Assembly: GCA_027475525.1 (NCBI GenBank)
Contig: JAMWFC010000101.1
Coordinates: 257,101 to 321,100, forward strand
Length of the DNA: 64,000 bases
Source: Macrolepiota albuminosa
Taxonomy: Eukaryota; Basidiomycota; Agaricomycetes; Agaricales; Agaricaceae
Reading direction: 5' to 3'
Of the stretch, positions 1 through 64,000 are shown one piece after another. The position numbers and the translations under genes are program-made. Numbering within the stretch: position 1 is the stretch's first letter; each line of letters begins with the position of its first letter. The notes under the pieces are model-generated. The model searched no databases, was not told where the DNA came from, and was given only the letters and a program-made list of their open reading frames with translations.

Positions 1-127
1 TTGATTTCGGTCAAATGGGGGCTCGGTAAATTCTGGACTCAATTGCAATGACCGAGAAGATAAGATTAGGATTAGATACAGTGACGTTTGACGGATGGAG
101 ATAAAGCTGCCTTCCATTTCTGCCACC

Positions 128-2664
128 ATGCCTATTGTCCAGTTCGCACCTTTCTCCTCTCTAGTGCAGCCTTCATTCTGGCACGAACTTACGAATATCA
201 AGATCGACGTGCTTCGGCTTTCAGATGCAGCCATTCCCATCACTGGCTCATACTCAGTAGGACGATCAGTCACCGATCGGGAGTCTCGCAAGGAGATCGC
301 GTTGGGATGCAATTTAAGCGTGGGTTCAGAGTCATTTGATAAGGAATCCAAGTGGGTGTGCCGGAAATGTCACCATGTTGGGGTATTAACTCGTGTAAAG
401 GGCTGTGTCAGGATCGATTACAACATCGGGCGTGTTCAAGAATTACAACGCTATAGAAGAGTTCAAAGCTGCAGACAAGACAGCTTTATTTCATGAAGAG
501 GCAACAAAGGCATGTATCCTTCATTTCGAAATAAGCTATGCTTTAATATTCTAAGTTTAGATCTGGGACCATATAATAGCGACGCGTGACACTTCGCGTT
601 TAAACAACTTCCTCGTCATCACTTTTGCTGATCTAAAGAAATATAAATACTATTATTGGTTCGCATTCCCCGCCTTTGTATCGAAGCCAGCATGGGAGAT
701 ATCAGATGACTGGAAGAGTGCTTCTGAGGAGTTCTCTTCTGAAACTGCAAGTCTTCCCCGATCTGGTCTGTGGCCGAGCGCTAACACACTTCTAGCTCAC
801 TAAGGTTCATGAACAATTGAAAACTCGATCTACTACGCTTCCTTTCTTTCTCCTTCGCGAAGACGCGTCGATAGCTCCCGTGGAAGAATACTCTACCTTC
901 TTCGCATCAACTCCACCTTCATCTCGGACGATAGCCTTCGTTGATCCCTCAGCGAATGCTTCCAACCCTGGTTGGCCGTTACGCAACCTCCTTGCTTATC
1001 TCCGTGCACTGTACCCTGAATCAACGTCGAGCGTGCGCGTCCTTTGTTGGCGTGATGCTGAGATCCCTTCCTCGTCCTGGAAAAGTCGCTTCGGAGTTGT
1101 AGGAATCGGCAGTGCACCAACCAATAGCCATGAACGGCCAGGCGCCGTTGGATGGGAAAAGAACCCTCAAGGAAAGCTAGGACCTCGGTTGGCGGACCTA
1201 GCGCCTATGATGGATCCCGCGAGGTAATTGTGGTTATCGCCACATATCGTTAAGATTGACATGGAACTTCAGGCTCGCAGATCAGGCTGTGGATCTTAAC
1301 CTTAAGCTAATGCGTTGGCGAATATTGCCATCCTTGAATCTAGATAAGATTTCTGCAACCAGCTGTCTTCTGCTTGGTGCTGGAACACTGGGATGCTATG
1401 TGGCACGGACTTTGATGGTATATCCTCAACAGTTTTAGCGATCCCACGCTAAGCTCGTGTGGTTTACAGGGGTGGGGTGTTAGAAAGATCACGTTTGTTG
1501 ACTCTGCGCGTGTTTCCTTCTCCAATCCAGTTCGTCAGCCCCTCTTTGAGTTCGAGGACTGCCTTGAGGGTGGAAAGCCGAAAGCTGAATGTGCAGCTGT
1601 ACATCTGAAGAGAATCTTTCCTGGAATTGTGAGCCTTTCATTTGATCGTTTTTATTCCCCAGTTTTGATGTCAAAGTTAGAACTCATCTGGTGTTTCACT
1701 TTCGATACCAATGCCCGGCCATCCTGTTCCTGCATCTGAGGTCAACAAAGTAAAAGCAGATGTGGAAAAGCTTGAGGCACTCATAGACGAACACGATGCT
1801 GTTTTCCTCCTCATGGACTCCCGCGAGAGTAGGTGGCTACCTACAGTAATCAGCGCGGCGAAAGGCAAGGTAATGTATTTGCCAATGAATTGTTATTGGC
1901 GGATAGATTTAATCTATATCTACGGGACAGATTGTTATCAACGCTGCTTTGGGTTTTGATACCTTCCTCGTGATGCGCCATGGTGCTCGCGCGAGCGCTG
2001 TATCGCCTACTGGAGCCCGCTTAGGCTGTTACTATTGCAACGATATAGTCGCCCCCTCTGACGTGCGGATTTTTCTTACTTATTCTCAGGCGATCATTTG
2101 ACGCGACCTAGTCTCTGACAGATCGCACGCTAGATCAAATGTGCACAGTGACACGACCAGGGCTCGCACCAATAGCAGCGTCTACGGCCGTTGAATTGCT
2201 CGCTTCTCTACTACAGCATCCTGAAGGGTATGTGTACACATCATTAGATTGACTGATCAGTCACCAAATGGTATGCTCAGCCTCCACGCTCCTGCCCCTC
2301 CGGCCAATCAGGACCCCGCGTCGCATAGCGAAGAGAGCCAAGGCAGTGTCCTCGGAGCTGTTCCGCACCAATTACGGGGATTCCTAGCACAGTTTAGGAA
2401 CGTCCCCATTGTCGGTGCAGCGTATGACCGTTGCACTGGATGTAGTGAAATTGTAAGTTTTAATCGGTTTTTTGTTGTGATGTTGCAGAATCGACCTTCT
2501 AATTACAGGTTTTACGGGAATACGAGAAGGCCGGCTTCGAGATGATGCTAAAGGCTTTCAATGATACCAAATACCTACCTCAACTGACCGGTTTGGATAA
2601 ACTTTACGATGAGGGTGAAGAAGCGTTAGAAAAGGTTGATTGGGATGAGGATGAGGATTTCTGA
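128..2664 (+). CDS. ATG7: ATG7, E1-like autophagy activating enzyme
   Basis: E1-like enzyme of the cytosol that adenylates Atg8 and Atg12 and passes them to Atg3 and Atg10. Exons placed by splice signals and family similarity: 128-351, 401-509, 561-764, 796-1223, 1273-1417, 1470-1628, 1681-1869, 1931-2062, 2112-2227, 2281-2452, 2509-2664, about 677 aa, a normal length for the family. The N-terminal Atg7 domain starts [18 protein letters not shown]; the start was chosen because the family begins at this motif. The nucleotide-binding GAGTLGC motif lies near 1380-1400, and the catalytic Cys is codon 2142-2144 in [12 protein letters not shown]. The C-terminus is acidic (DWDEDEDF). The second intron (510-560) has a GC donor. 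The junction around 765-795 does not keep frame with any GT-AG pair I can find, so a one-base error or a real frameshift lies there; otherwise the gene is intact. Confidence 0.93.
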
Positions 2665-3514
2665 GCTAAATGCGTGTGTAATCAGAACAGAGGTATCGTG
2701 AGCTCAACTATGTCGAGTGGACCGGAGGCAAACGCGTAGCGTAAGGACTATTGCGAACGACAGGTTCAAAGAGGGAGACTTGGATAAGGCCTGTCAATTT
2801 AATGCAGAGTCACTTAATCATGAGGATTGAGTGATCTGATTGTAGTGGTAGCATGTCGAATAAAAACTACCAGGACTGGCCAGACTACATTGTAGAACCC
2901 CTGAGCCATTATTCAGATAACAGAACGACACAGGTGAAGCGCATTGAGGAAGTGGGCCACGATTTGCTAAGTACCTTCTCAAACTGGATCAGAAAATCTT
3001 CCCGCGGCTTTAACAAATTCCAAGTTTTCAATCCCGTCTCCTAAGTTCGGGTTTTCACAAGTCTCTTGGGGAATACTATAGCCTCCGGCTCTTGTTCCGG
3101 CTTCTCCGGAGAAACATATGAGCCAAGCAACCGGCCGCGTGGATACAGAATTTGTACAGATCGATCATTGATGTGACTCATCGGGATGACCTTGGGCGCT
3201 TGACGATCATATATGCCCTACATAACTGCTCAATTCTTCTTCCATGGACGTCCTGCATGAAAAGGCTCTTAACTGTTACACAGAGTTAACTCTTTCAATT
3301 ATGCATGGTCCCAGATGATCGGTCAAGTTTTCCATGTATTTGAGGGTCTCCTTTGACAAAGCAGTCACCGGACCTAACTCTCGGATCCATGCACGGGCAT
3401 TCCGTGCCGTAGCTACAAAATTGCATCGTTTATATTCTAAATGTCTCATGGAGCTAGCCAGTTCCCTCTTACCCATCTTTTTGCCCTTCTAACGGCATTT
3501 GTGCTTTCTTAAAG
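2665..3514. other. intergenic, no gene recognised
   Basis: About 850 bp between ATG7 and the first MAG gene. Only short open frames without family signals are present (for example 2853-3044 +). It presumably holds the ATG7 terminator and the MAG gene 1 promoter, but I see no clear TATA box. Confidence 0.5.
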
Positions 3515-5013
3515 ATGACTCGTACTGGGACAAGGTTGATCTTAACAAGCACGCTCGCCGCTGCCCATTTCGCATCTTTGACGACGGCTTTCACTCCGTT
3601 GGTTGATAAGCGCTTCTCCTACCCGGATGGAATGGTCAGCCTGCATTCCTCTCGGTTCTATCAGCATCCTGACCGTGGATGGCAAGCCATTCAAAGCTGA
3701 TACAGATGTCGGAGAGCGCGGTGGACAGATCGGATTTAATCGTTGTAATGCCAGTACTGAAGGCCAATCATCGCTCTGTCAAACGTCATTTCTGAACTCT
3801 GTCGACGGTACGATCTTTGTCTCTTGTCATCTCATGTTATTCAATGGCATGAATGCGATCAGACTTTTGCTTGTGGGCCCCCCCAAATCCAAATTCATCC
3901 GTCGGCGACGTCGAAGGCGAAATGGTTGCATGGTGCACAAAACCCGGTCGTGGAACACGCGTCATTCCATCAGGCGCTATAACAGGGGTTCAATTCACCA
4001 AGACGCCCGATTATGTCCAGGTTGTTGGCTTCATCGATCAAACCAAGATTAACATTGCTGCCGGTGACTCGGGAGGAGAGATGGATCCACATGGTGCCGA
4101 CCTCGTATGTTCAATTTGGTAAACAGCCACCATCCCCATACGCTGAAAAAACGATCTTCAGCGTGGAAACCCTCTTGGTGGTCTAGTTTATTCAACTGCC
4201 TACACGAGCAATAAGAATAAGTATGTACAGGTCATTGAGTGGCACAAGTACGCAAATTTGTTTGAGCACCAAGTATACGTTCTCACTTTTTCTAAAACCA
4301 GTTTTATGGGCTCCAATACCTTCTGCTTCAAAGCTTGCGATCCCTCGCGACCCAACGCGGCGAACTACTGCCAGCACATTTACGATCGCATCGGCTGCGA
4401 ATACAATGCCCCTTCGAATGCAAAGGACGGTGTCTTCGAATCATGCAAGGGTGACAATCAAGACTTCCCTGGTATTTTCACAGACGCCCAAGGCAAGGTA
4501 CAGACATACACTCAGCCTCCAGAGAGCCTCGGCGACATCACGAGTATACCCTATGTCGCTCGTGTCCCGGCTAGCTCCGATTGTGTGCAATTTCAGAGCG
4601 CTGCGCTTTTCGCCGGAAGCGTGAGCCCTGGATCTGGAAGTTCTTCAAGTTCTTCACAGGGCAGAGTTTCGGCCACTACAACGACGACAGCAAGCTCGAG
4701 CGTCGTGACTGACTCAGCCGGTAGTAGCAGTCGTGCTTCTAGCGCTTCTAGCGGCAGCGAAAATTTCGGTGGCCCTAGCGTGACTACCATTGTCGTCCCC
4801 GAGACTTCCAGTATCGTCTCCTCGACGATGACAGCAACAGTCTCGCCGAGTACAATCACTAGTCCACCTGTGATTACAACGACTGCTCTTGTGACTTCAT
4901 CAGTGGCCCTAGGAGCATCCCCGCAAACGACGAATGCTGCCCAATGGGGTGTGGAAGGTGTCTCGCCGTTCGCGCTTGGTTTATATGCGGTTCTTGGTGC
5001 TTTCGTCTTGTAG
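3515..5013 (+). CDS. MAG-like secreted glycoprotein 1 (GPI-anchor type)
   Basis: Secreted basidiomycete protein of the family annotated as macrophage activating glycoprotein; its biochemical role is not known to me. Five exons: 3515-3634, 3687-3807, 3863-4104, 4162-4247, 4302-5013; 426 aa, in frame throughout. It has an N-terminal signal peptide (about residues 1-25), then a Cys-rich core with DFCLWAPPNPN, EGEMVAWCTKPGRGTR, DPHGADL and CFKACDPSRPNAA, then a Ser/Thr-rich tail of about 130 residues expected to be O-glycosylated, and a final hydrophobic segment (SPFALGLYAVLGAFVL) fitting a GPI signal. The four intron positions are the same in the two paralogues in this window. Its 3' part was copied to about 9,275, where it is now a relic. 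The family name rests on recognition, so the function is uncertain; secretion is well supported. Confidence 0.85.
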
Positions 5014-5302
5014 GATCTCTATCGAATCTTCAGTATTACTCCGATAACTGTTGATCATCTCGGACTTTGGGACTAATTAATTCACATTACTCTTCAGTTA
5101 ATCTATTGTCGGCAGACTTTGTTTGTAGACGGGATTTCTCGGACATTTCTTTATTCTCTCGGACATTTGGACTATTCCATGTTACTCTTCAACTCTGTGT
5201 TACTCTTCACTTAATATATTGTCGACAGGCTTATTTTTCCAAATATATCTACGACGTGGCACGATAACGAGTTACAAAGTAGCTCACCGACTTATAGACA
5301 AA

Positions 5303-7005
5303 CTACACACTATCAGCTTGGCATATCCACGACTCCCCATTCCAAACACTCTTCTGCGGATATCGACAATGTACCCGTTCCTCCCCCTTTTGAGATATTC
5401 CAATCACATTGTCCGGAGGCACGTCCCCCTCGACCCAATCTACCATAGCGAGCAACACATTGTGTGTTGAATCATTCACCACGTTGGATTCTGTGTACAT
5501 TTGACCAAAATTACTGGCACCAATTCCATTCATGCAGTGAGACATTCCGGGAATGAGGAAGAGGCGGTAGAACGAATCGAGGGAGGGCATGTTTAAGGTT
5601 CGGGAGATAAGATTGTAGAATCGCTTGGAGTTGCCCGATGGAATGACCTTCGATGACAAAGTTAATCGAGCGGTTCATCAAAACATGTTGTTACGCGTAC
5701 CCCATCCTGCCGGCCATGGTATGTGAGGAATTTACCGCCTCTGTCCCTGAACCTAGAGAAGTCACCATCAAAAGTTGAGATTCCGCCAGGGTTTATGCTG
5801 TTTGCGAGGGCTATATCCGCGAGAGAAAAATTGCTGAAGTCATAATTTGAGTCATTGAATATAGCATATTGGAACCAGCTCTAGCCACTGGATAAGTAAT
5901 AAACATTATGAATCTGATTAAAACATACGGACACTGGAAAGCGGATTAATTATTCCAGTCAGAGATACCATGGACAAGATGTCGGCTTCGCTTCCAGGAT
6001 CGGGACGAGGGTATAATAGCTGTCCCTCCGTACCGAAGAGAGGCTGATGTATCTTGCGCAAAGTTTCTACTTGAACACTCGAAAGACAAAAAATTGTAGT
6101 TTCCCCACTGCACAGGAGGGCTTCAGGGCGGAAATCGCAGGCGTCAGGCTCGGTAATAATCCCGTCTTTCACGCCATCGAGTTCGTCGCACTGCTCAAAG
6201 ATCTCCCTTGCAATGACTATCCAGAGATAGAAAGGGATGCGGTTTGGACTCGTCCAGGCGTGCGGCGCGCCAAGATAACGCCCCACCATCACACCCAAAC
6301 CAAGGAAATGGTTCCAATCTGTCGCTGGAGCACCAGCTACAATGCCGTCAAAATCTTCAGGATACTTCAACGCTGCCTGTGTTCCCTGTCGACCACCAGT
6401 GGAGCATCCAAGATAGTAAGACTTTTGGTGGGGACATCCGTAATATGCTTCGACTATCTGCTTGCCAATTACTGTTTGGACGTGAATTGCGCGAAAAGCG
6501 AAGTCGTTGATGACTTCAGGGTTGTTTAGGAATGCTCGACCATCCAATTCTATAGCATCGTGCCCGTCGTTCGAGCCGATTGTTGCAAAATGAAGTGAGG
6601 CTCCGTAATCCAAGTTCCTATAATCAATACCTAGGGTTGTGTAAAACGTCGCCGTCAACAGAGGAGGGAAAGGAGATATTTACATCCTCCGAGGCCACCG
6701 TTGCCAACGGTAAGATATCGTCTGTACCAAGTATCTGGTAACCATGCTTCTGCATACACGGCCGACGTTGAAGTTGTATTTATGACAAATTGAACGCGAC
6801 AAATCGGGGATGAAACAAGAGCCTGAGAGTGTTTTTGACATACACCCATGGACGTGATGTTCACTGGACCAGAGACATGCGATGCAGAGATAATCGTTGT
6901 GTTCTCCAGTTTCAGTCCTGATCCTAGGGCGGTACAGGCATCACGAGGAAGGCCACGAGCCAAGAGAGCAAAAAGTGGGAAAAGGTGGTGTGAACGAAAT
7001 AGCAT
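5303..7005 (-). CDS. tannase/feruloyl esterase family secreted hydrolase 1
   Basis: Secreted ester hydrolase of the tannase/feruloyl esterase family, which releases gallic or hydroxycinnamic acids from plant esters outside the cell. Exons on the minus strand: 7005-6684, 6630-5933, 5880-5701, 5647-5303; 514 aa, in frame. It has an N-terminal signal peptide (MLFRSHHLFPLFALLARG), the nucleophile motif GCSTGGRQG, and the C-terminal His motif GMSHCMNG, where Cys residues next to Ser and His fit the CS-D-HC arrangement of the family. The start at 7005 was preferred to the in-frame ATG at 7020 because the paralogue shares it and it opens the signal peptide. It converges with MAG gene 1, only 289 bp away. 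Whether the substrate is a tannin or a feruloyl ester cannot be told. It is a close paralogue of 9997-11698. Confidence 0.88.
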
Positions 7006-7072
7006 TGTCACCTCGTTCAAACCAATGCTTGACTGCTGGTGTGCAAGTGTATGGGAAGTGAAGGATCTTCCG

Positions 7073-7080
7073 ATATATAA
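7073..7080 (-). promoter_or_regulatory. TATA-like box of tannase 1
   Basis: An A/T run (TTATATAT on the minus strand) about 70 bp upstream of the tannase 1 start codon, a usual spacing for a fungal TATA element. Confidence 0.45.
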
Positions 7081-9274
7081 AGAACTTCATGGATCTTACT
7101 GCCTTCTTTTAATAGTTTGCTACTTTCCCCATGCAGATTCATCACGACCAGCGTCCAGTACTCCTATCTTCTCAAAATTCTTTGCGGCTGTTTGCTCCCT
7201 GGTGTAACTTTTCCTGTCCTTACAAAGTCCTTCTCGAAGGCTTCCAGTAGTAGCCTGATATGGTTTGAATCGATACCAAGATGAAGGTCAAACTTTGTAG
7301 CCTGCTTAGGTAGTATCCATGCCCTGGGAGTGCTGTCGTTTCGCGGTGTATGCAAGGTGATGTCAGGTCGATGGGAGTGTTAGATCAAGCACTGGGTATG
7401 GCCCTCGGCGCAGGCTCCAGAGTTGACGGGGAGTCGGTGGGTCACAAACTATGAGAGGGCTCTACCTGATGGATAAGGCTCCGCTTGTCGACCGAGTTAA
7501 AAACCAGAGAGGCTCCCCCTGTTCCTTATCCGCAAAGCGGATCTCAAGGAGAAATTTTGTCAAGTCTAAGTCCAAAAGTTGCAGATTTAAATTAAAAAGG
7601 CAGGCTAAAACTTTAAACGTTTCCTGAACAAGATTCTGAACGCTGTAGGTCTTATTAAATCCATTTGAGTCTTCCATTGCAGCCATAAAATTGTTAAACT
7701 TACGCATCGAAGTTGTACATGCTTGATAGGTCAGAAATTTATATCGTTGGAGCTTAGTAACTGGAGTCATCTCGATACCTCCCGTCATGCAAAACGAGGC
7801 AAAATCGAAGGAAGTTTGCAACCTTAAAATTCTGTAGGGCGACTCCAACTTTCCTCATGGAAGCAAGCAAGACAATCTGCACGTCAACGATTGATGCCAT
7901 GAATGCAAAGCTTCAAGTACTGGCCACACTGGGCCGTTCAGTCGATATGGTTAGGATCTCTGGAGAATTGATGTTGGCTATAAACTCCATTCCGTGGTGC
8001 TCTTTCACGAGCCAAAGCACTGGATGATTCGACTGGAATACTCTAGAGATTTGAGTCCAGATGGAAAGTCATCTAAATAGTTTCAGTACATACCTATTTT
8101 ATGTTAGTTCAGCATACGTTACTCACGCAAAAAAAAGATATAAAAGTTTTTTTTGGCCATACGTTGTCCGTTATTGCATATTTGAGGCATGAAAGATTGA
8201 GCATTTAGGTAAAATTTGGGGATATTCCGGACAAGTATTAGGAGGAACTTCCCAGATCCTACCAAATCACGCTTTACAAAACGAGTTTCTGTTTGTCAAA
8301 CAAGCGGGAAGCACGTGTACAGTAGTTTGAGTCACTCCTTTGTAAGTTTGCAGGGAGGAGGAACGGAAGGAATGCGAGACACGTTTTGGGATGAGTGTCA
8401 CAGTCACGCTCCTTGATACATCTCTACTGTACGTGTTAGAGATTTCGAATAACTTTGACTTCGTGTTTCCTTCATGATTTCTCCTGGTTCATCGGATGCC
8501 TTGCCCGCTGTGGCCGGGGGGCGGATGACCTCGTACGAGATCTCGGTTTCCTTCCTCTGCCGTTCCTGGCGAGGAAATCGCTGATCATCAGTCGTTCTTT
8601 ACGGCGAATGAACAAGGCGACCTCCATTAGCACTCTGAGACCGTATCTGGAGACGACCCTGAGCGCGAAAGTGCCATACCGTTGTGTTCTGATGCATATA
8701 CTACCGGTTCGGCTTCGATTACTCACCCTGATGCCTTTCCTGGTCCGAGCCAACACGTTCGGGCGGATCTCCTGCCTGTTGCCCCTTGTGAAGTTGGCGA
8801 TCAACGGAATTTCCACATCTCTGCTCCTCGGACCTTGTTGTCGGTCCCGCAGACTTTACGCCTTTCCTCCACTATTCTCCTCAGGATATCCCAGCCTATC
8901 CGAACGATGATGTTTTCCCCAGTTCGAACACTGCCGGTATCGCCTTCCATAGTCACTCTTCCTCAGACACCCTCCTGCCCCTCCATTGCAACCAATATTC
9001 CCCAGAGTTTTCCTACACAAAATGTTCCTTCCATTCCTATTCCTACCGTTGATTCTCTTTTACAAGGAATCAATCATTTTGACGCCCACCCTGTCTCTGG
9101 GCCTACAATACCTTCTACTTCCGCAGCTCCATTACCTTCCAGGTTGCCAATATTTTCTACTTCTGGGGCTACATTCTCTCCAAATTCCGAGACACACTTT
9201 CCCTTACCTCTTAAGTACCTTCACAATCACCCACCTCTGGAAGAAAATCTTACGCGGCGTTGAATTCAAAGCTG
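7081..9274. other. intergenic with unassigned open frames
   Basis: About 2.2 kb without a recognised gene. A 128-codon minus-strand frame (7462-7848) and a Pro/Ser-rich plus-strand frame (8682-9263, 193 codons) are open, but neither shows a family signal. The second stops where the MAG relic begins and may be a broken gene. The short minus-strand frame at 7164-7355 shares the motif GIDSNHIR with one at 11858-12106, in line with the segmental duplication. Confidence 0.4.
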
Positions 9275-9850
9275 TCACCAAGAGCTTCAGCGACATCATA
9301 TATATCGCTTTTGAATTATCAGCGCTGCGCTTTTTACTGAAAGCGTCAGCCCTAGATCTAAAAGTTCTTCAAATTCTTTGGCAAGGTTCCGGTCACTAAA
9401 ACAACGATAGCAAGCTCGAACATCGTGAGCAGTAGCAGCGACAATCTCAGAGGCCCTAGCGTGACGAGTGCTATCATCTCCTCGATGAAGAGATCAATTA
9501 TAGCAAGAGTATGCCGTGATTGCCAATTCTAACATGATATCACAGTGGATTTTATTCAAGACCAATGACGATAAAATGAAAAAATAAAATCATAATTTTT
9601 CCTTCTGCCATTGGTCTGAGTTTAGTGTAAATAGAATCAAGATACAATGATTCTTTTATTAGAAGAGTTTTCGGCCAATTTTCGCAGTGCAACAGGCTCA
9701 TTTGAGTAGAATCACCTTAAATTACAACTACTCTTGTGCCTTCATCAGTGGCCACAGGAGCATCATCGCAAAAGACAAATGCGACCGGAATGTGTCTCGC
9801 CGGTTGTACTTGGTTTCTACGCAGTCCTTGATGCTTTTGTCTTCTAGAAC
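9275..9850 (+). pseudogene. MAG gene relic (3' part only)
   Basis: Sequence matching the 3' exon of MAG gene 1 (about 4,545-5,013): the end of the core domain near 9275-9340, the Ser/Thr-rich tail near 9340-9490, and the GPI-signal end near 9717-9847. Frames are broken by indels and stops, and about 200 bp of unrelated AT-rich DNA (about 9500-9716) sits inside. Its 5' exons are missing. It lies in the same convergent position to tannase 2 as MAG gene 1 does to tannase 1. Confidence 0.75.
9559..9617. repeat. small inverted repeat inside the MAG relic insert
   Basis: AGACCAATG at 9559-9567 and its perfect reverse complement CATTGGTCT at 9609-9617 enclose AT-rich DNA within the sequence that interrupts the MAG relic. 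It could be a very small terminal-inverted-repeat insertion or chance. Confidence 0.35.
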
Positions 9851-9996
9851 CTCAAATTTCCGGTATTCCTCGGGCAATTCTCGGACATTGGGACTTTTGT
9901 TGTATTGTCGACAGGCTAATTTTTAGCATATATTCGCGACGTGGTGCAATAACGAGTTAAAAGGTAGCTAAACGCTCTCCTCACTTGATGAACAGA

Positions 9997-11698
9997 CTAC
10001 ACATTATAATCTTGACATATCCATGACTCCCCATTCCAAACACTCTTCTGCGGATATCGACAATGAAGCCGTTGTTCCCCTTGGAGAGATATTCCAATCA
10101 CGTTGTCCGGAGACACGTCTCCCTCGACCCAATCTACCATAGCGAGCAACACATTGTGCGTAGAAGCATTCACCACGTTCGACGCAATGGACAGTTGACC
10201 AAAAATACTGGCACCAGGTCCGTTAATGCAGTGATACATTCCGGGAATGAGGAAGAGGCGGTAGAATGAATCAAGGGAGGTCATGTTTAAGGTTCGTGAG
10301 ATAAGATTATAGAATCGTTTGGAGTTGCCCGATGGAATGAGCTTCAAATGACAAAGTCAATCGAGTATTAAAAAACGCATATAAATCATGTTATTACACG
10401 TACCCCATCCTGCCGGCCGTGGTACGTGAGGAATTTACCACCTCTGTCCCTGAAGCTAGAGAAGTCACCATCAAAAGTTGATATTCCGCCAGGGTTGATG
10501 CTGTCTGCGAGGGCTATATCTACAAGGGAAAAGTTGCTGAAGTCGTAACTTGAATCGTTGAAGATAGTGTTTCGGAACCATTCCTAGCCACTTAATAAGT
10601 GATAGAAATCATGATTCTGTAAAGATACAGACACTGGAAAGAGGATAGACTGTTCCACTCAGGACTGCCTGGCTATTAGGGTCAGCTTCGCAACCAGGAT
10701 CAGGACGAGGGTATAATAGCTGTCCCTCTGTACCAAAGAGAGGCTGGTAGAACTTGCGCAAAGTTTCTACTTGAACACTCGAAAGACAAGCAGTTGTATT
10801 TCCCCCACTGCACAGGAGGGCTTCAGGACGGAAATCGCAGGCGTCAGGCTCCGTAATAATTCCGTCTTTCAAGCCATCGAGTGCGTCGCACTGTTTGAGG
10901 ACCTCCGTTGCAACGACTTCCAAGAGAGCGGGAGGGATAAAGCTTGGACTCGTGCTTGCACCGACATAACGCCACAACATCACACCCAAACCAAGGAGAT
11001 GGTTCCAATCGGTCGGCGGAGCACCAGCTACGATGCCATCGAAATCTTCAGGATACTTCAGCGCTGCCTGTGTTCCTTGTCGACCACCGGTGGAACATCC
11101 AAGATAGTAAGACTTTTGGTGGGGAGATCCGTAATATGCTTCGACTATCTGCTTGCCAATTACTGTTTGGACGTGAATTGCACGAAAAGCGAAGTCGTTG
11201 ATGACTTCAGGGTTGTTTAAGAATGCTTGGCCTTCGTATGGCGTACCGTCGTGTCCATTGTTGGAGCCGATTGTTGCAAAGTGAAGTGAGGCTCCGTAAT
11301 CCAAGTTATAATAATCGATACCTAGGGTTGCATAAACGTCGCAGTCGACAGAGAAGAGATAGGAGATATTTACATCCTCCGAGGCCACCATTTCCAACGG
11401 TAAGATATCGTCCGTACCAAGTATCTGGTAACCATGCTTCTGCATACACGGCCGACGTTGAAGTTGTATTTATGACAAATTGAACGCGACAAATCGGGGA
11501 TGAAACAAGAGCTTGAGAGTTTTCTTCACATACACCCATGGATGTGATATTCACTGGACCAGAGACACGCGATGCAGAGATAATCGTCGTATTATCCAGT
11601 TTCAGTCCTGATCCTAAGGCGGTACAGGCATCACGGGGAAGACCACGAGCCAAGAGAGCAAAAAGTAATGGGAAAAGGTACTGTGGGCGCAGTAGCAT
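9997..11698 (-). CDS. tannase/feruloyl esterase family secreted hydrolase 2
   Basis: Paralogue of the gene at 5303-7005, with the same exon plan: 11698-11374, 11321-10633, 10583-10404, 10341-9997; 512 aa, in frame. It has a signal peptide (MLLRPQYLFPLLFALLARG), the nucleophile motif GCSTGGRQG and the His/Cys motif GMYHCINGP. All three introns sit at the same codons and phases as in copy 1, so the copies arose by duplication after the introns. Catalytic Ser and His are kept, so both may be active. Differences cluster in the middle, around the segment before EPDACDF, and in the end of exon 2, which could change substrate choice (inference). Confidence 0.88.
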
Positions 11699-12878
11699 CG
11701 TCTCCACAAACAAAGGTATCGGGTCACGTTGAAGAGCTCAGCCGCTAGCGTGCAGGTTCGTCGAAGGGATTGATCTTGCAATAAATCGAGGATTCGGCTA
11801 CTGTCGTTTTTAAAGAGTTGTTACATCTGCTGCTTACCCTATGCAGAACCATCATTACTAGCATCCTGTATTCCTTTCTCTTCTCGAAATTCTGTGCTTC
11901 CTTTTGTCCCTTCGTATCAATTTTGCTGGCCTTTCGAGGGTCTTCTTAAAGGCTTCCAGTAGTATCCTGATATGGTTTGAATCGATCCCGGGGGAAAGAA
12001 ACGTTTGTACTCGTGGACTGGGATTTTGTCGTTCAAGATTGAGATTAAGTATGTCTTGACACGTGGTTGGCTGCGGCGGTGATTGCCGACAGAACGGGAC
12101 ACTCAAATGATTTTCGACTGTTCCCCTTGCTTCGGCTTCGAAAAAGCAGGAAACGCGTACGGCATTTTAATTCATTTGTTTACTTTAACTAAAGAGGATA
12201 TTGGACGTTCGACGTGTTCTATACATTTCAGTTTCTTCCAGGTTTATTTATGAGATCACGTGCCTCTCAATCTCCGGAAATACCAATGGCAATGTTAAAC
12301 AACCGCGGAACACTCATCATACTTCTGATCTCTTCTCTGTTTCGTGTGTGGCGCAGCTCAAGACCCCAAAAATATGTCCATGACTGTCAGTGAGAAATAC
12401 TGCGGCACATTGTCTCCTTCGCGCGATTATATGCCTGGTCGGGGACGTTAGTGTGCATACAGGCTGTCAACTTCAACGTTGACCCTTCCTGTCCCGTTAT
12501 GCACGCTCGCTTGTGAGTCCATGCAAGATATTTATACCCGTTGGAGTAGAGGAACCTTCCATCGTTCGTTCTTGTCTCTTGGTTTGGGTGCAACGCATCC
12601 TTTGCAGAAACAGAACAGACACCAGGTGTTCATCGTACTGCGCTTTGGAGCAGCAGTGTCTTGGTTACTAGACAGGAGGAACCTTCATTCCAGGCCACAG
12701 TTACGGCTATTCGAAGCCTAAAAACGGGAGAATCCCGCGCATCCTCGTGATCGTATATAAGCTTCCACTTCGGCACAGCCCACGTTGCTGTTTCTCCTCC
12801 TTTTCTTCTCTTACTTGTGCGTTCCATTTTTTTGGCACCACAAACCGACGCTCATTCCTATCTTAGAGTGGAGCAGGC
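11699..12878. other. intergenic, divergent promoters of tannase 2 and MAG gene 2
   Basis: About 1.2 kb between divergently transcribed secreted-protein genes. The part next to tannase 2 (to about 11,992) belongs to the segmental duplication. No other gene is supported. Confidence 0.5.
12754..12760 (+). promoter_or_regulatory. TATA box of MAG gene 2
   Basis: TATATAA about 120 bp upstream of the start codon at 12879, followed by a pyrimidine-rich leader. Confidence 0.6.
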
Positions 12879-14228
12879 ATGTTGGCGACTTCGATATTCC
12901 TCGGTCTCGCGTCCGTCGTGCTTGCACAAACCCCGACCTTGACACCACCGCCCGCGGCGGGTCCAACGGCAGTGGCCCCAGCACCGGTGGACGTTCCTGA
13001 CCCGCTTAAAAGCACATATCCCGCGATTCCTCTCGTGTCAAAAACTTTTGCTTATCCGTCGGGCATTGTGAGTGACCTTCAGATATTCTATAATGCTTTT
13101 CTCTCATGGCGATTTTATGTAGCCCTACAAAGTCGATACAGATGACCAACTCGTTCGCGGGCGTCAATGGGGATATAACATGTGTAATTCGACAACACAG
13201 AACCAGGACTCTCTTTGTCAGACTATGATGATTAACTCTATTGACGGTATGCCTTGTATTATCCTTGTAGTGGTCTGTCCTTAGTCTCGTTAACAGACTT
13301 CTGTATATGGGCACCGCCAGAGCCAGACTCAGAGGTCGCGTCTACGGAGGGCGAGATGGTCGCGTGGTGCACTAATCCGTCGCATGGTACACGCCTTATT
13401 CCTAAAGATTCACTACATGGCATACAGTTCATGCGTACGCCGGATTATGTCCAAGTGTCAGGATTCATCAACCAGTCAAGGATTAATTTGAAGGACGGTG
13501 ATTACGGAGGAGAGATGGACCCTCACGGCGCGGACCTCGTGAGTGAATCTTGTGTCCTTCACGATTTCCTTCCTGAAGTTTCACCTTGAAAAGCGCGGTA
13601 ACCCTCTCGGTGGCCTGGTCTATTCTAATGCCTGGTCACACGGAAACAATAATTCCTACCAGCAAGTAATCGAATGGCACAAGTATGTTGTCACCCTATG
13701 AAACCGTCTGACCCTGCCCTGAGCTCTACCCATAGCTTTATTGGCAGCAACTACTTCTGCGTAAAAGCCTGCGACCCTGCCGGTCCTAATGCTGCACACT
13801 TTTGCGAACACATCTACGACCGCATCGGATGCCTCTACAACGCCCCTGCTAATGTCCAAAACGGCACCTTTGAGTCCTGTCTTGGAGACAACCAAGATTA
13901 CCCCGGGGTCTACACCGACGCTGCTGGGGCAGTTCAGACGTTCTCGCAACCACCTGAAAGTCTTGGACCTATCACAAGCTTCCCTTATACACCACGCACT
14001 CCCGCGAGTTCCTCATGCACTCAGTATCAGAGTTCCGCGATCTATGCTGCGCTGGACAATGTTACTGTACCAGGTGACCCAACTTCGACCAGTGGTTCTC
14101 CAACGGAGACAGGGGCGTCTGGAAGGCCGCAGACTGCTGCAGGTGCCAAACCGACAAGTGCGGGAGTAAAGAATAGCGTGTCTTTTGTGGCTGTGGTTGT
14201 TGGCTTGTTGTCTCTTCTTTTCGTTTGA
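12879..14228 (+). CDS. MAG-like secreted glycoprotein 2
   Basis: Second full MAG-family gene. Exons 12879-13067, 13123-13246, 13297-13538, 13594-13682, 13736-14228; 378 aa in frame. The signal peptide (MLATSIFLGLASVVLAQT) is followed by a Pro-rich linker of about 40 residues that MAG genes 1 and 3 lack or have much shorter. The Cys-rich core includes DFCIWAPPEPDSE, EGEMVAWCTNP, DPHGADL and YFCVKACDPAGPNAA. The Ser/Thr-rich tail is short and ends in a hydrophobic stretch (VSFVAVVVGLLSLLFV), again fitting a GPI signal. Exon 3 has the same length (242 nt) in all three genes. Function unknown beyond secretion and probable surface anchoring. Confidence 0.86.
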
Positions 14229-15501
14229 GCGGTTGGGACTGTGTATAGAATGCGATGCTGGGACGCTCTTTACTTGCGCCGCCTCCTTTGCCTTGCCCCA
14301 TCATTCTATTTTTTAATCTACTATCTCTTCCATGATACCATACGTACATATTTCCCCGCCGTTGATGCTTGAGTCGCGAAAGTCCTTCCCGTATCCAAGA
14401 GACATTTGTGTGTTTCGTAGAGCATATTCCTGTGGCATACTATAAACTACCTTATGATAAAATGATCTATTCCTTATTCATTGTTCAAATGCAGAGGGTG
14501 TTTCATCTTGAACTGATTGATTGGAATTCTCAACGTTTATATTAAGCATTGGAAAGGGTTTCTCATTCCAGCTGAGATCTTGTCTTCAAGAACGATGGCA
14601 GTCTTGACTAGTGAACGCTAAGGTATCGCATTTGGATGGTCCGCGATAGTGGGAATCTGATTCATGTTATAAAGTCGAGCCCGAGCCTGAGTCCGATCAT
14701 GACGGGCGAAATATCAGGATCGTAGCTTGCGAACAGATGCTAATCTACACCGTTCCGTCTTTACGAACATTAAGGCACCTGACCTAATTTCTGGGTGGGC
14801 TAGCTGTCCAGAGAAAGTCCAGGATCTTACTTTTGTCTAAAACGACACCAATGCAATATCACGCTGTGTGCATCGTGAGGACTTAATCAAAACGAAAAGT
14901 TCAAGCCCAACGCTATATCAAAATGAAATAGAATCAACATGTACAGCCGAAAGATTACCCTGTGTTGTTCGAAAATACTGTCGTGGACCGTTCTCGATAT
15001 TACGACGTTGTAATAAATAGGCGCCCGCCCTGGCTATATTTGGGCAGCTATTCTTTGTTTTATTTGGTTCCCACTGGCATACGTTTTTCTTGTACTCTTT
15101 TCAGATTTGCTTTGTTCTTTTTTCGTTGTAGGACGATACATCACCCCATGCCAGCATGTTTCATTGTCCTAGGTCAATACAAGGGCGCATCATCAGATGC
15201 TTTGGCGTGTCCTTGGCAATTTTGTTGGCATTCGCGTCGATCAGGATCAGTCGTCAAAGACACAGAGAAATACAAGCATTGTGGTACCTGATGCATCTGA
15301 TGACTATAGAAGGTCAGTTTCTGTGGGATGTGGATCAGTTCTGTATAGATGATTGCTCTACACAGTTGGAGTCCGAATTATATAAATGCGTCCTTCGTCA
15401 AAGTGTTCCACAAACCGGACGTAAAATTCGCTTTGATATCTAATATCCTGGGTCTCCCCTCCCCTCTTTCTCCAGGCCAGGTAGCCTATCCTTTCTTTTC
15501 G
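14229..15501. other. intergenic, no gene recognised
   Basis: About 1.27 kb. Short open frames only (for example 14962-15291 +, hydrophobic, no family signal). Presumably the leader and promoter of the downstream regulator; a 5' intron there cannot be excluded. Confidence 0.45.
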
Positions 15502-16920
15502 ATGATAGATTTCAACGATACACGCAGCTTCCATGCTGGCCATGGCGACTTCGCAACTCAGGAACTTGAATTCGCTTTGGGCCAGATGCAGTATCAACCT
15601 TCGATAGGCTCACAGATACAGGCCCGATTGTCAACATCATCAGAGCCACTTAGTTGCGGAGGCTTCGATAACTTTGCATCACAAAATCCGCTGGGTCAGT
15701 GGCCGCAAGTTTTGGATTCCTCGTCGGACGAATTCTTTCAGGAACCCTTGAGCAACTCTAAAGGAGAATATATATTTGGAACACAGAAAGTATGTCTTCT
15801 CTTTTCACATTGCATACCCCATGTCCTTTATTGAGCGGGATTTTGGATGCTCTAGCCAATCACGCAGAATCGTGAGACCCCGACCTCCATAAACCCATGT
15901 ATATTTTCCCTGAATCATCCCGGCGATGACCCTCATATATGTGATTATGAGTCAAGTTCCTACTGCGTCGAGACAAATGAACTCCAAGAAGGAAGCAACT
16001 CAAACGAAGAACAGGTTACTCGGACAAGACAGATGTGTTTTGACATGAAAGTGAGCTCGGTGTCACTTGAACTTCTTCCTATTTACGACCCTGTTCATCG
16101 CAGAGGACGCCTCCTACACTTCATCAATCAAATAGTCTCCTACCTTGGACACAGGAGAGAGTGGACGATAGTACATCGCATGACGTGTTCTTACCCGCCC
16201 TGCCAACGCAGTATATCCAAGCTGGAGCATGTCAGCTTTCACGGTATTCCGAACTCTCTGGCAATGTTGAATTTCTGGCAGCATCCCAGGCTGAAGAAGC
16301 TCGACTTAAGTCCACGTCTCTCCGGAATTCCCCCAGAAAACAATCAACCCCCTTAATGCAAAGCACATTGCCATTTACAATTAGTCAGTCAGCCAATCGA
16401 GGAGTGAATTCCCAGGGCCGTACGAGCTTGCGTCGCAACTGTACTCAATCTCCATCTCCATTTGACGTCCCTCCTGTCCTGGGGACCAGTACAGTTCCTC
16501 ACGAACCATCAAACGAGCTTCTACCACCCTCCGTGGGGCTGACAAGGAACTTCTGTAACCCTTGTGAGTCTCACTCGCTGAATTCGATCTCTGCATCGTC
16601 ACTTGGCCCTCCGCCCCCTTTATTCCTGGGCACCGAACGCAAAGGACCAGTCATACCCAAGGATTTTTCCGAGACTCGACGATCAAGAGGAACTGCTTGT
16701 ATGTCGTGTCATCGACGCAAAGTAGCGTGTAGAACGGACTATCGTGACGGGGATAAGGACCAGCGTTGCAAGTGTGTATCTCTATTTCTCAGCACTTTCA
16801 AAGCTGATTTGTTGGGTCGACAGCCAGTGCAGAATCAAAAACGAGTGCTGTATACCATTTTCTTCCCGAAAGACTTGGCATTGCATCGGCAACAGCAGAC
16901 TCCGGAGGTGGTCAAAATAA
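15502..16920 (+). CDS. Zn2Cys6-type transcription factor, C-terminal cluster
   Basis: Probable nuclear DNA-binding regulator. Exons 15502-15789, 15856-16050, 16104-16771, 16824-16920; 415 aa, in frame. The first 320 residues are Ser/Pro/Gln-rich and low in complexity, as in activation regions. The zinc cluster lies near the C-terminus and reads C-x2-C-x6-C-x12-C-x2-C-x6-C: it starts ACMSCHRRKVAC in exon 3 and is completed by CNQCRIKNECC only after the last intron is removed. A basic RR-R run precedes it. Start 15502 was chosen as the first Met after a pyrimidine-rich leader; an in-frame Met at 15349 would add 51 residues. Targets unknown; it lies between the secreted-protein cluster and a gene of unknown role. 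The C-terminal cluster position is less usual than an N-terminal one. Confidence 0.75.
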
Positions 16921-17056
16921 TAAAGTCATTATTTGCAGATGTCACCTTGGACAACGACGATATTGTTTATACAATACTATATATATTACATCATGGTATA
17001 CTGTACAATACACATACACAGCGTCGTTTTATTCCATCCGTGAATCGTAAGTAAAA

Positions 17057-17824
17057 TCAGACAAAGTCGGCAGTTTCAAGCGGCCTGAGCCCAAATTGTC
17101 GTCGTGGTAGGAAATGCTGTAAGCAATCGACATGGATATGCCATCTTCGTGAATTCCTGGACAAGAATACCGGTGGGGAGACCGCCCAGTACTTCCGTCG
17201 ATCAGCGCACATCGCACAATGCTCCTCCTGAATTTCCTGATCTTCGAGTTTTACTCCTTTGTCGCTATACTCAGTTTTATATGCCGGAGATCCGCGGACT
17301 ATGCGTTTGTCGTCCTTCTCCGCGTCGGGCTCAGGGCACCAGTTGGTCGGTGTGAGGAAAATGTACCCAGCCAGACGCTTTGCAAGGTGCGACCAGACCT
17401 CGGGAGCGGTCAGAGTTCGAGGATAGAGCATGCCTGGGCAACAGAGGACTTCCTGCCCAGACCGATCTCGAATTTTATAGCCATCTTTCCAGTAACTCTG
17501 TAAAACCTATTAGTCTGTGTAGATAAGATATAGACACCCCAAAACTCACGGAATCGATCCCTTCATTGATCCCACTAGCAATGTCGAGATAATCGAAACC
17601 TTTTTGGCAATCGTTGTGCTTCACCACTACAGTGACTTGTTCTTCGAGCTGTAGACAATGTCGAGATAATCGAAACCTTTTTGGCAATCGTTGTGCTTCA
17701 CCACTACAGTGACTTGTTCTTCGAGCTGTAGAGGCACAAAATTTATTAGTGAGAACGGCACTGACAGAGGCTGACAACGTACCGCTGGATGATACTTATG
17801 TGCGTCAGGCAGATGGATAGGCAT
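17057..17824 (-). CDS. conserved-looking protein of unknown function (193 aa after removing a 77-bp repeat)
   Basis: Minus-strand gene with exons 17824-17783, 17725-17550 and 17497-17057. As assembled the middle exon is out of frame because it contains a perfect 77-bp duplication (17579-17732). With one copy removed the exons total 582 nt, giving 193 aa with no stop. The protein starts MPIHLPDAHKYHPA, contains KHNDCQKGFDYLDI, GMLYPRTLTAPEVWSHLA and a C-terminal half with EEHCAMCADRRKYW and RRWHIHVDCLQHFLP. The CxxC plus HxHxxC pattern might bind a metal (inference). I do not recognise the family. There is no signal peptide or membrane segment. Confidence 0.65.
17579..17732. repeat. perfect tandem duplication, period 77 bp (A)
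   Basis: Two identical 77-bp units, 17579-17655 and 17656-17732, inside exon 2 and the acceptor side of intron 1 of the 193-aa gene. One unit destroys the frame and the other restores a normal exon. Likely assembly artefact. Confidence 0.95.
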
Positions 17825-20800
17825 ATTGGCAAGCGTCCGAGTGAGCAAGAACGAGAGAGGAGAGTGTATGTCAAGTTGGGGAGGGAGGTTTGAGCGTGGA
17901 TTGCAGCGACTGCAGGTTATTTAACAGTCTAACAGTCAGCAGGGTGGCGTTTCAGTCCGGCCACCACAAAATAAAATTATAAACAGTTCACGGTTTTCAC
18001 TCAAAACGGCGGTGTTATGAGTCCCCATTCACCGGTAATTTTACCGGTCAAATTGAGATCGCATCGACTAGGGTAGTCTGTTTGTGTAGCCGACGCGCCG
18101 AAGATTCTAGATATCAAATGAACGTGCGAGTCCGAGAGTGGCCACCTCAGGAACAGTGAACACTTGGAGCACGCATTGCGTGCAGTCGCAAGGAGGCCAA
18201 AGACAAACACAATTCACAACGTGTGGCCATGTATGATTCTAGCGAGTGTTGAGAATGTATTTTGTTCCGTTCACCCTGCGGCAAGGGTTGTATGGTGTTG
18301 GCCTGGCAAAACGGCCACAAGCCATCTTTTTTGATAAGTTCAACAACCTCGGCTCTATTTTTTAGATACCGCGGTCGCTCGGCATAACGCATAGTCACGT
18401 GATGAAATATATCCATCAGAAACGCCTGGAACGCATTCAGAAGTTTTGAGCGCCGGGCCAGTTGAAATAAACAAAGATGAGAGACATAGATCCCTCCCAC
18501 TTGAAGTCTCTGATCGTGAGTCGGTCCAAATTTACATTCATCAATCAAAAATTTTCATTGTTTAGAAATATCTTTCATTTTCAGCCTCTACCAAAGCTGC
18601 TTGACTGTCCAGCCCCAAACATCTCTTTTCGGATACCTACAGTGCCACTCGTGCCATTGCAACGAAGGCTTGAGTATGGTCTCGCTTTTCTCAAAATAGG
18701 ATCTTGGGCCGATGGGCCGGCGATATTGAGCGTTTTCTGTGCTTGTAGACATCCGAACGCTATGCGCTGATTTTCAACCAGGAAGATCAATGTCATCTTC
18801 AATTGTGTTCAAAGACTGCAGGACCGCTTGGAATCCCAGATGGGCGACTTAAACCCACGATGCACGGTCAATCAAACACGATTGTCAAAAGGACAGTGCA
18901 AACTCATCATCATGATGTGTGATGAATACACCACCTCAATTGACGAATACTGAGAGGTTTCTGCCGGTTGAAAATTGAGATACCTCCGAGGCTGATAGAT
19001 TGCGCCGCGATGCCTTGCGAACAGAAAAGCAGAAAAGACTCAAGTTGAAAGGCATAATGTTACTAAATTATCCAGGAAGACTTCATTCGCCCGAATCGCT
19101 AAGACTCCTAAGAGGATTTGGCCCTGGACATGTGGTTACGAGTTTATTGTGCGACTTGAATAGAAGAAACACATCTCCCTCGGGGCGCTCAACTGCTCAA
19201 CTGCTCAACTGTGGCTGTGAAATACAGCCATTGTACTAGCAGCGGTGTATAACAAAGCACGATTTGAGCTCGCAGGCATCTAAGTATCATCACTGATGAT
19301 ACTCTCCTTCACAGCATTAATTATGCCGAATCGATCAACATCGTTTCTAATGAGTTTTAAGAGACTCTAGCTAAGCTTATGGGGACACCTGCCTCAGCTA
19401 GTGATCGGATTTCGGTCCGTGGCTGGGTCTTTGGCGCTGATTGAAATTCTCCCGGAGACCGGGAGAGCAACCGAGGCTTCATACAGCTCTGGGTACGTCT
19501 CAGCTATGTTTTCACGAAACCATATTCATGGAGACGGCCGCATTCCCTCGTAATCGGAGATGTACAGGACGAATCAAGCGAGGGTCACCGGAGCTGAGCT
19601 GAAGCTCACTCAGCTCGTAAATGGTCAGGCACGATATTCATATATCCACCGTATCGGCTGTTTTCAAACCCCAAAAACGTTGACGCGAGGTATTACCTCG
19701 GCGTATATGTTAGAGAGAGGTCAGATTAATGTTGGCAACGAGGCAAAAGCCAAGGGTTGACGCGAGGTATTACCTCGGCGTATATGTTAGAGAGAGGTCA
19801 GATTAATGTTGGCAACGAGGCAAAAGCCAAGGGTTGTTAATCTCCGATTGAGGCCTGGATGTATGTGAGGATAGGGTAGTTGTGTTTTTTTATGACGGTA
19901 TGTACCGTACATGTGTCTACTCACGGGCTTGGTAGAAGCCATAGTACACTCTTCAGGGGCCATAGCCGGCGTAGTCCAAGAAAGCCTATCCTTTGATTTC
20001 CAGACATGAAAAGTGTTAATCAACATTCCAAGATGGACTCGTACAGCATGGGTAAAGACGTCTCGGAAGAGATCTGGAGAACCTGCAGGAGACAATCATT
20101 TGTACAGGTATAATCGTTCTAAACATCTTTAAAACCTTCAAAGGGTCGAAAACTCAAGCTTCAAGCTTCAAGCTCTAGGATTTTTGGAGGGTTTTGAATA
20201 CAAAGAATATATAGACCCATGAAATCCAAGGCTTGCTAATGGAAGTTCTCAAGTTGATTGATCGGACGGACCTTGGTTACCTCCAGAACGTCCCAGCGAG
20301 CACCCACGAACGCCCACTGATGCCCATCAGCGCCCACTCTCCTCCATTCATCCCCAGCATGTATGCCCAATGCAATGACCGGCATTTAATCTGTTGCTCG
20401 CCTCGCGCTTGCCAACGATTCTTGTTTTCCGGTGTCTATGTTCGTAGGTAGAACTGTTGTGGGGTTAGCTTATCCAGATAACGAGTCTCCACCCACACCT
20501 CAGTGAGTTTATCTACATCGGGTCGTCGTTGACTAGAATGGAGGTGCTCTCCATCATCATCAGATTTCTCCCAATTCACCCACCGTCAATTATGGAACCA
20601 CTTTTTCCCTCGTAAACCACTCGCACTCAATGCCAACGTATCGTCGTTGAAGGTACATGATCATGCATGATCCCCCGTTCGGCTCGGAATTGTAGTGAGC
20701 ATGGATACATCGATTTTGTGCTGAAATTAGGCACTGCCGTTTAGCAATCCCACGCCAACCACCTGTCAGCATGATGTGTGCAAGTGATGGATCGAACTCG

Positions 20801-21184
20801 GAGCGTAGGCAGTTGGGGCTGAGTTGAGTTATGCCGCAAGGCATTTATTAAAAGTCCTATCGCGCTAAGTATGTGTTTTCATCCGACAGTTTTCTTGTTG
20901 ATCATCAAACTTCGTAGATTCGTCTTGATATAGATAGCTTGATACGCAATATTGCTTTTGCAATCGAATTGTGACAAAGCATGGACCAGTCAGATTCAGC
21001 TTGGTATCAACTTTTACAACAGGTATAGGATACAACAATCAACAGTACAACAACCTAAAAACTAAAGCGAGGGAATAATTTACACAGCATCGCAAATGTG
21101 AGCCTGAGTGAACAACTGTCAGCGATTGTGATTACGTGTCAACAACTGGGTGGTGGGTCTGAAGAAAGCCAGTCAAGTGCCCAA
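17825..21184. other. gene-poor stretch, 3.4 kb
   Basis: No gene can be supported. Open frames such as 18147-18548 (-, 133 codons), 19787-20095 (-) and 20590-20844 (-) have plausible amino-acid composition but no recognisable family and no consistent splice partners. The stretch also holds a 77-bp duplication at 19679. Confidence 0.4.
19679..19832. repeat. perfect tandem duplication, period 77 bp (B)
   Basis: Units 19679-19755 and 19756-19832 are identical, in intergenic DNA with no other repeat structure. Confidence 0.95.
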
Positions 21185-21798
21185 TCTACAAAAGAATTTC
21201 ATTCAGAAGAATAGCGATTCGAAGAGAACAAGTTACATACCAATCGTCATCAGTTTCTGGCGTATCCTCACCCTCCATGGGGTCACTCGAAGGATCGCTC
21301 TTTGCAGCAGTTTTCTTCTTCCTCGGTGCCTTTGCTTTGGGTTCCTTAGGAGCCTTAGGTTCTTTCGGTTTACGTGCTTTCGGCTCGGCGCCACGATTTG
21401 GGTTCTCAGGAGCGTCCTTCCAAAGCTTTGCCATCTGTGGTAATCAATATCGATGGATCAAACACGTATGAGAGATGAGGACATGCCTGGCTCATTGCTT
21501 CCTTTGCGCGTCCTGGATTCGCATCGTTCCATTCTTTCATATGTTTTCTGCAGAAAAGCTGGTATGCCGTGGGCTCGCGCTTGGGCTTATCGGCCTTATC
21601 TGTGAATGATATCAAGATGTGGACACGCATATATGCTGTCATAAGATAAACTGGGTAGAACATACCTGCCGTGGGCCGAGTCTTCTTGTCATTGGCGGTT
21701 TTAGTCGCTGTCTTTGTCTTCGTCACTAGGGAGGTAGATAAGTTATGAGGCTTTGTCATGGGTCACTAATCGAACTTACCAGTAGCAGTCTTTGCCAT
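21185..21798 (-). CDS. small HMG-box chromatin protein
   Basis: Probable nuclear non-histone DNA-bending protein. Exons 21798-21780, 21725-21666, 21599-21487, 21434-21241 and a single last base at 21185; 128 aa. It has a Lys/Thr-rich N-terminus, an HMG-box-like segment (KREPTAYQLFCRKHMKEW, then MAKLWKDAPENP), a Lys/Pro-rich basic linker with KAPKEPKAKAPRKKK, and an acidic tail ending ETDDD. The intron at 21435-21486 uses a GC donor (GCATGT) and is needed to keep the box in frame. The last intron (21186-21240) splits the stop codon (TG then A). If it is not spliced, translation runs on for 18 residues to a stop at 21186. The box looks short at its C-terminal end, so binding strength is uncertain. 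Confidence 0.8.
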
Positions 21799-22214
21799 TG
21801 CGTCTATGGGACGGGTGTATGCGATGGACGGGATGGAGAGATGGGGGTTAGGAACAAAGGACGAAAATCAACGAATGTGTAAAATGCCTCAGATATAAAC
21901 GCGTGAGGCGGAATTTGAAAAGTGCGACGCGTTTTCTTTCAACAAGCTCACGTGGGAATGGTCCGTGCACGTCGATCTGACATGTGAGATCTCCGAAATT
22001 TGTTGCGTAATACGGCCAACATTTGCTAATAATAGATCGATCAGTCAAAAGTGTAGATCCTCCCATAACGATTTGAAAAAAATGAGACTCCGCTTTTCGG
22101 CCGCCGTTATAAGGATTACAAGGCACTTTTAAATTGCCACGACTCTACTTTCTTCAGTTTTCGTTGAGGTTTTCTCTCTGTTCACTGTCTAATTGCTATA
22201 GACGTCGTCTCAAG
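21799..22214. other. divergent promoter region, HMG-box gene and MAG gene 3
   Basis: About 415 bp between divergent start codons. Pyrimidine-rich tracts precede the MAG gene 3 start. No clear TATA box. Confidence 0.4.
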
Positions 22215-23762
22215 ATGTCCCCATCCACTCGTTTTTCTGCCCTTCTTGTTCTCGTCACCTCTATCTCTGCCGTCAATGCTCAGGCTAACCCTCCTATGAG
22301 CACTTTCCCCCCTACTCCTCTCGCGAACAAACACTTCTCTTACCCTACTGGAATCGTAAGACCACAACATCTAATCTTTTACTAACTCATCGATCTGATA
22401 TTATGATTACAGCCCTACAAAGTCGACACTGACCAGGGTCTTATCCGTGGCTTCCAGCATGGCTACAATCTTTGCAACTCGACTACAGAGAACCAGCAGT
22501 CACTGTGCCAAACCTCGTTCCTCAACTCCATTGATGGTGTGTCGTCTGTCACATCTCGTTTCACTTACCATTTGGGGCTTATTGGAATAATCCATTAGAC
22601 TTCTGTCTTTGGGCACCTGACCCCGTTAATTCAACTGTCGCTGACAAGGAAGGAGAAATGGTTGCATGGTGCACGAAGCCTGGACGTGGCACTCGTTTGA
22701 TTCCTGCTGGTGCCCTCCAGGGCGTCCAGTTCATGCGCACCCCTGACTACGTTCAGGTCGTCGGCTTCATCGATCAGACCCAGATCAACATTGCATTCGG
22801 TGACTACGGTGGGGAGCTTGATCCTCATGGTGCAGATCTTGTGAGTCTTCTGACTTCTCTACTTCGTAATGCGGCTTCTTTTCATTAACTTTGATTATTC
22901 TTTCCCAATGTCATGTTTCTTGGTTATCCAATCCCGTTCTGTCACCCTTTTCCTGCATTCACTCTTTATTCAATTCGTCTTTTTGTATTGTTGTGAACCC
23001 GACTGGTTCCGGCGATATTATTCCGATCACTGCCCCTGTCGCAACCATTTGATGTGTGTAACGGCTGCTGACATTTTTTCCCTGATAGCGTGGCAACCCT
23101 ATGGGTGGTATCATGTTCTCCAATGCCTGGTCCAACGGCAACAACAACTCGTACAAGCAGGTCATTGAATGGCACAAGTGCGTACCCTACCTGTCTGCTG
23201 TACTTCATCCTAATCATAATTTATCAGTTTCATGGGTGGCAACGCGTTTTGTTTGAAGGCTTGCGACCCTGCAGGCCCTAACGCCGCACAATTCTGCCAA
23301 CACATCTTCGATCGTATCGGCTGTGCCTATAACGCACCCAACAACGCACAAAATGGTACCTTTGAGGCCTGCCTTGGTGACAACCAGGACTTCCCCGGCG
23401 TGTACACTGATGCCAACGGTGCCGTGCAGACATACACTCAGCCTCCTGAAGCCCTTGGTGCTATCACCACAATGCCTTACCAGCCCAAGGTTCCCGCCAG
23501 CTCCAGTTGCACTCCTTACCAGTCTGCTCAGCTTTACAGCTTGATCGCTACTGTCAGCGGCAACGCTCCTGTTGCAACTCCTACTCCGACTGTCAGCGGG
23601 GCCCCTGATCAGGCATCGGGTGCGAGCAAGGCCCCTGTATCGTCTAGCAAGACCGCTAGTGCTGCCACTGCCAGCACAACCGAAAACAGTGCGTCGACCA
23701 TTGCGGTATCCAGCATTGTTGGTCTCGTCGGTGTTGTCTTCTCCGCGATCTTCTTCTCATAG
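22215..23762 (+). CDS. MAG-like secreted glycoprotein 3
   Basis: Third full MAG-family gene. Exons 22215-22355, 22413-22536, 22599-22840, 23089-23177, 23228-23762; 376 aa in frame. It has a signal peptide (about residues 1-23, ending SAVNAQA), a Cys-rich core (DFCLWAPDPVN, EGEMVAWCTKPGRGTR, DPHGADL, FCLKACDPAGPNAA), a Ser/Thr/Ala-rich tail and a hydrophobic C-terminus (IVGLVGVVFSAIFFS) fitting a GPI signal. Codon third positions are strongly C-rich compared with MAG genes 1 and 2, as in highly expressed fungal genes (inference). Intron 3 is 248 bp, whereas the same intron is 55-57 bp in the paralogues, so it probably took up an insertion. Function beyond secretion is unknown. Confidence 0.87.
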
Positions 23763-24187
23763 GTATGAGGATGGAGTAGTTTTCATGCATTATGATTGTA
23801 CATACACACTATCTTCATTTCTCATGGGCATTCGCATTTACTACACGCAGACTATTTCAATTTATGACCACTGTTCAGCAGACAGACACTTAGTGCACCG
23901 CTGGTAGCTCCGGATAGGAGGAAAATTACTTACTATTATACGGACCGCAGTTGATCTATTACACTTATACCACTTTTTTCTTATCGTTTCATCGGATATT
24001 AAGAATGGTACTTGAGCGACTGCTCACAGTTCCGATGCTACATGATTGGAGAAACTCGCTCTCACTTTCTCAATTTGTCAACGTTGACATCAATGCGACT
24101 TCTTGCAAATCTGTAATCGGTAATCGGAGCCGAGGTTGGCATGTTGTGTGGACCGCGGTGGTCCACGACTTTCTACGTGCAAGGACG

Positions 24188-25357
24188 ATGTCGAAGTACA
24201 GCACGGAATGGTTAAAAGTTTCTGAGCCTGTTACGCACGTTCTCCATGTCGAGCTCTCGCGGTACGTTTTCTACTGTGCCTACGTCAACTATTAACAGTT
24301 CAACAGAAACCCAGTCAACGCGTTTTCTTCCGAGTAAATGGTCATTCTCGCTTGGCAAGTATTAGCTTAATTGTTTTACACAGGTATTGGCGGGAGTACG
24401 GGAGATTTTTTGAGACATTGATGAGAGCACATGCAGCGGGGGAAGATATACGAGCCGTGGTCGTTTCATCAGCCGTTTCTAAGATCTTCACCGCAGGTCT
24501 AGATCGTCAGTTCGTTCTTTCTGATCCACGTAACTATATTCACCTATGTACAGTAAAATCTGCCGCTGGTCTCGCCTTCGTCGCTTCGGATACTGCACAC
24601 GACCGCGCACGCGCCTCCCTCGCTCTGCGCAACACCATCCTAGAGTTCCAAAATGCTATCGGAACTCCTGACCGGTGTCCGTTCCCTGTCATTGCAGCTG
24701 TTCACGGACCCGTCGTTGGCCTCGGCGTCGATATCATCGCAGCATGTGACGTGCGGTATGCTGCATCGAACACAACGTTCTCTATCAAGGTATCGAACAG
24801 ACCAGTTTGAATTTAGAAGGGGCTAACGCTGTCGCTGTCGTAGGAGGTGGATGTTGGCCTTGCCCCCGATGTTGGTACTCTTGCGCACTTACCGAAGGTC
24901 ATGGGGAACTTGTCGGCTGTCCGTGAACTGACATATACCGGTCGGTTCTTCTCCGCAGCGGAGGCCCATAGTTTTGGTCTCGTCTCGAAGGTAGTAGAAG
25001 GTGGCCGCGACGGGGTTGTTGCAGCGGCACTGGAGCTTGCAAAGGTTATAGCCACGAAGAGTCCTGTAGCAGTGACGGGCGCAAAGCACTTGATAAACCA
25101 TGCACGAGACCACAGGTATGTTTCGTCTACATTTGCCTCGTTTGTAGGTATGAATTCAGCGTTATAGTGTGGAGGAGAACCTTTCTTACACTGCCACTTG
25201 GAATGCAGCAGCATTGATGACAACGGTACGTATGCATTCTACTTGTTCGTACTTGAACCTGATTTATTATAATCAGGATATTTCAGAAAATGTTCAGGCT
25301 ATTACAGCTAAGCATCAGCCAAAGTTTACACCTTTGGGTGTTCCATCGAAGCTGTAG
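24188..25357 (+). CDS. peroxisomal delta3,5-delta2,4-dienoyl-CoA isomerase-like protein
   Basis: Crotonase-fold enzyme expected to isomerise dienoyl-CoA esters in beta-oxidation of unsaturated fatty acids. Exons 24188-24261, 24307-24333, 24384-24505, 24554-24789, 24844-25115, 25168-25225, 25277-25357; 289 aa in frame. It has FTAGLDL (oxyanion-hole region), HGPVVGLGVDIIAACDVRYA (second oxyanion Gly), and EVDVGLAPDVGTLAHLPKV, which keeps both acidic residues (Glu and Asp) used by mammalian dienoyl-CoA isomerase (ECH1) rather than the pattern of plain hydratases. It ends in SKL, a canonical PTS1 signal, so the peroxisome is the likely site. The start codon gives MSKYSTEWLKV, the usual N-terminal distance to the fold. 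Confidence 0.9.
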
Positions 25358-25412
25358 TCCTCATGTGTACGATTGTTCATAGAGTTGAAAATATTAGGTT
25401 GAAAACCTGCTG

Positions 25413-25566
25413 CTTATTATGAAAAACCCCCTCAGCCATTATCTGCCCCAAGGTATCATTCTTAACATTTCAACAGTGCATTCCCAAATCTTATTATGAA
25501 AAACCCCCTCAGCCATTATCTGCCCCAAGGTATCATTCTTAACATTTCAACAGTGCATTCCCAAAT
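25413..25566. repeat. perfect tandem duplication, period 77 bp (C)
   Basis: Units 25413-25489 and 25490-25566 are identical. Intergenic, about 55 bp after the isomerase stop codon. Confidence 0.95.
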
Positions 25567-25941
25567 GATGTTCCTTTGGTGCTCGTAATTGGGTACCGCA
25601 TGGCTAGCCGGATCGATGTCAATATCCGTCATTCCCAAGTGAATCCACATTGGCCGCATACGATCCCATTGGCAGCGTGGTGCATCTCAATTCAGTGAAA
25701 ACTATCGTTCCACATCTCCTGAGGACATCACCTTTCTGGGGACGATTGATATGACACGAGCAAGGTAATATGCCCAGCTGACTTGGTATATCCTTTGATG
25801 AGATCACAGGTAGTCGTACAGCATTCAAGGCGTAATACGCCTGAAATTACGGTGGATCGCAGATAAGGGAGGAAGTGGAGGTCGACGTGATGTGAGCATA
25901 ACAAACCAGGTGTGTCATCCTTATCCAGCACGAACCTGGAT

Positions 25942-26095
25942 TAGTAAGGGACGAGGCTATCACTTGTAATACAGCTGCATGAATTACGCAGCGGATCTGA
26001 CCAGTTCACTACCATTAATAGTAAGGGACGAGGCTATCACTTGTAATACAGCTGCATGAATTACGCAGCGGATCTGACCAGTTCACTACCATTAA
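25942..26095. repeat. perfect tandem duplication, period 77 bp (D)
   Basis: Units 25942-26018 and 26019-26095 are identical, with no other repeat structure around them. Intergenic. Confidence 0.95.
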
Positions 26096-26159
26096 TCGTG
26101 GATGGTTTATCTTTTCCAAACGGGAAATGTGCAAGGGAACACGAAGCAATGGTTGCAAT

Positions 26160-26509
26160 TCAATAATGTCTCTTGATGTCTATCCACCTACCTTTGAACA
26201 TTGAAGATAGCGAGACCCTGACTCCGTGATAATCCCTAACAATTATATCATGGAAGTCGGCGATACGGAGGTCCTTGACCCAGTACACAAATGTGTGATC
26301 AACAGAAAGGGCGTTGAGAAGTCGCCGACATTCTGGACATTTTGTTGAGTTCCGGTCATTTTGGGCCATACAAAGACTATCGAGGAAGTCTTCATGCAGG
26401 GTGTTACAGCACGTATCGCCATAGCGGATAAGTGGTCAATTATAGAACCGAAGGCACATTGTGGAAGCTTGTACGAAACCATAAATGCACAATTACGGCA
26501 ATCCATCAT
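26160..26509 (-). pseudogene. possible Cys/His-rich zinc-finger exon or relic
   Basis: A minus-strand frame near 26160-26420 reads TCCNTLHEDFLDSLC, then STKCPECRRLLNALS and a hydrophilic tail. The C-C-H-C...CPxC spacing resembles the second half of a RING-type finger. A first Cys pair (MMDCRNCAF) lies upstream in another frame (26509). I could not join the two by a good intron, so this may be a broken gene or a terminal part of a gene I cannot assemble. Function not assigned. Confidence 0.3.
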
Positions 26510-26759
26510 CGTACGCTCTTAGTTCACCAGATACGAGACCCTTTCAGCAAAGAAAAATTCAGTGATACAAAAAGATGTAAATGAAGGGCTTGTATGTGGT
26601 TACGGGCAGCTGGTATGTACATTGAGTGTAAGTGAGTAACAAAAGACAAGAGAGTTCTGGGGATGATATGATAAGCTTGAGTATGCCTTACCGTAGCAAT
26701 CATGCATAACCGATCCACCAGTTATTTTGCGGTAAGTATGTATTTGCACAACCACCAAC

Positions 26760-27990
26760 TTACCTATCAAATTTCATCATCAATACACCCATGTTCATCA
26801 AGCCTTTGAGGCGACGAGAGGGAAGGGATGCAAATGCTTCACTGCCACCACCCACATTCAAGGTCACGTTTACGCTCACTAGATTTGAAAAGACATTGGG
26901 CCTCGTCAGAGCTCGATCAAACGCAGGCCAAAAGTCATAGCAATCGACAGAATTTACATCCCTTGATGTGATTGCAAATTTCCAGACACCATAGAAATCA
27001 ATATAAATATTGAGATGCATCAGCATACTTGTATTCTCGGTTTTGGATAGAGCATGTACGAGGTGAGGCAGGGGATCGTTGGTATGTCCTCGTGAGAACT
27101 TTGTTCTCACTGAGAACGACAGAAGAGAAGGCAGCATATCGAATGATGGAAGAAAGTCATAAATTGGCGCTTGAGAGTAGTGAGAGGCGACTGGTAAACT
27201 TATGGGCGCGGAACATACCGGCCTTGGCATCACCCAGGCCTGTTAATACGATCTCTTGAAGGGACTTCCCAGCGACTTCAAAGATTGATTGTCCAGGATT
27301 TTCTGAGAGTTCAAGATATTTAAGACGTGTCAAGAACAAGCGGGCATCCTCGTGTGTCAAGATGGTGTACAGTCTCTCCCAGCATTGGGGCGAGTTATGG
27401 ATTTTTAGAGACTCCAGATATCCAGGTTGCATTGCCACTTCGAAAGGTGAAGGTCGACTCAAAGGCCGAAGAGAGTTAGTGAATTGGGGCTTGCAGTTAT
27501 CTAGGATGAGACCTTTTAATATGACGTTACGACCAAGCAGTTGTTCCATATGTATATTTTCGACGTAACTCAAAGTCAAGGTCGAAGATGAAAGATTGCT
27601 GATTGAGAGTCGAAATTCAGAGGGAAGGTTATTCCACGATAGAAAATGTTCATCGCGGAGGGCAAATGAATGTAGATTATGCAACATCTGGAGAAGAGGT
27701 GCCAGTGTATGTTCTACTGTGACCCATCGACGGGAACGATACTCGTCATGAGGTCTGGATATGACTTCCAGTTTACGAATGTAGCTCGCCAAAGAAAGGT
27801 TGCCTGCAACTACGCTGTGAAGTCGACGACAACTAGCTGGATCGGCGAGGGAAATATCGGCGAAAAGGTATTTCCGGCAGTAGGAAAGAAAGGGAGGCGA
27901 AACTAAAGAACAGTTGTGTAAGCTGAGAACATCAAGAGAGAGACGATCCAGAATGTTGTAGATAACTTCTAGGGGTATGGAAAGCGACAT
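26760..27990 (-). CDS. F-box/LRR-like protein
   Basis: Probable substrate adaptor of an SCF ubiquitin ligase. Exons 27990-27219 and 27169-26760; 393 aa in frame. The N-terminal F-box (IPLEVIYNILDRLS, residues 5-18, then HNCSLVSPPFLSYCR) is followed by irregular leucine-rich segments such as LLQMLHNLHSFALRD and LTRLKYLELSENPGQS. It belongs to the large, fast-changing F-box families of Agaricomycetes, so the target cannot be guessed. The stop at 26760 overlaps a good donor (GTAAGT), so a further 3' exon is possible, but I could not find a convincing one. Confidence 0.8.
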
Positions 27991-28928
27991 ACTCGCGATG
28001 GAAGTGAAGGACCAAATTGAGAAAGCTTCCTTAAGAGGAACGCAGAGTCATTGCCTCTCGCGGGCCGGAGTTCGCCGATCTGAAATGGGAGCCTCTTTCA
28101 AGTTTTACTTGAGATACTTGACATGTACACTCGATTCGTTCGCTCTCTGACACGATAAGTTGGTAGTTCAAGCGTGAAGTCTTCTGACCCAAACACATTG
28201 CTTGGATGGAGGCTGAATTGAGAAGTATCAGTTGCTCTTTCGCACCGCGGTTGTTCCATTGTATCCTATAGTTTCACAATCTTTCAGAATTTCAAACAGG
28301 AGAATCAATTACATCTCGGGAAATCGACATATCGAACTTGCGAAACAGGTCATTTGAGATTAGCCGGAATCCCCTTCGACTTGGGAACTGTCATCCTCTA
28401 CAAGTCCATCTTCCCAATCACTTCCTTTTGTCCGAGATGACAACAGGCCCTTCATCCCAAGATAGGATTGACATTGGCTTGGGATGAAGAAAGTCTAGAA
28501 ATGAACGTCTGTGGTGTCCAAGTCCCTACGATTCTCCATCGGACCTGCGAAACGTTCCGATTGCGTTATTGTTCCGCTGTTTTGTCAGCATTGTCAGTCC
28601 TTAGTCAGCAGTCTAGTCAGCCTGCGAACTCGGATGACTCATTATGGCCATTATGATAGGAATTGGCTTGACTATGTCGGTGATTTTACAGAAGTGTGGC
28701 CTTGTCACGGAGAAGCATCGTCTGCGAAGTGTTGATACCTTTGTAATCGTTACCATTTGATTCGACGGGTAAGTAGGTCCAAATTTTACGTAATATTCGG
28801 CGGGATCCCTTTGATGCTTATCTCAATCGTTTGACATAGTCTTTTATCCACAATATATAAGATCGAGGTCCGGACGGATTGTAACCAAATTAAACCAACG
28901 TCTCGAATCTCAAATCCCAGATCCAGTG
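27991..28928. other. intergenic between divergent F-box and GST genes
   Basis: About 940 bp with no gene supported. Contains a short run of GTCAG repeats near 28,585-28,620 and the GST TATA box. Confidence 0.5.
28854..28860 (+). promoter_or_regulatory. TATA box of the GST gene
   Basis: TATATAA 69-75 bp upstream of the start codon at 28929. Confidence 0.6.
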
Positions 28929-29780
28929 ATGGTCCTCAAGCTTTACGGTTCACCACGTTCAACCTGCACTCAGCGCGTCGCGACTGTTCTGCTTGAGAAG
29001 CAAGTCCCTTTCGAATTAATTGCCGTTGATCTCGCGCAAGGTGAACACAAGTCTCCTGGATACCTTGAAAAGCAACCATTTGGACAGATTCCCTACATTG
29101 TAAGTCGCTCATGAATACATTTATTCGCAGTCTAAATATGAAACTAGGACGACGATGGATTCATTCTTTACGAAAGCCGTGCCATCTGTCGCTATGTCGC
29201 TACCAAGTATGCGGACCAGGGAACAAAGCTGATCCCCACGGATCTCGAAAAGTACGCTCTCTTCGAACAAGCCGCTTCGAACGAGCAATCCAATTTTGAC
29301 CCGTCTGCATCGGCTGCCGTATTTGAGAATGTTTTCAAGAAGTGAGTTCAAGTCGTACCATCATTGAGTTATAAATCGCTGATGATGATTAGATTTCATG
29401 GATTAACTCCAGATCCCACTGCTTTCGAGGCACACATCAGAAAACTGGACGCTAAGTTGGAAGTGTATAATAAAATTTTAAGCAAACAGAAGTACGTCGC
29501 TGGTGATGTAAGTGTATACCGTTTACCTTGTACTCCGGCTGACTCGCCCGCCTTTCGACTTAGGAGTTGACTCTCGCCGATCTCTTCCATATTCCCTATG
29601 GTGCTATGCTTGCAGTAGCTGGTAGCAATATCATGGAGACCAAGCCAAACGTCGCAAGGTATATCTACCCAAAACGTCTTGTCACTCGTGCTCAGTAATT
29701 TGTTTCATAGGTGGTTCAAGGAGATAACGTCCCGAAAATCCTGGGTATCTGTCGTGTCGGGGGTCACGAGTTCAGCATAG
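28929..29780 (+). CDS. glutathione S-transferase, phi-like
   Basis: Cytosolic enzyme that conjugates glutathione to electrophiles. Exons 28929-29099, 29148-29341, 29393-29507, 29564-29658, 29711-29780; 214 aa in frame, a typical GST length. The thioredoxin-fold N-terminal domain begins MVLKLYGSPRSTCTQRVATV; the Ser/Cys in this loop is the expected active-site region of phi-type enzymes. PFGQIPYI carries the cis-Pro, and FILYESRAICRYVA carries the Glu-Ser that holds the glutathione gamma-Glu. The helical C-terminal domain includes YVAGDELTLADLFHIPYG. It is the last intact host gene before the transposon stack. The substrate is unknown. Confidence 0.92.
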
Positions 29781-30899
29781 AGCCTACTGTAAATCGATTC
29801 GTGAACAAAGTAGTCCCTCTTTTGGCTAGAAATGCGTGCGGCATCATGCTACTTGATTTTCAATGTGCAGTTTATATAGTGAGGAGGAGGAATCGGTTTT
29901 TATTTGTTTAGAGACCTATTTTTACGCGCGTGACCATACAGAGGGTTGTATGCTTGAGCTACCTGTGTCCTAGGTTCTACAGTGCAGTGAGGCAGTAGTA
30001 ATTACGGACACACCAAGTAAGTACTCTGGCCTGAAACCTTTTCAAGTGTGCTAGTTATGCCTCATAGCCATTTTACTACAATTTGATCTTTCCAGTATTC
30101 CTTCTCACTGTTAAACCCCTAACTCATCTGCCACTGACACACCTTCTCAAATTTCTCAACTCAGCTAGCTACACTCATGACTTGCCCTGAAGAGCTGAGG
30201 CTCTATGACTCTGACTTCTCCTAGTACCAGACAATTATTTTTGGAAGTGCTATTCCTCTTACTCTCCTTTCAGCAATGATTTGGATCAGCAGACCTGTGG
30301 GCCAGGATCTGTAGACTCTCAGCCAATTTCAATCAAATGGGCCATGCACTATTTCAGCAGCTTGGGCTATAACATTATTTGTCATCCTATTTTCCTCACC
30401 TACCTGTGCTATGGCCAGCTTGGTCTGCAAGTTACCTTTCTCAATTTTGCTGCACCAGGGAACCCTTCTCTTTTCTTGGTTGAACACAAGACTAGTAGTC
30501 ACATTGCTTTATTATATGCTGATTGGTCACTCACAGCCTCCTTAGTCAGCATGTGCAGATGGTAGCTGCCTGGTGGCATTGAAGAACCCACATGGTTTTC
30601 ACACAGACACACTCATGTTGGATGTCAGGGTTACACCATGCACTATAAGCAGCATGAGACCTGAAAGGGTTAATATAATAATCTCATTTACCTTATCCTG
30701 ACACAGACAGAACAGATATATAATGGAGTACTAGTTGCATAACCCTCAGTCAAGTATATGAGACTGAGGATGAGTAATATTCATACCAATAAATGATAGA
30801 CATTACTTATAATCCTACCATAGCTATACTTACTTGTGTGCTATAGGTCTTGACTTGTAACAACTCAGCCAGGAGTCAAACCTCCAACCTTGCACTTGA
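29781..30899. other. transition into CpG-poor repeat DNA
   Basis: No host gene. From about 30,010 CG dinucleotides almost vanish and the sequence takes on the character of the decayed Ty3 element further on. It may include degenerate gag or LTR sequence, which I could not prove. Confidence 0.4.
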
Positions 30900-31965
30900 A
30901 AAATCATATGAGGAGATTTTATGTTATCAACTATTAATGAGCAACTTCAGCTAAAGAAACAAGAGTTAAGCCAGGCTATACTGGTGTTACTGGCTGTACA
31001 GGGACTGAAATTTAAGGTAAATTTTGGAGTAACAGCCGAACTAGAGTATTAGCATATTTCAGGACCTTTTTACTTTGATGTAATGAATTTGCATGGTTAC
31101 AATATAATTCTGGGTACTCCCTGGATGTAAGGGCAACCTCTGGAGGCTATGGCTCAGTCACACAGCTGGCAGAGGAAGATCCAAAGAGAACAAGTCTAGA
31201 GATTTCTTATGCCAGGTTGGATGCTTCTGGGGCCTCTGAAGCATGGAAAACAGCTGTACAGTACAACAAAACCTTAAAAACTTGAAGATTGCCTAAATAA
31301 ACAACTGTACAAACAAGGCAGGAAAACTTTGGACTTTGGAAGTCAGAAAGGCAAACTCTGGCTTATATAAGCAGTCTGGAAGCAGTACTAAAAGGCCCAC
31401 ACTTGTCTGAATGATAGCTAAAGAACCAGAGCATCTCAACAGCTGAGATAGTATTAACAAATAGTGTTGGAAGAATAGAAACAGTAAAATAAAAGAATGA
31501 CAGAAGAAATAAGAGAATGAATGAAAGGAGAGTGAAGGGATAAGGAGTGAAAGAAGGAAGAGATGAGGAGTCCTCTGACACTGGATCTACTAGCATAAGG
31601 TGGCCATTGGACTCAATCCACTGCAAGTCATCATTGGAAGTAATTCCCCAGTACCAATGAAAAAAAGTGTTGGAGTATCCTGATGGTCATCTTGGGCTCT
31701 GGAAAAAGTAGAGAATAATCTAGAACAAGTGGAGGAAGAACTGTGTGAGCATGCCAAGCCTATCTGCAATTCCAGTTCCCATAATGTTTTTAAAGTAGCT
31801 AGGCAAACCTGGGAAACCTGTAAGGCTATGTAGTGTCATAGACTTAAGGACACACAATGCAAACACATGTAAGATGTCTTCACTATTATCAGATATAGAT
31901 AGCATATTGAGAAGAGCTGAAAATGCCAAGTATCAATCTATAATAGATAGTCAGAATGCATATGA
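30900..31965 (+). pseudogene. decayed Ty3 retrotransposon, protease and start of RT
   Basis: Plus-strand relic of a second, older Ty3 lineage. The protease end (FDVMNLHGYNIILGTPW) is interrupted at 31,125 by a solo LTR and resumes at 31,586 (HKVAIGLNP). The first RT motifs (LPDIDSILRR, then KYQSIIDSQNAYEQ) stop at 31,965 where the LINE is inserted. Several stops arise from CAG-to-TAG-like changes. The reading continues at 50,692 in the same element. Confidence 0.8.
31126..31580. mobile_element. solo LTR, 455 bp, copy 1
   Basis: Starts TGTAAGGG and ends CTCTGACA (TG...CA with TGTnA/TnACA ends). It is flanked by the 5-bp target duplication CTGGA at 31121-31125 and 31581-31585. Removing it rejoins the interrupted protease reading frame of the Ty3 relic. 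A second copy is at 62314-63090. Confidence 0.88.
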
Positions 31966-32133
31966 GAAAAACGCTCCTTGATCTCATACCACCACCATCT
32001 CTACTGGGGTCCTGGCAGTTGTGTGATTATAGTTAGCAACATCATCTTTTCTCTCAATTCAAGCTCCTCCCTCTTCTTCACGGTATATTCGCCTTGATTC
32101 CTACTACTGCCTCACTCCCCTGCACGATGTCCC

Positions 32134-32692
32134 TTGCATCGAGAACATCGTCCAGACTGCCCTCACAGGTCTGGCATAGGGACCCCAGAACACCCACACC
32201 CACTGCCAACTCATTCTGATATGAAATCCCTCCTAGCCGTCGATTCAGGCCTGATCAAATCGCTCCAGGACGCCCGCAAATGGCTTGAGACTAGGGGATG
32301 GATCCTAGCAGCTGAACCGTATAGCAGATCCAAGGTAGTCAATATATTGGCAACAGCAGCACTGGGCCAGAAGCAGACAGACTTGAGGAACGCCGCCCTG
32401 GCAGTAGCCTTTCTCATTGAAGTGGATGTCTCTGACCAGGTCTCTTCTTCACTAGCTGATGCAGTAGCCTCGAAGACACTCGGCTCCCTTGAGGGCCTTG
32501 TCAGGAAACTTAGCTCCTCGGTGGATTTCCTAGCAGCCAACAACTTGAGATGCGCTGAAACCACGCTGGCTCTCCAAGCGACTTCGGACTCACTCACCAA
32601 GGTCTCATCCTCACTTGGCAAGCTGGCAGCCAAAGGTAACAGCTCTGCTAACCAGCCTACCAACCTGAGCTCCTGGGCTTCGGTCGCGCGAG
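32134..32692 (+). pseudogene. LINE ORF1, 5' part
   Basis: N-terminal part of the LINE's nucleic-acid-binding ORF1, read through to TNLSSWASVAR, where the young Ty3 element enters. The likely start near 32127 needs a frame change near 32,215. Helical segments (GLIKSLQDARKWLE) are visible. Continues at 43,931. Confidence 0.65.
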
Positions 32693-33433
32693 TGTCAGGT
32701 TCCGCTGAGTCGGGGGCCTTCCGGGAAAGCAACGCCCTTACGATGCGGACTTGACCTACGAATACTCGGGTGTCTGGAGCTCCGGGGCTAGGACTCCGGG
32801 GTTCAAGACGAGGACAGGGGTAATCCCGGGAGAGGGGACTAGAGTCCGGGAGTTTTGGGTTGGGGGTGGCTGAGAGTTAGAGGGGGTCGAGTCGTGAACC
32901 GGAGGTTCTAAGACGAGACCAAGTTAGTAAATCAAGAGTCGCGAAGTGCGTACCAAAACTTAGAGCACGCGAATACTTAGGCGTGCCAGTCGAAGCGTAC
33001 CAATCAAGGCGTACCAGTCAAGCAAGGGCACGCAATATCCAAGTAAGCAAAGTATGTAATATCAAGACTAGCGAATACAACAGGGAACTATGCTATAAGT
33101 ACTACGGGACCGGGTCTCAGGGTTCCGGGATGTTTGGGATGGGTTCTGGGGGTCATTGAGTAGCGGCAGAGGCTGCATACCGGGATCGCGCGTGTGGGGC
33201 GCACGATCAATTGGCACGGATGGAGCTGTAATGCGTGATGCGCGATGTCCGGGGCGAGTCGCGTGATCCGATCGTTGATCAGGGCTGGGGACGGCTGATG
33301 GCGGTCCTTGATGCGCGTGATGGCGGTGTCAGCGGTCGTGATGGTGGGGCGTGTCCTGTGGGGTCGGAGGGAGGGTCCCGGATGGTGTTCCGGAGGTGTT
33401 CCGGGGTGGGCCCGGAGGGAAGGGGTCATGACA
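32693..33433 (-). repeat. Ty3 LTR (3' LTR in element sense), 741 bp
   Basis: Begins TGTCAGG and ends TCATGACA. 726 of 741 positions match the other LTR by my count. All 15 differences are transitions and most turn CG into TG or CA. Confidence 0.95.
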
Positions 33434-33450
33434 TCACCCCCCCTTCAGCG
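33434..33450 (-). promoter_or_regulatory. polypurine tract next to the 3' LTR
   Basis: On the minus strand a GAAGGGGGGGTGA run lies directly before the LTR, the expected primer site for plus-strand DNA synthesis. Confidence 0.6.
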
Positions 33451-33562
33451 CCAAGACCCTCCGAGGCGCGCGTAGCCGGGGGTTCAGACCGGGGTCCAAT
33501 TGTGGGATCCGGCACCTGACTTGCCACGTATCGAAAAAAATTTTTTACCATCAAACTCAACC

Positions 33563-35305
33563 ATGTCACGTACGCCGACACATTCCCCGACACCCCCACA
33601 AACTAACGAGGTCGCGCCACTCATGGCTTGGGAAGCCCGGGACGCGCGATACCGAGCCCGCCTCGACCGGGAGCGCGTGGCAGAGCTCGCCCAGCAACGT
33701 GAGTGTCTTCCCGCGTCGTCCGCCTATCCCACTGACCTTCCTATTTCAGAACAACACAGCAATCCTATCGCGGGTCCCAGCCGGCACCCGGAGCCTGCTC
33801 CCGATGCGGGTCCCAGCGTCGTCCCGGAGGCCCGCCCGAGTCGTCCCGCGCCTACCTTTGCGCGGATGACAGTCCGCCCTCCCCGCCCCAGGCTACCTGC
33901 CCCCCGCTTCCGTCGTTCTGGGATGCGGGTGGGGGCCGTATCCGAAGTCCCGGAGGGTCAGCGCGTTGCGTGGGCGGACGCGACGCAGGAGTTGTTTGGG
34001 GAGGCCCTGGAGAGGCCCCAGGGTCTACCCACCCATGCCTGGTGCGTGAATAATGGACTGGTGAGTGCTTCCTTACCTCGGATCTCGTTGCTGACTTTGG
34101 CGCAGTGCCTCCACTGCGCTCGACGAATGGTCCCCTGCCTGTTCGAGGTCCCAGGCCCCTCGTCCCGCCGGGACACGTCCGTGTGTGAGGCATGCCGCCT
34201 CAACCACGAGCGATGTTCCGTGTGTGAGGCATGCCGCCTCAACCACGAGCGATGTTCCGTGTCGGCGCTGTGGAGGGCGTGCTGCGTCTCCCGGGAGCAG
34301 GGGTGGCCGCTGGGGAGGGTCACCCGGAGGATGGGGGTCGAGGAGCGGGATTGGGTCGCGGAGCTGGTGGGGGAGGCAATGGAGCCAGTGGGGGAGGTGG
34401 CCGCGGCGGATCCAGGGGGGTCGGGGAGCGGGGGTGCTATTCGGGTGGGGGGCCGGGGCCGGCCCGTGGTCCTCATCACGCGCCGAGCGACCCGGGCCAG
34501 GGGGCGCCCTGACAAGGGAAAGCGGCGGGCGTCGCCAAGCCCTTCTCCGGGGCCATCTAAGAGGGCGCGTCTGCCCTCTGAGACCCCACCCCCGGCTTTC
34601 CCGCCCCGTTTGTCCCCGGCGGTATTTTCGCCCCTGTCCAGGAGGCCCTTGGGCGTCAGCGTCGGGGACCTCCAGGAGCGCTTGGGGAGGGCCGAGCGGG
34701 AGCGCGAGGAGGAGGCAGCCCTTCGGAGGGGTTTGGAGGAGGGTCGGGAGGCGGCGCTCCGGGATTTGGAGGAGGTCAGGGTCGCTCAGGGGGAGGCCGA
34801 GGCCGAGTTGGAGTCGTTGAGGGGGAGGCGGCGCTCCGGGATTTGGAGGAGGTCAGGGTCGCTCAGGGGGAGGCCGAGGCCGAGTTGGAGTCGTTGAGGG
34901 GGAGGTTGGGGCAGGGGGCGGGGTTCCCGGAGGGGCTATTGGAGGCGGTACGCCGGGATGTGGTAGTCGCCCGCATGGCGTCGCTTAGTGAGCGTTCCTT
35001 TCCCCGGACTTGGCTCCTTACTGACACCCACAGGCTGGGCCCGGGAGCATCGTTTGCTCCTGGACGGGGCGGCCGCGGCACTCGCGGCGCTGCAGAAGGG
35101 GCAGCGCCCGGAAGTGACGACCCCCGGGGTGGAGTGGGGCCTCGACTTGTTGGGGCGGGTGGTGTCAGCCCACCGGCGGAGAAATGTGCCCGCTCCCAGT
35201 TCGTGGTTCGAACGAGTCCTGGACGAGGGTGAGCCTCTCCTGGAGCAGTTGGCGGAGGAGGTACTGCGAGAGCACGGCCCGGAGGGGATGGGGGAGGGGT
35301 TCTGA
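33563..35305 (+). CDS. antisense accessory gene of the Ty3 element: Zn2Cys6-like cluster and coiled coil
   Basis: Spliced plus-strand gene between pol and the 3' LTR, opposite to gag-pol. Exons 33563-33698, 33750-34060, 34106-34987, 35034-35305, with clean GT-AG introns of 45-51 bp. With the 77-bp duplication at 34746 collapsed the total is 1,524 nt, or 507 aa in frame. It has an Arg/Pro-rich N-terminus (MAWEARDARYRARLDRERVA); then CLHCARRMVPC and VCEACRLNHERC, together C-x2-C-x6-C-x15-C-x2-C-x6-C; a basic Ser/Pro-rich region (KGKRRASPSPSPGPSKRAR, a possible nuclear signal); a long coiled coil (LQERLGRAEREREEEAALRR); and a helical C-terminus with LLEQLAEEVL. The second half-cluster is repeated by an in-frame 39-bp duplication. 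Likely nuclear and nucleic-acid binding (inference); its role in the element is unknown. Confidence 0.75.
34181..34258 (+). repeat. in-frame 39-bp tandem duplication in the zinc cluster
   Basis: Two units of 39 bp (34181-34219, 34220-34258) double the peptide VCEACRLNHERCS. Unlike the 77-bp duplications this keeps frame. Confidence 0.85.
34746..34899. repeat. perfect tandem duplication, period 77 bp (E)
   Basis: Units 34746-34822 and 34823-34899, in the coiled-coil part of the antisense gene. Breaks its frame; collapse restores it. Confidence 0.95.
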
Positions 35306-35649
35306 GGCTGGCCGGGGGAGGGGTTCTGAGGCTGGCCGGGGGAGGGGGGCGAGGGCCGGTAGTTTCTTTTTTCGCCTTTCCTTTTTGCTGTCCTTTTTTC
35401 TTGTCGTTTGTTCGTCCTGTCCCGACCACTGCTGTAGAATATGTAGAGTAAAAAATGTATATACTTGGTTCCCCGGAGTAAAGGGTGGTATAAGGGGCGA
35501 AAGAAGACTGAGAAATAGAAGGCACCTTGCCCCGGTTCTGGGACACCACTATGAAATGGTACTAAAGAGAGTAAGATCTAGAAAGGAAAAGCAGAAAATA
35601 TACATGGGAGTTGAATCCCTACTGAGCCCAGAGGCGGGGGTTACGCCCA

Positions 35650-38600
35650 CTACTGCCGTCTGTGAGTCCTGCGCCCGGGGAGGTCGTTTCCCGGGTGCCG
35701 TTGTTGAAAGTTCCGGAGTTTGTCGAGGGCGCCTTCGAGGTTTCGGCGCGGTTCCCAAGTGTCGTCTTCCGGGCCGTATCCCTTCCACCGTACGAGGAAG
35801 TGGGGTCGTCCACGAATGTTCCGGGAGTCGAGGATGTCTTCAACCTCGTAGTGGTACTCGTCCTCGACCTCGACCGGGGGAGGGGGCTCGGGGCGTCGTT
35901 CAGGGAAGGGATCCGGGGGGTGTCGTTCCAGGAGGCGGACGTGGAATACCGGGTGCAGACCTTTTAGTCCCGGGGGGAGCTCGATCTTGTAGGCGTGGGA
36001 TGAGACCTTCTTCAATATTTTGAACGGGCCGAGGCGCTTGTGATCGAGTTTTGGGGAGGGCCGGCGGGTGCGGAGGTGTCGTCGATCTAACCATACCTTT
36101 GTCCCGGGGGCCCAGTCGGGGGTGTCTTCCCGTTTCCGGTCGGCGTGTTTCACGTAGGCCCGGTTCACGGTGTTGATCTCTTCCCGGAGAAACTCGTGAA
36201 GGGATTGGAGATCCTGGGCGACCTCGTAGGCGGCGTGCGATGGGATGTCCCGGAGCGAGAGCGTCAGTCGAGGGTGGTATCCCTTGTTGGCAAAGAAGGG
36301 TGATACCCCGGTGGCAGAGTGTGGCGTGTTGTTGTAGGTGAACTCGGCCAGGGGGAGCTCGGCGCGCCAGTCGTCCTGCAAGTAGTTGACGTACAGCCGG
36401 AGGTACTGCTCGAGGGACTGGTTGACCCTTTCGGTTTGGCCGTCGGTTTCGGAGTGGTAGGCGGTAGAGAGGTTAGTCTTTACTTCAAGTGCCTTACACA
36501 GGGAAGTCCAAAACTTGGACACGAAGAGAGGGCCACGGTCGGAGACGATGTCGTCCGGGAGTCCATGTTTGGCGAAGACGTGCTCGAGGAACAGCCGGGC
36601 GAAGTCCGGGGCGATATCCGTGGTGTGGCAGGGCAGGAAGATGCCCTGTTTGGTCAGCCTGCACACAACGACGAGAATAGCATCGAACCCTTCAGATTCT
36701 GGAAGCTCGACGATGTGGTCTAGAGATATGGAGGACCAGGGGCGTCGCCCGACCGGCAGGGGTTTCAGAAGCCCGTACGGTCGGTGTCGGGGGACCTTGG
36801 CCCGGAGGCAGGGCTCGCACGATCGAATGTAACGGGTCACGTCCTTCTTCAACCCTGGCCAAAAGTAAGTCCGGGAGATGAGCTGGAGGGTCTTACGTAT
36901 TCCAGGATGTCCCCGGAGCTTGTGGTCGTGGTGTTGGCGGAGGACGTCGTAGCGAAGTCGGGCGTGATCCGGGACGTAGATGCGGCCGTCCCGGAGGAGG
37001 AGTTTTTCGTCGGGGGACAAGGAGAAGGCGGGGTCCCGGTCGGTTTTGTCGGAAGAGTTTCGGGGGTCGTGATCGGTGAAGTACTTGTCTCGGGGAGCGC
37101 GGCGGATCTGGTTCAGGGTTCCTTCGTTGTTTAAGATCAGTACGGCATTCAGATGTTCGGGAGGGATCACCACGCGATGATTGAACGCATTGCGTTCCGC
37201 CTCGAATGACTTCTTGGGGTAGACGTCCGGTCGACGGGTGAGGGCATCGGGCTTGGCGCCAAGTCGTCCCGGGCAGTACTGAATCGTGAAGTCGTATTCT
37301 GAGAGGATCTCGGACCATTGGGCCTGCCGTCGACTGAGTTGCTTGGTCGTGGTGAAATACTGCAGGTTATTATAATCTGAATAGACCTGGATCCGGTGCC
37401 AGGCTCCCTCGAGGTAGGCCCGCCATTGCTTAAAGGCTTCGACGATGGCAAGGAGTTCCTTGTCGTAAATGTCGTAGTTGAGCTCGGCGTCGATCATGGA
37501 CCGAGTATAGAAAGCGACTGGCTGGGGCTCCCCACCGTCAGGCTCCATCTGTGAGAGGATCCCGGCGATGGCGTAGTCGGACGCGTCACATTCCAGGATG
37601 ATCGGGAGGGCTGGGTCGTAGTGCCGGAGTACCGGGGCGACTGTGAAAGCCTCCTTGAGCAAGTTAAAGACGCTCTGGCACTTACTGTCCCAGTTCCAGG
37701 CGATGTCCTTACGCGTGAGCCGGTTGAGGGGTTTCGTGATCCCGGAGTAGTTGTCTATAAACCTCCGGTAGAAGTTAGCAAAACCCAGGAAGGACTGTAC
37801 TTCCTTGACGTTCCGGGGCTGCGGCCAGTTGACGATGGCCTCGACCTTGTGGGGGTCCATGCGAACGCCATTCGGGGATACTATGACGCCAAGATACTCA
37901 ACCTCTTCCGTATGGAATGAACACTTCTCGGGCTTGGCGTGGAGGTTGTGCTCCCGGAGGCGCTCGAGGACTTGCCGGACATGCTTCTGGTGATCCTCCG
38001 GTGAGTCGGAATAAATGAGGATGTCGTCCAGGTAGACGATCACGAAGACGTCGCTCATGTCGTGGAAGATGTCGTTCATGAAGTATTGGAACGTGGCGGG
38101 GGAGTTAGTCATTCCGAAAGGCATCACAAGGTACTCAAACAGACCATACCACGTGCGGAACGCGGTTTTCCACTCGTGTCCCGGGGCGATGCGGACGTTG
38201 TTGTAACCGGAGCGGAGGTCGATCTTCGTATAAACCTTGGCACTGCGGAGTCGATCGACCAGATCGCCAATGAGCGGGAGCGGGTAGCGGTTCTTCTTGG
38301 TGATCTTATTGAGTCCCCGGTAGTCGACACAGAGTCGGAGCGAGCCGTCCTTCTTCTTGGCGAATAGAACCGGGGCTCCGGCGGCGGAGGCGGAGGGTCG
38401 GATGAATCCCTTACCGAGCATTTCGTCGAGGTAGTCCTTGAGAGCCCGGAGTTCGACCTCCGACATGTTGTAGACCTTACCGAAAGGGGGGGTGGCTCCT
38501 TCCTCGAGGTCGATGGTGTGATCATAGGGGCGACCTCCGACATGTTGTAGACCTTACCGAAAGGGGGGGTGGCTCCTTCCTCGAGGTCGATGGTGTGATC

Positions 38601-40204
38601 ATAGGGGCGGTGAGGGGGGATCTCCTTGGCGTCTCCTTCAGAGAATACGTCAGCAAACTCGTGATACTCTGGGGGAACTACTTCTCGGAGGATTTGCTCC
38701 TTGGTTTTCTGTTCCGGGGGAATAGCGTCCCCTCGTAGGTGTTCTTCCAGGAGAGAAGGCGAGGTGTGCAGCTGAAATGTGGGGGTCCCATCCCTCATGA
38801 GGCGGGCAAAGGGGGCGGCCCCAATGATCCTAATGTCGAGTGCGCTCGGGTCGATCGGTGTTGCGGAATCGTCGGCCGGAGCGGGTGTGATGCGTGTCTG
38901 AGACCGGCAGGGGTAGTTCGGCCCTTTGTACTTGTTCCGAGGAATGTTTGGGGGTCGATCGGGGGCCTTGCGGTCTCGGATGGGCGGGGGTGGTGCATGC
39001 GTGGGGGGCGCGGCAGTCGTCCCGGGGGTGTCGGGCGTCGGGTCGCTTCCTAGAGCCCGGAGGTGCACGGCGGTCGAGGGGTGGTCTTCGGGCCCCGGGA
39101 AGGTCATGGTGAGCGTCCTCCAATCGATGTCGGGGTTCGTGTCGCGCAGCCAGGGTAGCCCCAGCACCATCGGGGTCGATTCGTGGAGTCGCGTGACCAG
39201 GAAGTCGGAAGTGAACTCGTAGTTGTTGTCCAGGGTCACGCGTCCCGAGTGAGACCTTTGGATGGGGCCAGAGGAGGAGGGGGTGCCGTCGAGGCGTTGC
39301 AGGCGGAGGGGCTGGTCGAGGGAGTCGTGGGGGAGGTCGAGGGCGTCGCTGATGAAAACCCCGGTGGCTCGCGTTGCAGGCGGAGGGGCTGGTCGAGGGA
39401 GTCGTGGGGGAGGTCGAGGGCGTCGCTGATGAAAACCCCGGTGGCTCTGCTGTCGATAAGGGCCGATATCAATCCCGGGGTGCCGTCCAGCCTGGCATTG
39501 ATGACGAAGGATCGGGACGAGCGGGACTGGAGTCTGGGGAGTGGTGGGGGCTCGTCCGGGGGGTTCTTCAGGGTTGGGTTTGAGGAGTGGGGGATGTCGA
39601 AGGGGAGTTGCTGGTCGTCGGGGGTCGGGTCCTGGGTCAGGCGAAGGGTGAGGTGTCGCCAATCGATGCGGGGGTTAGTGTCCCAGAGCCACGGGAGTCC
39701 TAAGACCAGGGGTGCAGAAGGGTGGAGTTTTGTTATCAACATCCGGAGGTTGTGAGTCTGTCCGTTGGCGAAGGTAACGGGCATACGCACGAAGTGGGTG
39801 ATGTCCCCCGCCGTAGAGGCGTCTCCGTCAAAGAGGCAGAGTCGTACCGGGACCGGGAGTCGCTGGGCGGGTTCCAGGGCAAAGGTAGACCATGCTTCAT
39901 CGATGAAGTTGTCGGTGGCGCCACTGTCGACGAGGGTGTTGAGGGGAGTTCCGGAGGGGGTGAGGCAGGTTTTGAGGAGGAGGGAGTGCGAAGAGTGGGA
40001 GGGTAGATAAGCCGTGAGGGTGTCCTGTATGAGTGTCGTAGAGCGAAGATGTGAGACCGGGGCGGAGAAGACATCGGGGTCGATTCCGCGATTTAGGGCG
40101 TCTTCCGGGTCTAAATCGCCGGGTCGTTTTCCGAATACTCGTAGGTGGCGTCCTCCCCTTCGAAAGTCCAGGTGGCATGTCCCATGACCTGTCGTTTGGG
40201 GCAC
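35650..40204 (-). CDS. Ty3 pol: protease region, RT, RNase H, integrase, chromodomain
   Basis: Polyprotein of the young Ty3 element. Without the duplications at 38454 and 39294 the frame runs 1,467 codons from 40204 to the stop at 35650. In order: retropepsin-like motif [15 protein letters not shown] (about 39,885-39,930); a second copy-like motif [16 protein letters not shown] (about 39,410-39,460), each followed by a VLGLPWL segment; RT with YLDD at 38023-38034; RNase H ([13 protein letters not shown]); integrase with HHCC (HPGIRK...CEPCLRAK) and the D, D, E residues ([26 protein letters not shown]); and a C-terminal chromodomain ([20 protein letters not shown]) that should steer integration to modified histones. 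The catalytic residues I can see in RT and integrase are intact, so the element may be active or recently active. Confidence 0.92.
38454..38607. repeat. perfect tandem duplication, period 77 bp (F)
   Basis: Units 38454-38530 and 38531-38607. It cuts pol just before RT; collapse joins GKVYNMSEV to [13 protein letters not shown] in frame. Confidence 0.95.
39294..39447. repeat. perfect tandem duplication, period 77 bp (G)
   Basis: Units 39294-39370 and 39371-39447, between the two protease-like segments. Collapse makes a continuous frame. Confidence 0.95.
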
Positions 40205-43151
40205 TCGGAGATGAAATGATCTTTCTCACCACAGAGTATGCAGACACCCTCCCTTCTCCGTCGTTCCTGCACATCCGTCGGGACTTCGATCCAGGGTCGT
40301 CCCTTCTTTTGAAGCCGGTTGGCTCGGAGGGCCTCCTCGTCCCGTTCGTCGTCGAAGTCGAAGTCTTCCAGGGTCGTCCCTTCTTTTGAAGCCGGTTGGC
40401 TCGGAGGGCCTCCTCGTCCCGTTCGTCGTCGAAGTCGAAGTCTTTGGGGTCTTCCGGGGGTTCCTCAGGGCTTGGTACGTCGCCCGGGTCATGGGCGGCC
40501 ACAGCGGCGTTGAGTTGGGCTCGGGGGCGGGCGCCGCTGCCGGGGTTAGCATTGGGCGGGCCACGACTCACCGGGGGTCGGCCGCCAGGGAACGTGGGGG
40601 GACCGGAGTTCCGACCTTGGGGGTTGGGGGCTTCGCCGGAGGGCCAAGGGGGTCCTCCTCTAGGGTTCCAGGGGGGTCGGGAATTTGAATACTTGCTGCG
40701 GTCTTCCCAGTAGCGCTGATCGATCTGCATGACGAGGGCCTTGTATCCGTCCTAGGAGGGTTGTTTCGGGGCGAGTCGGAGGACGTCCTTGATACATTGT
40801 GGGAGGGCGCGGCGGAGGGCGTACCGGAGGGCGCTGTAATTCCAACCTGTCTCGTAAGCTTCCTTTTCAAAACGTACGATGAAGGTAGTGAAACGTTCTT
40901 CAGAGCGCATCCGGAGGTTGAAGAGGTTGTCCTCGGCCTCGGCCACGGTGTCGTATATCCCGAATTTCCCGGAGAACTCGTCGACGAAGGCTTGCCAGCG
41001 AGCGAGTGCCGGGTTGTTGGGGTCGAACTGGATGAGGGCCGTGTAGTGATCGAAGGCGATCCCCTGGAGGTACGATGCGGCAAAGGCCACCCGGGAGCTG
41101 TCAACCTGAAACGTGAGCGGCTTTGCCTGGAACGTATTGAGACACTGAGTGAGGAAGGTACGCCATTTTCGGGGGTCCTGGCCCGTGAAAGCGTCGGGCT
41201 TTTGGATGTCCAATCGTCCTTCGCGGGTGAGGGCGTCGCGAGCGTCGTCCGGTCCGGCAGCGTTGCGGGGGGGAGGGCCAGCATTGTAATAGTAGTAGTA
41301 ATGATTACCCCCCCCTCCTTGAGGAGGAAAAGCACCAAGGGCGGGGCCCCACCCGCCGGGAGGTCCTCCTCCGGGTGGCTCACCTGGGGGTCCACGCCCG
41401 GGAGGCCCGTTGTCCCAAGGGGGTTCGTTCCTGCCAGGAGGGGGGCCGGGTCTCCACGCCGGGAGTGGCGGAGGTGGAGGGCCTGGGGGTCGTAAGGGGG
41501 TTCGTTCCTGCCAGGAGGGGGGCCGGGTCTCCACGCCGGGAGTGGCGGAGGTGGAGGGCCTGGGGGTCGTCCTCGAGGTTCAGCTGGGGGTGGCGGAGGC
41601 GGTCGGGGAGGGTTCGGCGGTGTCGGGTCGGGCGGAGGGGGATTAGGTGCTGGGTCGGGTGCCGGGTTGCCGGAGGCGGTCGGGGAGGGTTCGGCGGTGT
41701 CGGGTCGGGCGGAGGGGGATTAGGTGCTGGGTCGGGTGCCGGGTTGCGCGGGGGACGTTCAACCCGGGAGGGTCGGGCTTGCATCGGGGGTCGCGGGGGG
41801 TTCCGTAGGTCGAAGTGGGGTGGCAGATCGCGGCAGAAGTTGCGTTCCGGAAGGGCCGGGGCGGACGTGGGGGGTGGTGCTGGTGCCGAGGCAGGTGCGG
41901 GCACGGGACGTTGTTTGTTGTTGTCGTGCGTGAGCTCGTCAATGTAGCATAGCGTGTCGTCCGTACTAGGGGTGTCCACCCGGGCTCTACCGGGGTTCGT
42001 CGGGGGCGGGGGTCGGGCGTTGTCCATTCGCGGGAGGGGTTCCAGGGGTCTCTGGGGCTGCCTCTAGGTCTCGAAGGTACTAGGAACGGAATTAGCCCTG
42101 CGACGAGTTGACAAGCGTACTGTGCGGGCAGCGGGTTGGTCGAAAAGGCCTCCAGTCAGGTTGAGGGACTGTAATATGGCTGAGGCGTTCTGCCGTTCTT
42201 CCCGTTGTCGTTGTCGTTGCTCCGGAGTGGGGACCGTGGGGGCTGCCGGGACTGCTGGGGCCGGTTCTGGGGATTCCCGTCGAATGTGAATCGAGCGACC
42301 TGGGTCCGCGGGGTCGTTGATGGGCCGGGGGGAGGGGGACGCGTGGACTTCGTCGAGCAGTTGCTGTAACTCTTCCCGGAGGATCGTATTGCGCCTATAC
42401 TTTACCATGGTTTGCTCCGGGAGTTCTCCCCACGTGAGGCGATCCCCGAATTCGACCAGGCAGTGAGCCCATTCCTCCGGAGTGCCTTCGAAGTCGTCGT
42501 GTCCGAATTCCACGAGCAGCGTCCTTGTCCGTTGCGCGAAGTTCTCTGGCGAGATCCTGAGGGAGCGGAGTACCTCGTCCTGTTGCCCACGAGCAGCGTC
42601 CTTGTCCGTTGCGCGAAGTTCTCTGGCGAGATCCTGAGGGAGCGGAGTACCTCGTCCTGTTGCCGTTCATACTCCTCGAGGCGTCGTCGTCCCATTGGCG
42701 AGGGAGAGGTTCGAGCGGGTGGAGCGGCGGCCGGGTAATGACGAGGGGGGTAGTCGGGGTAGGGAGGTCCTCGGGGTTCTCGGGGTTGGGGGACGGGGCG
42801 CTGGTAACCGTAGTAGGGGGTGGGTGCAAAGGGGCCCTCGCTGGGGGGAATCGGGCGAGGTCCACTGGGTACAGGTGGGGTCTCCGGCAGGCCCCCGGGG
42901 ATGCTCCAGTACGAGGGGACCTCCACGGGTCGTGCCATGGCTAAATTGGGCGGAGGGGCCCAGCTGGCTGAGGGCCCCAGGTCGTAGAGGGACGGGTCGG
43001 GGGCCCAGTGGCGGTGGGGATATGGAGGTTCGTACGGGAGAGGTGGGTAGACGGGGCGGGGGGTCTGCGCGGAGTAGTGGTCGGGTACCGGGCGTCCGTA
43101 AGGGTCGGTCTGGTACCCGGTGGGGTAGTAAGTGTGAGTATACGTAGCCAT
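40111..43151 (-). CDS. Ty3 gag with CCHC zinc knuckle
   Basis: Structural protein of the young Ty3 element, read from MATYTHTYYPTGYQ (43151) to a TAG at 40111-40113. Pro-rich N-terminal part, a capsid-like helical region (about 40,760-41,300, with FTTFIVRFEKEAYETGW) and a single CCHC knuckle [14 protein letters not shown] (40201-40242) for RNA binding. Once the duplications at 40290, 41417, 41594 and 42510 are collapsed, all parts share one frame, but two in-frame TAG codons remain (42064-42066 and 40752-40754). These split gag into blocks of 336, 385 and 187 codons. They may be CAG-to-TAG mutations, read-through sites, or real ends of separate ORFs. pol is in a different frame and overlaps gag from 40111 to at least 40204. 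Confidence 0.8.
40290..40443. repeat. perfect tandem duplication, period 77 bp (H)
   Basis: Units 40290-40366 and 40367-40443, just before the CCHC knuckle. Collapse restores the frame into CILCGEKDHF. Confidence 0.95.
41417..41570. repeat. perfect tandem duplication, period 77 bp (I)
   Basis: Units 41417-41493 and 41494-41570 in the Pro-rich part of gag. Confidence 0.95.
41594..41747. repeat. perfect tandem duplication, period 77 bp (J)
   Basis: Units 41594-41670 and 41671-41747 in gag, only 23 bp after the preceding duplication. Confidence 0.95.
42510..42663. repeat. perfect tandem duplication, period 77 bp (K)
   Basis: Units 42510-42586 and 42587-42663 in the N-terminal third of gag. 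Collapse joins FAQRTRTLLV to EFGHDDFEGT. Confidence 0.95.
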
Positions 43152-43171
43152 CAAGAACGGTGTAAGGAGAG

Positions 43172-43184
43172 AGTCTTGATATTA
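43172..43184 (-). promoter_or_regulatory. primer-binding site, self-priming type
   Basis: Directly after the 5' LTR the sense strand reads TAATATCAAGACT. It does not look like the 3' end of a tRNA target. It is a perfect 13-nt complement of AGTCTTGATATTA inside the LTR (sense, 43561 down to 43549), at the place where the transcript should begin, about 30 nt after a TATA-like TTATAG. This is the arrangement known from Tf1 and sushi elements, whose RNA 5' end folds back as primer. Confidence 0.7.
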
Positions 43185-43925
43185 TGTCAGGTTCCGCTGA
43201 GTCGGGGGCCTTCCGGGAAAGCAACGCCCTTACGATGCGGACTTGACCTACGAATACTCGGGTGTCTGGAGCTCCGGGGCTAGGACTCCGGGGTTCAAGA
43301 CGAGGACAGGGGTAATCCCGGGAGAGGGGACTAGAGTCCGGGAGTTTTGGGTTGGGGGTGGCTGAGAGTTAGAGGGGGTCGAGTCGTGAACCGGAGGTTC
43401 TAAGACGAGACCAAGTTAGTAAATCAAGAGTCACGAAGTGCGTACCAAAACTTAGAGCACGCGAATACTTAGGCGTGCCAGTCGAAGCGTACCAATCAAG
43501 GCGTACCAGTCAAGCAAGGGCACGCAATATCCAAGTAAGCAAAGTATGTAATATCAAGACTAGCGAATACAACAGGGAACTATGCTATAAGTACTACGGG
43601 ACCGGGTCTCGGGGTTCCGGGATGTTTGGGATGGGTTCCGGGGGTCATTGAGTAGCGGCAGAGGCTGCATACCGGGATCGCGTGTGTGGGGCGTGCGATC
43701 AATTGGCGTGGATGGAGCCGTGATGCGTGATGCGCGATGTCCGGGGCGAGTCGCGTGATCCGATCGTTGATCGGGGCTGGGGACGGCTGATGGCGGTCCT
43801 TGATGCGCGTGATGGCGGTGTCAGCGGTCGTGATGGCGGGGCGTGTCCTGTGGGGTCGGAGGGAGGGTCCCGGATGGTGTTCCGGGGGTGTCCCGGGGTG
43901 GGCCTGGAGGGAAGGGGTCATGACA
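43185..43925 (-). repeat. Ty3 LTR (5' LTR in element sense), 741 bp
   Basis: Same ends and length as 32693-33433. Contains the probable promoter: TATA-like TTATAG near 43,590 and a predicted RNA start near 43,561 (sense is minus). Confidence 0.95.
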
Positions 43926-43930
43926 GCGAG

Positions 43931-45161
43931 CTTCAGCACATTTTCCCCTTACGGTTGCTGTTCCACCAGTCGACACAGCGCTAGGCCTCAAAGGCAATGA
44001 CCTTATCAGAGTGCAACAAAGGGCAATACGCAATAGCTGTACGGTCCTTGTCCAATTTAATCTCTCTGACCCCCTAGCCCCCAAGGACTTAACTCCAGCA
44101 AACGTAGGGACAATTTGCGACAAGCTCAACAAAGTCCTCAAAGGAGCCAAGCACAATGGTACAGCCCCGGAGGATGGAGAGGTGACATAGACCGCTCAGA
44201 AGCCCCACGTCATTGGGCTCAAAACTGCCAGCAATAGTGCATTTCTGATAGAGTTTGAAGGTGCTGATTCAGCAGCCAGGTTTCGCGATCTACTAGCATG
44301 GGATCCTCCAGTCTTCCAGGAGATATTTGGTGAAAATGCATGTGCAATTAGGAAGTCTTACAACGTTATAGCCTACTTTGTACCCTGCATGGGCTCTTTT
44401 GACCCAGATAATGAGGCTGATCTCCGTGCAATTGAACTCGATAATAATTTGTCTGCTGACTCCTTAGCCTTGGCACAATGGCTCAAGCACCCTGACAGGC
44501 ATCACTCAACACAATCGGTTGCTTCCCTCAAGATCTCGTGCAATGACCCTGACACTGCCAACAGCCTTATCCGAGGGAGAATCTTCATAGGGGGACGACA
44601 GGTTGTGATCAGGAAGGATATTCGGGAACCCATCCGCTGCAACAGGTGCCAGAAATATGGCCACTTCCAAGCCAACTGTTGGGAACCAGAAGCCTGTGCC
44701 AACTACGCCGCCTCTTCACATTCACTGGATGCCTGCACATCGTCATTGTCTAGGTGCGTGTCCTGCAGAGTTAACTCAACTCACGCAAGTACAGATCAAA
44801 GCTGCCCAACCTTTGCCAAGCACTGCTCGGACTTTGATGCCCACTTTCCTGAAAATAGAATGCCATACTACCCAACCAATGATCCGCTGTCGTGGATGAC
44901 TGCCCCCCCTAAGATAGCCACATCCACCAAGTCACCGGCAAAACCCATGATGCCACCTCCTCTCCCTCCCCCAGAAACTGCAGCACAGCCCCAGTGGGAG
45001 GATCCTGCTCCACCCATGCCACAGGAACCACGACACACCTCAACAGGCAGTAGGATCCTTAGTTGCATAAGCAATCTTGACGAATATGGCTTTACTTCAC
45101 AGAATGGCACTCAGCACCCACGCTTAAAAACGGCAGGCCAGAATCAGTCAGCTCGTAAATG
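43931..45161 (+). pseudogene. LINE ORF1, 3' part with CCHC knuckle
   Basis: Continuation of LINE ORF1 after the Ty3 insertion. One in-frame TAG sits near 44,188. The region from 44389 is open for 257 codons and contains a CCHC-type knuckle (CNRCQKYGHFQANC), followed by more Cys pairs (CVSCRVNSTHAS) and a Pro-rich end. ORF1 proteins of this type coat LINE RNA. Its stop at 45159-45161 overlaps the ORF2 start by one to three bases. Confidence 0.75.
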
Positions 45162-48100
45162 AACAGACAACCACCAGCATCTCCTGGCAGGCTCCGCATC
45201 TGGCAACAAAACATAAGGAAGTCCGATGTCGCCCAGGCTGCTATGATCAATGTAGCTAACCCTGCAGATTGGGACGTCTTCGCTATCCAGGAACCGTTTC
45301 TTGATTGCATAGGTAATACCAAGGCCTCCAGATTCTGGAGGATCATATACCCCTTTGACCACCGGAGAGATGGGAGTACCCGCTCCTGCTCCATTCTTTT
45401 AATCAACACTAATATTGCTACTGACTCATACAAAATCTTGTCAGTGCCCTCAACAGACATAACGGCTGTTTGTTTTCGTGGCAACCGGGGCTACCTGTCG
45501 ATTTTCAATGTGTACAACGATTGCAGACATGACAAAGTGCTGGCTTCTCTCGCTGCCTACATATCTGTTTTCAAGGATACAATCCGACCCTCACCTACTG
45601 ACCATGTCTTGTGGCTAGGTGACTTTAATCGTCACCACCCTCTTTGGGAGACACCCAACAACCAACACCTCAACGACTCTCCAGCACGGATCCAACCTCT
45701 TCTCAACCTCCTTGGTGAATGGGACATGGAACTTGCACTGCCACCAGGCACCCCGACCCTGCAGACAGTAGCTAGAAGATGGACTAGGCCAGACAATGTT
45801 TGGTGCTCAAGTTCATCTACTAGTCCCATTATCTCCTGCAACATTTCTGCTGCTCTCCGCCCCCCAATCACTGACCATCTCCCCATAGTCACGGTAATTG
45901 AACTCCCCATACCACACGCTTCTTCGCTGCCATCAAAGAACTTCCAAGCTGTCGACTGGTCCTCTTTCAATGAGGTCTTGAAGTCCTGACTTGATGATGA
46001 ATCACCGGCCGAGGAACTGAAGGACGAGAGTATGTTTCTAGCCAAAGTCTCCACACTGACTCGGATCATCCAGGAGATCATAGCCATTGAAGACATTGTT
46101 CCTTCAAAAACCCCATGCCCATTCACTAAAAGGTGGCAGAACGACAATCTGTCAAAATTACGTCACCAACATTGGCGGGCATGCAATCTTGCGTACAAGT
46201 CCCGTGAGTTCCCAAGCCACTCCTTGCATGCTGAGGCTGCCCGACTCTCTCGTGAGATGTCAACCGCAGTGAAGAAAGCCAAGAACAAACACTGGGCCGA
46301 GTGGCTTGAAAACATCGATGCCAAACAAATATACCTTGCCAACAAGTATGTCACAAATGAACCGACTGATCTATCCTGTGACAGAGTACCGGACCTCAGG
46401 TCTCCAGGAAGCAACACCACTGGCATGGTCTCGCAGAATGCGGAGAAAGCCAAATTATTAGCTGAGTCATTCTTTCCACCCCCCTCCGCATGCCCCACAA
46501 TCCCACAGAGCGCATATCCACGACCCCTCCCTGATTCCCCTGTCTTTTTCCATGACTGCATAAGGTCAGCCATAGCAGGTCTACCCCCCTTCAAGGCTCC
46601 TGGCCCTGATGGCATACCTAATGTTGTCCTCAAAAATGCGCCAACATACTCACTGACCACCTCTTCTACGTTTACCAAGCGGTGTTTGACTTAGATGCAT
46701 ACCACCCCAACTGGCTCGAGTCCACCACGCTGGTCCTCAGGAAACCCGGCAAGCCAGACTATGGTCTAGCCAAGGCCTATCATCCCATAGGGCTTCTCAA
46801 TACCATTGGTAAACTTCTCTCTACCATGGTTGTGGCTGACCTCTCCTTCCTAGCCGAGAAGCATGGTTTGCTTCCTCCAGGCCAGTTTGGTGGTCGTCCA
46901 GGCTGTAACACTAGCGATGCAGTGCACATGGTCGTCCAGATGGTCAAAGATGCTTGGCGAGCTGGAAAAGTGGCCTCGGCCCTCTTCCTAGATGTTCAAG
47001 GCACATTCCCCAACACCGTTCGTGAACGTCTCATTCACAACATGAAGGACTGTGGGGTCCCTAGCGGGATTGTCTGGCTTACAGATCGCATGCTCACAAA
47101 CCGTCGCACTCACTTGAGATTTGATGACTACGCCTCTGATTGGTTTGAGATCTTAAATGGTACCACGCAGGGATGCCCATTATCTATGATCTTTTATGCA
47201 TTCTATAACGCTCCGCTGATATCCATAGCATGCTGGGGTTGCAAGTCTGAAGCCTCAATCGGTTTTGTAGATGATGCAATGTTACTGACGGTGGCTAAGA
47301 CCTTCCAGAAAACTCATGCGATGATCAGAGATATGGTACAGAGACCATCCAGGGTCTTCGATTGGTCTTCCTCCCACTGTTCTCCTTTCGAGCTATCAAA
47401 GCTTGCGCTAATGGACTTTGCCCGTTCACAGCACGATGCTCCGCCAGCCAAACTTATCCTTAGCTGTGTCAACACAAACGGGTCTATTACAGCTCAAGAA
47501 GTGGAAACGGTGATGACGTACAAGTACCTGGGTGTAATATTTGACCCTCGACTTCAATGGACTGCACATGCTCAGAAAGTGAAGGCTAAAGTAGCCTGGT
47601 GGACCCTTCAAATCTCCAGGCTGTCAAAGGTCTCTGGTGGCATGCCCCCCCACTGCATGCGCCAGCTTTACAACACTGTGGCTGTGCCTGCCATCACTTA
47701 TGCCACTGACGTGTGGTTCACAGGTGTTGACTCTTTCCCAAATGGAAGCAGACACATTGGTTCCGTTGCTACCTCCAAAGCACTAGTATCCATACAACAG
47801 AGAGCCGCCAAATACATCACTGGAGCCCTGGGTACCACTGCAGGTGACGTCATGGATGTCCATGCTAACATTCTCCCAGTCGACCTACTCTTCCGCAAAG
47901 TTCTCACCAGAGCCATGATTTGTATCTCATTGCTTCCTCCTGCTCACCCCCTTCACAGATTGGCCCAACATGCAGCCAAATGCCAGGTAAAGAGGCACCG
48001 GGCTCTGTTACACAACCTAGCTGCCTTCACTGACATAGTTCCACCCACCATAGAAACCGTATATCCCTATTGCAGGCACCCAAGCTACATCCCAGTCTTC

Positions 48101-48555
48101 TCCACCCACATCGACATCACCAAGGCATCCGCACTATCGCATATTGAACAAGCTTTTGCCAATGCACCGCTAGCCATTTTCTGCGATGGATCTGGGTACG
48201 AAGGCGGAATAGGAGCCTCTGCAGTCCTGTTTGAAGGTGGCAAAGAAACCTTGTCGCTGAAGTACCATCTGGGCTCTGTGTCAGAACACACGGTCTATGA
48301 AGGCGAGGCCATTGGTATTGCCCTGGCTCTACACCTGCTCCTCTCCCTGACCCGTCGCATCCGTGGGCTGACACTTATTAGTAGCAACAGCCAAGCAACC
48401 ATTCGTGCCCTCCAGAATCAACGCTCACACCCTGCTCACTACCTTCTTGATCACATCCACAATGCGGCCGAGAAACTCCACATGAAGCAAGACCGCCTGA
48501 TCAATGCTCTGAAAAGGAAGACCGCAACCAAAGCTGGTAGAAACTGGGTTCCACG

Positions 48556-49610
48556 TTCGTGAGGTATTGTCAGACTTCAAATACATTGGTCTCCGGTGAT
48601 GACGCCCAAAGTTTGGTCAGTAACAAATATGGTTATGGTGTTACCGTACCAATTGCTTGCGTTGGGCGTGCTATAAGTGATGTGGGGAGTCCCAGGCAGG
48701 TCCCAGAGAACGCGCCTGTGAAAATGGGGAAAAAGTCGGTAAGAGGGTCGGCAAGTGTAAAGCGCTAAGGTAAAGCACCTATGAAGGGAGCGGTAAGTGC
48801 ACACGGCAATGTTAACAGCAAGAACACAGTAAGCTTAGCGAAGTCTAAGCGTTGTAAATGCCTGCCGTAGCTGCAAGGCACGGATAGGTCGAAGGCTAGT
48901 GATAGTCTGCAACTGCCGACGAGTTTGACGTTGCCGACCATAAATGAAATCTCGAGCGTAAGGGAGACAGAAGAAAGGGGAGCAGGAAACTCTGGTCTAT
49001 TGTTTGATGATGTATGTACAAGTCAGTAAGTACTTTATATACTACAAAGAGTTCACCGTCACTAGTGACCAACCATTGCCAAAGTGCGGTAAACTAGAAA
49101 ATTTCATAGGGGTAGCTCCAACGGTTTCAGATCCCTACCATCCATTCAAGAACCTTAGCGATGCCAGGCAGCAGATCGCGAAGCTAAACCATCAATCCAT
49201 CACCCTTCTGTCTGTCAGAGCACCTAAGCAATGTCAGGCGCCAGATTGAGGCGCTAAGCGGTGTCAGACGCCAAGGTCAAACACCAAGCTGTCTGTCAGT
49301 TTTTGATAGATTATCAGGCTTCTCGCTAAGCGCTGTCGTCAGTGACTGATGCCATCTGTCAGTTGTCATTCGTCAGTTTTTGATAGATTATCAGGCTTCT
49401 CGCTAAGCGCTGTCGTCAGTGACTGATGCCATCTGTCAGTTGTCATTCTGTCTGCCGTCAGCGCTATCATTGATCGGATCTGCTTCTTGCCGTGCGTGGC
49501 TGTCAAATATTGCCAAAATTGGTTAGTTAGCGCGCGCTAAGGTATCCTGAGCCTGTGCCATGTTGCCGTAGCCTGCCGTTGATGTGCTGATCCTGTATGG
49601 GGTCCTATCA
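48556..49610. mobile_element. unclassified non-coding insert, about 1 kb, in LINE RNase H
   Basis: LINE reading stops after NWVP and resumes at EGFLPNERADQ. The DNA between has no coding signal and is rich in short GTCAG and GCTAAGCG motifs. I could not define clean ends or a target duplication, so the class is open. Contains the 77-bp duplication L. Confidence 0.6.
49295..49448. repeat. perfect tandem duplication, period 77 bp (L)
   Basis: Units 49295-49371 and 49372-49448 inside the non-coding insert. Confidence 0.95.
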
Positions 49611-50691
49611 CTGGAATATGAGGGCTTCTTACCCAACGAGAGGGCAGACCAGTTAGCGAAGGAAGCAGCGCTAGGTGCGTCCAGTGACTCACGCACACTC
49701 CCTGCCTTTCTTCGCTCCAGACCTCTTCCACACAGCATAGCGGTGACACAACAGGCTCACACAACAGCGACACAAGCTGTCTGGAAAAGACGTTGGAAGT
49801 GCGCTAGTCAAGCCCCAGCAATTCAGTGTCTTGACAAGACGCTCCCCTCTAAGAAATACATGTCCCTCATCAAAAACCTCTCTTGCCGCCACTCAGCGCT
49901 CCTTATGCAACTATGCACGGGCCACATTCCTCTAAATCAATTGCTCTTCAGGATCCGCAAAGCTGAGTCACCTGTTTGTCCTCACTGTCTGGGCATCACC
50001 GTAGAGACCATTAGACACTACCTCTTCAAATGCCCGCACTACAGTCGCAAATGCCACGTCCATCTCACACGGCCTTTCAAGCAAAAAGCTGAGTCTCTTT
50101 GTATCCTCCTGTCATCCCCTCTAGGCCTCAGGCATTTGCTCTGCTACATAAATGCCACCAAACAGTTTGCCCAACACGACCCACCAGCTCCAGCCCACAC
50201 CCACAGCCCCTGACCCAACCTCCGACCTGACCCTCCCCTGCAAAACTGGGCCCCTTGATCACTCCTACCCTGCTTGACAAACCCTCACACGGCATGTTCT
50301 CAACATTTCATTTCTCCTTACCATTCTGTCTACTCTACACCTTCCCCAATTACTAACGGCACTAGGCCTCCTACTTCTCCTCCTCTAGGCTGACCTCCTT
50401 CTGGTGGAATCATCAAGCCTTGCTGCTCATCCAACTCCACCTGCCTGTCCAACAGGCTTCCGTCGAAAGCCAACACCACGATAGTTATGCACATATTGCC
50501 ACTCGGGTTATCAGGGGGGCGGTGTCTAAAACAGCACTTGGAAACGTTGGACGGCTCTTTCTCTGTGTATGCGGGAGGGTCATTATTCACTGGCCCTTGT
50601 AGTACACCATATTTGTCAGTAGTACCGAGCAAAATAGACGCCAAGCATCTCGTGCTCGTAATAAAGGATTAAAAAAAAAAAATGCATATGA

Positions 50692-53600
50692 ACAGATTTG
50701 GATTAAGCTTGAGCACATACATTGGACAACAGTTACTACACCTGATAATAATATGATCAACTATGTTATCCAGCAAGGGGACTGTAATGTGCTGGCAACT
50801 TGCTAGGCACTAATAAACCATTTATTTGCACTTTACTTAGGTTGCTTCTTAGATGTTTATCTTAATGACATAATCATATACTCCATGACTCTTGAGAAGC
50901 ATGTGGAACACATCAAAATAATATTAGATATCTTGAGAAAAGAAGAGTTATACTTGAGTGAGTGTAAATTTCAGTTTCTATATAAGGAAATGAAATTATT
51001 GGAATATATTGTGGACAATGAGGGAGTTCAAGTGGATCCAAATAAAGTATATGCACTGTCTAAATAGAAAGTGCCAAAAAATTGTAATCTTTTGAGAGTT
51101 TTTTTCAGAGCAGCTAGGTACCTGACTGATTGCATTGACAGGGTCTGGATCTCTATAGAAATATTGTATAGATTAACAGGAGATACAGTTTCAAACTAGT
51201 AGGATCATATACATCAGCAAGCATTTGAGGATATAAAACATGTTGCAGTCAAATGTCATGATTATCATTGCAGACTATTACAGTATGAAAAAGATGCAGA
51301 TTCTATAAATATAGTAACTAATAGCTGTACTACCAGAATAGCTAGAGTAGTTAGCCAAGAGTCTGACTGGAAGACTGCAGCTATAGCTGCATTTTTTTTT
51401 GGCAAAATTCAATACAGTGCAACAAAATGATTCAGTTCACAAAATAGAAATGTTAGTTAGTGTAAAGACCATGCTTAGACATTAAGATATTCTGCAGAGA
51501 GTTAAATTCAGATGGTTTACAGATTATAAAAGACTAGTACACTTACTGAACCAGAAGAATCTATTGGAAAAACAAGCAAGATGGATTGAAAAAATATTTT
51601 GTTAAGGTAAATATCTTGTTGTGCTCAACAAAAAACTGAATTGGTGTTTTCTATCAATCCAGTATTAATTAAATAAGGTGTGGCACAACCGTGAGCCTTG
51701 TGTTGTTTTCTTTTTTTTATTTTTATTTTTGTTATAAAATTATATTTACAGACACATATAAATACGCTCCTGAAAATTTCACCACCCTCAGTCATGTTTG
51801 ACATACTAGTTGTGATACAATTAAAGGTAAGCATCCTTTACAGTACCTCATCAAACACACTTACTTACTTATATACCTGTAGCTTACTTGTTACTATTCT
51901 CTACATATTTGAATTTAATTTTGAAGTAATATATGTACCAGATACCAAAAATATTTTGTCAGATGCATTGTCATGCCTATATTCTAGTGAAGAGGCAGAA
52001 ACTGTGCAAGCAAGATATAAATATATATATCACAATGTAATTGCTTAGAAGAACATTTGATTATCATGTCTGTTTTTGTAGGTATAGGAGGCAAGAGTGA
52101 AATTTTGACAGAAAATAACTCTAAAACTCAGAGTGTGACTGTTGAACAGGAAACAGAGTCAAGTTTTCAGAAAGAGAAGAAGAAAAAAGATAGTGTACTT
52201 GCAAAAACTAGGAGACCAGAAATTTTAAAAGAATTTGCTCACAGAATGGCTTGTTATTTTGTTTTTTGAGGCTTTTGTAAACAAAAAAAGGGCAAGGAAG
52301 ACCATCTACAACCAATACTGAAAATCAGACTCCCAGCAAGAACATGTAAAAGAAGATCAAGTCTTACTTCATATTAAAGAAGATCAGCAGTTACTCAGAA
52401 GCAGAACAATCCAGGATACTCATCAGGGTACACAAGATAGGCAGTTAGTGGAACACAAGAGGGATGAAGACATATCAGCTTGGTCAAAATTTCTACAAGA
52501 GCAGATAGAATCTTTACCTCCAATTACAGTAGAAGAACTGATAAGAAGCAGTCAAGGACCTATTGATTTGCTTGACAGTATCTGAAACAAATATATTGAT
52601 AATTCTGCATTTAAGAAAATTGAATTGTTGAAAACCCAAAGGCATACAAGAACTTTGAGTGCATAAATGAACTAATCTACTTGAAAACAGTAAGAGACAA
52701 GGTACTTTGCATTCCAGCAATTATAGTTAATAGAAGAAGTATCAGAGAAGTTGTAATTTCAGAAGCATACTAATTATTGGCCCATCTGAGATATTGTAAA
52801 ACTTATATCTACTTACATAATCTAATGTGGTGGAAAACAATAGAATGTGATACTAGAAAATATTGTGAAATATATACCACCTATATGTATATCAAATCTA
52901 ACAATTATTCAAGGTATGAATTGTTGAATCTATTAAAAGTGCTTACTTAGCCATGAAAACAATTAGAATAGATTTTATTGGACCACTGCTTAAATCTAAA
53001 GATTGTGATTCAACCTACAAGTCTATAATAGTAATAATAGATCTACTTATCAGAATGGTATATATTGTGCCAAGTCAAACCAATTATACAGCATAGAATG
53101 TAGCTGAACTGATATTTGCTGAAATGTACAAACACTATAGTTTGCATAAAGTGATAGTTAGTAACTAACAAAAGGTAAACAGACTTGGGATGCAAATAGA
53201 AAAAGAAGACTTGCCTTAGTTGAAGCTGGTGACTTAGTCTATATATCATTAGAAAACATGAGCTTTCCTAAAATCTTAGTCTGTAAATTTATTCCTAAGT
53301 TTGTTGGACCCTATTTTATTATCAAAGACTATGGCAACAGTTTATTTCAGGTAGACTTGCTATTTAGTATAAAATAGTAGAAAATTCACAATGTTTTTCA
53401 TGCATCATTACTCTGCATTTATCATTCCAATGATGATTGGCTTTTTTCTAGATGTCTGAATGAACAAATTGTAGGAACTGACCTAAGAAAATGGGCAGCA
53501 GAACATATTGTGGCTTATTATGGAAATAAAACTATAAGACCTTGATGAGTTATGCTTGAGTTGAAGAATTAAATCTCTTACTTCTATATTTTGATCTTTT
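50692..53600 (+). pseudogene. decayed Ty3 retrotransposon, RT to chromodomain-like end
   Basis: Continuation of the old Ty3 relic from 31,965. RT shows VIQQGDCN and YLNDIIIYS (YLDD changed to YLND), followed by KHVEHIKIILDILRKEELYL. RNase H and integrase remnants follow to about 53,400, then WAAEHIVAYYGN, which resembles the final chromodomain-like segment. Stops and indels are many, CG is nearly absent and A/T high, as expected from long exposure to methylation-driven or RIP-like decay. Confidence 0.8.
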
Positions 53601-54022
53601 GAAAATAAATAGTCTCAGAACTTCAGGAAAAAGTGAGCACATCACTTCTTAATAATTTACAAATTTTCCCAAGTAATTTCATGCTGGAAATGCCTCTTAA
53701 AAAGAAGAGGCTTACTATTGAGGACATTGGTATGATATTTGTCCTTTCTTTTCATTCCTTAGATCTGTAAAGAGAATACTTAACATTTGCAGAACTCCTT
53801 CCACAGAGCTAGTAAGCACCAGTAACAAGCAGGAGTCAAGCAGGCATAAAAGCAAGCAAGAGTTAGGCAAGGGACTGGCAAAGCTAACTGAGTAGTTGGA
53901 CATTGCTAGATAGCTTACAGTAGGTTCAGTATGTAGGCCAGAAAAACACTGCTATTGTTTAGCCTGGAGATATTTTATCTACAGGCTGCTTTTATATACC
54001 ATGTTGGTGGCTGTGCTATTAC
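53601..54022. other. AT-rich repeat DNA, no feature assigned
   Basis: Continues the CpG-poor character of the Ty3 relic (a short MPLKKKRLTIEDIG frame near 53,690 may still belong to it). Nothing else supported. Confidence 0.4.
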
Positions 54023-54024
54023 TA

Positions 54025-54725
54025 CAGTCAAACCTCTTATAACCAATGGCCCCTCCATGGAAGCCAAAAGTTATCGGTTATAAGAGGTTATCAGGTATGA
54101 GAGGGGTTGTTATGGAGGTCTCCAAAAGCCTGTTTAGTCATTATTTTAGATTGTATACATCATTTGATAGCTACGTAAATGTATACTAAGATTTTCTGTG
54201 GAAATAATTATTAAGAGTGGTAGGTCGAAGGGATTGAAATTCATTAAGGCGTGTTTGACACCCAAAGCTAGCAAGAATACCTTTCCACTGACGTGCATAT
54301 GGTTGGTCCATATTGGATACATACTTCAGAATTGCCATTCCAATAGAAGCAGTGACAAGATGCAATTTTAATGATGGTGGGTGATAAGGTAAGTTGGGTT
54401 AGGGTCTCTTGATCACTTTTGGTGAGGGCTTTGATGGAGCCCTCACCAAAAGTGATCATTTTCTCATGCTAACCAGTTTTTAAAATAAATCAATGAATAT
54501 TTGAATTGGACATGGCATGTCAGAGCATGAAACAGGCCTCGCTTATGGTCAGGTGATGTGATATTTATGATGTATTATTGGTTATGACCCCTCCAAGACC
54601 CATTGATTATTGAGTATCAGAGGTTTGTCAAATTTTCCTGTGAACCAAGTCGGTAGATGCCAAAAACCCATTGGTTTGAAGGGGTTATTGGTTATAAGGG
54701 TCATTGCTTATGAGAGGTTTGACTG
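54025..54725. mobile_element. non-autonomous Tc1/mariner (pogo-like) element, 701 bp
   Basis: Terminal inverted repeats CAGTCAAACCTCTTATAACC at 54025 and the matching end at 54725 with a few mismatches, flanked by TA on both sides (54023-54024, 54726-54727), the target choice of Tc1/mariner elements. No transposase frame. A perfect internal palindrome (20-bp arms, 54411-54430 and 54438-54457, 7-bp loop) lies in the middle. Confidence 0.82.
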
Positions 54726-54727
54726 TA

Positions 54728-56176
54728 ATACTGTTTAACTAATTGAGCCCTGGTATGTAATGGAGTATGACTGATAATAATTAATGCTGAGTAAGGTCCA
54801 TGCATATGACTCATCAAGGCTGACTACTAGAAAACAAAAGGGATAGAATGAGCTGAGTAGTTATTCAGATGTACTAAGAGTCAGTGCATCATCAGACTAA
54901 GCTTGGAATAGAGTTGGACATGGTCTGGAAACTAGTCCTCTGATAAGATCTCTACCAACACTTGTTCATCTGACACTCACCACCTCTATGTTGTATTAAG
55001 AATATTATGGTCAAGGTAGATCCTCTAGATATTTTGACCATGGCTACTCTTTCTATGGTCAAAAGTTCAAACCTGGCCTGGAAACTCCTCAGCATCCATA
55101 GTTGTGTCAAAATAGAGAGACTCAGTTACTATCATTCAAACCTCCTAGCTTGGACTCTGGCTCCTATTTTTATCTACACCAGATGCAGATTTTAATTTGG
55201 AAAGTCTGTTGCAAGGGGAGATGGACCAGGACCCCTGCTCTATTCAGATTTGAGCAGTTTGCCTTGCTGTTCAATGCAGTACTTGAAAGTCAATATCAGT
55301 TCCAATTTGCTACTCATAATGTCCAGAATAATATCTGGACAGTACCTGAGCTCCATGATGTGTGCTATCACAATTTGATCACCTCGGATTTGATCCCAGA
55401 GCAAGACAATGTGGACTCTATTATGTTTAAAACTATGATGGCAGCAATCTGCCAACCCCACTTTACTAATTCCTCCAAGACTCACTTCTATCAACATTGC
55501 CAAGATAAGAGAAAGGAATGAGCTCAAAATGGGAGTGACAAATCCAATACTGATGGTAGTGATGCTGGGTATGAATCTGAGGCAGAGACACCTTCTTAGA
55601 ATCCTCCTCCCCTTTTTTAACACACCCAGTCTCAAAAGGCATCTCAGCCTGCTGGCCACCCTTCATCTGAACCCAAGGAGCGGATATTTTCTGTTGAAAA
55701 GAATGTGCATGAGAGCCCTGTTCTCTATGCCAATGATGGAACCCTTGTAGAGAATTGCTATGCACCAGACAGCCTCTGCATGAGTCCCAAAATTACTGTG
55801 GTTAATTCCCTCAATACAATTACTAAGCCTCAAGACCAGGGAGACAACGTAATTATGAGTAATTATAAAATCTGCTAAAGGTTCCCAGCCTAGTGAAGGC
55901 TACTTCAGCCTCAATCTCAAAAACATCTAGATTTGATATATGATCTGTTCACAAGACTATTCTATACCCCTTGGATTATCTCTCTGGTCCAGTACATGCT
56001 CTTTTATACCTTGTCTTGTTTCCTCTGATTTCTGTTCAACTCAATGCCTTTTCTTATCCACTTCCAACTCACGTCTCAGGATGACTTCTCTTTGACCAGG
56101 ATATCCAGTTTATTGTTAGACACTCTCTTTTGTGTTGAGCCAAGCCAGGACCACCTGTTTGGCTGGAGGGGGCATA
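54728..56176 (+). other. degenerate retroelement-like DNA with a 139-codon open frame
   Basis: The frame 55102-55521 encodes a hydrophilic protein (FRFEQFALLFNAVLESQYQF, later HFYQHCQDKRKE) that continues after a stop with Asp/Glu/Ser-rich sequence. It could be a gag relic, since a polypurine run and an LTR-like sequence follow at 56,165-56,177. Not recognised with confidence. Confidence 0.35.
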
Positions 56177-56390
56177 TGTAGCAGCCCCATGACTTAGTGA
56201 CCTATTTCTCTCTATGATACAAACCAACTTATGTCACGCTCCTTAGCGACCGCTTAGTTTTCGTATAAATATTCAAATCATGTTGTAATTAGTTTAGTTT
56301 TTCTTGCAATCAAGGACTTACACTAATTCACACTGTGAGACTCTTAGTGTGCCATAGCCTTGCCATAATTGGCAGGCCCACGTCACAGTT
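56177..56390 (+). repeat. LTR-like sequence after a polypurine run
   Basis: GGCTGGAGGGGGCATA precedes TGTAGCAGCCCC, a polypurine tract followed by an LTR start. Inside is a TATA-like TATAAATA near 56,265, and a possible end ...GTCACA near 56,388. The opposite LTR was not found, so the boundaries are tentative. Confidence 0.5.
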
Positions 56391-56407
56391 GGCCATCAAA
56401 TATGTGT

Positions 56408-56571
56408 CAGTGATCTGATCCCTCCCCAAAAAGCCCCGGCCTGGGCCCTTGGCTTTGGCTTTTCAACTTCATGAGCCAGGCCAAAGCCCTTACCAGGCCA
56501 GCACCTCTGGTCTGGCTGTATTGGCCCAAACAGGTCTGGCCTGGCCATAAGCCAGGCCGGGCACATCACTA
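56408..56571. mobile_element. GC-rich palindromic repeat, hAT-MITE-like
   Basis: About 160 bp built of GGCCTGG/CCAGGCC repeats facing both ways. The ends CAGTGAT and ATCACTA are a short, imperfect inverted pair resembling hAT termini. No matching 8-bp target duplication was seen. Confidence 0.4.
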
Positions 56572-56906
56572 TTGGTATCACATGATCCTCTATGATAGAC
56601 ACATCCTCCTACTCCACTGCCACCAATAGAATTACCACAGGGTGTTTATCTGGGTGGCAATCTCTGGCCTAAGGACTGTCCACTTCTTAAGAAAGGAAAT
56701 GTTCAACAAAGGGTGATACATTGCCTCAAAGGACAAGAAGTACAAGTAAAGGACTCAAGTGTGGTTGTCACAAAACTAGTTAAAAGGGCAAGAAGCAGGA
56801 GATGATCTAAAAAAGCGTAATCGAGAACTGCGAGTGGTATCTGCGCTTGTTGGACAATGTTAATATATACCTGTCCAATCAAGGTCTTCGGTCCACATCG
56901 GCGGGA

Positions 56907-57393
56907 TCAAGGAACGGCGTTGCCTGTACCGCTGCGACCAAAGAAACGCTTCAAATTACACGAAAAAAAAGGTGAGATACAAGTCTGAGAAGAGGCACAA
57001 GGAGGGGGGACTAACCGAGACACGAGCGGTACGAAGCAGTTCTGCATCCGAAAGGTCTGTGCCGCTTTGAACGAGATCGGTCGCGATACTACGAGGTGGA
57101 GCACGGATGTTGCCTGCGCCACCGCGACCTGTGGAATATGTCTACGCGACGTCGAGACTATAAAGTGGGCCTCAAAGATTTAGCACAGGGAGAACATACG
57201 GCAGAGACAACAAAAGCTGGTTCGCGACCGCAGGGGATGCTCACTGCGCCACACCCATGACGGGCTGCACAAGAGTGACAGGCTCTGTGGATGTTACCTG
57301 CACCACCCCGACCGAAAGATTTCTATTATATATCTATCAGTGATGATCCTGAATCATTGATGATGAGAAGACAGACGTAGATTTGGCAACCAT
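56907..57393 (-). CDS. PAR32/DUF3602-type small protein with GRGGAGN repeats
   Basis: Minus-strand gene with exons 57393-57373 (tentative), 57322-57200, 57141-57016 and 56948-56907; about 103 aa in frame. Three copies of the family signature are present: SFGRGGAGNI, STGRGGAGNIR and FFGRSGTGN near the C-terminus. Each sits at or near an exon start, and only splicing brings them into one frame. Yeast Par32 of this family is a TORC1-responsive regulator of ammonium uptake; a similar role here is inference. The first exon rests on a weak donor (GTCTTC), so the N-terminus is uncertain. The protein is small, without signal or membrane segments. Confidence 0.72.
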
Positions 57394-59920
57394 ACGACAA
57401 TGAATGACCTGTATTGTCATGAGTGGGTCAGTCATCGAATATGAGAAGGACCAAGTAGTCAAAGAGATAAGAATCGGAAGACGTGTCGATTATGGGCAGA
57501 GATGCACTCTCCCCTCTGCCACATCTATCACGATATCGTACTGCAGGATTTTACTTTTAAGATTGAGACTCACATTTGGACCCGACAATATTCATTGAAA
57601 AAGAATCTGCGTTTGTATTGTCTTTTCCGTCGTCAGCATGTGTGTAGGGAATTTTTTTACGCCAGCCTTGCAACCATGAAAATACCTTGCGCGGCAGAGA
57701 TTGAGAGGATGGAGTGAGCTCGACTAGAGTGGTACAGGAGGAGGAGGGTGATGCGTGTAGCAGCGCAGGTGATGTTGATCTAGACTATTTTTCCTTCAGT
57801 ACTCCGTCAGAAAAAAGGTGACATGCATGACTTCATCTTCTTCAGCTTGAGCTCGAGTCCCAATGTCGCTAGTATCAGTGCTAAGGTATAACATGCTTGG
57901 GAGCTATGGTGAAGATCATTGCAGGAGTTCCTAAAGCTAGAGCATACCTGTTTGTTACAGTGTAGAGTAACTTTTTGATACGAGGACCTTGTGAAGCAGA
58001 TATACAGTGAAGGAACCAGGAGACACCGACTTCAAAACGACTATTCAGTCAAGCAGAGACAAGAAGCGCCGGAGTAAACGAGGAGTGGTGTGGAACAAAC
58101 CTATGATGGGAAATAAGTCAGAGCTGTTCGATAGCATATATATCGGATGACTTTGGATAGACGCTTGATGCACCAATCCGAACAGCCGATACAGCCATTT
58201 TAATGCATGAATCTAAACTACTTAGTATATGCCCATGATGCATTTATGACAGTAATGACCAACAGCATTAATGCGCCAATCTACTATTAAGCAGTCCGTG
58301 TACCCTACCATATCCTGCCTCTCAATGATGGAATACTACGTTACGTTATGGTAGGGGCGAGTGAATCAAAGATGGAATTAGGAAAAGAACAAGATACATG
58401 AGGGGAAAAGAGTTTAACGATGAAGACGAAAGTAACGCGAAAGGACGAAGGAACAAGGGATTGGGGACGTAGAGAACAAAAGAGATGAAAGGTGAAGGGA
58501 AAATGACTCCGGACGCGGAAAAAGAAATTGGGGAGGGACTTAAGTTTGGTGGAGTAAAACTAAGGAAAATCAAAGTAAGGGTATAGAGAGGCTACTGGAT
58601 ATGGATAAGGTTTGGACTTGAAGATAGAGTTTGGAGATGGACTTGGGAATAATGTTCGGAGGAGATGGTAAACCTGAGACTGATCGGCGATTGAAACCTT
58701 ATTCCGAGACCGACCAACGGTCGAAACGCTTATTTCGGTGGAAAAGACGAAACAGAGTTTGGATGACGAAAAAATTATGAGACCGACTAACGGTCGAAAC
58801 TTAGATCTGGGCAAGTACAAGACACCTAGTAAATGTCGGAAAAAGTATAAAAGGATGTAATTAGAAGAATTAACACAGGTTTTCGTCCGCGGATTCTGGT
58901 CTTGACTTGGTCTGAATTTGTTCTCGTTATTTTTCCTCGATTTGATCCCCGTTGATTGGCACAGCTTTCGATCACCTTCGGCGCCAACGTCGTACTCGGC
59001 ATCTTACTTCCGTTTCTTAATCTCCGCACTGCCAATTAACTCGGCATTGATCTCGGCAACTCTTCCATGCTTGAGTCTTGAGCTTGGACTCCGAGCTTTT
59101 AGATCCTATTGTCGTCGTTCTGAGCCTCGGAGTTTGGTCTCGTCGATGTGGCCCGGCGACAATTCTTTCGCTTCCGCACTTTAACTTGACATTACTCTCG
59201 AGATCTCGACCGAGTCCGCTCCACTCTTTGTTGTCTCGATCTATTAGTTCGGGCTACTTGTGTACATATTCCGGAGATTTTACTATCCGACCGACACTCA
59301 CTTGTACACCACATTTCACAGACGGTCGTCTTTCCTTCCCACTGCCACAACGTTCTGTTTGTGTAGGATTTTGCATCACTTCCCTTAAGCTTGTTCCACC
59401 CTCCTAATGATGCATGATACATCATTCTCTGGAGCTTTTCCCTCGCCATTACTGATCATTGATGATGCATTACTATGGTGTGCAACCTTATGCATCACTT
59501 CGTTAGCTGGATAATGCATGAATGGAATAGTGACGCATTATTACTTTCCCTCGTCCAACGTGCTGTAATGCATTACTCGGAGTCTCAGACTGTTTCCCAT
59601 AATCGCCTTCGATGCCACGATGCATTAATTTGTGGGTTCTTGACTCATGCATCACTTGATTTGCTAGGCTCTTCTACTGATGATGTATTACTATTGAGAT
59701 AATGACATTGTAAGCCATTTTCAGATGCTTCTGTGCCACCACCAAGGATGCATTATTATTCATTCAGACATTTCCGTCTTACCTCCGTCAATGATGGTGT
59801 TCACACCCCTGCCCTCTTCATTCCATGGTAAGCACCATTGTGAAGTAACGTATTGTTGAGATACATTTAAATACCCAGAGATCGGTTCGGACAATCTGGA
59901 TAGATGCGAAGTTAGATAGA
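57394..59920. other. intergenic 2.5 kb with purine-rich tract and ATGCAT cluster
   Basis: No gene supported. The plus strand from about 58,365 to 58,860 is strongly purine-rich, then turns pyrimidine-rich to about 59,400. GACCGACC/TAACGGTCGAAAC repeats occur near 58,640-58,800. Around 59,405-59,760 ATGCAT-type 8-mers recur about every 25-50 bp, with a few more at 58,165-58,275. Confidence 0.5.
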
Positions 59921-60560
59921 TTAAGTGCTGCTACATATATTTGTACTAGCTCTGATTGTCTGGCATGAGTCCAAGAATTGTTGACGCGCATTCACAACTA
60001 GCTTCGGGATCAGAAGACACATAGTTGCAAAGTGTCCAGTAAGATTGGCTTGCAGCTGTGCTTGCCGCAAAACATATCCAATAAGACCCTCAATGCGGGG
60101 TGTATTGCTGTCGTCATCTGCAGATCAATACTTTGCCTTTGTAATCCAAGAGTTCTGCTTCCATAATCGAAGGACACGCTGCATCCCCTCGTTCGTCAGG
60201 TCAACTTCCTCTGTGAAAGGCATTGCTTGAACTCGGGACTTGCACCATTCTATACAGAGAGCTCGTACCATTGATTGGTCAGGGTCGAGATGAGATTACA
60301 CACTATCATGAAATATCTCGTCATTTCAATCTGTTTGCGCCGCTCCTCTGACACCCCATATCCAGGAAGCAATTGACCTGCCACCTGGAACACCTTCCTC
60401 CGCTTCGGAGATCCCACGGATGTCAGCTTGGTTCAATGGAAGGTATTCATTCTTCCACCCGGCTTCTCGAGAACTAAAGCATGATCACGTGTTGTGTGGC
60501 TCAATATTCTTCAGCGCAGGCGTTGATCTTGCAGAGTCACGGTGTAAGTCCTCAGTCACT
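59921..60560 (-). pseudogene. KDZ-type transposase relic (C-terminal part)
   Basis: One minus-strand frame with three stops reads AGWKNEYLPLNQADIRGISE, SIASWIWGVRGAA, then MVRALCIEWCKSRVQAMPF, EEVDLTNEGMQRVLRLWKQ and EGLIGYVLRQAQLQANLTGH. The DIRG, SWIW, EWCK-R-A and EEM-RVL-L-W pattern is that of the C-terminus of Kyakuja-Dileera-Zisupton transposases, which are abundant in Agaricomycetes. The catalytic part is absent or unrecognisable here. Confidence 0.68.
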
Positions 60561-60660
60561 CCAAGTATATGTTGTTGACTGAGGGCTTACGTTTCCTACG
60601 TCTAAATTATCTATCCAAAAAGATTCAAGGTTTAAAATTGAAGTGAGACAAATACTGATC

Positions 60661-60683
60661 GCGCACCACATAAAGTGGTGCGC
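60661..60683. repeat. perfect hairpin, 9-bp arms
   Basis: GCGCACCAC, loop ATAAA, GTGGTGCGC. Lies about 100 bp upstream (in relic sense) of the recognisable KDZ sequence, where the CpG-poor repeat region begins. Could be an element end; class unproven. Confidence 0.5.
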
Positions 60684-62313
60684 CAACACAACAATGTTTT
60701 ATGAAATAAAAAAAGAAATGACAAAAGTACCTGATGGTAGGCGCCCTTGACCATGAACCACCACCTGCATCACTAACCCTGATGCTGCTACCGAGCACAA
60801 CCGGCCGGGATGCCCACTATTTCCTCCTCCTGGAGAAGCTGCCTGGGTAGCAGAGGCTGGTCCCCCCTCCCCAAACCATTCCTCTGAAATATCCTGATGG
60901 AGAAGGACAAGGACATAGTGACAGCTGACCCCAGACACCAAGGGGAGAGAATCATACACCCCCCTGGGTGAGAAATAAAATTTCTTGAACACACCCATAT
61001 ACAGAACATTCAAGGGATGCGATGATATTGAAACAGAATGAGGCTCAGGGCAAATAAATGGCATATAAACAAACCTCCATAATTTGAACAAAAGAAACAT
61101 AAGGTTTGCCACTTCAACTGCTCCCCTGCCCATGACCAAGGCCAGAAAACAGCATAAACATGCACAATCCCCCAGCCCACAGGAACAGAGATAGGAAAAG
61201 ACAACTCCTTGATAGCCCCCAGACAATATTGGACATGGACAAATCAGATGGCAAACTACAGAGCCAGCTTCCCCCTAATGTACCACTGCTGTTGAACCTA
61301 TCAGGAATGACAATTTTGAGTGAAGGAGTACAAGATATGGACCTCAATGGTGACAAAACACTAATTAATACCTATGTTCCTTCCTCCCTCTCCTCTATGG
61401 ATAGTCCTGACAGGGAGTTGACTCCACAGCCATTCATAACTCCAGTGCACAAGAAAAAGATGGACTCCATCTAGATTATATGGTGTACTGCTAAACAGCC
61501 CTTGAATGCAGAGAAGACCCAGGTGCCACCAACAGTGAAAAGCCCCCAACCCCTCTTTCTGCCCCAACTCCTCAGTAGCCTACTCCACACTCCAATGCCC
61601 ATAGAAGGCTTCCTAGTCATTCATATCTTCACCTCCCCATGATTCAACCTGTTACCAAAACAACAAGAGCACTTTGACACCTACTTGGAACCCAAGATGT
61701 GGATCAGGGACTGGCAGGCAAGCAATATGGTGGACTGTGATAACTATGAGCAAGAAAATAAAAGAGCTCATAAAGAGAATGACCAGCAAAAGAGCCAGAC
61801 TCTCTACTCTCTAGCAGGAGAAGGACATTAACTTGAAGTGCAGGAGCAACAACAGGTACAAGCTGCCATACCACTTCCTGGTATCTGACATCTTGACAAC
61901 GGCACATGATATGTTAACAACTCACCCCATCATGTTGATGCCTGATGTGTCCATTTTCTTCCTCCTGTACTATTCACCTACACCAAGCTTCCTGTGCACA
62001 ATTGAGGGGTTCATCCTCAGCATACAATCTCCAGAGGTGATACAAGAATTGGAGGAGACAGCAGCAAATATTGTAAGGAATACCCTAGCAAGTGATGAAT
62101 TGACTGGGTTAGGCTGGTGAAAGGGGAAGAAATGGTAGACTGCTTGACTACTGGCAGACCTAGAAAACCAATCTGGAACATCTTCTTTAAGCAACCCCAT
62201 CAATTACCTGGACAAATTACTTTGTACTCATTCAACACATAAGAGAGGCAAAGTTTGTGGACATGGACTGCAGCAGTGCAATACTCATAAACAAAAACTA
62301 CCGACTCTACTGC
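60684..62313. other. CpG-poor repeat DNA with ORF1-like fragments
   Basis: Frames at 61160-61474 (+, hydrophilic, ending HKKKMDSI) and 61833-62120 (+, with PSFLCTIEGFILSIQSPEVI) look like pieces of a retroelement ORF1, separated by stops. The 175-codon minus-strand frame 60699-61226 is probably a shadow. No domain is certain. Confidence 0.35.
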
Positions 62314-63090
62314 TGTAAAGGCAACCTCTAGAGGCTGTGGCTCAGTCACACAGCTGGCAGAGGGAGATCCAAAGTGTATTAGAGTATGTACTGACAATGC
62401 CAGACCAAAAATGAAAGCCTATATGACAGTAAGAAACACCTCAGTGTCTGTTGTGATGAGAGTAACAACTGAGTAGAATTATCATACCTATATGACAGTA
62501 AGAAACTACGTAGGCATTATTAAACAAATCTATAATATGGTGCTTACTACCTCAGTGTCTGTTGTGATGAGAGTAACAACTGAGGTGGTAATTGCCATGT
62601 CAATGCGTCATATTTATGAACCACATGATCATGAAGTCAAACTGAAATAATCCATACAGACTCAGTCTAATAGACAATATTATAATAACTACTCACATGG
62701 CAGAGAAAATCCAAAGAGAACAAGTCCAGGGATTCTCTATGCCAGGTTGGACGCTTCTGGGGCCTCTGAAGCATGGGAAACAACTGTACAGTACAACAAA
62801 ACCTTAAAAACTCAAAAATTGCCTACACAAACAATTGCACAAATAAGAGGCAAACTCTGGCAAACTCTGGCTTATGTAAGTGGTCTGAAAGCGGTGCTGA
62901 GGGGCCCACACTTGTCTGAATAGTAGCTAAAGAACCAGAGCATCTCAAGAGCTGAGAATAGTACTAACAGATAGTGTTGAAAGAATAGAAACAGTAAAAT
63001 GAAATAATGTCAGAAGAAATAAGAGAATGAATGAAGGGAGAGGGAAGAGATAAGAAGTGAAGAAAGGAAGAAATGAGGAGTCCTCTGACA
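62314..63090. mobile_element. solo LTR, copy 2, with internal insertion
   Basis: Same family and orientation as 31126-31580: starts TGTAAAGG and ends CTCTGACA, flanked by the 5-bp target duplication ACTGC (62309-62313, 63091-63095). It is 777 bp because about 340 bp (62375-62711) is inserted between two CAAAG copies. The insert carries two pairs of spaced repeats (CTATATGACAGTAAGAAAC; CCTCAGTGTCTGTTGTGATG). Confidence 0.85.
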
Positions 63091-63095
63091 ACTGC

Positions 63096-64000
63096 TATCT
63101 CTGTAAGAAAGTGGACTACAACCCCACACATTATATCTATGCATTACTGGAGGGTTGGTTCGGAAATAAGACTGCAGGTAAAATTGAAGCAACAGTGGAA
63201 TTCACAACCTCAGGCTGAGGAGAAAAGATCTACCACAAAGACAAGAGCAGGGGTGAGCATCTATGCTGAGATCTGGAGGAGAGGTAGCCAGAACTCTGGC
63301 CTCAGTGGCAGTAGATGAGAACATAACTAGCTATACTGTTTAACTTACAATAATGCAATGATGAAACACATCTCCCAGTAAATAAGAAGCTACCTATAAA
63401 TACAATATTGACTGGTGAAAAGGTGCCTGAAAGGCTTAAAATGAGTCTATGGGGCACAGGTGGAGGCACTTGTAGTGCACAGAGCTGGGAATTGGAGGTG
63501 TGAAGGCGCAGGTCAGGGTTCCAGCAAAAAGCAAGATTGCAAATAGCAACTTCAAAGTGCTATGTAAGGTTGTAAAGTCCACTATTGATACAATCCCCCC
63601 CCACTTTGCTATCTGACAGAAGGCCCAAACAGGTTCTAAAAGCTAAGATGAATTTACTGGGCTCAAGGGCAACAGGTAATCTTAGTACAATCCCCCTCCT
63701 AGGCTGGGAGAAGTTCCAGACAGCATTGTATTTACAAAGGGCTGTGCTGTGCAGCACTTTTGCTGAAGTCAGAAGTACATGATACAGAAAACACTGCTTA
63801 ACACTAAACATCCTGACATAACTAGAACTGCAACACAACAATGAAAAGATCTAGACAGCAACAGTTACAGCCCCTTCTGAGTAGAAGAGGAACATAGCTC
63901 AACCATTAGCTGCACCAATGATGATGATCTGAGAGGGTTTGAGATGGGTGCAATACATCCAACACCTCTTTCAGAGGGGAAGGATTGTACTCAAACCAAG
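63096..64000. other. repeat-type DNA, nothing assigned
   Basis: CpG-poor sequence of the same kind as the transposon region. Open frames (63560-63841 -, 63585-63782 +) overlap each other and have no family signal. Confidence 0.4.

What the first reader, a model, noticed from the sequence alone, without database searches (positions are those of the whole stretch)
17579..49448. Twelve perfect tandem duplications, all with a period of exactly 77 bp
Perfect two-copy tandem repeats start at 17579, 19679, 25413, 25942, 34746, 38454, 39294, 40290, 41417, 41594, 42510 and 49295. They lie in a gene, intergenic DNA, a LINE insert and a Ty3 element, share no sequence, and are all identical in both units. 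Unit length is 77 each time. Natural duplications would vary in length and diverge. A de Bruijn assembler run at k = 77 (a usual setting) that joins contigs without trimming the k-base overlap gives exactly this. Since 77 is not a multiple of 3, each one fakes a frameshift. Deleting one unit makes every affected coding segment divisible by three and continuous.
Basis: partly seen in the sequence, partly recalled or inferred. Interest (0 to 1): 0.88.

Follow-up and report, generated by a model that had tools for sequence, protein, structure and literature searches.

The report
Assembly artefact: exact 77-base false duplications
The twelve exact 77-base doublings are very probably not biology but marks left by assembly software that wrote a stretch of fixed length twice at places where its sequence graph forked; inside genes they would look like mutations.

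Summary
They are an assembly artefact. Twenty 10-kb stretches from six contigs held 24 perfect tandem repeats of period 20-500, all of period 77. The window (contig C47) has an allelic partner, C16. At 16 of 16 duplications compared, the other contig has one unit at that place. At 13 of 16, an allelic difference lies within one base of the repeat's 3' end, against 44 of 6685 control 77-mers; at the 5' end, 0 of 16. The side follows each contig's plus direction although C47 and C16 run antiparallel. So the units look like fork nodes of a k = 77 de Bruijn graph, written twice by a step working along each contig. Against: four imperfect pairs elsewhere, no fork seen at 3 of 4 retroelement sites read, net 76 at two window sites, one frame break without a duplication. 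The program is not identified and no reads were seen. Biological interest is low.

The parts
17579..17732 (+). perfect 2 x 77 repeat; single in allele C16, which instead doubles the next 77 bases, the other side of the same boundary
19679..19836 (+). perfect 77-bp duplication (run 81); single in C16; 1-base allelic difference at its 3' end
25413..25566 (+). perfect 77-bp duplication; single in C16; SNP immediately 3'
25942..26096 (+). perfect 77-bp duplication (run 78); single in C16; 1-base allelic difference at its 3' end
34746..34905 (+). perfect 77-bp duplication (run 83) inside the Ty3-type element
   Evidence: no comparison with other copies was made
38454..38609 (+). perfect 77-bp duplication (run 79) inside the Ty3-type element; not doubled at this phase in the 39 other places scored (40 of 595 candidates); no variant at either edge against 4 copies read
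39294..39447 (+). perfect 77-bp duplication inside the Ty3-type element; not doubled at this phase in the 39 other places scored (40 of 554 candidates); next base differs from 4 of 4 copies read
40290..40444 (+). perfect 77-bp duplication (run 78) inside the Ty3-type element; same phase in 1 of 39 other places scored (C54), confirmed by letters
41417..41570 (+). perfect 77-bp duplication inside the Ty3-type element; not doubled at this phase in the 39 other places scored (40 of 485 candidates)
41594..41747 (+). perfect 77-bp duplication; same place doubled with identical unit in C122 and C110, and imperfectly in C113 and C82, all on the plus strand of their contigs
42510..42664 (+). perfect 77-bp duplication (run 78) inside the Ty3-type element; same phase in 1 of 39 other places scored (C78); no variant at either edge against 5 copies read, which all differ six bases inside the unit's 3' end
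49295..49448 (+). perfect 77-bp duplication between LINE-type frames; single in two C126 copies (one read by letters); 8 of 9 other fetched copies are doubled at phases shifted by 1 to 34 bases
32693..43925 (-). Ty3/chromovirus-type element bounded by 741-bp direct repeats (98% identical)
44191..50213 (+). LINE-type element frames (endonuclease, reverse transcriptase, zf-RVT below its cut-off); outer limits are those of the frames only

Best explanation
The repeats are false. A program in the assembly pipeline (assembly, gap filling or polishing) used a de Bruijn graph with k = 77. Working along each contig in its plus direction, it met nodes where the graph forks: heterozygous sites between the two haplotypes, differences among repeat copies, or consensus errors. 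At a subset of such nodes it wrote the 77-base node sequence twice instead of overlapping it. Shown: one fixed length, single units in the allele, location just upstream of allelic differences in the contig's own direction, occurrence on many contigs. Inferred: the graph step itself, its one-way working, and that software and not the reads made the copies. The program is not identified, and why only some forks are affected is not explained.
For: All 24 perfect tandem repeats of period 20-500 in 20 stretches have period 77; in the window plus L006-L028 there are 43 perfect repeats at period 77 and none at other periods from 40 to 130. Perfect 77-bp repeats were read by letters on 14 contigs (C47, C16, C114, C1, C90, C95, C107, C89, C85, C122, C110, C88, C78, C54). 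All 16 duplications compared with an allele (4 in the window, 6 in L016, 6 in L008) are single in the other contig. An allelic difference lies within one base of the 3' end of the run in 13 of 16 and at the 5' end in 0 of 16; control 44 of 6685 on the right and 38 of 6685 on the left. C47 and C16 lie antiparallel, yet each shows it at its own 3' side. At one boundary C47 reads L-U-U-V-R and C16 reads L-U-V-V-R, the two sides of one fork; 3 of 3 C114 paralogues have one more A at that boundary, though two of them are identical sequences. Around five Ty3 sites 28 further second matches are displaced from the first by 77 bases, one of them with a 1-base gap (worked out by hand from printed coordinates). 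The six same-phase Ty3 recurrences (C78, C54, C122, C110, C113, C82) are all on the plus strand like the window's.
Against: 3 of 16 allelic sites have no allelic difference at an edge (17579, L016:3186, L008:7773). Of 4 retroelement sites read, only 39294 has a variant at the 3' edge; 38454 and 42510 have none at either edge, and 49295 has one at the left edge in 3 of 3; an unread copy could supply the fork. Near-same-phase duplications also occur in the opposite orientation: three minus-strand LINE copies at shifts of 1, 1 and 2 from the window's 49295, and a plus copy (C65) one base off two minus copies (C26, C12). Four pairs are imperfect (L008:5288, L028:1482, L066, L067). Edge differences of the first ten allelic sites are enriched in one-base losses, which suggests consensus errors beside heterozygosity. 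Density is uneven: none in five interior stretches of C114. No reads were examined.
Confidence: 0.78

Rival explanations
1. Plain untrimmed joining: unitigs or contigs of a k = 77 graph were put end to end without removing the shared 77-mer. Also an artefact.
For: Fixed length, identity of units and fork location. Some contigs also hold identical or equally scoring long-range copies at constant offsets, as if longer overlaps too were left in.
Against: It predicts units on both sides of forks; observed 13 of 16 at the 3' edge and 0 of 16 at the 5' edge. Imperfect pairs exist.
Confidence: 0.19
2. A special case of the best explanation, not added to it: k-mer based correction of a long-read consensus, in which a k = 77 tool re-emitted the last trusted 77-mer at residual errors, often a missing base.
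For: 5 of the 8 edge differences in the first ten allelic sites are one-base losses in the doubled contig, while the 10-kb alignment of that region has 79 SNPs and 11 small gaps of 1-8 columns; the boundary lacking an A in both contigs; L008:5288 holds one unit with AAA and one with AA.
Against: In L008, of five edge differences three are SNPs, one is a 1-base gain and one a complex change; at 38454 and 42510 no difference abuts. The window copy at 17579 also has a stop codon that the paralogues lack, so its missing base may be real decay.
Confidence: 0.35
3. Real tandem duplications made by a cell process (replication slippage, end joining or a mobile element).
For: Duplications at 40290, 41594 and 42510 recur at the same place in other Ty3 copies, and two of those (C113, C82) have diverged units, as inheritance would give.
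Against: One fixed length in unrelated sequences; single in the other allele at 16 of 16; a side that follows contig direction, which no cell knows.
Confidence: 0.01

Closest known systems
Untrimmed k-mer overlap between de Bruijn graph contigs (general knowledge, recalled; no paper seen)
   Same: Adjacent copies of one fixed length equal to k, located at graph branch points.
   Different: Here the unit lies upstream of the fork in the contig's plus direction in 13 of 16 and never on the other side, and some pairs are imperfect.
False duplications in diploid assemblies from haplotypes kept side by side (general knowledge, recalled; no paper seen)
   Same: They arise at heterozygous sites and leave spurious copies in the sequence.
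   Different: Those vary in length and usually carry haplotype differences (recalled); these are 77 bases and mostly identical.

Membership tests
k-length de Bruijn assembly artefact | one fixed repeat length across unrelated sequence | tested here: met
   24 of 24 perfect repeats of period 20-500 in 20 stretches; 43 of 43 at periods 40-130 in the window plus L006-L028; units unrelated
k-length de Bruijn assembly artefact | duplication absent from the allelic sequence | tested here: met
   16 of 16 allelic sites
k-length de Bruijn assembly artefact | unit ends at a fork (adjacent sequence difference) | tested here: met
   allelic sites 13 of 16 against 44 of 6685 controls; retroelement sites 1 of 4 at the 3' edge, where only 3 to 5 copies per site were read
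k-length de Bruijn assembly artefact | units strictly identical | tested here: inconclusive
   12 of 12 in the window, but four imperfect pairs elsewhere
k-length de Bruijn assembly artefact | reads support one unit only | not testable with these tools
   no reads held
plain untrimmed join of contigs | units on both sides of forks | tested here: not met
   0 of 16 at the 5' edge
natural tandem duplication | lengths vary between events | tested here: not met

The most novel reading that the evidence does not exclude
A cell process copies exactly 77 bases on one side of mismatches. A milder form is that a few of the Ty3 sites (for example 41594, doubled in five copies) are real inherited duplications that happen to share the length.
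Probability: 0.01. Interest if true: 0.8.

Novelty: not a real feature. Interest (0 to 1): 0.2.

Why it matters
77 is not a multiple of three, so a copy inside a gene looks like a frameshift and may be read as a pseudogene or a false intron. In the sample, 22 of 24 lie in about 101 kb of C47 and C16 and 2 of 24 in about 89 kb of the four other contigs. Taken at face value that is roughly two to thirteen thousand places in 100 Mb; this is a rough extrapolation from six contigs, and one stretch (C16:200001-210000) was chosen because it matched the window. A simple filter for perfect lag-77 repeats finds them, and the same filter at other values of k could serve as a check on other assemblies.

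Tried and rejected
Real duplication, target-site duplication and element-borne repeat were rejected for the fixed length, the single units in the allele and the side that follows contig direction. A rule that every doubled unit precedes a consensus error was considered after and not kept as general, because 38454 and 42510 show no difference at the edge and L008 shows mostly other changes. Same-phase recurrence in Ty3 copies was considered as evidence of inheritance; the common orientation (6 of 6) speaks against it, but this was noticed after the fact and near-same-phase cases in opposite orientation exist. The LINE-family search favoured doubled copies because hits were ranked against a doubled query and 40 of 1419 candidates were scored, so its counts were not used as rates. 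A weak lag-77 likeness at L020:905 (56 of 77) and ten windows of at least 75% likeness at other periods from 48 to 115 were not followed. I could not name the organism: the window has tannase, enoyl-CoA hydratase and retroelement frames; 'basidiomycete' is my recall. No claim about what is in print is made, since no literature search was answered.
Full report
Observation. A lag scan found the 12 perfect period-77 repeats at exactly the stated places and only two other perfect tandem repeats of period 10 or more, with periods 24 and 39; Tandem Repeats Finder gives the same 12, one of them with a slightly wider, 97% span. The excess of the runs over 77 is 0 to 6 bases in the window, and over 43 repeats the mean is 0.98. 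The units are unrelated to each other. Nothing like it exists at six other lags looked at.

Surroundings. The window is C47:257101-321100 of a 100,137,612-bp assembly in 129 contigs. Seven repeats lie in a Ty3/chromovirus-type element with 741-bp direct repeats 98% identical, one lies between LINE-type frames, and four lie outside both.

Genome-wide. Of 20 stretches of 10 kb (L006-L025; 10,396 bases read N), nine held perfect tandem repeats of period 20-500: 24 in all, each of period 77. They were 15 on C47 (8 stretches), 7 on C16 (3), 1 on C114 (6), 1 on C1 (1) and none on C2 and C129 (1 each). C114 has none in its five interior stretches. The starts of C47 and C114 read N, which may be gaps or withheld stretches. 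The density is thus uneven, and the sample covers six contigs, one stretch of which was chosen for its match to the window. The search tables for five Ty3 sites give further places: apart from the window's own, 4, 8, 5, 4 and 7 other copies show a second match. By hand from the printed coordinates the displacement is 77 in 27 of 28, and 76 to 77 with a one-base gap in one (C82). Each table scored the best 40 of 479 to 595 candidates. Letters were read for some: L048, L055, L064, L065 and L068 are perfect, L066 and L067 are not, and in L053 and L054 a lag-77 match runs to the end of the fetched piece.

Allele. C16, reversed, matches C47 outside the inserted elements at about 95 to 100% by piece. 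The window's repeats at 17579, 19679, 25413 and 25942 are single in C16; the six repeats in L016 are single in the window; six repeats in L008 (C47:100001-110000) are single in C16. That is 16 of 16. The other eight window repeats lie in elements that I did not find in C16 at that place and have no allele here.

Edges. An allelic difference lies within one base of the end of the repeat run at 19679, 25413, 25942; L016: 4504, 5272, 6410, 8878, 9156; L008: 918, 1831, 4255, 6242, 6881, which is 13 of 16. Where the run is longer than 77 the unit's end is ambiguous by the excess. None of 16 has one at the 5' edge. The three others are 17579, L016:3186 and L008:7773. As a control on the same allelic stretch, of 6685 window 77-mers with an exact allelic match, the next base differs in 23 and one of the next two in 44; on the left the numbers are 20 and 38; 2133 further 77-mers without an exact match and those near the window's two duplications were left out. 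Since C47 and C16 are antiparallel, the one-sidedness follows the contigs and not the DNA. Types of difference: of the first eight, five are one-base losses in the doubled contig and three are SNPs; of the five in L008, three are SNPs, one a one-base gain and one complex. The aligned 10 kb has 79 SNPs and 11 small gaps, so one-base losses are over-represented among the first eight.

One fork seen from both sides. At 17579 the window doubles U and then reads V; C16 reads U once and doubles V. No allelic difference is near, but the three C114 paralogues carry one more A at the boundary of U and V. Two of the three, L003 and L004, are identical over 3076 bases, so they are not independent. The window frame also has a stop there that the paralogues lack, so the missing base may be true decay or a consensus error.

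Repeats. At 39294 the next base differs from 4 of 4 copies; at 38454 (4 copies) and 42510 (5 copies) neither edge shows a variant; at 49295 the left edge does in 3 of 3. At 34746 no comparison was made. In high-copy elements any of hundreds of copies can make a fork, so these do not decide. Same-phase duplications in other Ty3 copies (C78 for 42510; C54 for 40290; C122, C110, C113, C82 for 41594) are all on the plus strand, where of the 39 other places about half lie on each strand. This was noticed after the fact and rests partly on match coordinates. Against it, near-same-phase cases in the opposite orientation exist: in the LINE family, minus-strand copies L030, L031 and L035 are doubled 1, 1 and 2 bases off the window's phase, though these hits were selected for a doubling near that place; and a plus copy (C65) lies one base off two minus copies (C26, C12).

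Imperfect pairs. L008:5288 has a unit with AAA and one with AA; L028:1482 matches 76 of 77; L066 and L067 differ at a few bases. A node simply written twice would not give these. One unit may come from the graph and the other from the contig, or they may be real; this is not settled.

Coding. With stop-free frames of L007, the window changes frame at 41417 and 40290, and again somewhere in 40567-40727 where there is no duplication. The 967-codon RT-integrase frame on the minus strand has its 5' end inside the 38454 repeat. The claim that all segments become continuous was not tested by collapsing units.

Mechanism. A fixed length, fork location and contig-wise direction point to a step with a k = 77 graph that goes along each contig and writes the fork node twice at some forks. 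Why only some forks are affected is not explained.

Noticed in passing
C114:3001001-3009000 and C114:2649519-2657518: Identical over 8000 of 8000 bases; the same offset of 351,482 recurs at four more pairs of matches, out to about 3,194,000, so a block of some 190 kb may be present twice. It may be an assembly error or a recent segmental duplication.
   Followed up: no
L003 and L004 (C114:2328509-2331584 and 2182400-2185475): Identical over all 3076 bases at an offset of 146,109, a further exact long-range copy in the same contig.
   Followed up: partly
C126 and C13: Pairs of equally scoring matches at constant offsets (281,388 at two regions of C126; 101,745 at four pairs on C13), again like long duplicated blocks.
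   Followed up: no
L008:5288: A near 77-bp duplication in which one unit has AAA and the other AA, possibly the graph version and the contig version side by side.
   Followed up: partly
window 40567-40727: Reading-frame change in the Ty3 gag region that is not at a 77-bp repeat.
   Followed up: no
window 34178 and 35290: Perfect tandem repeats of period 39 and 24 inside the Ty3-type element, apparently of ordinary kind.
   Followed up: no
window 5918-6679 and 10609-11469: Two related frames on the minus strand; the second matches the tannase/feruloyl esterase family, the first is similar by eye.
   Followed up: no
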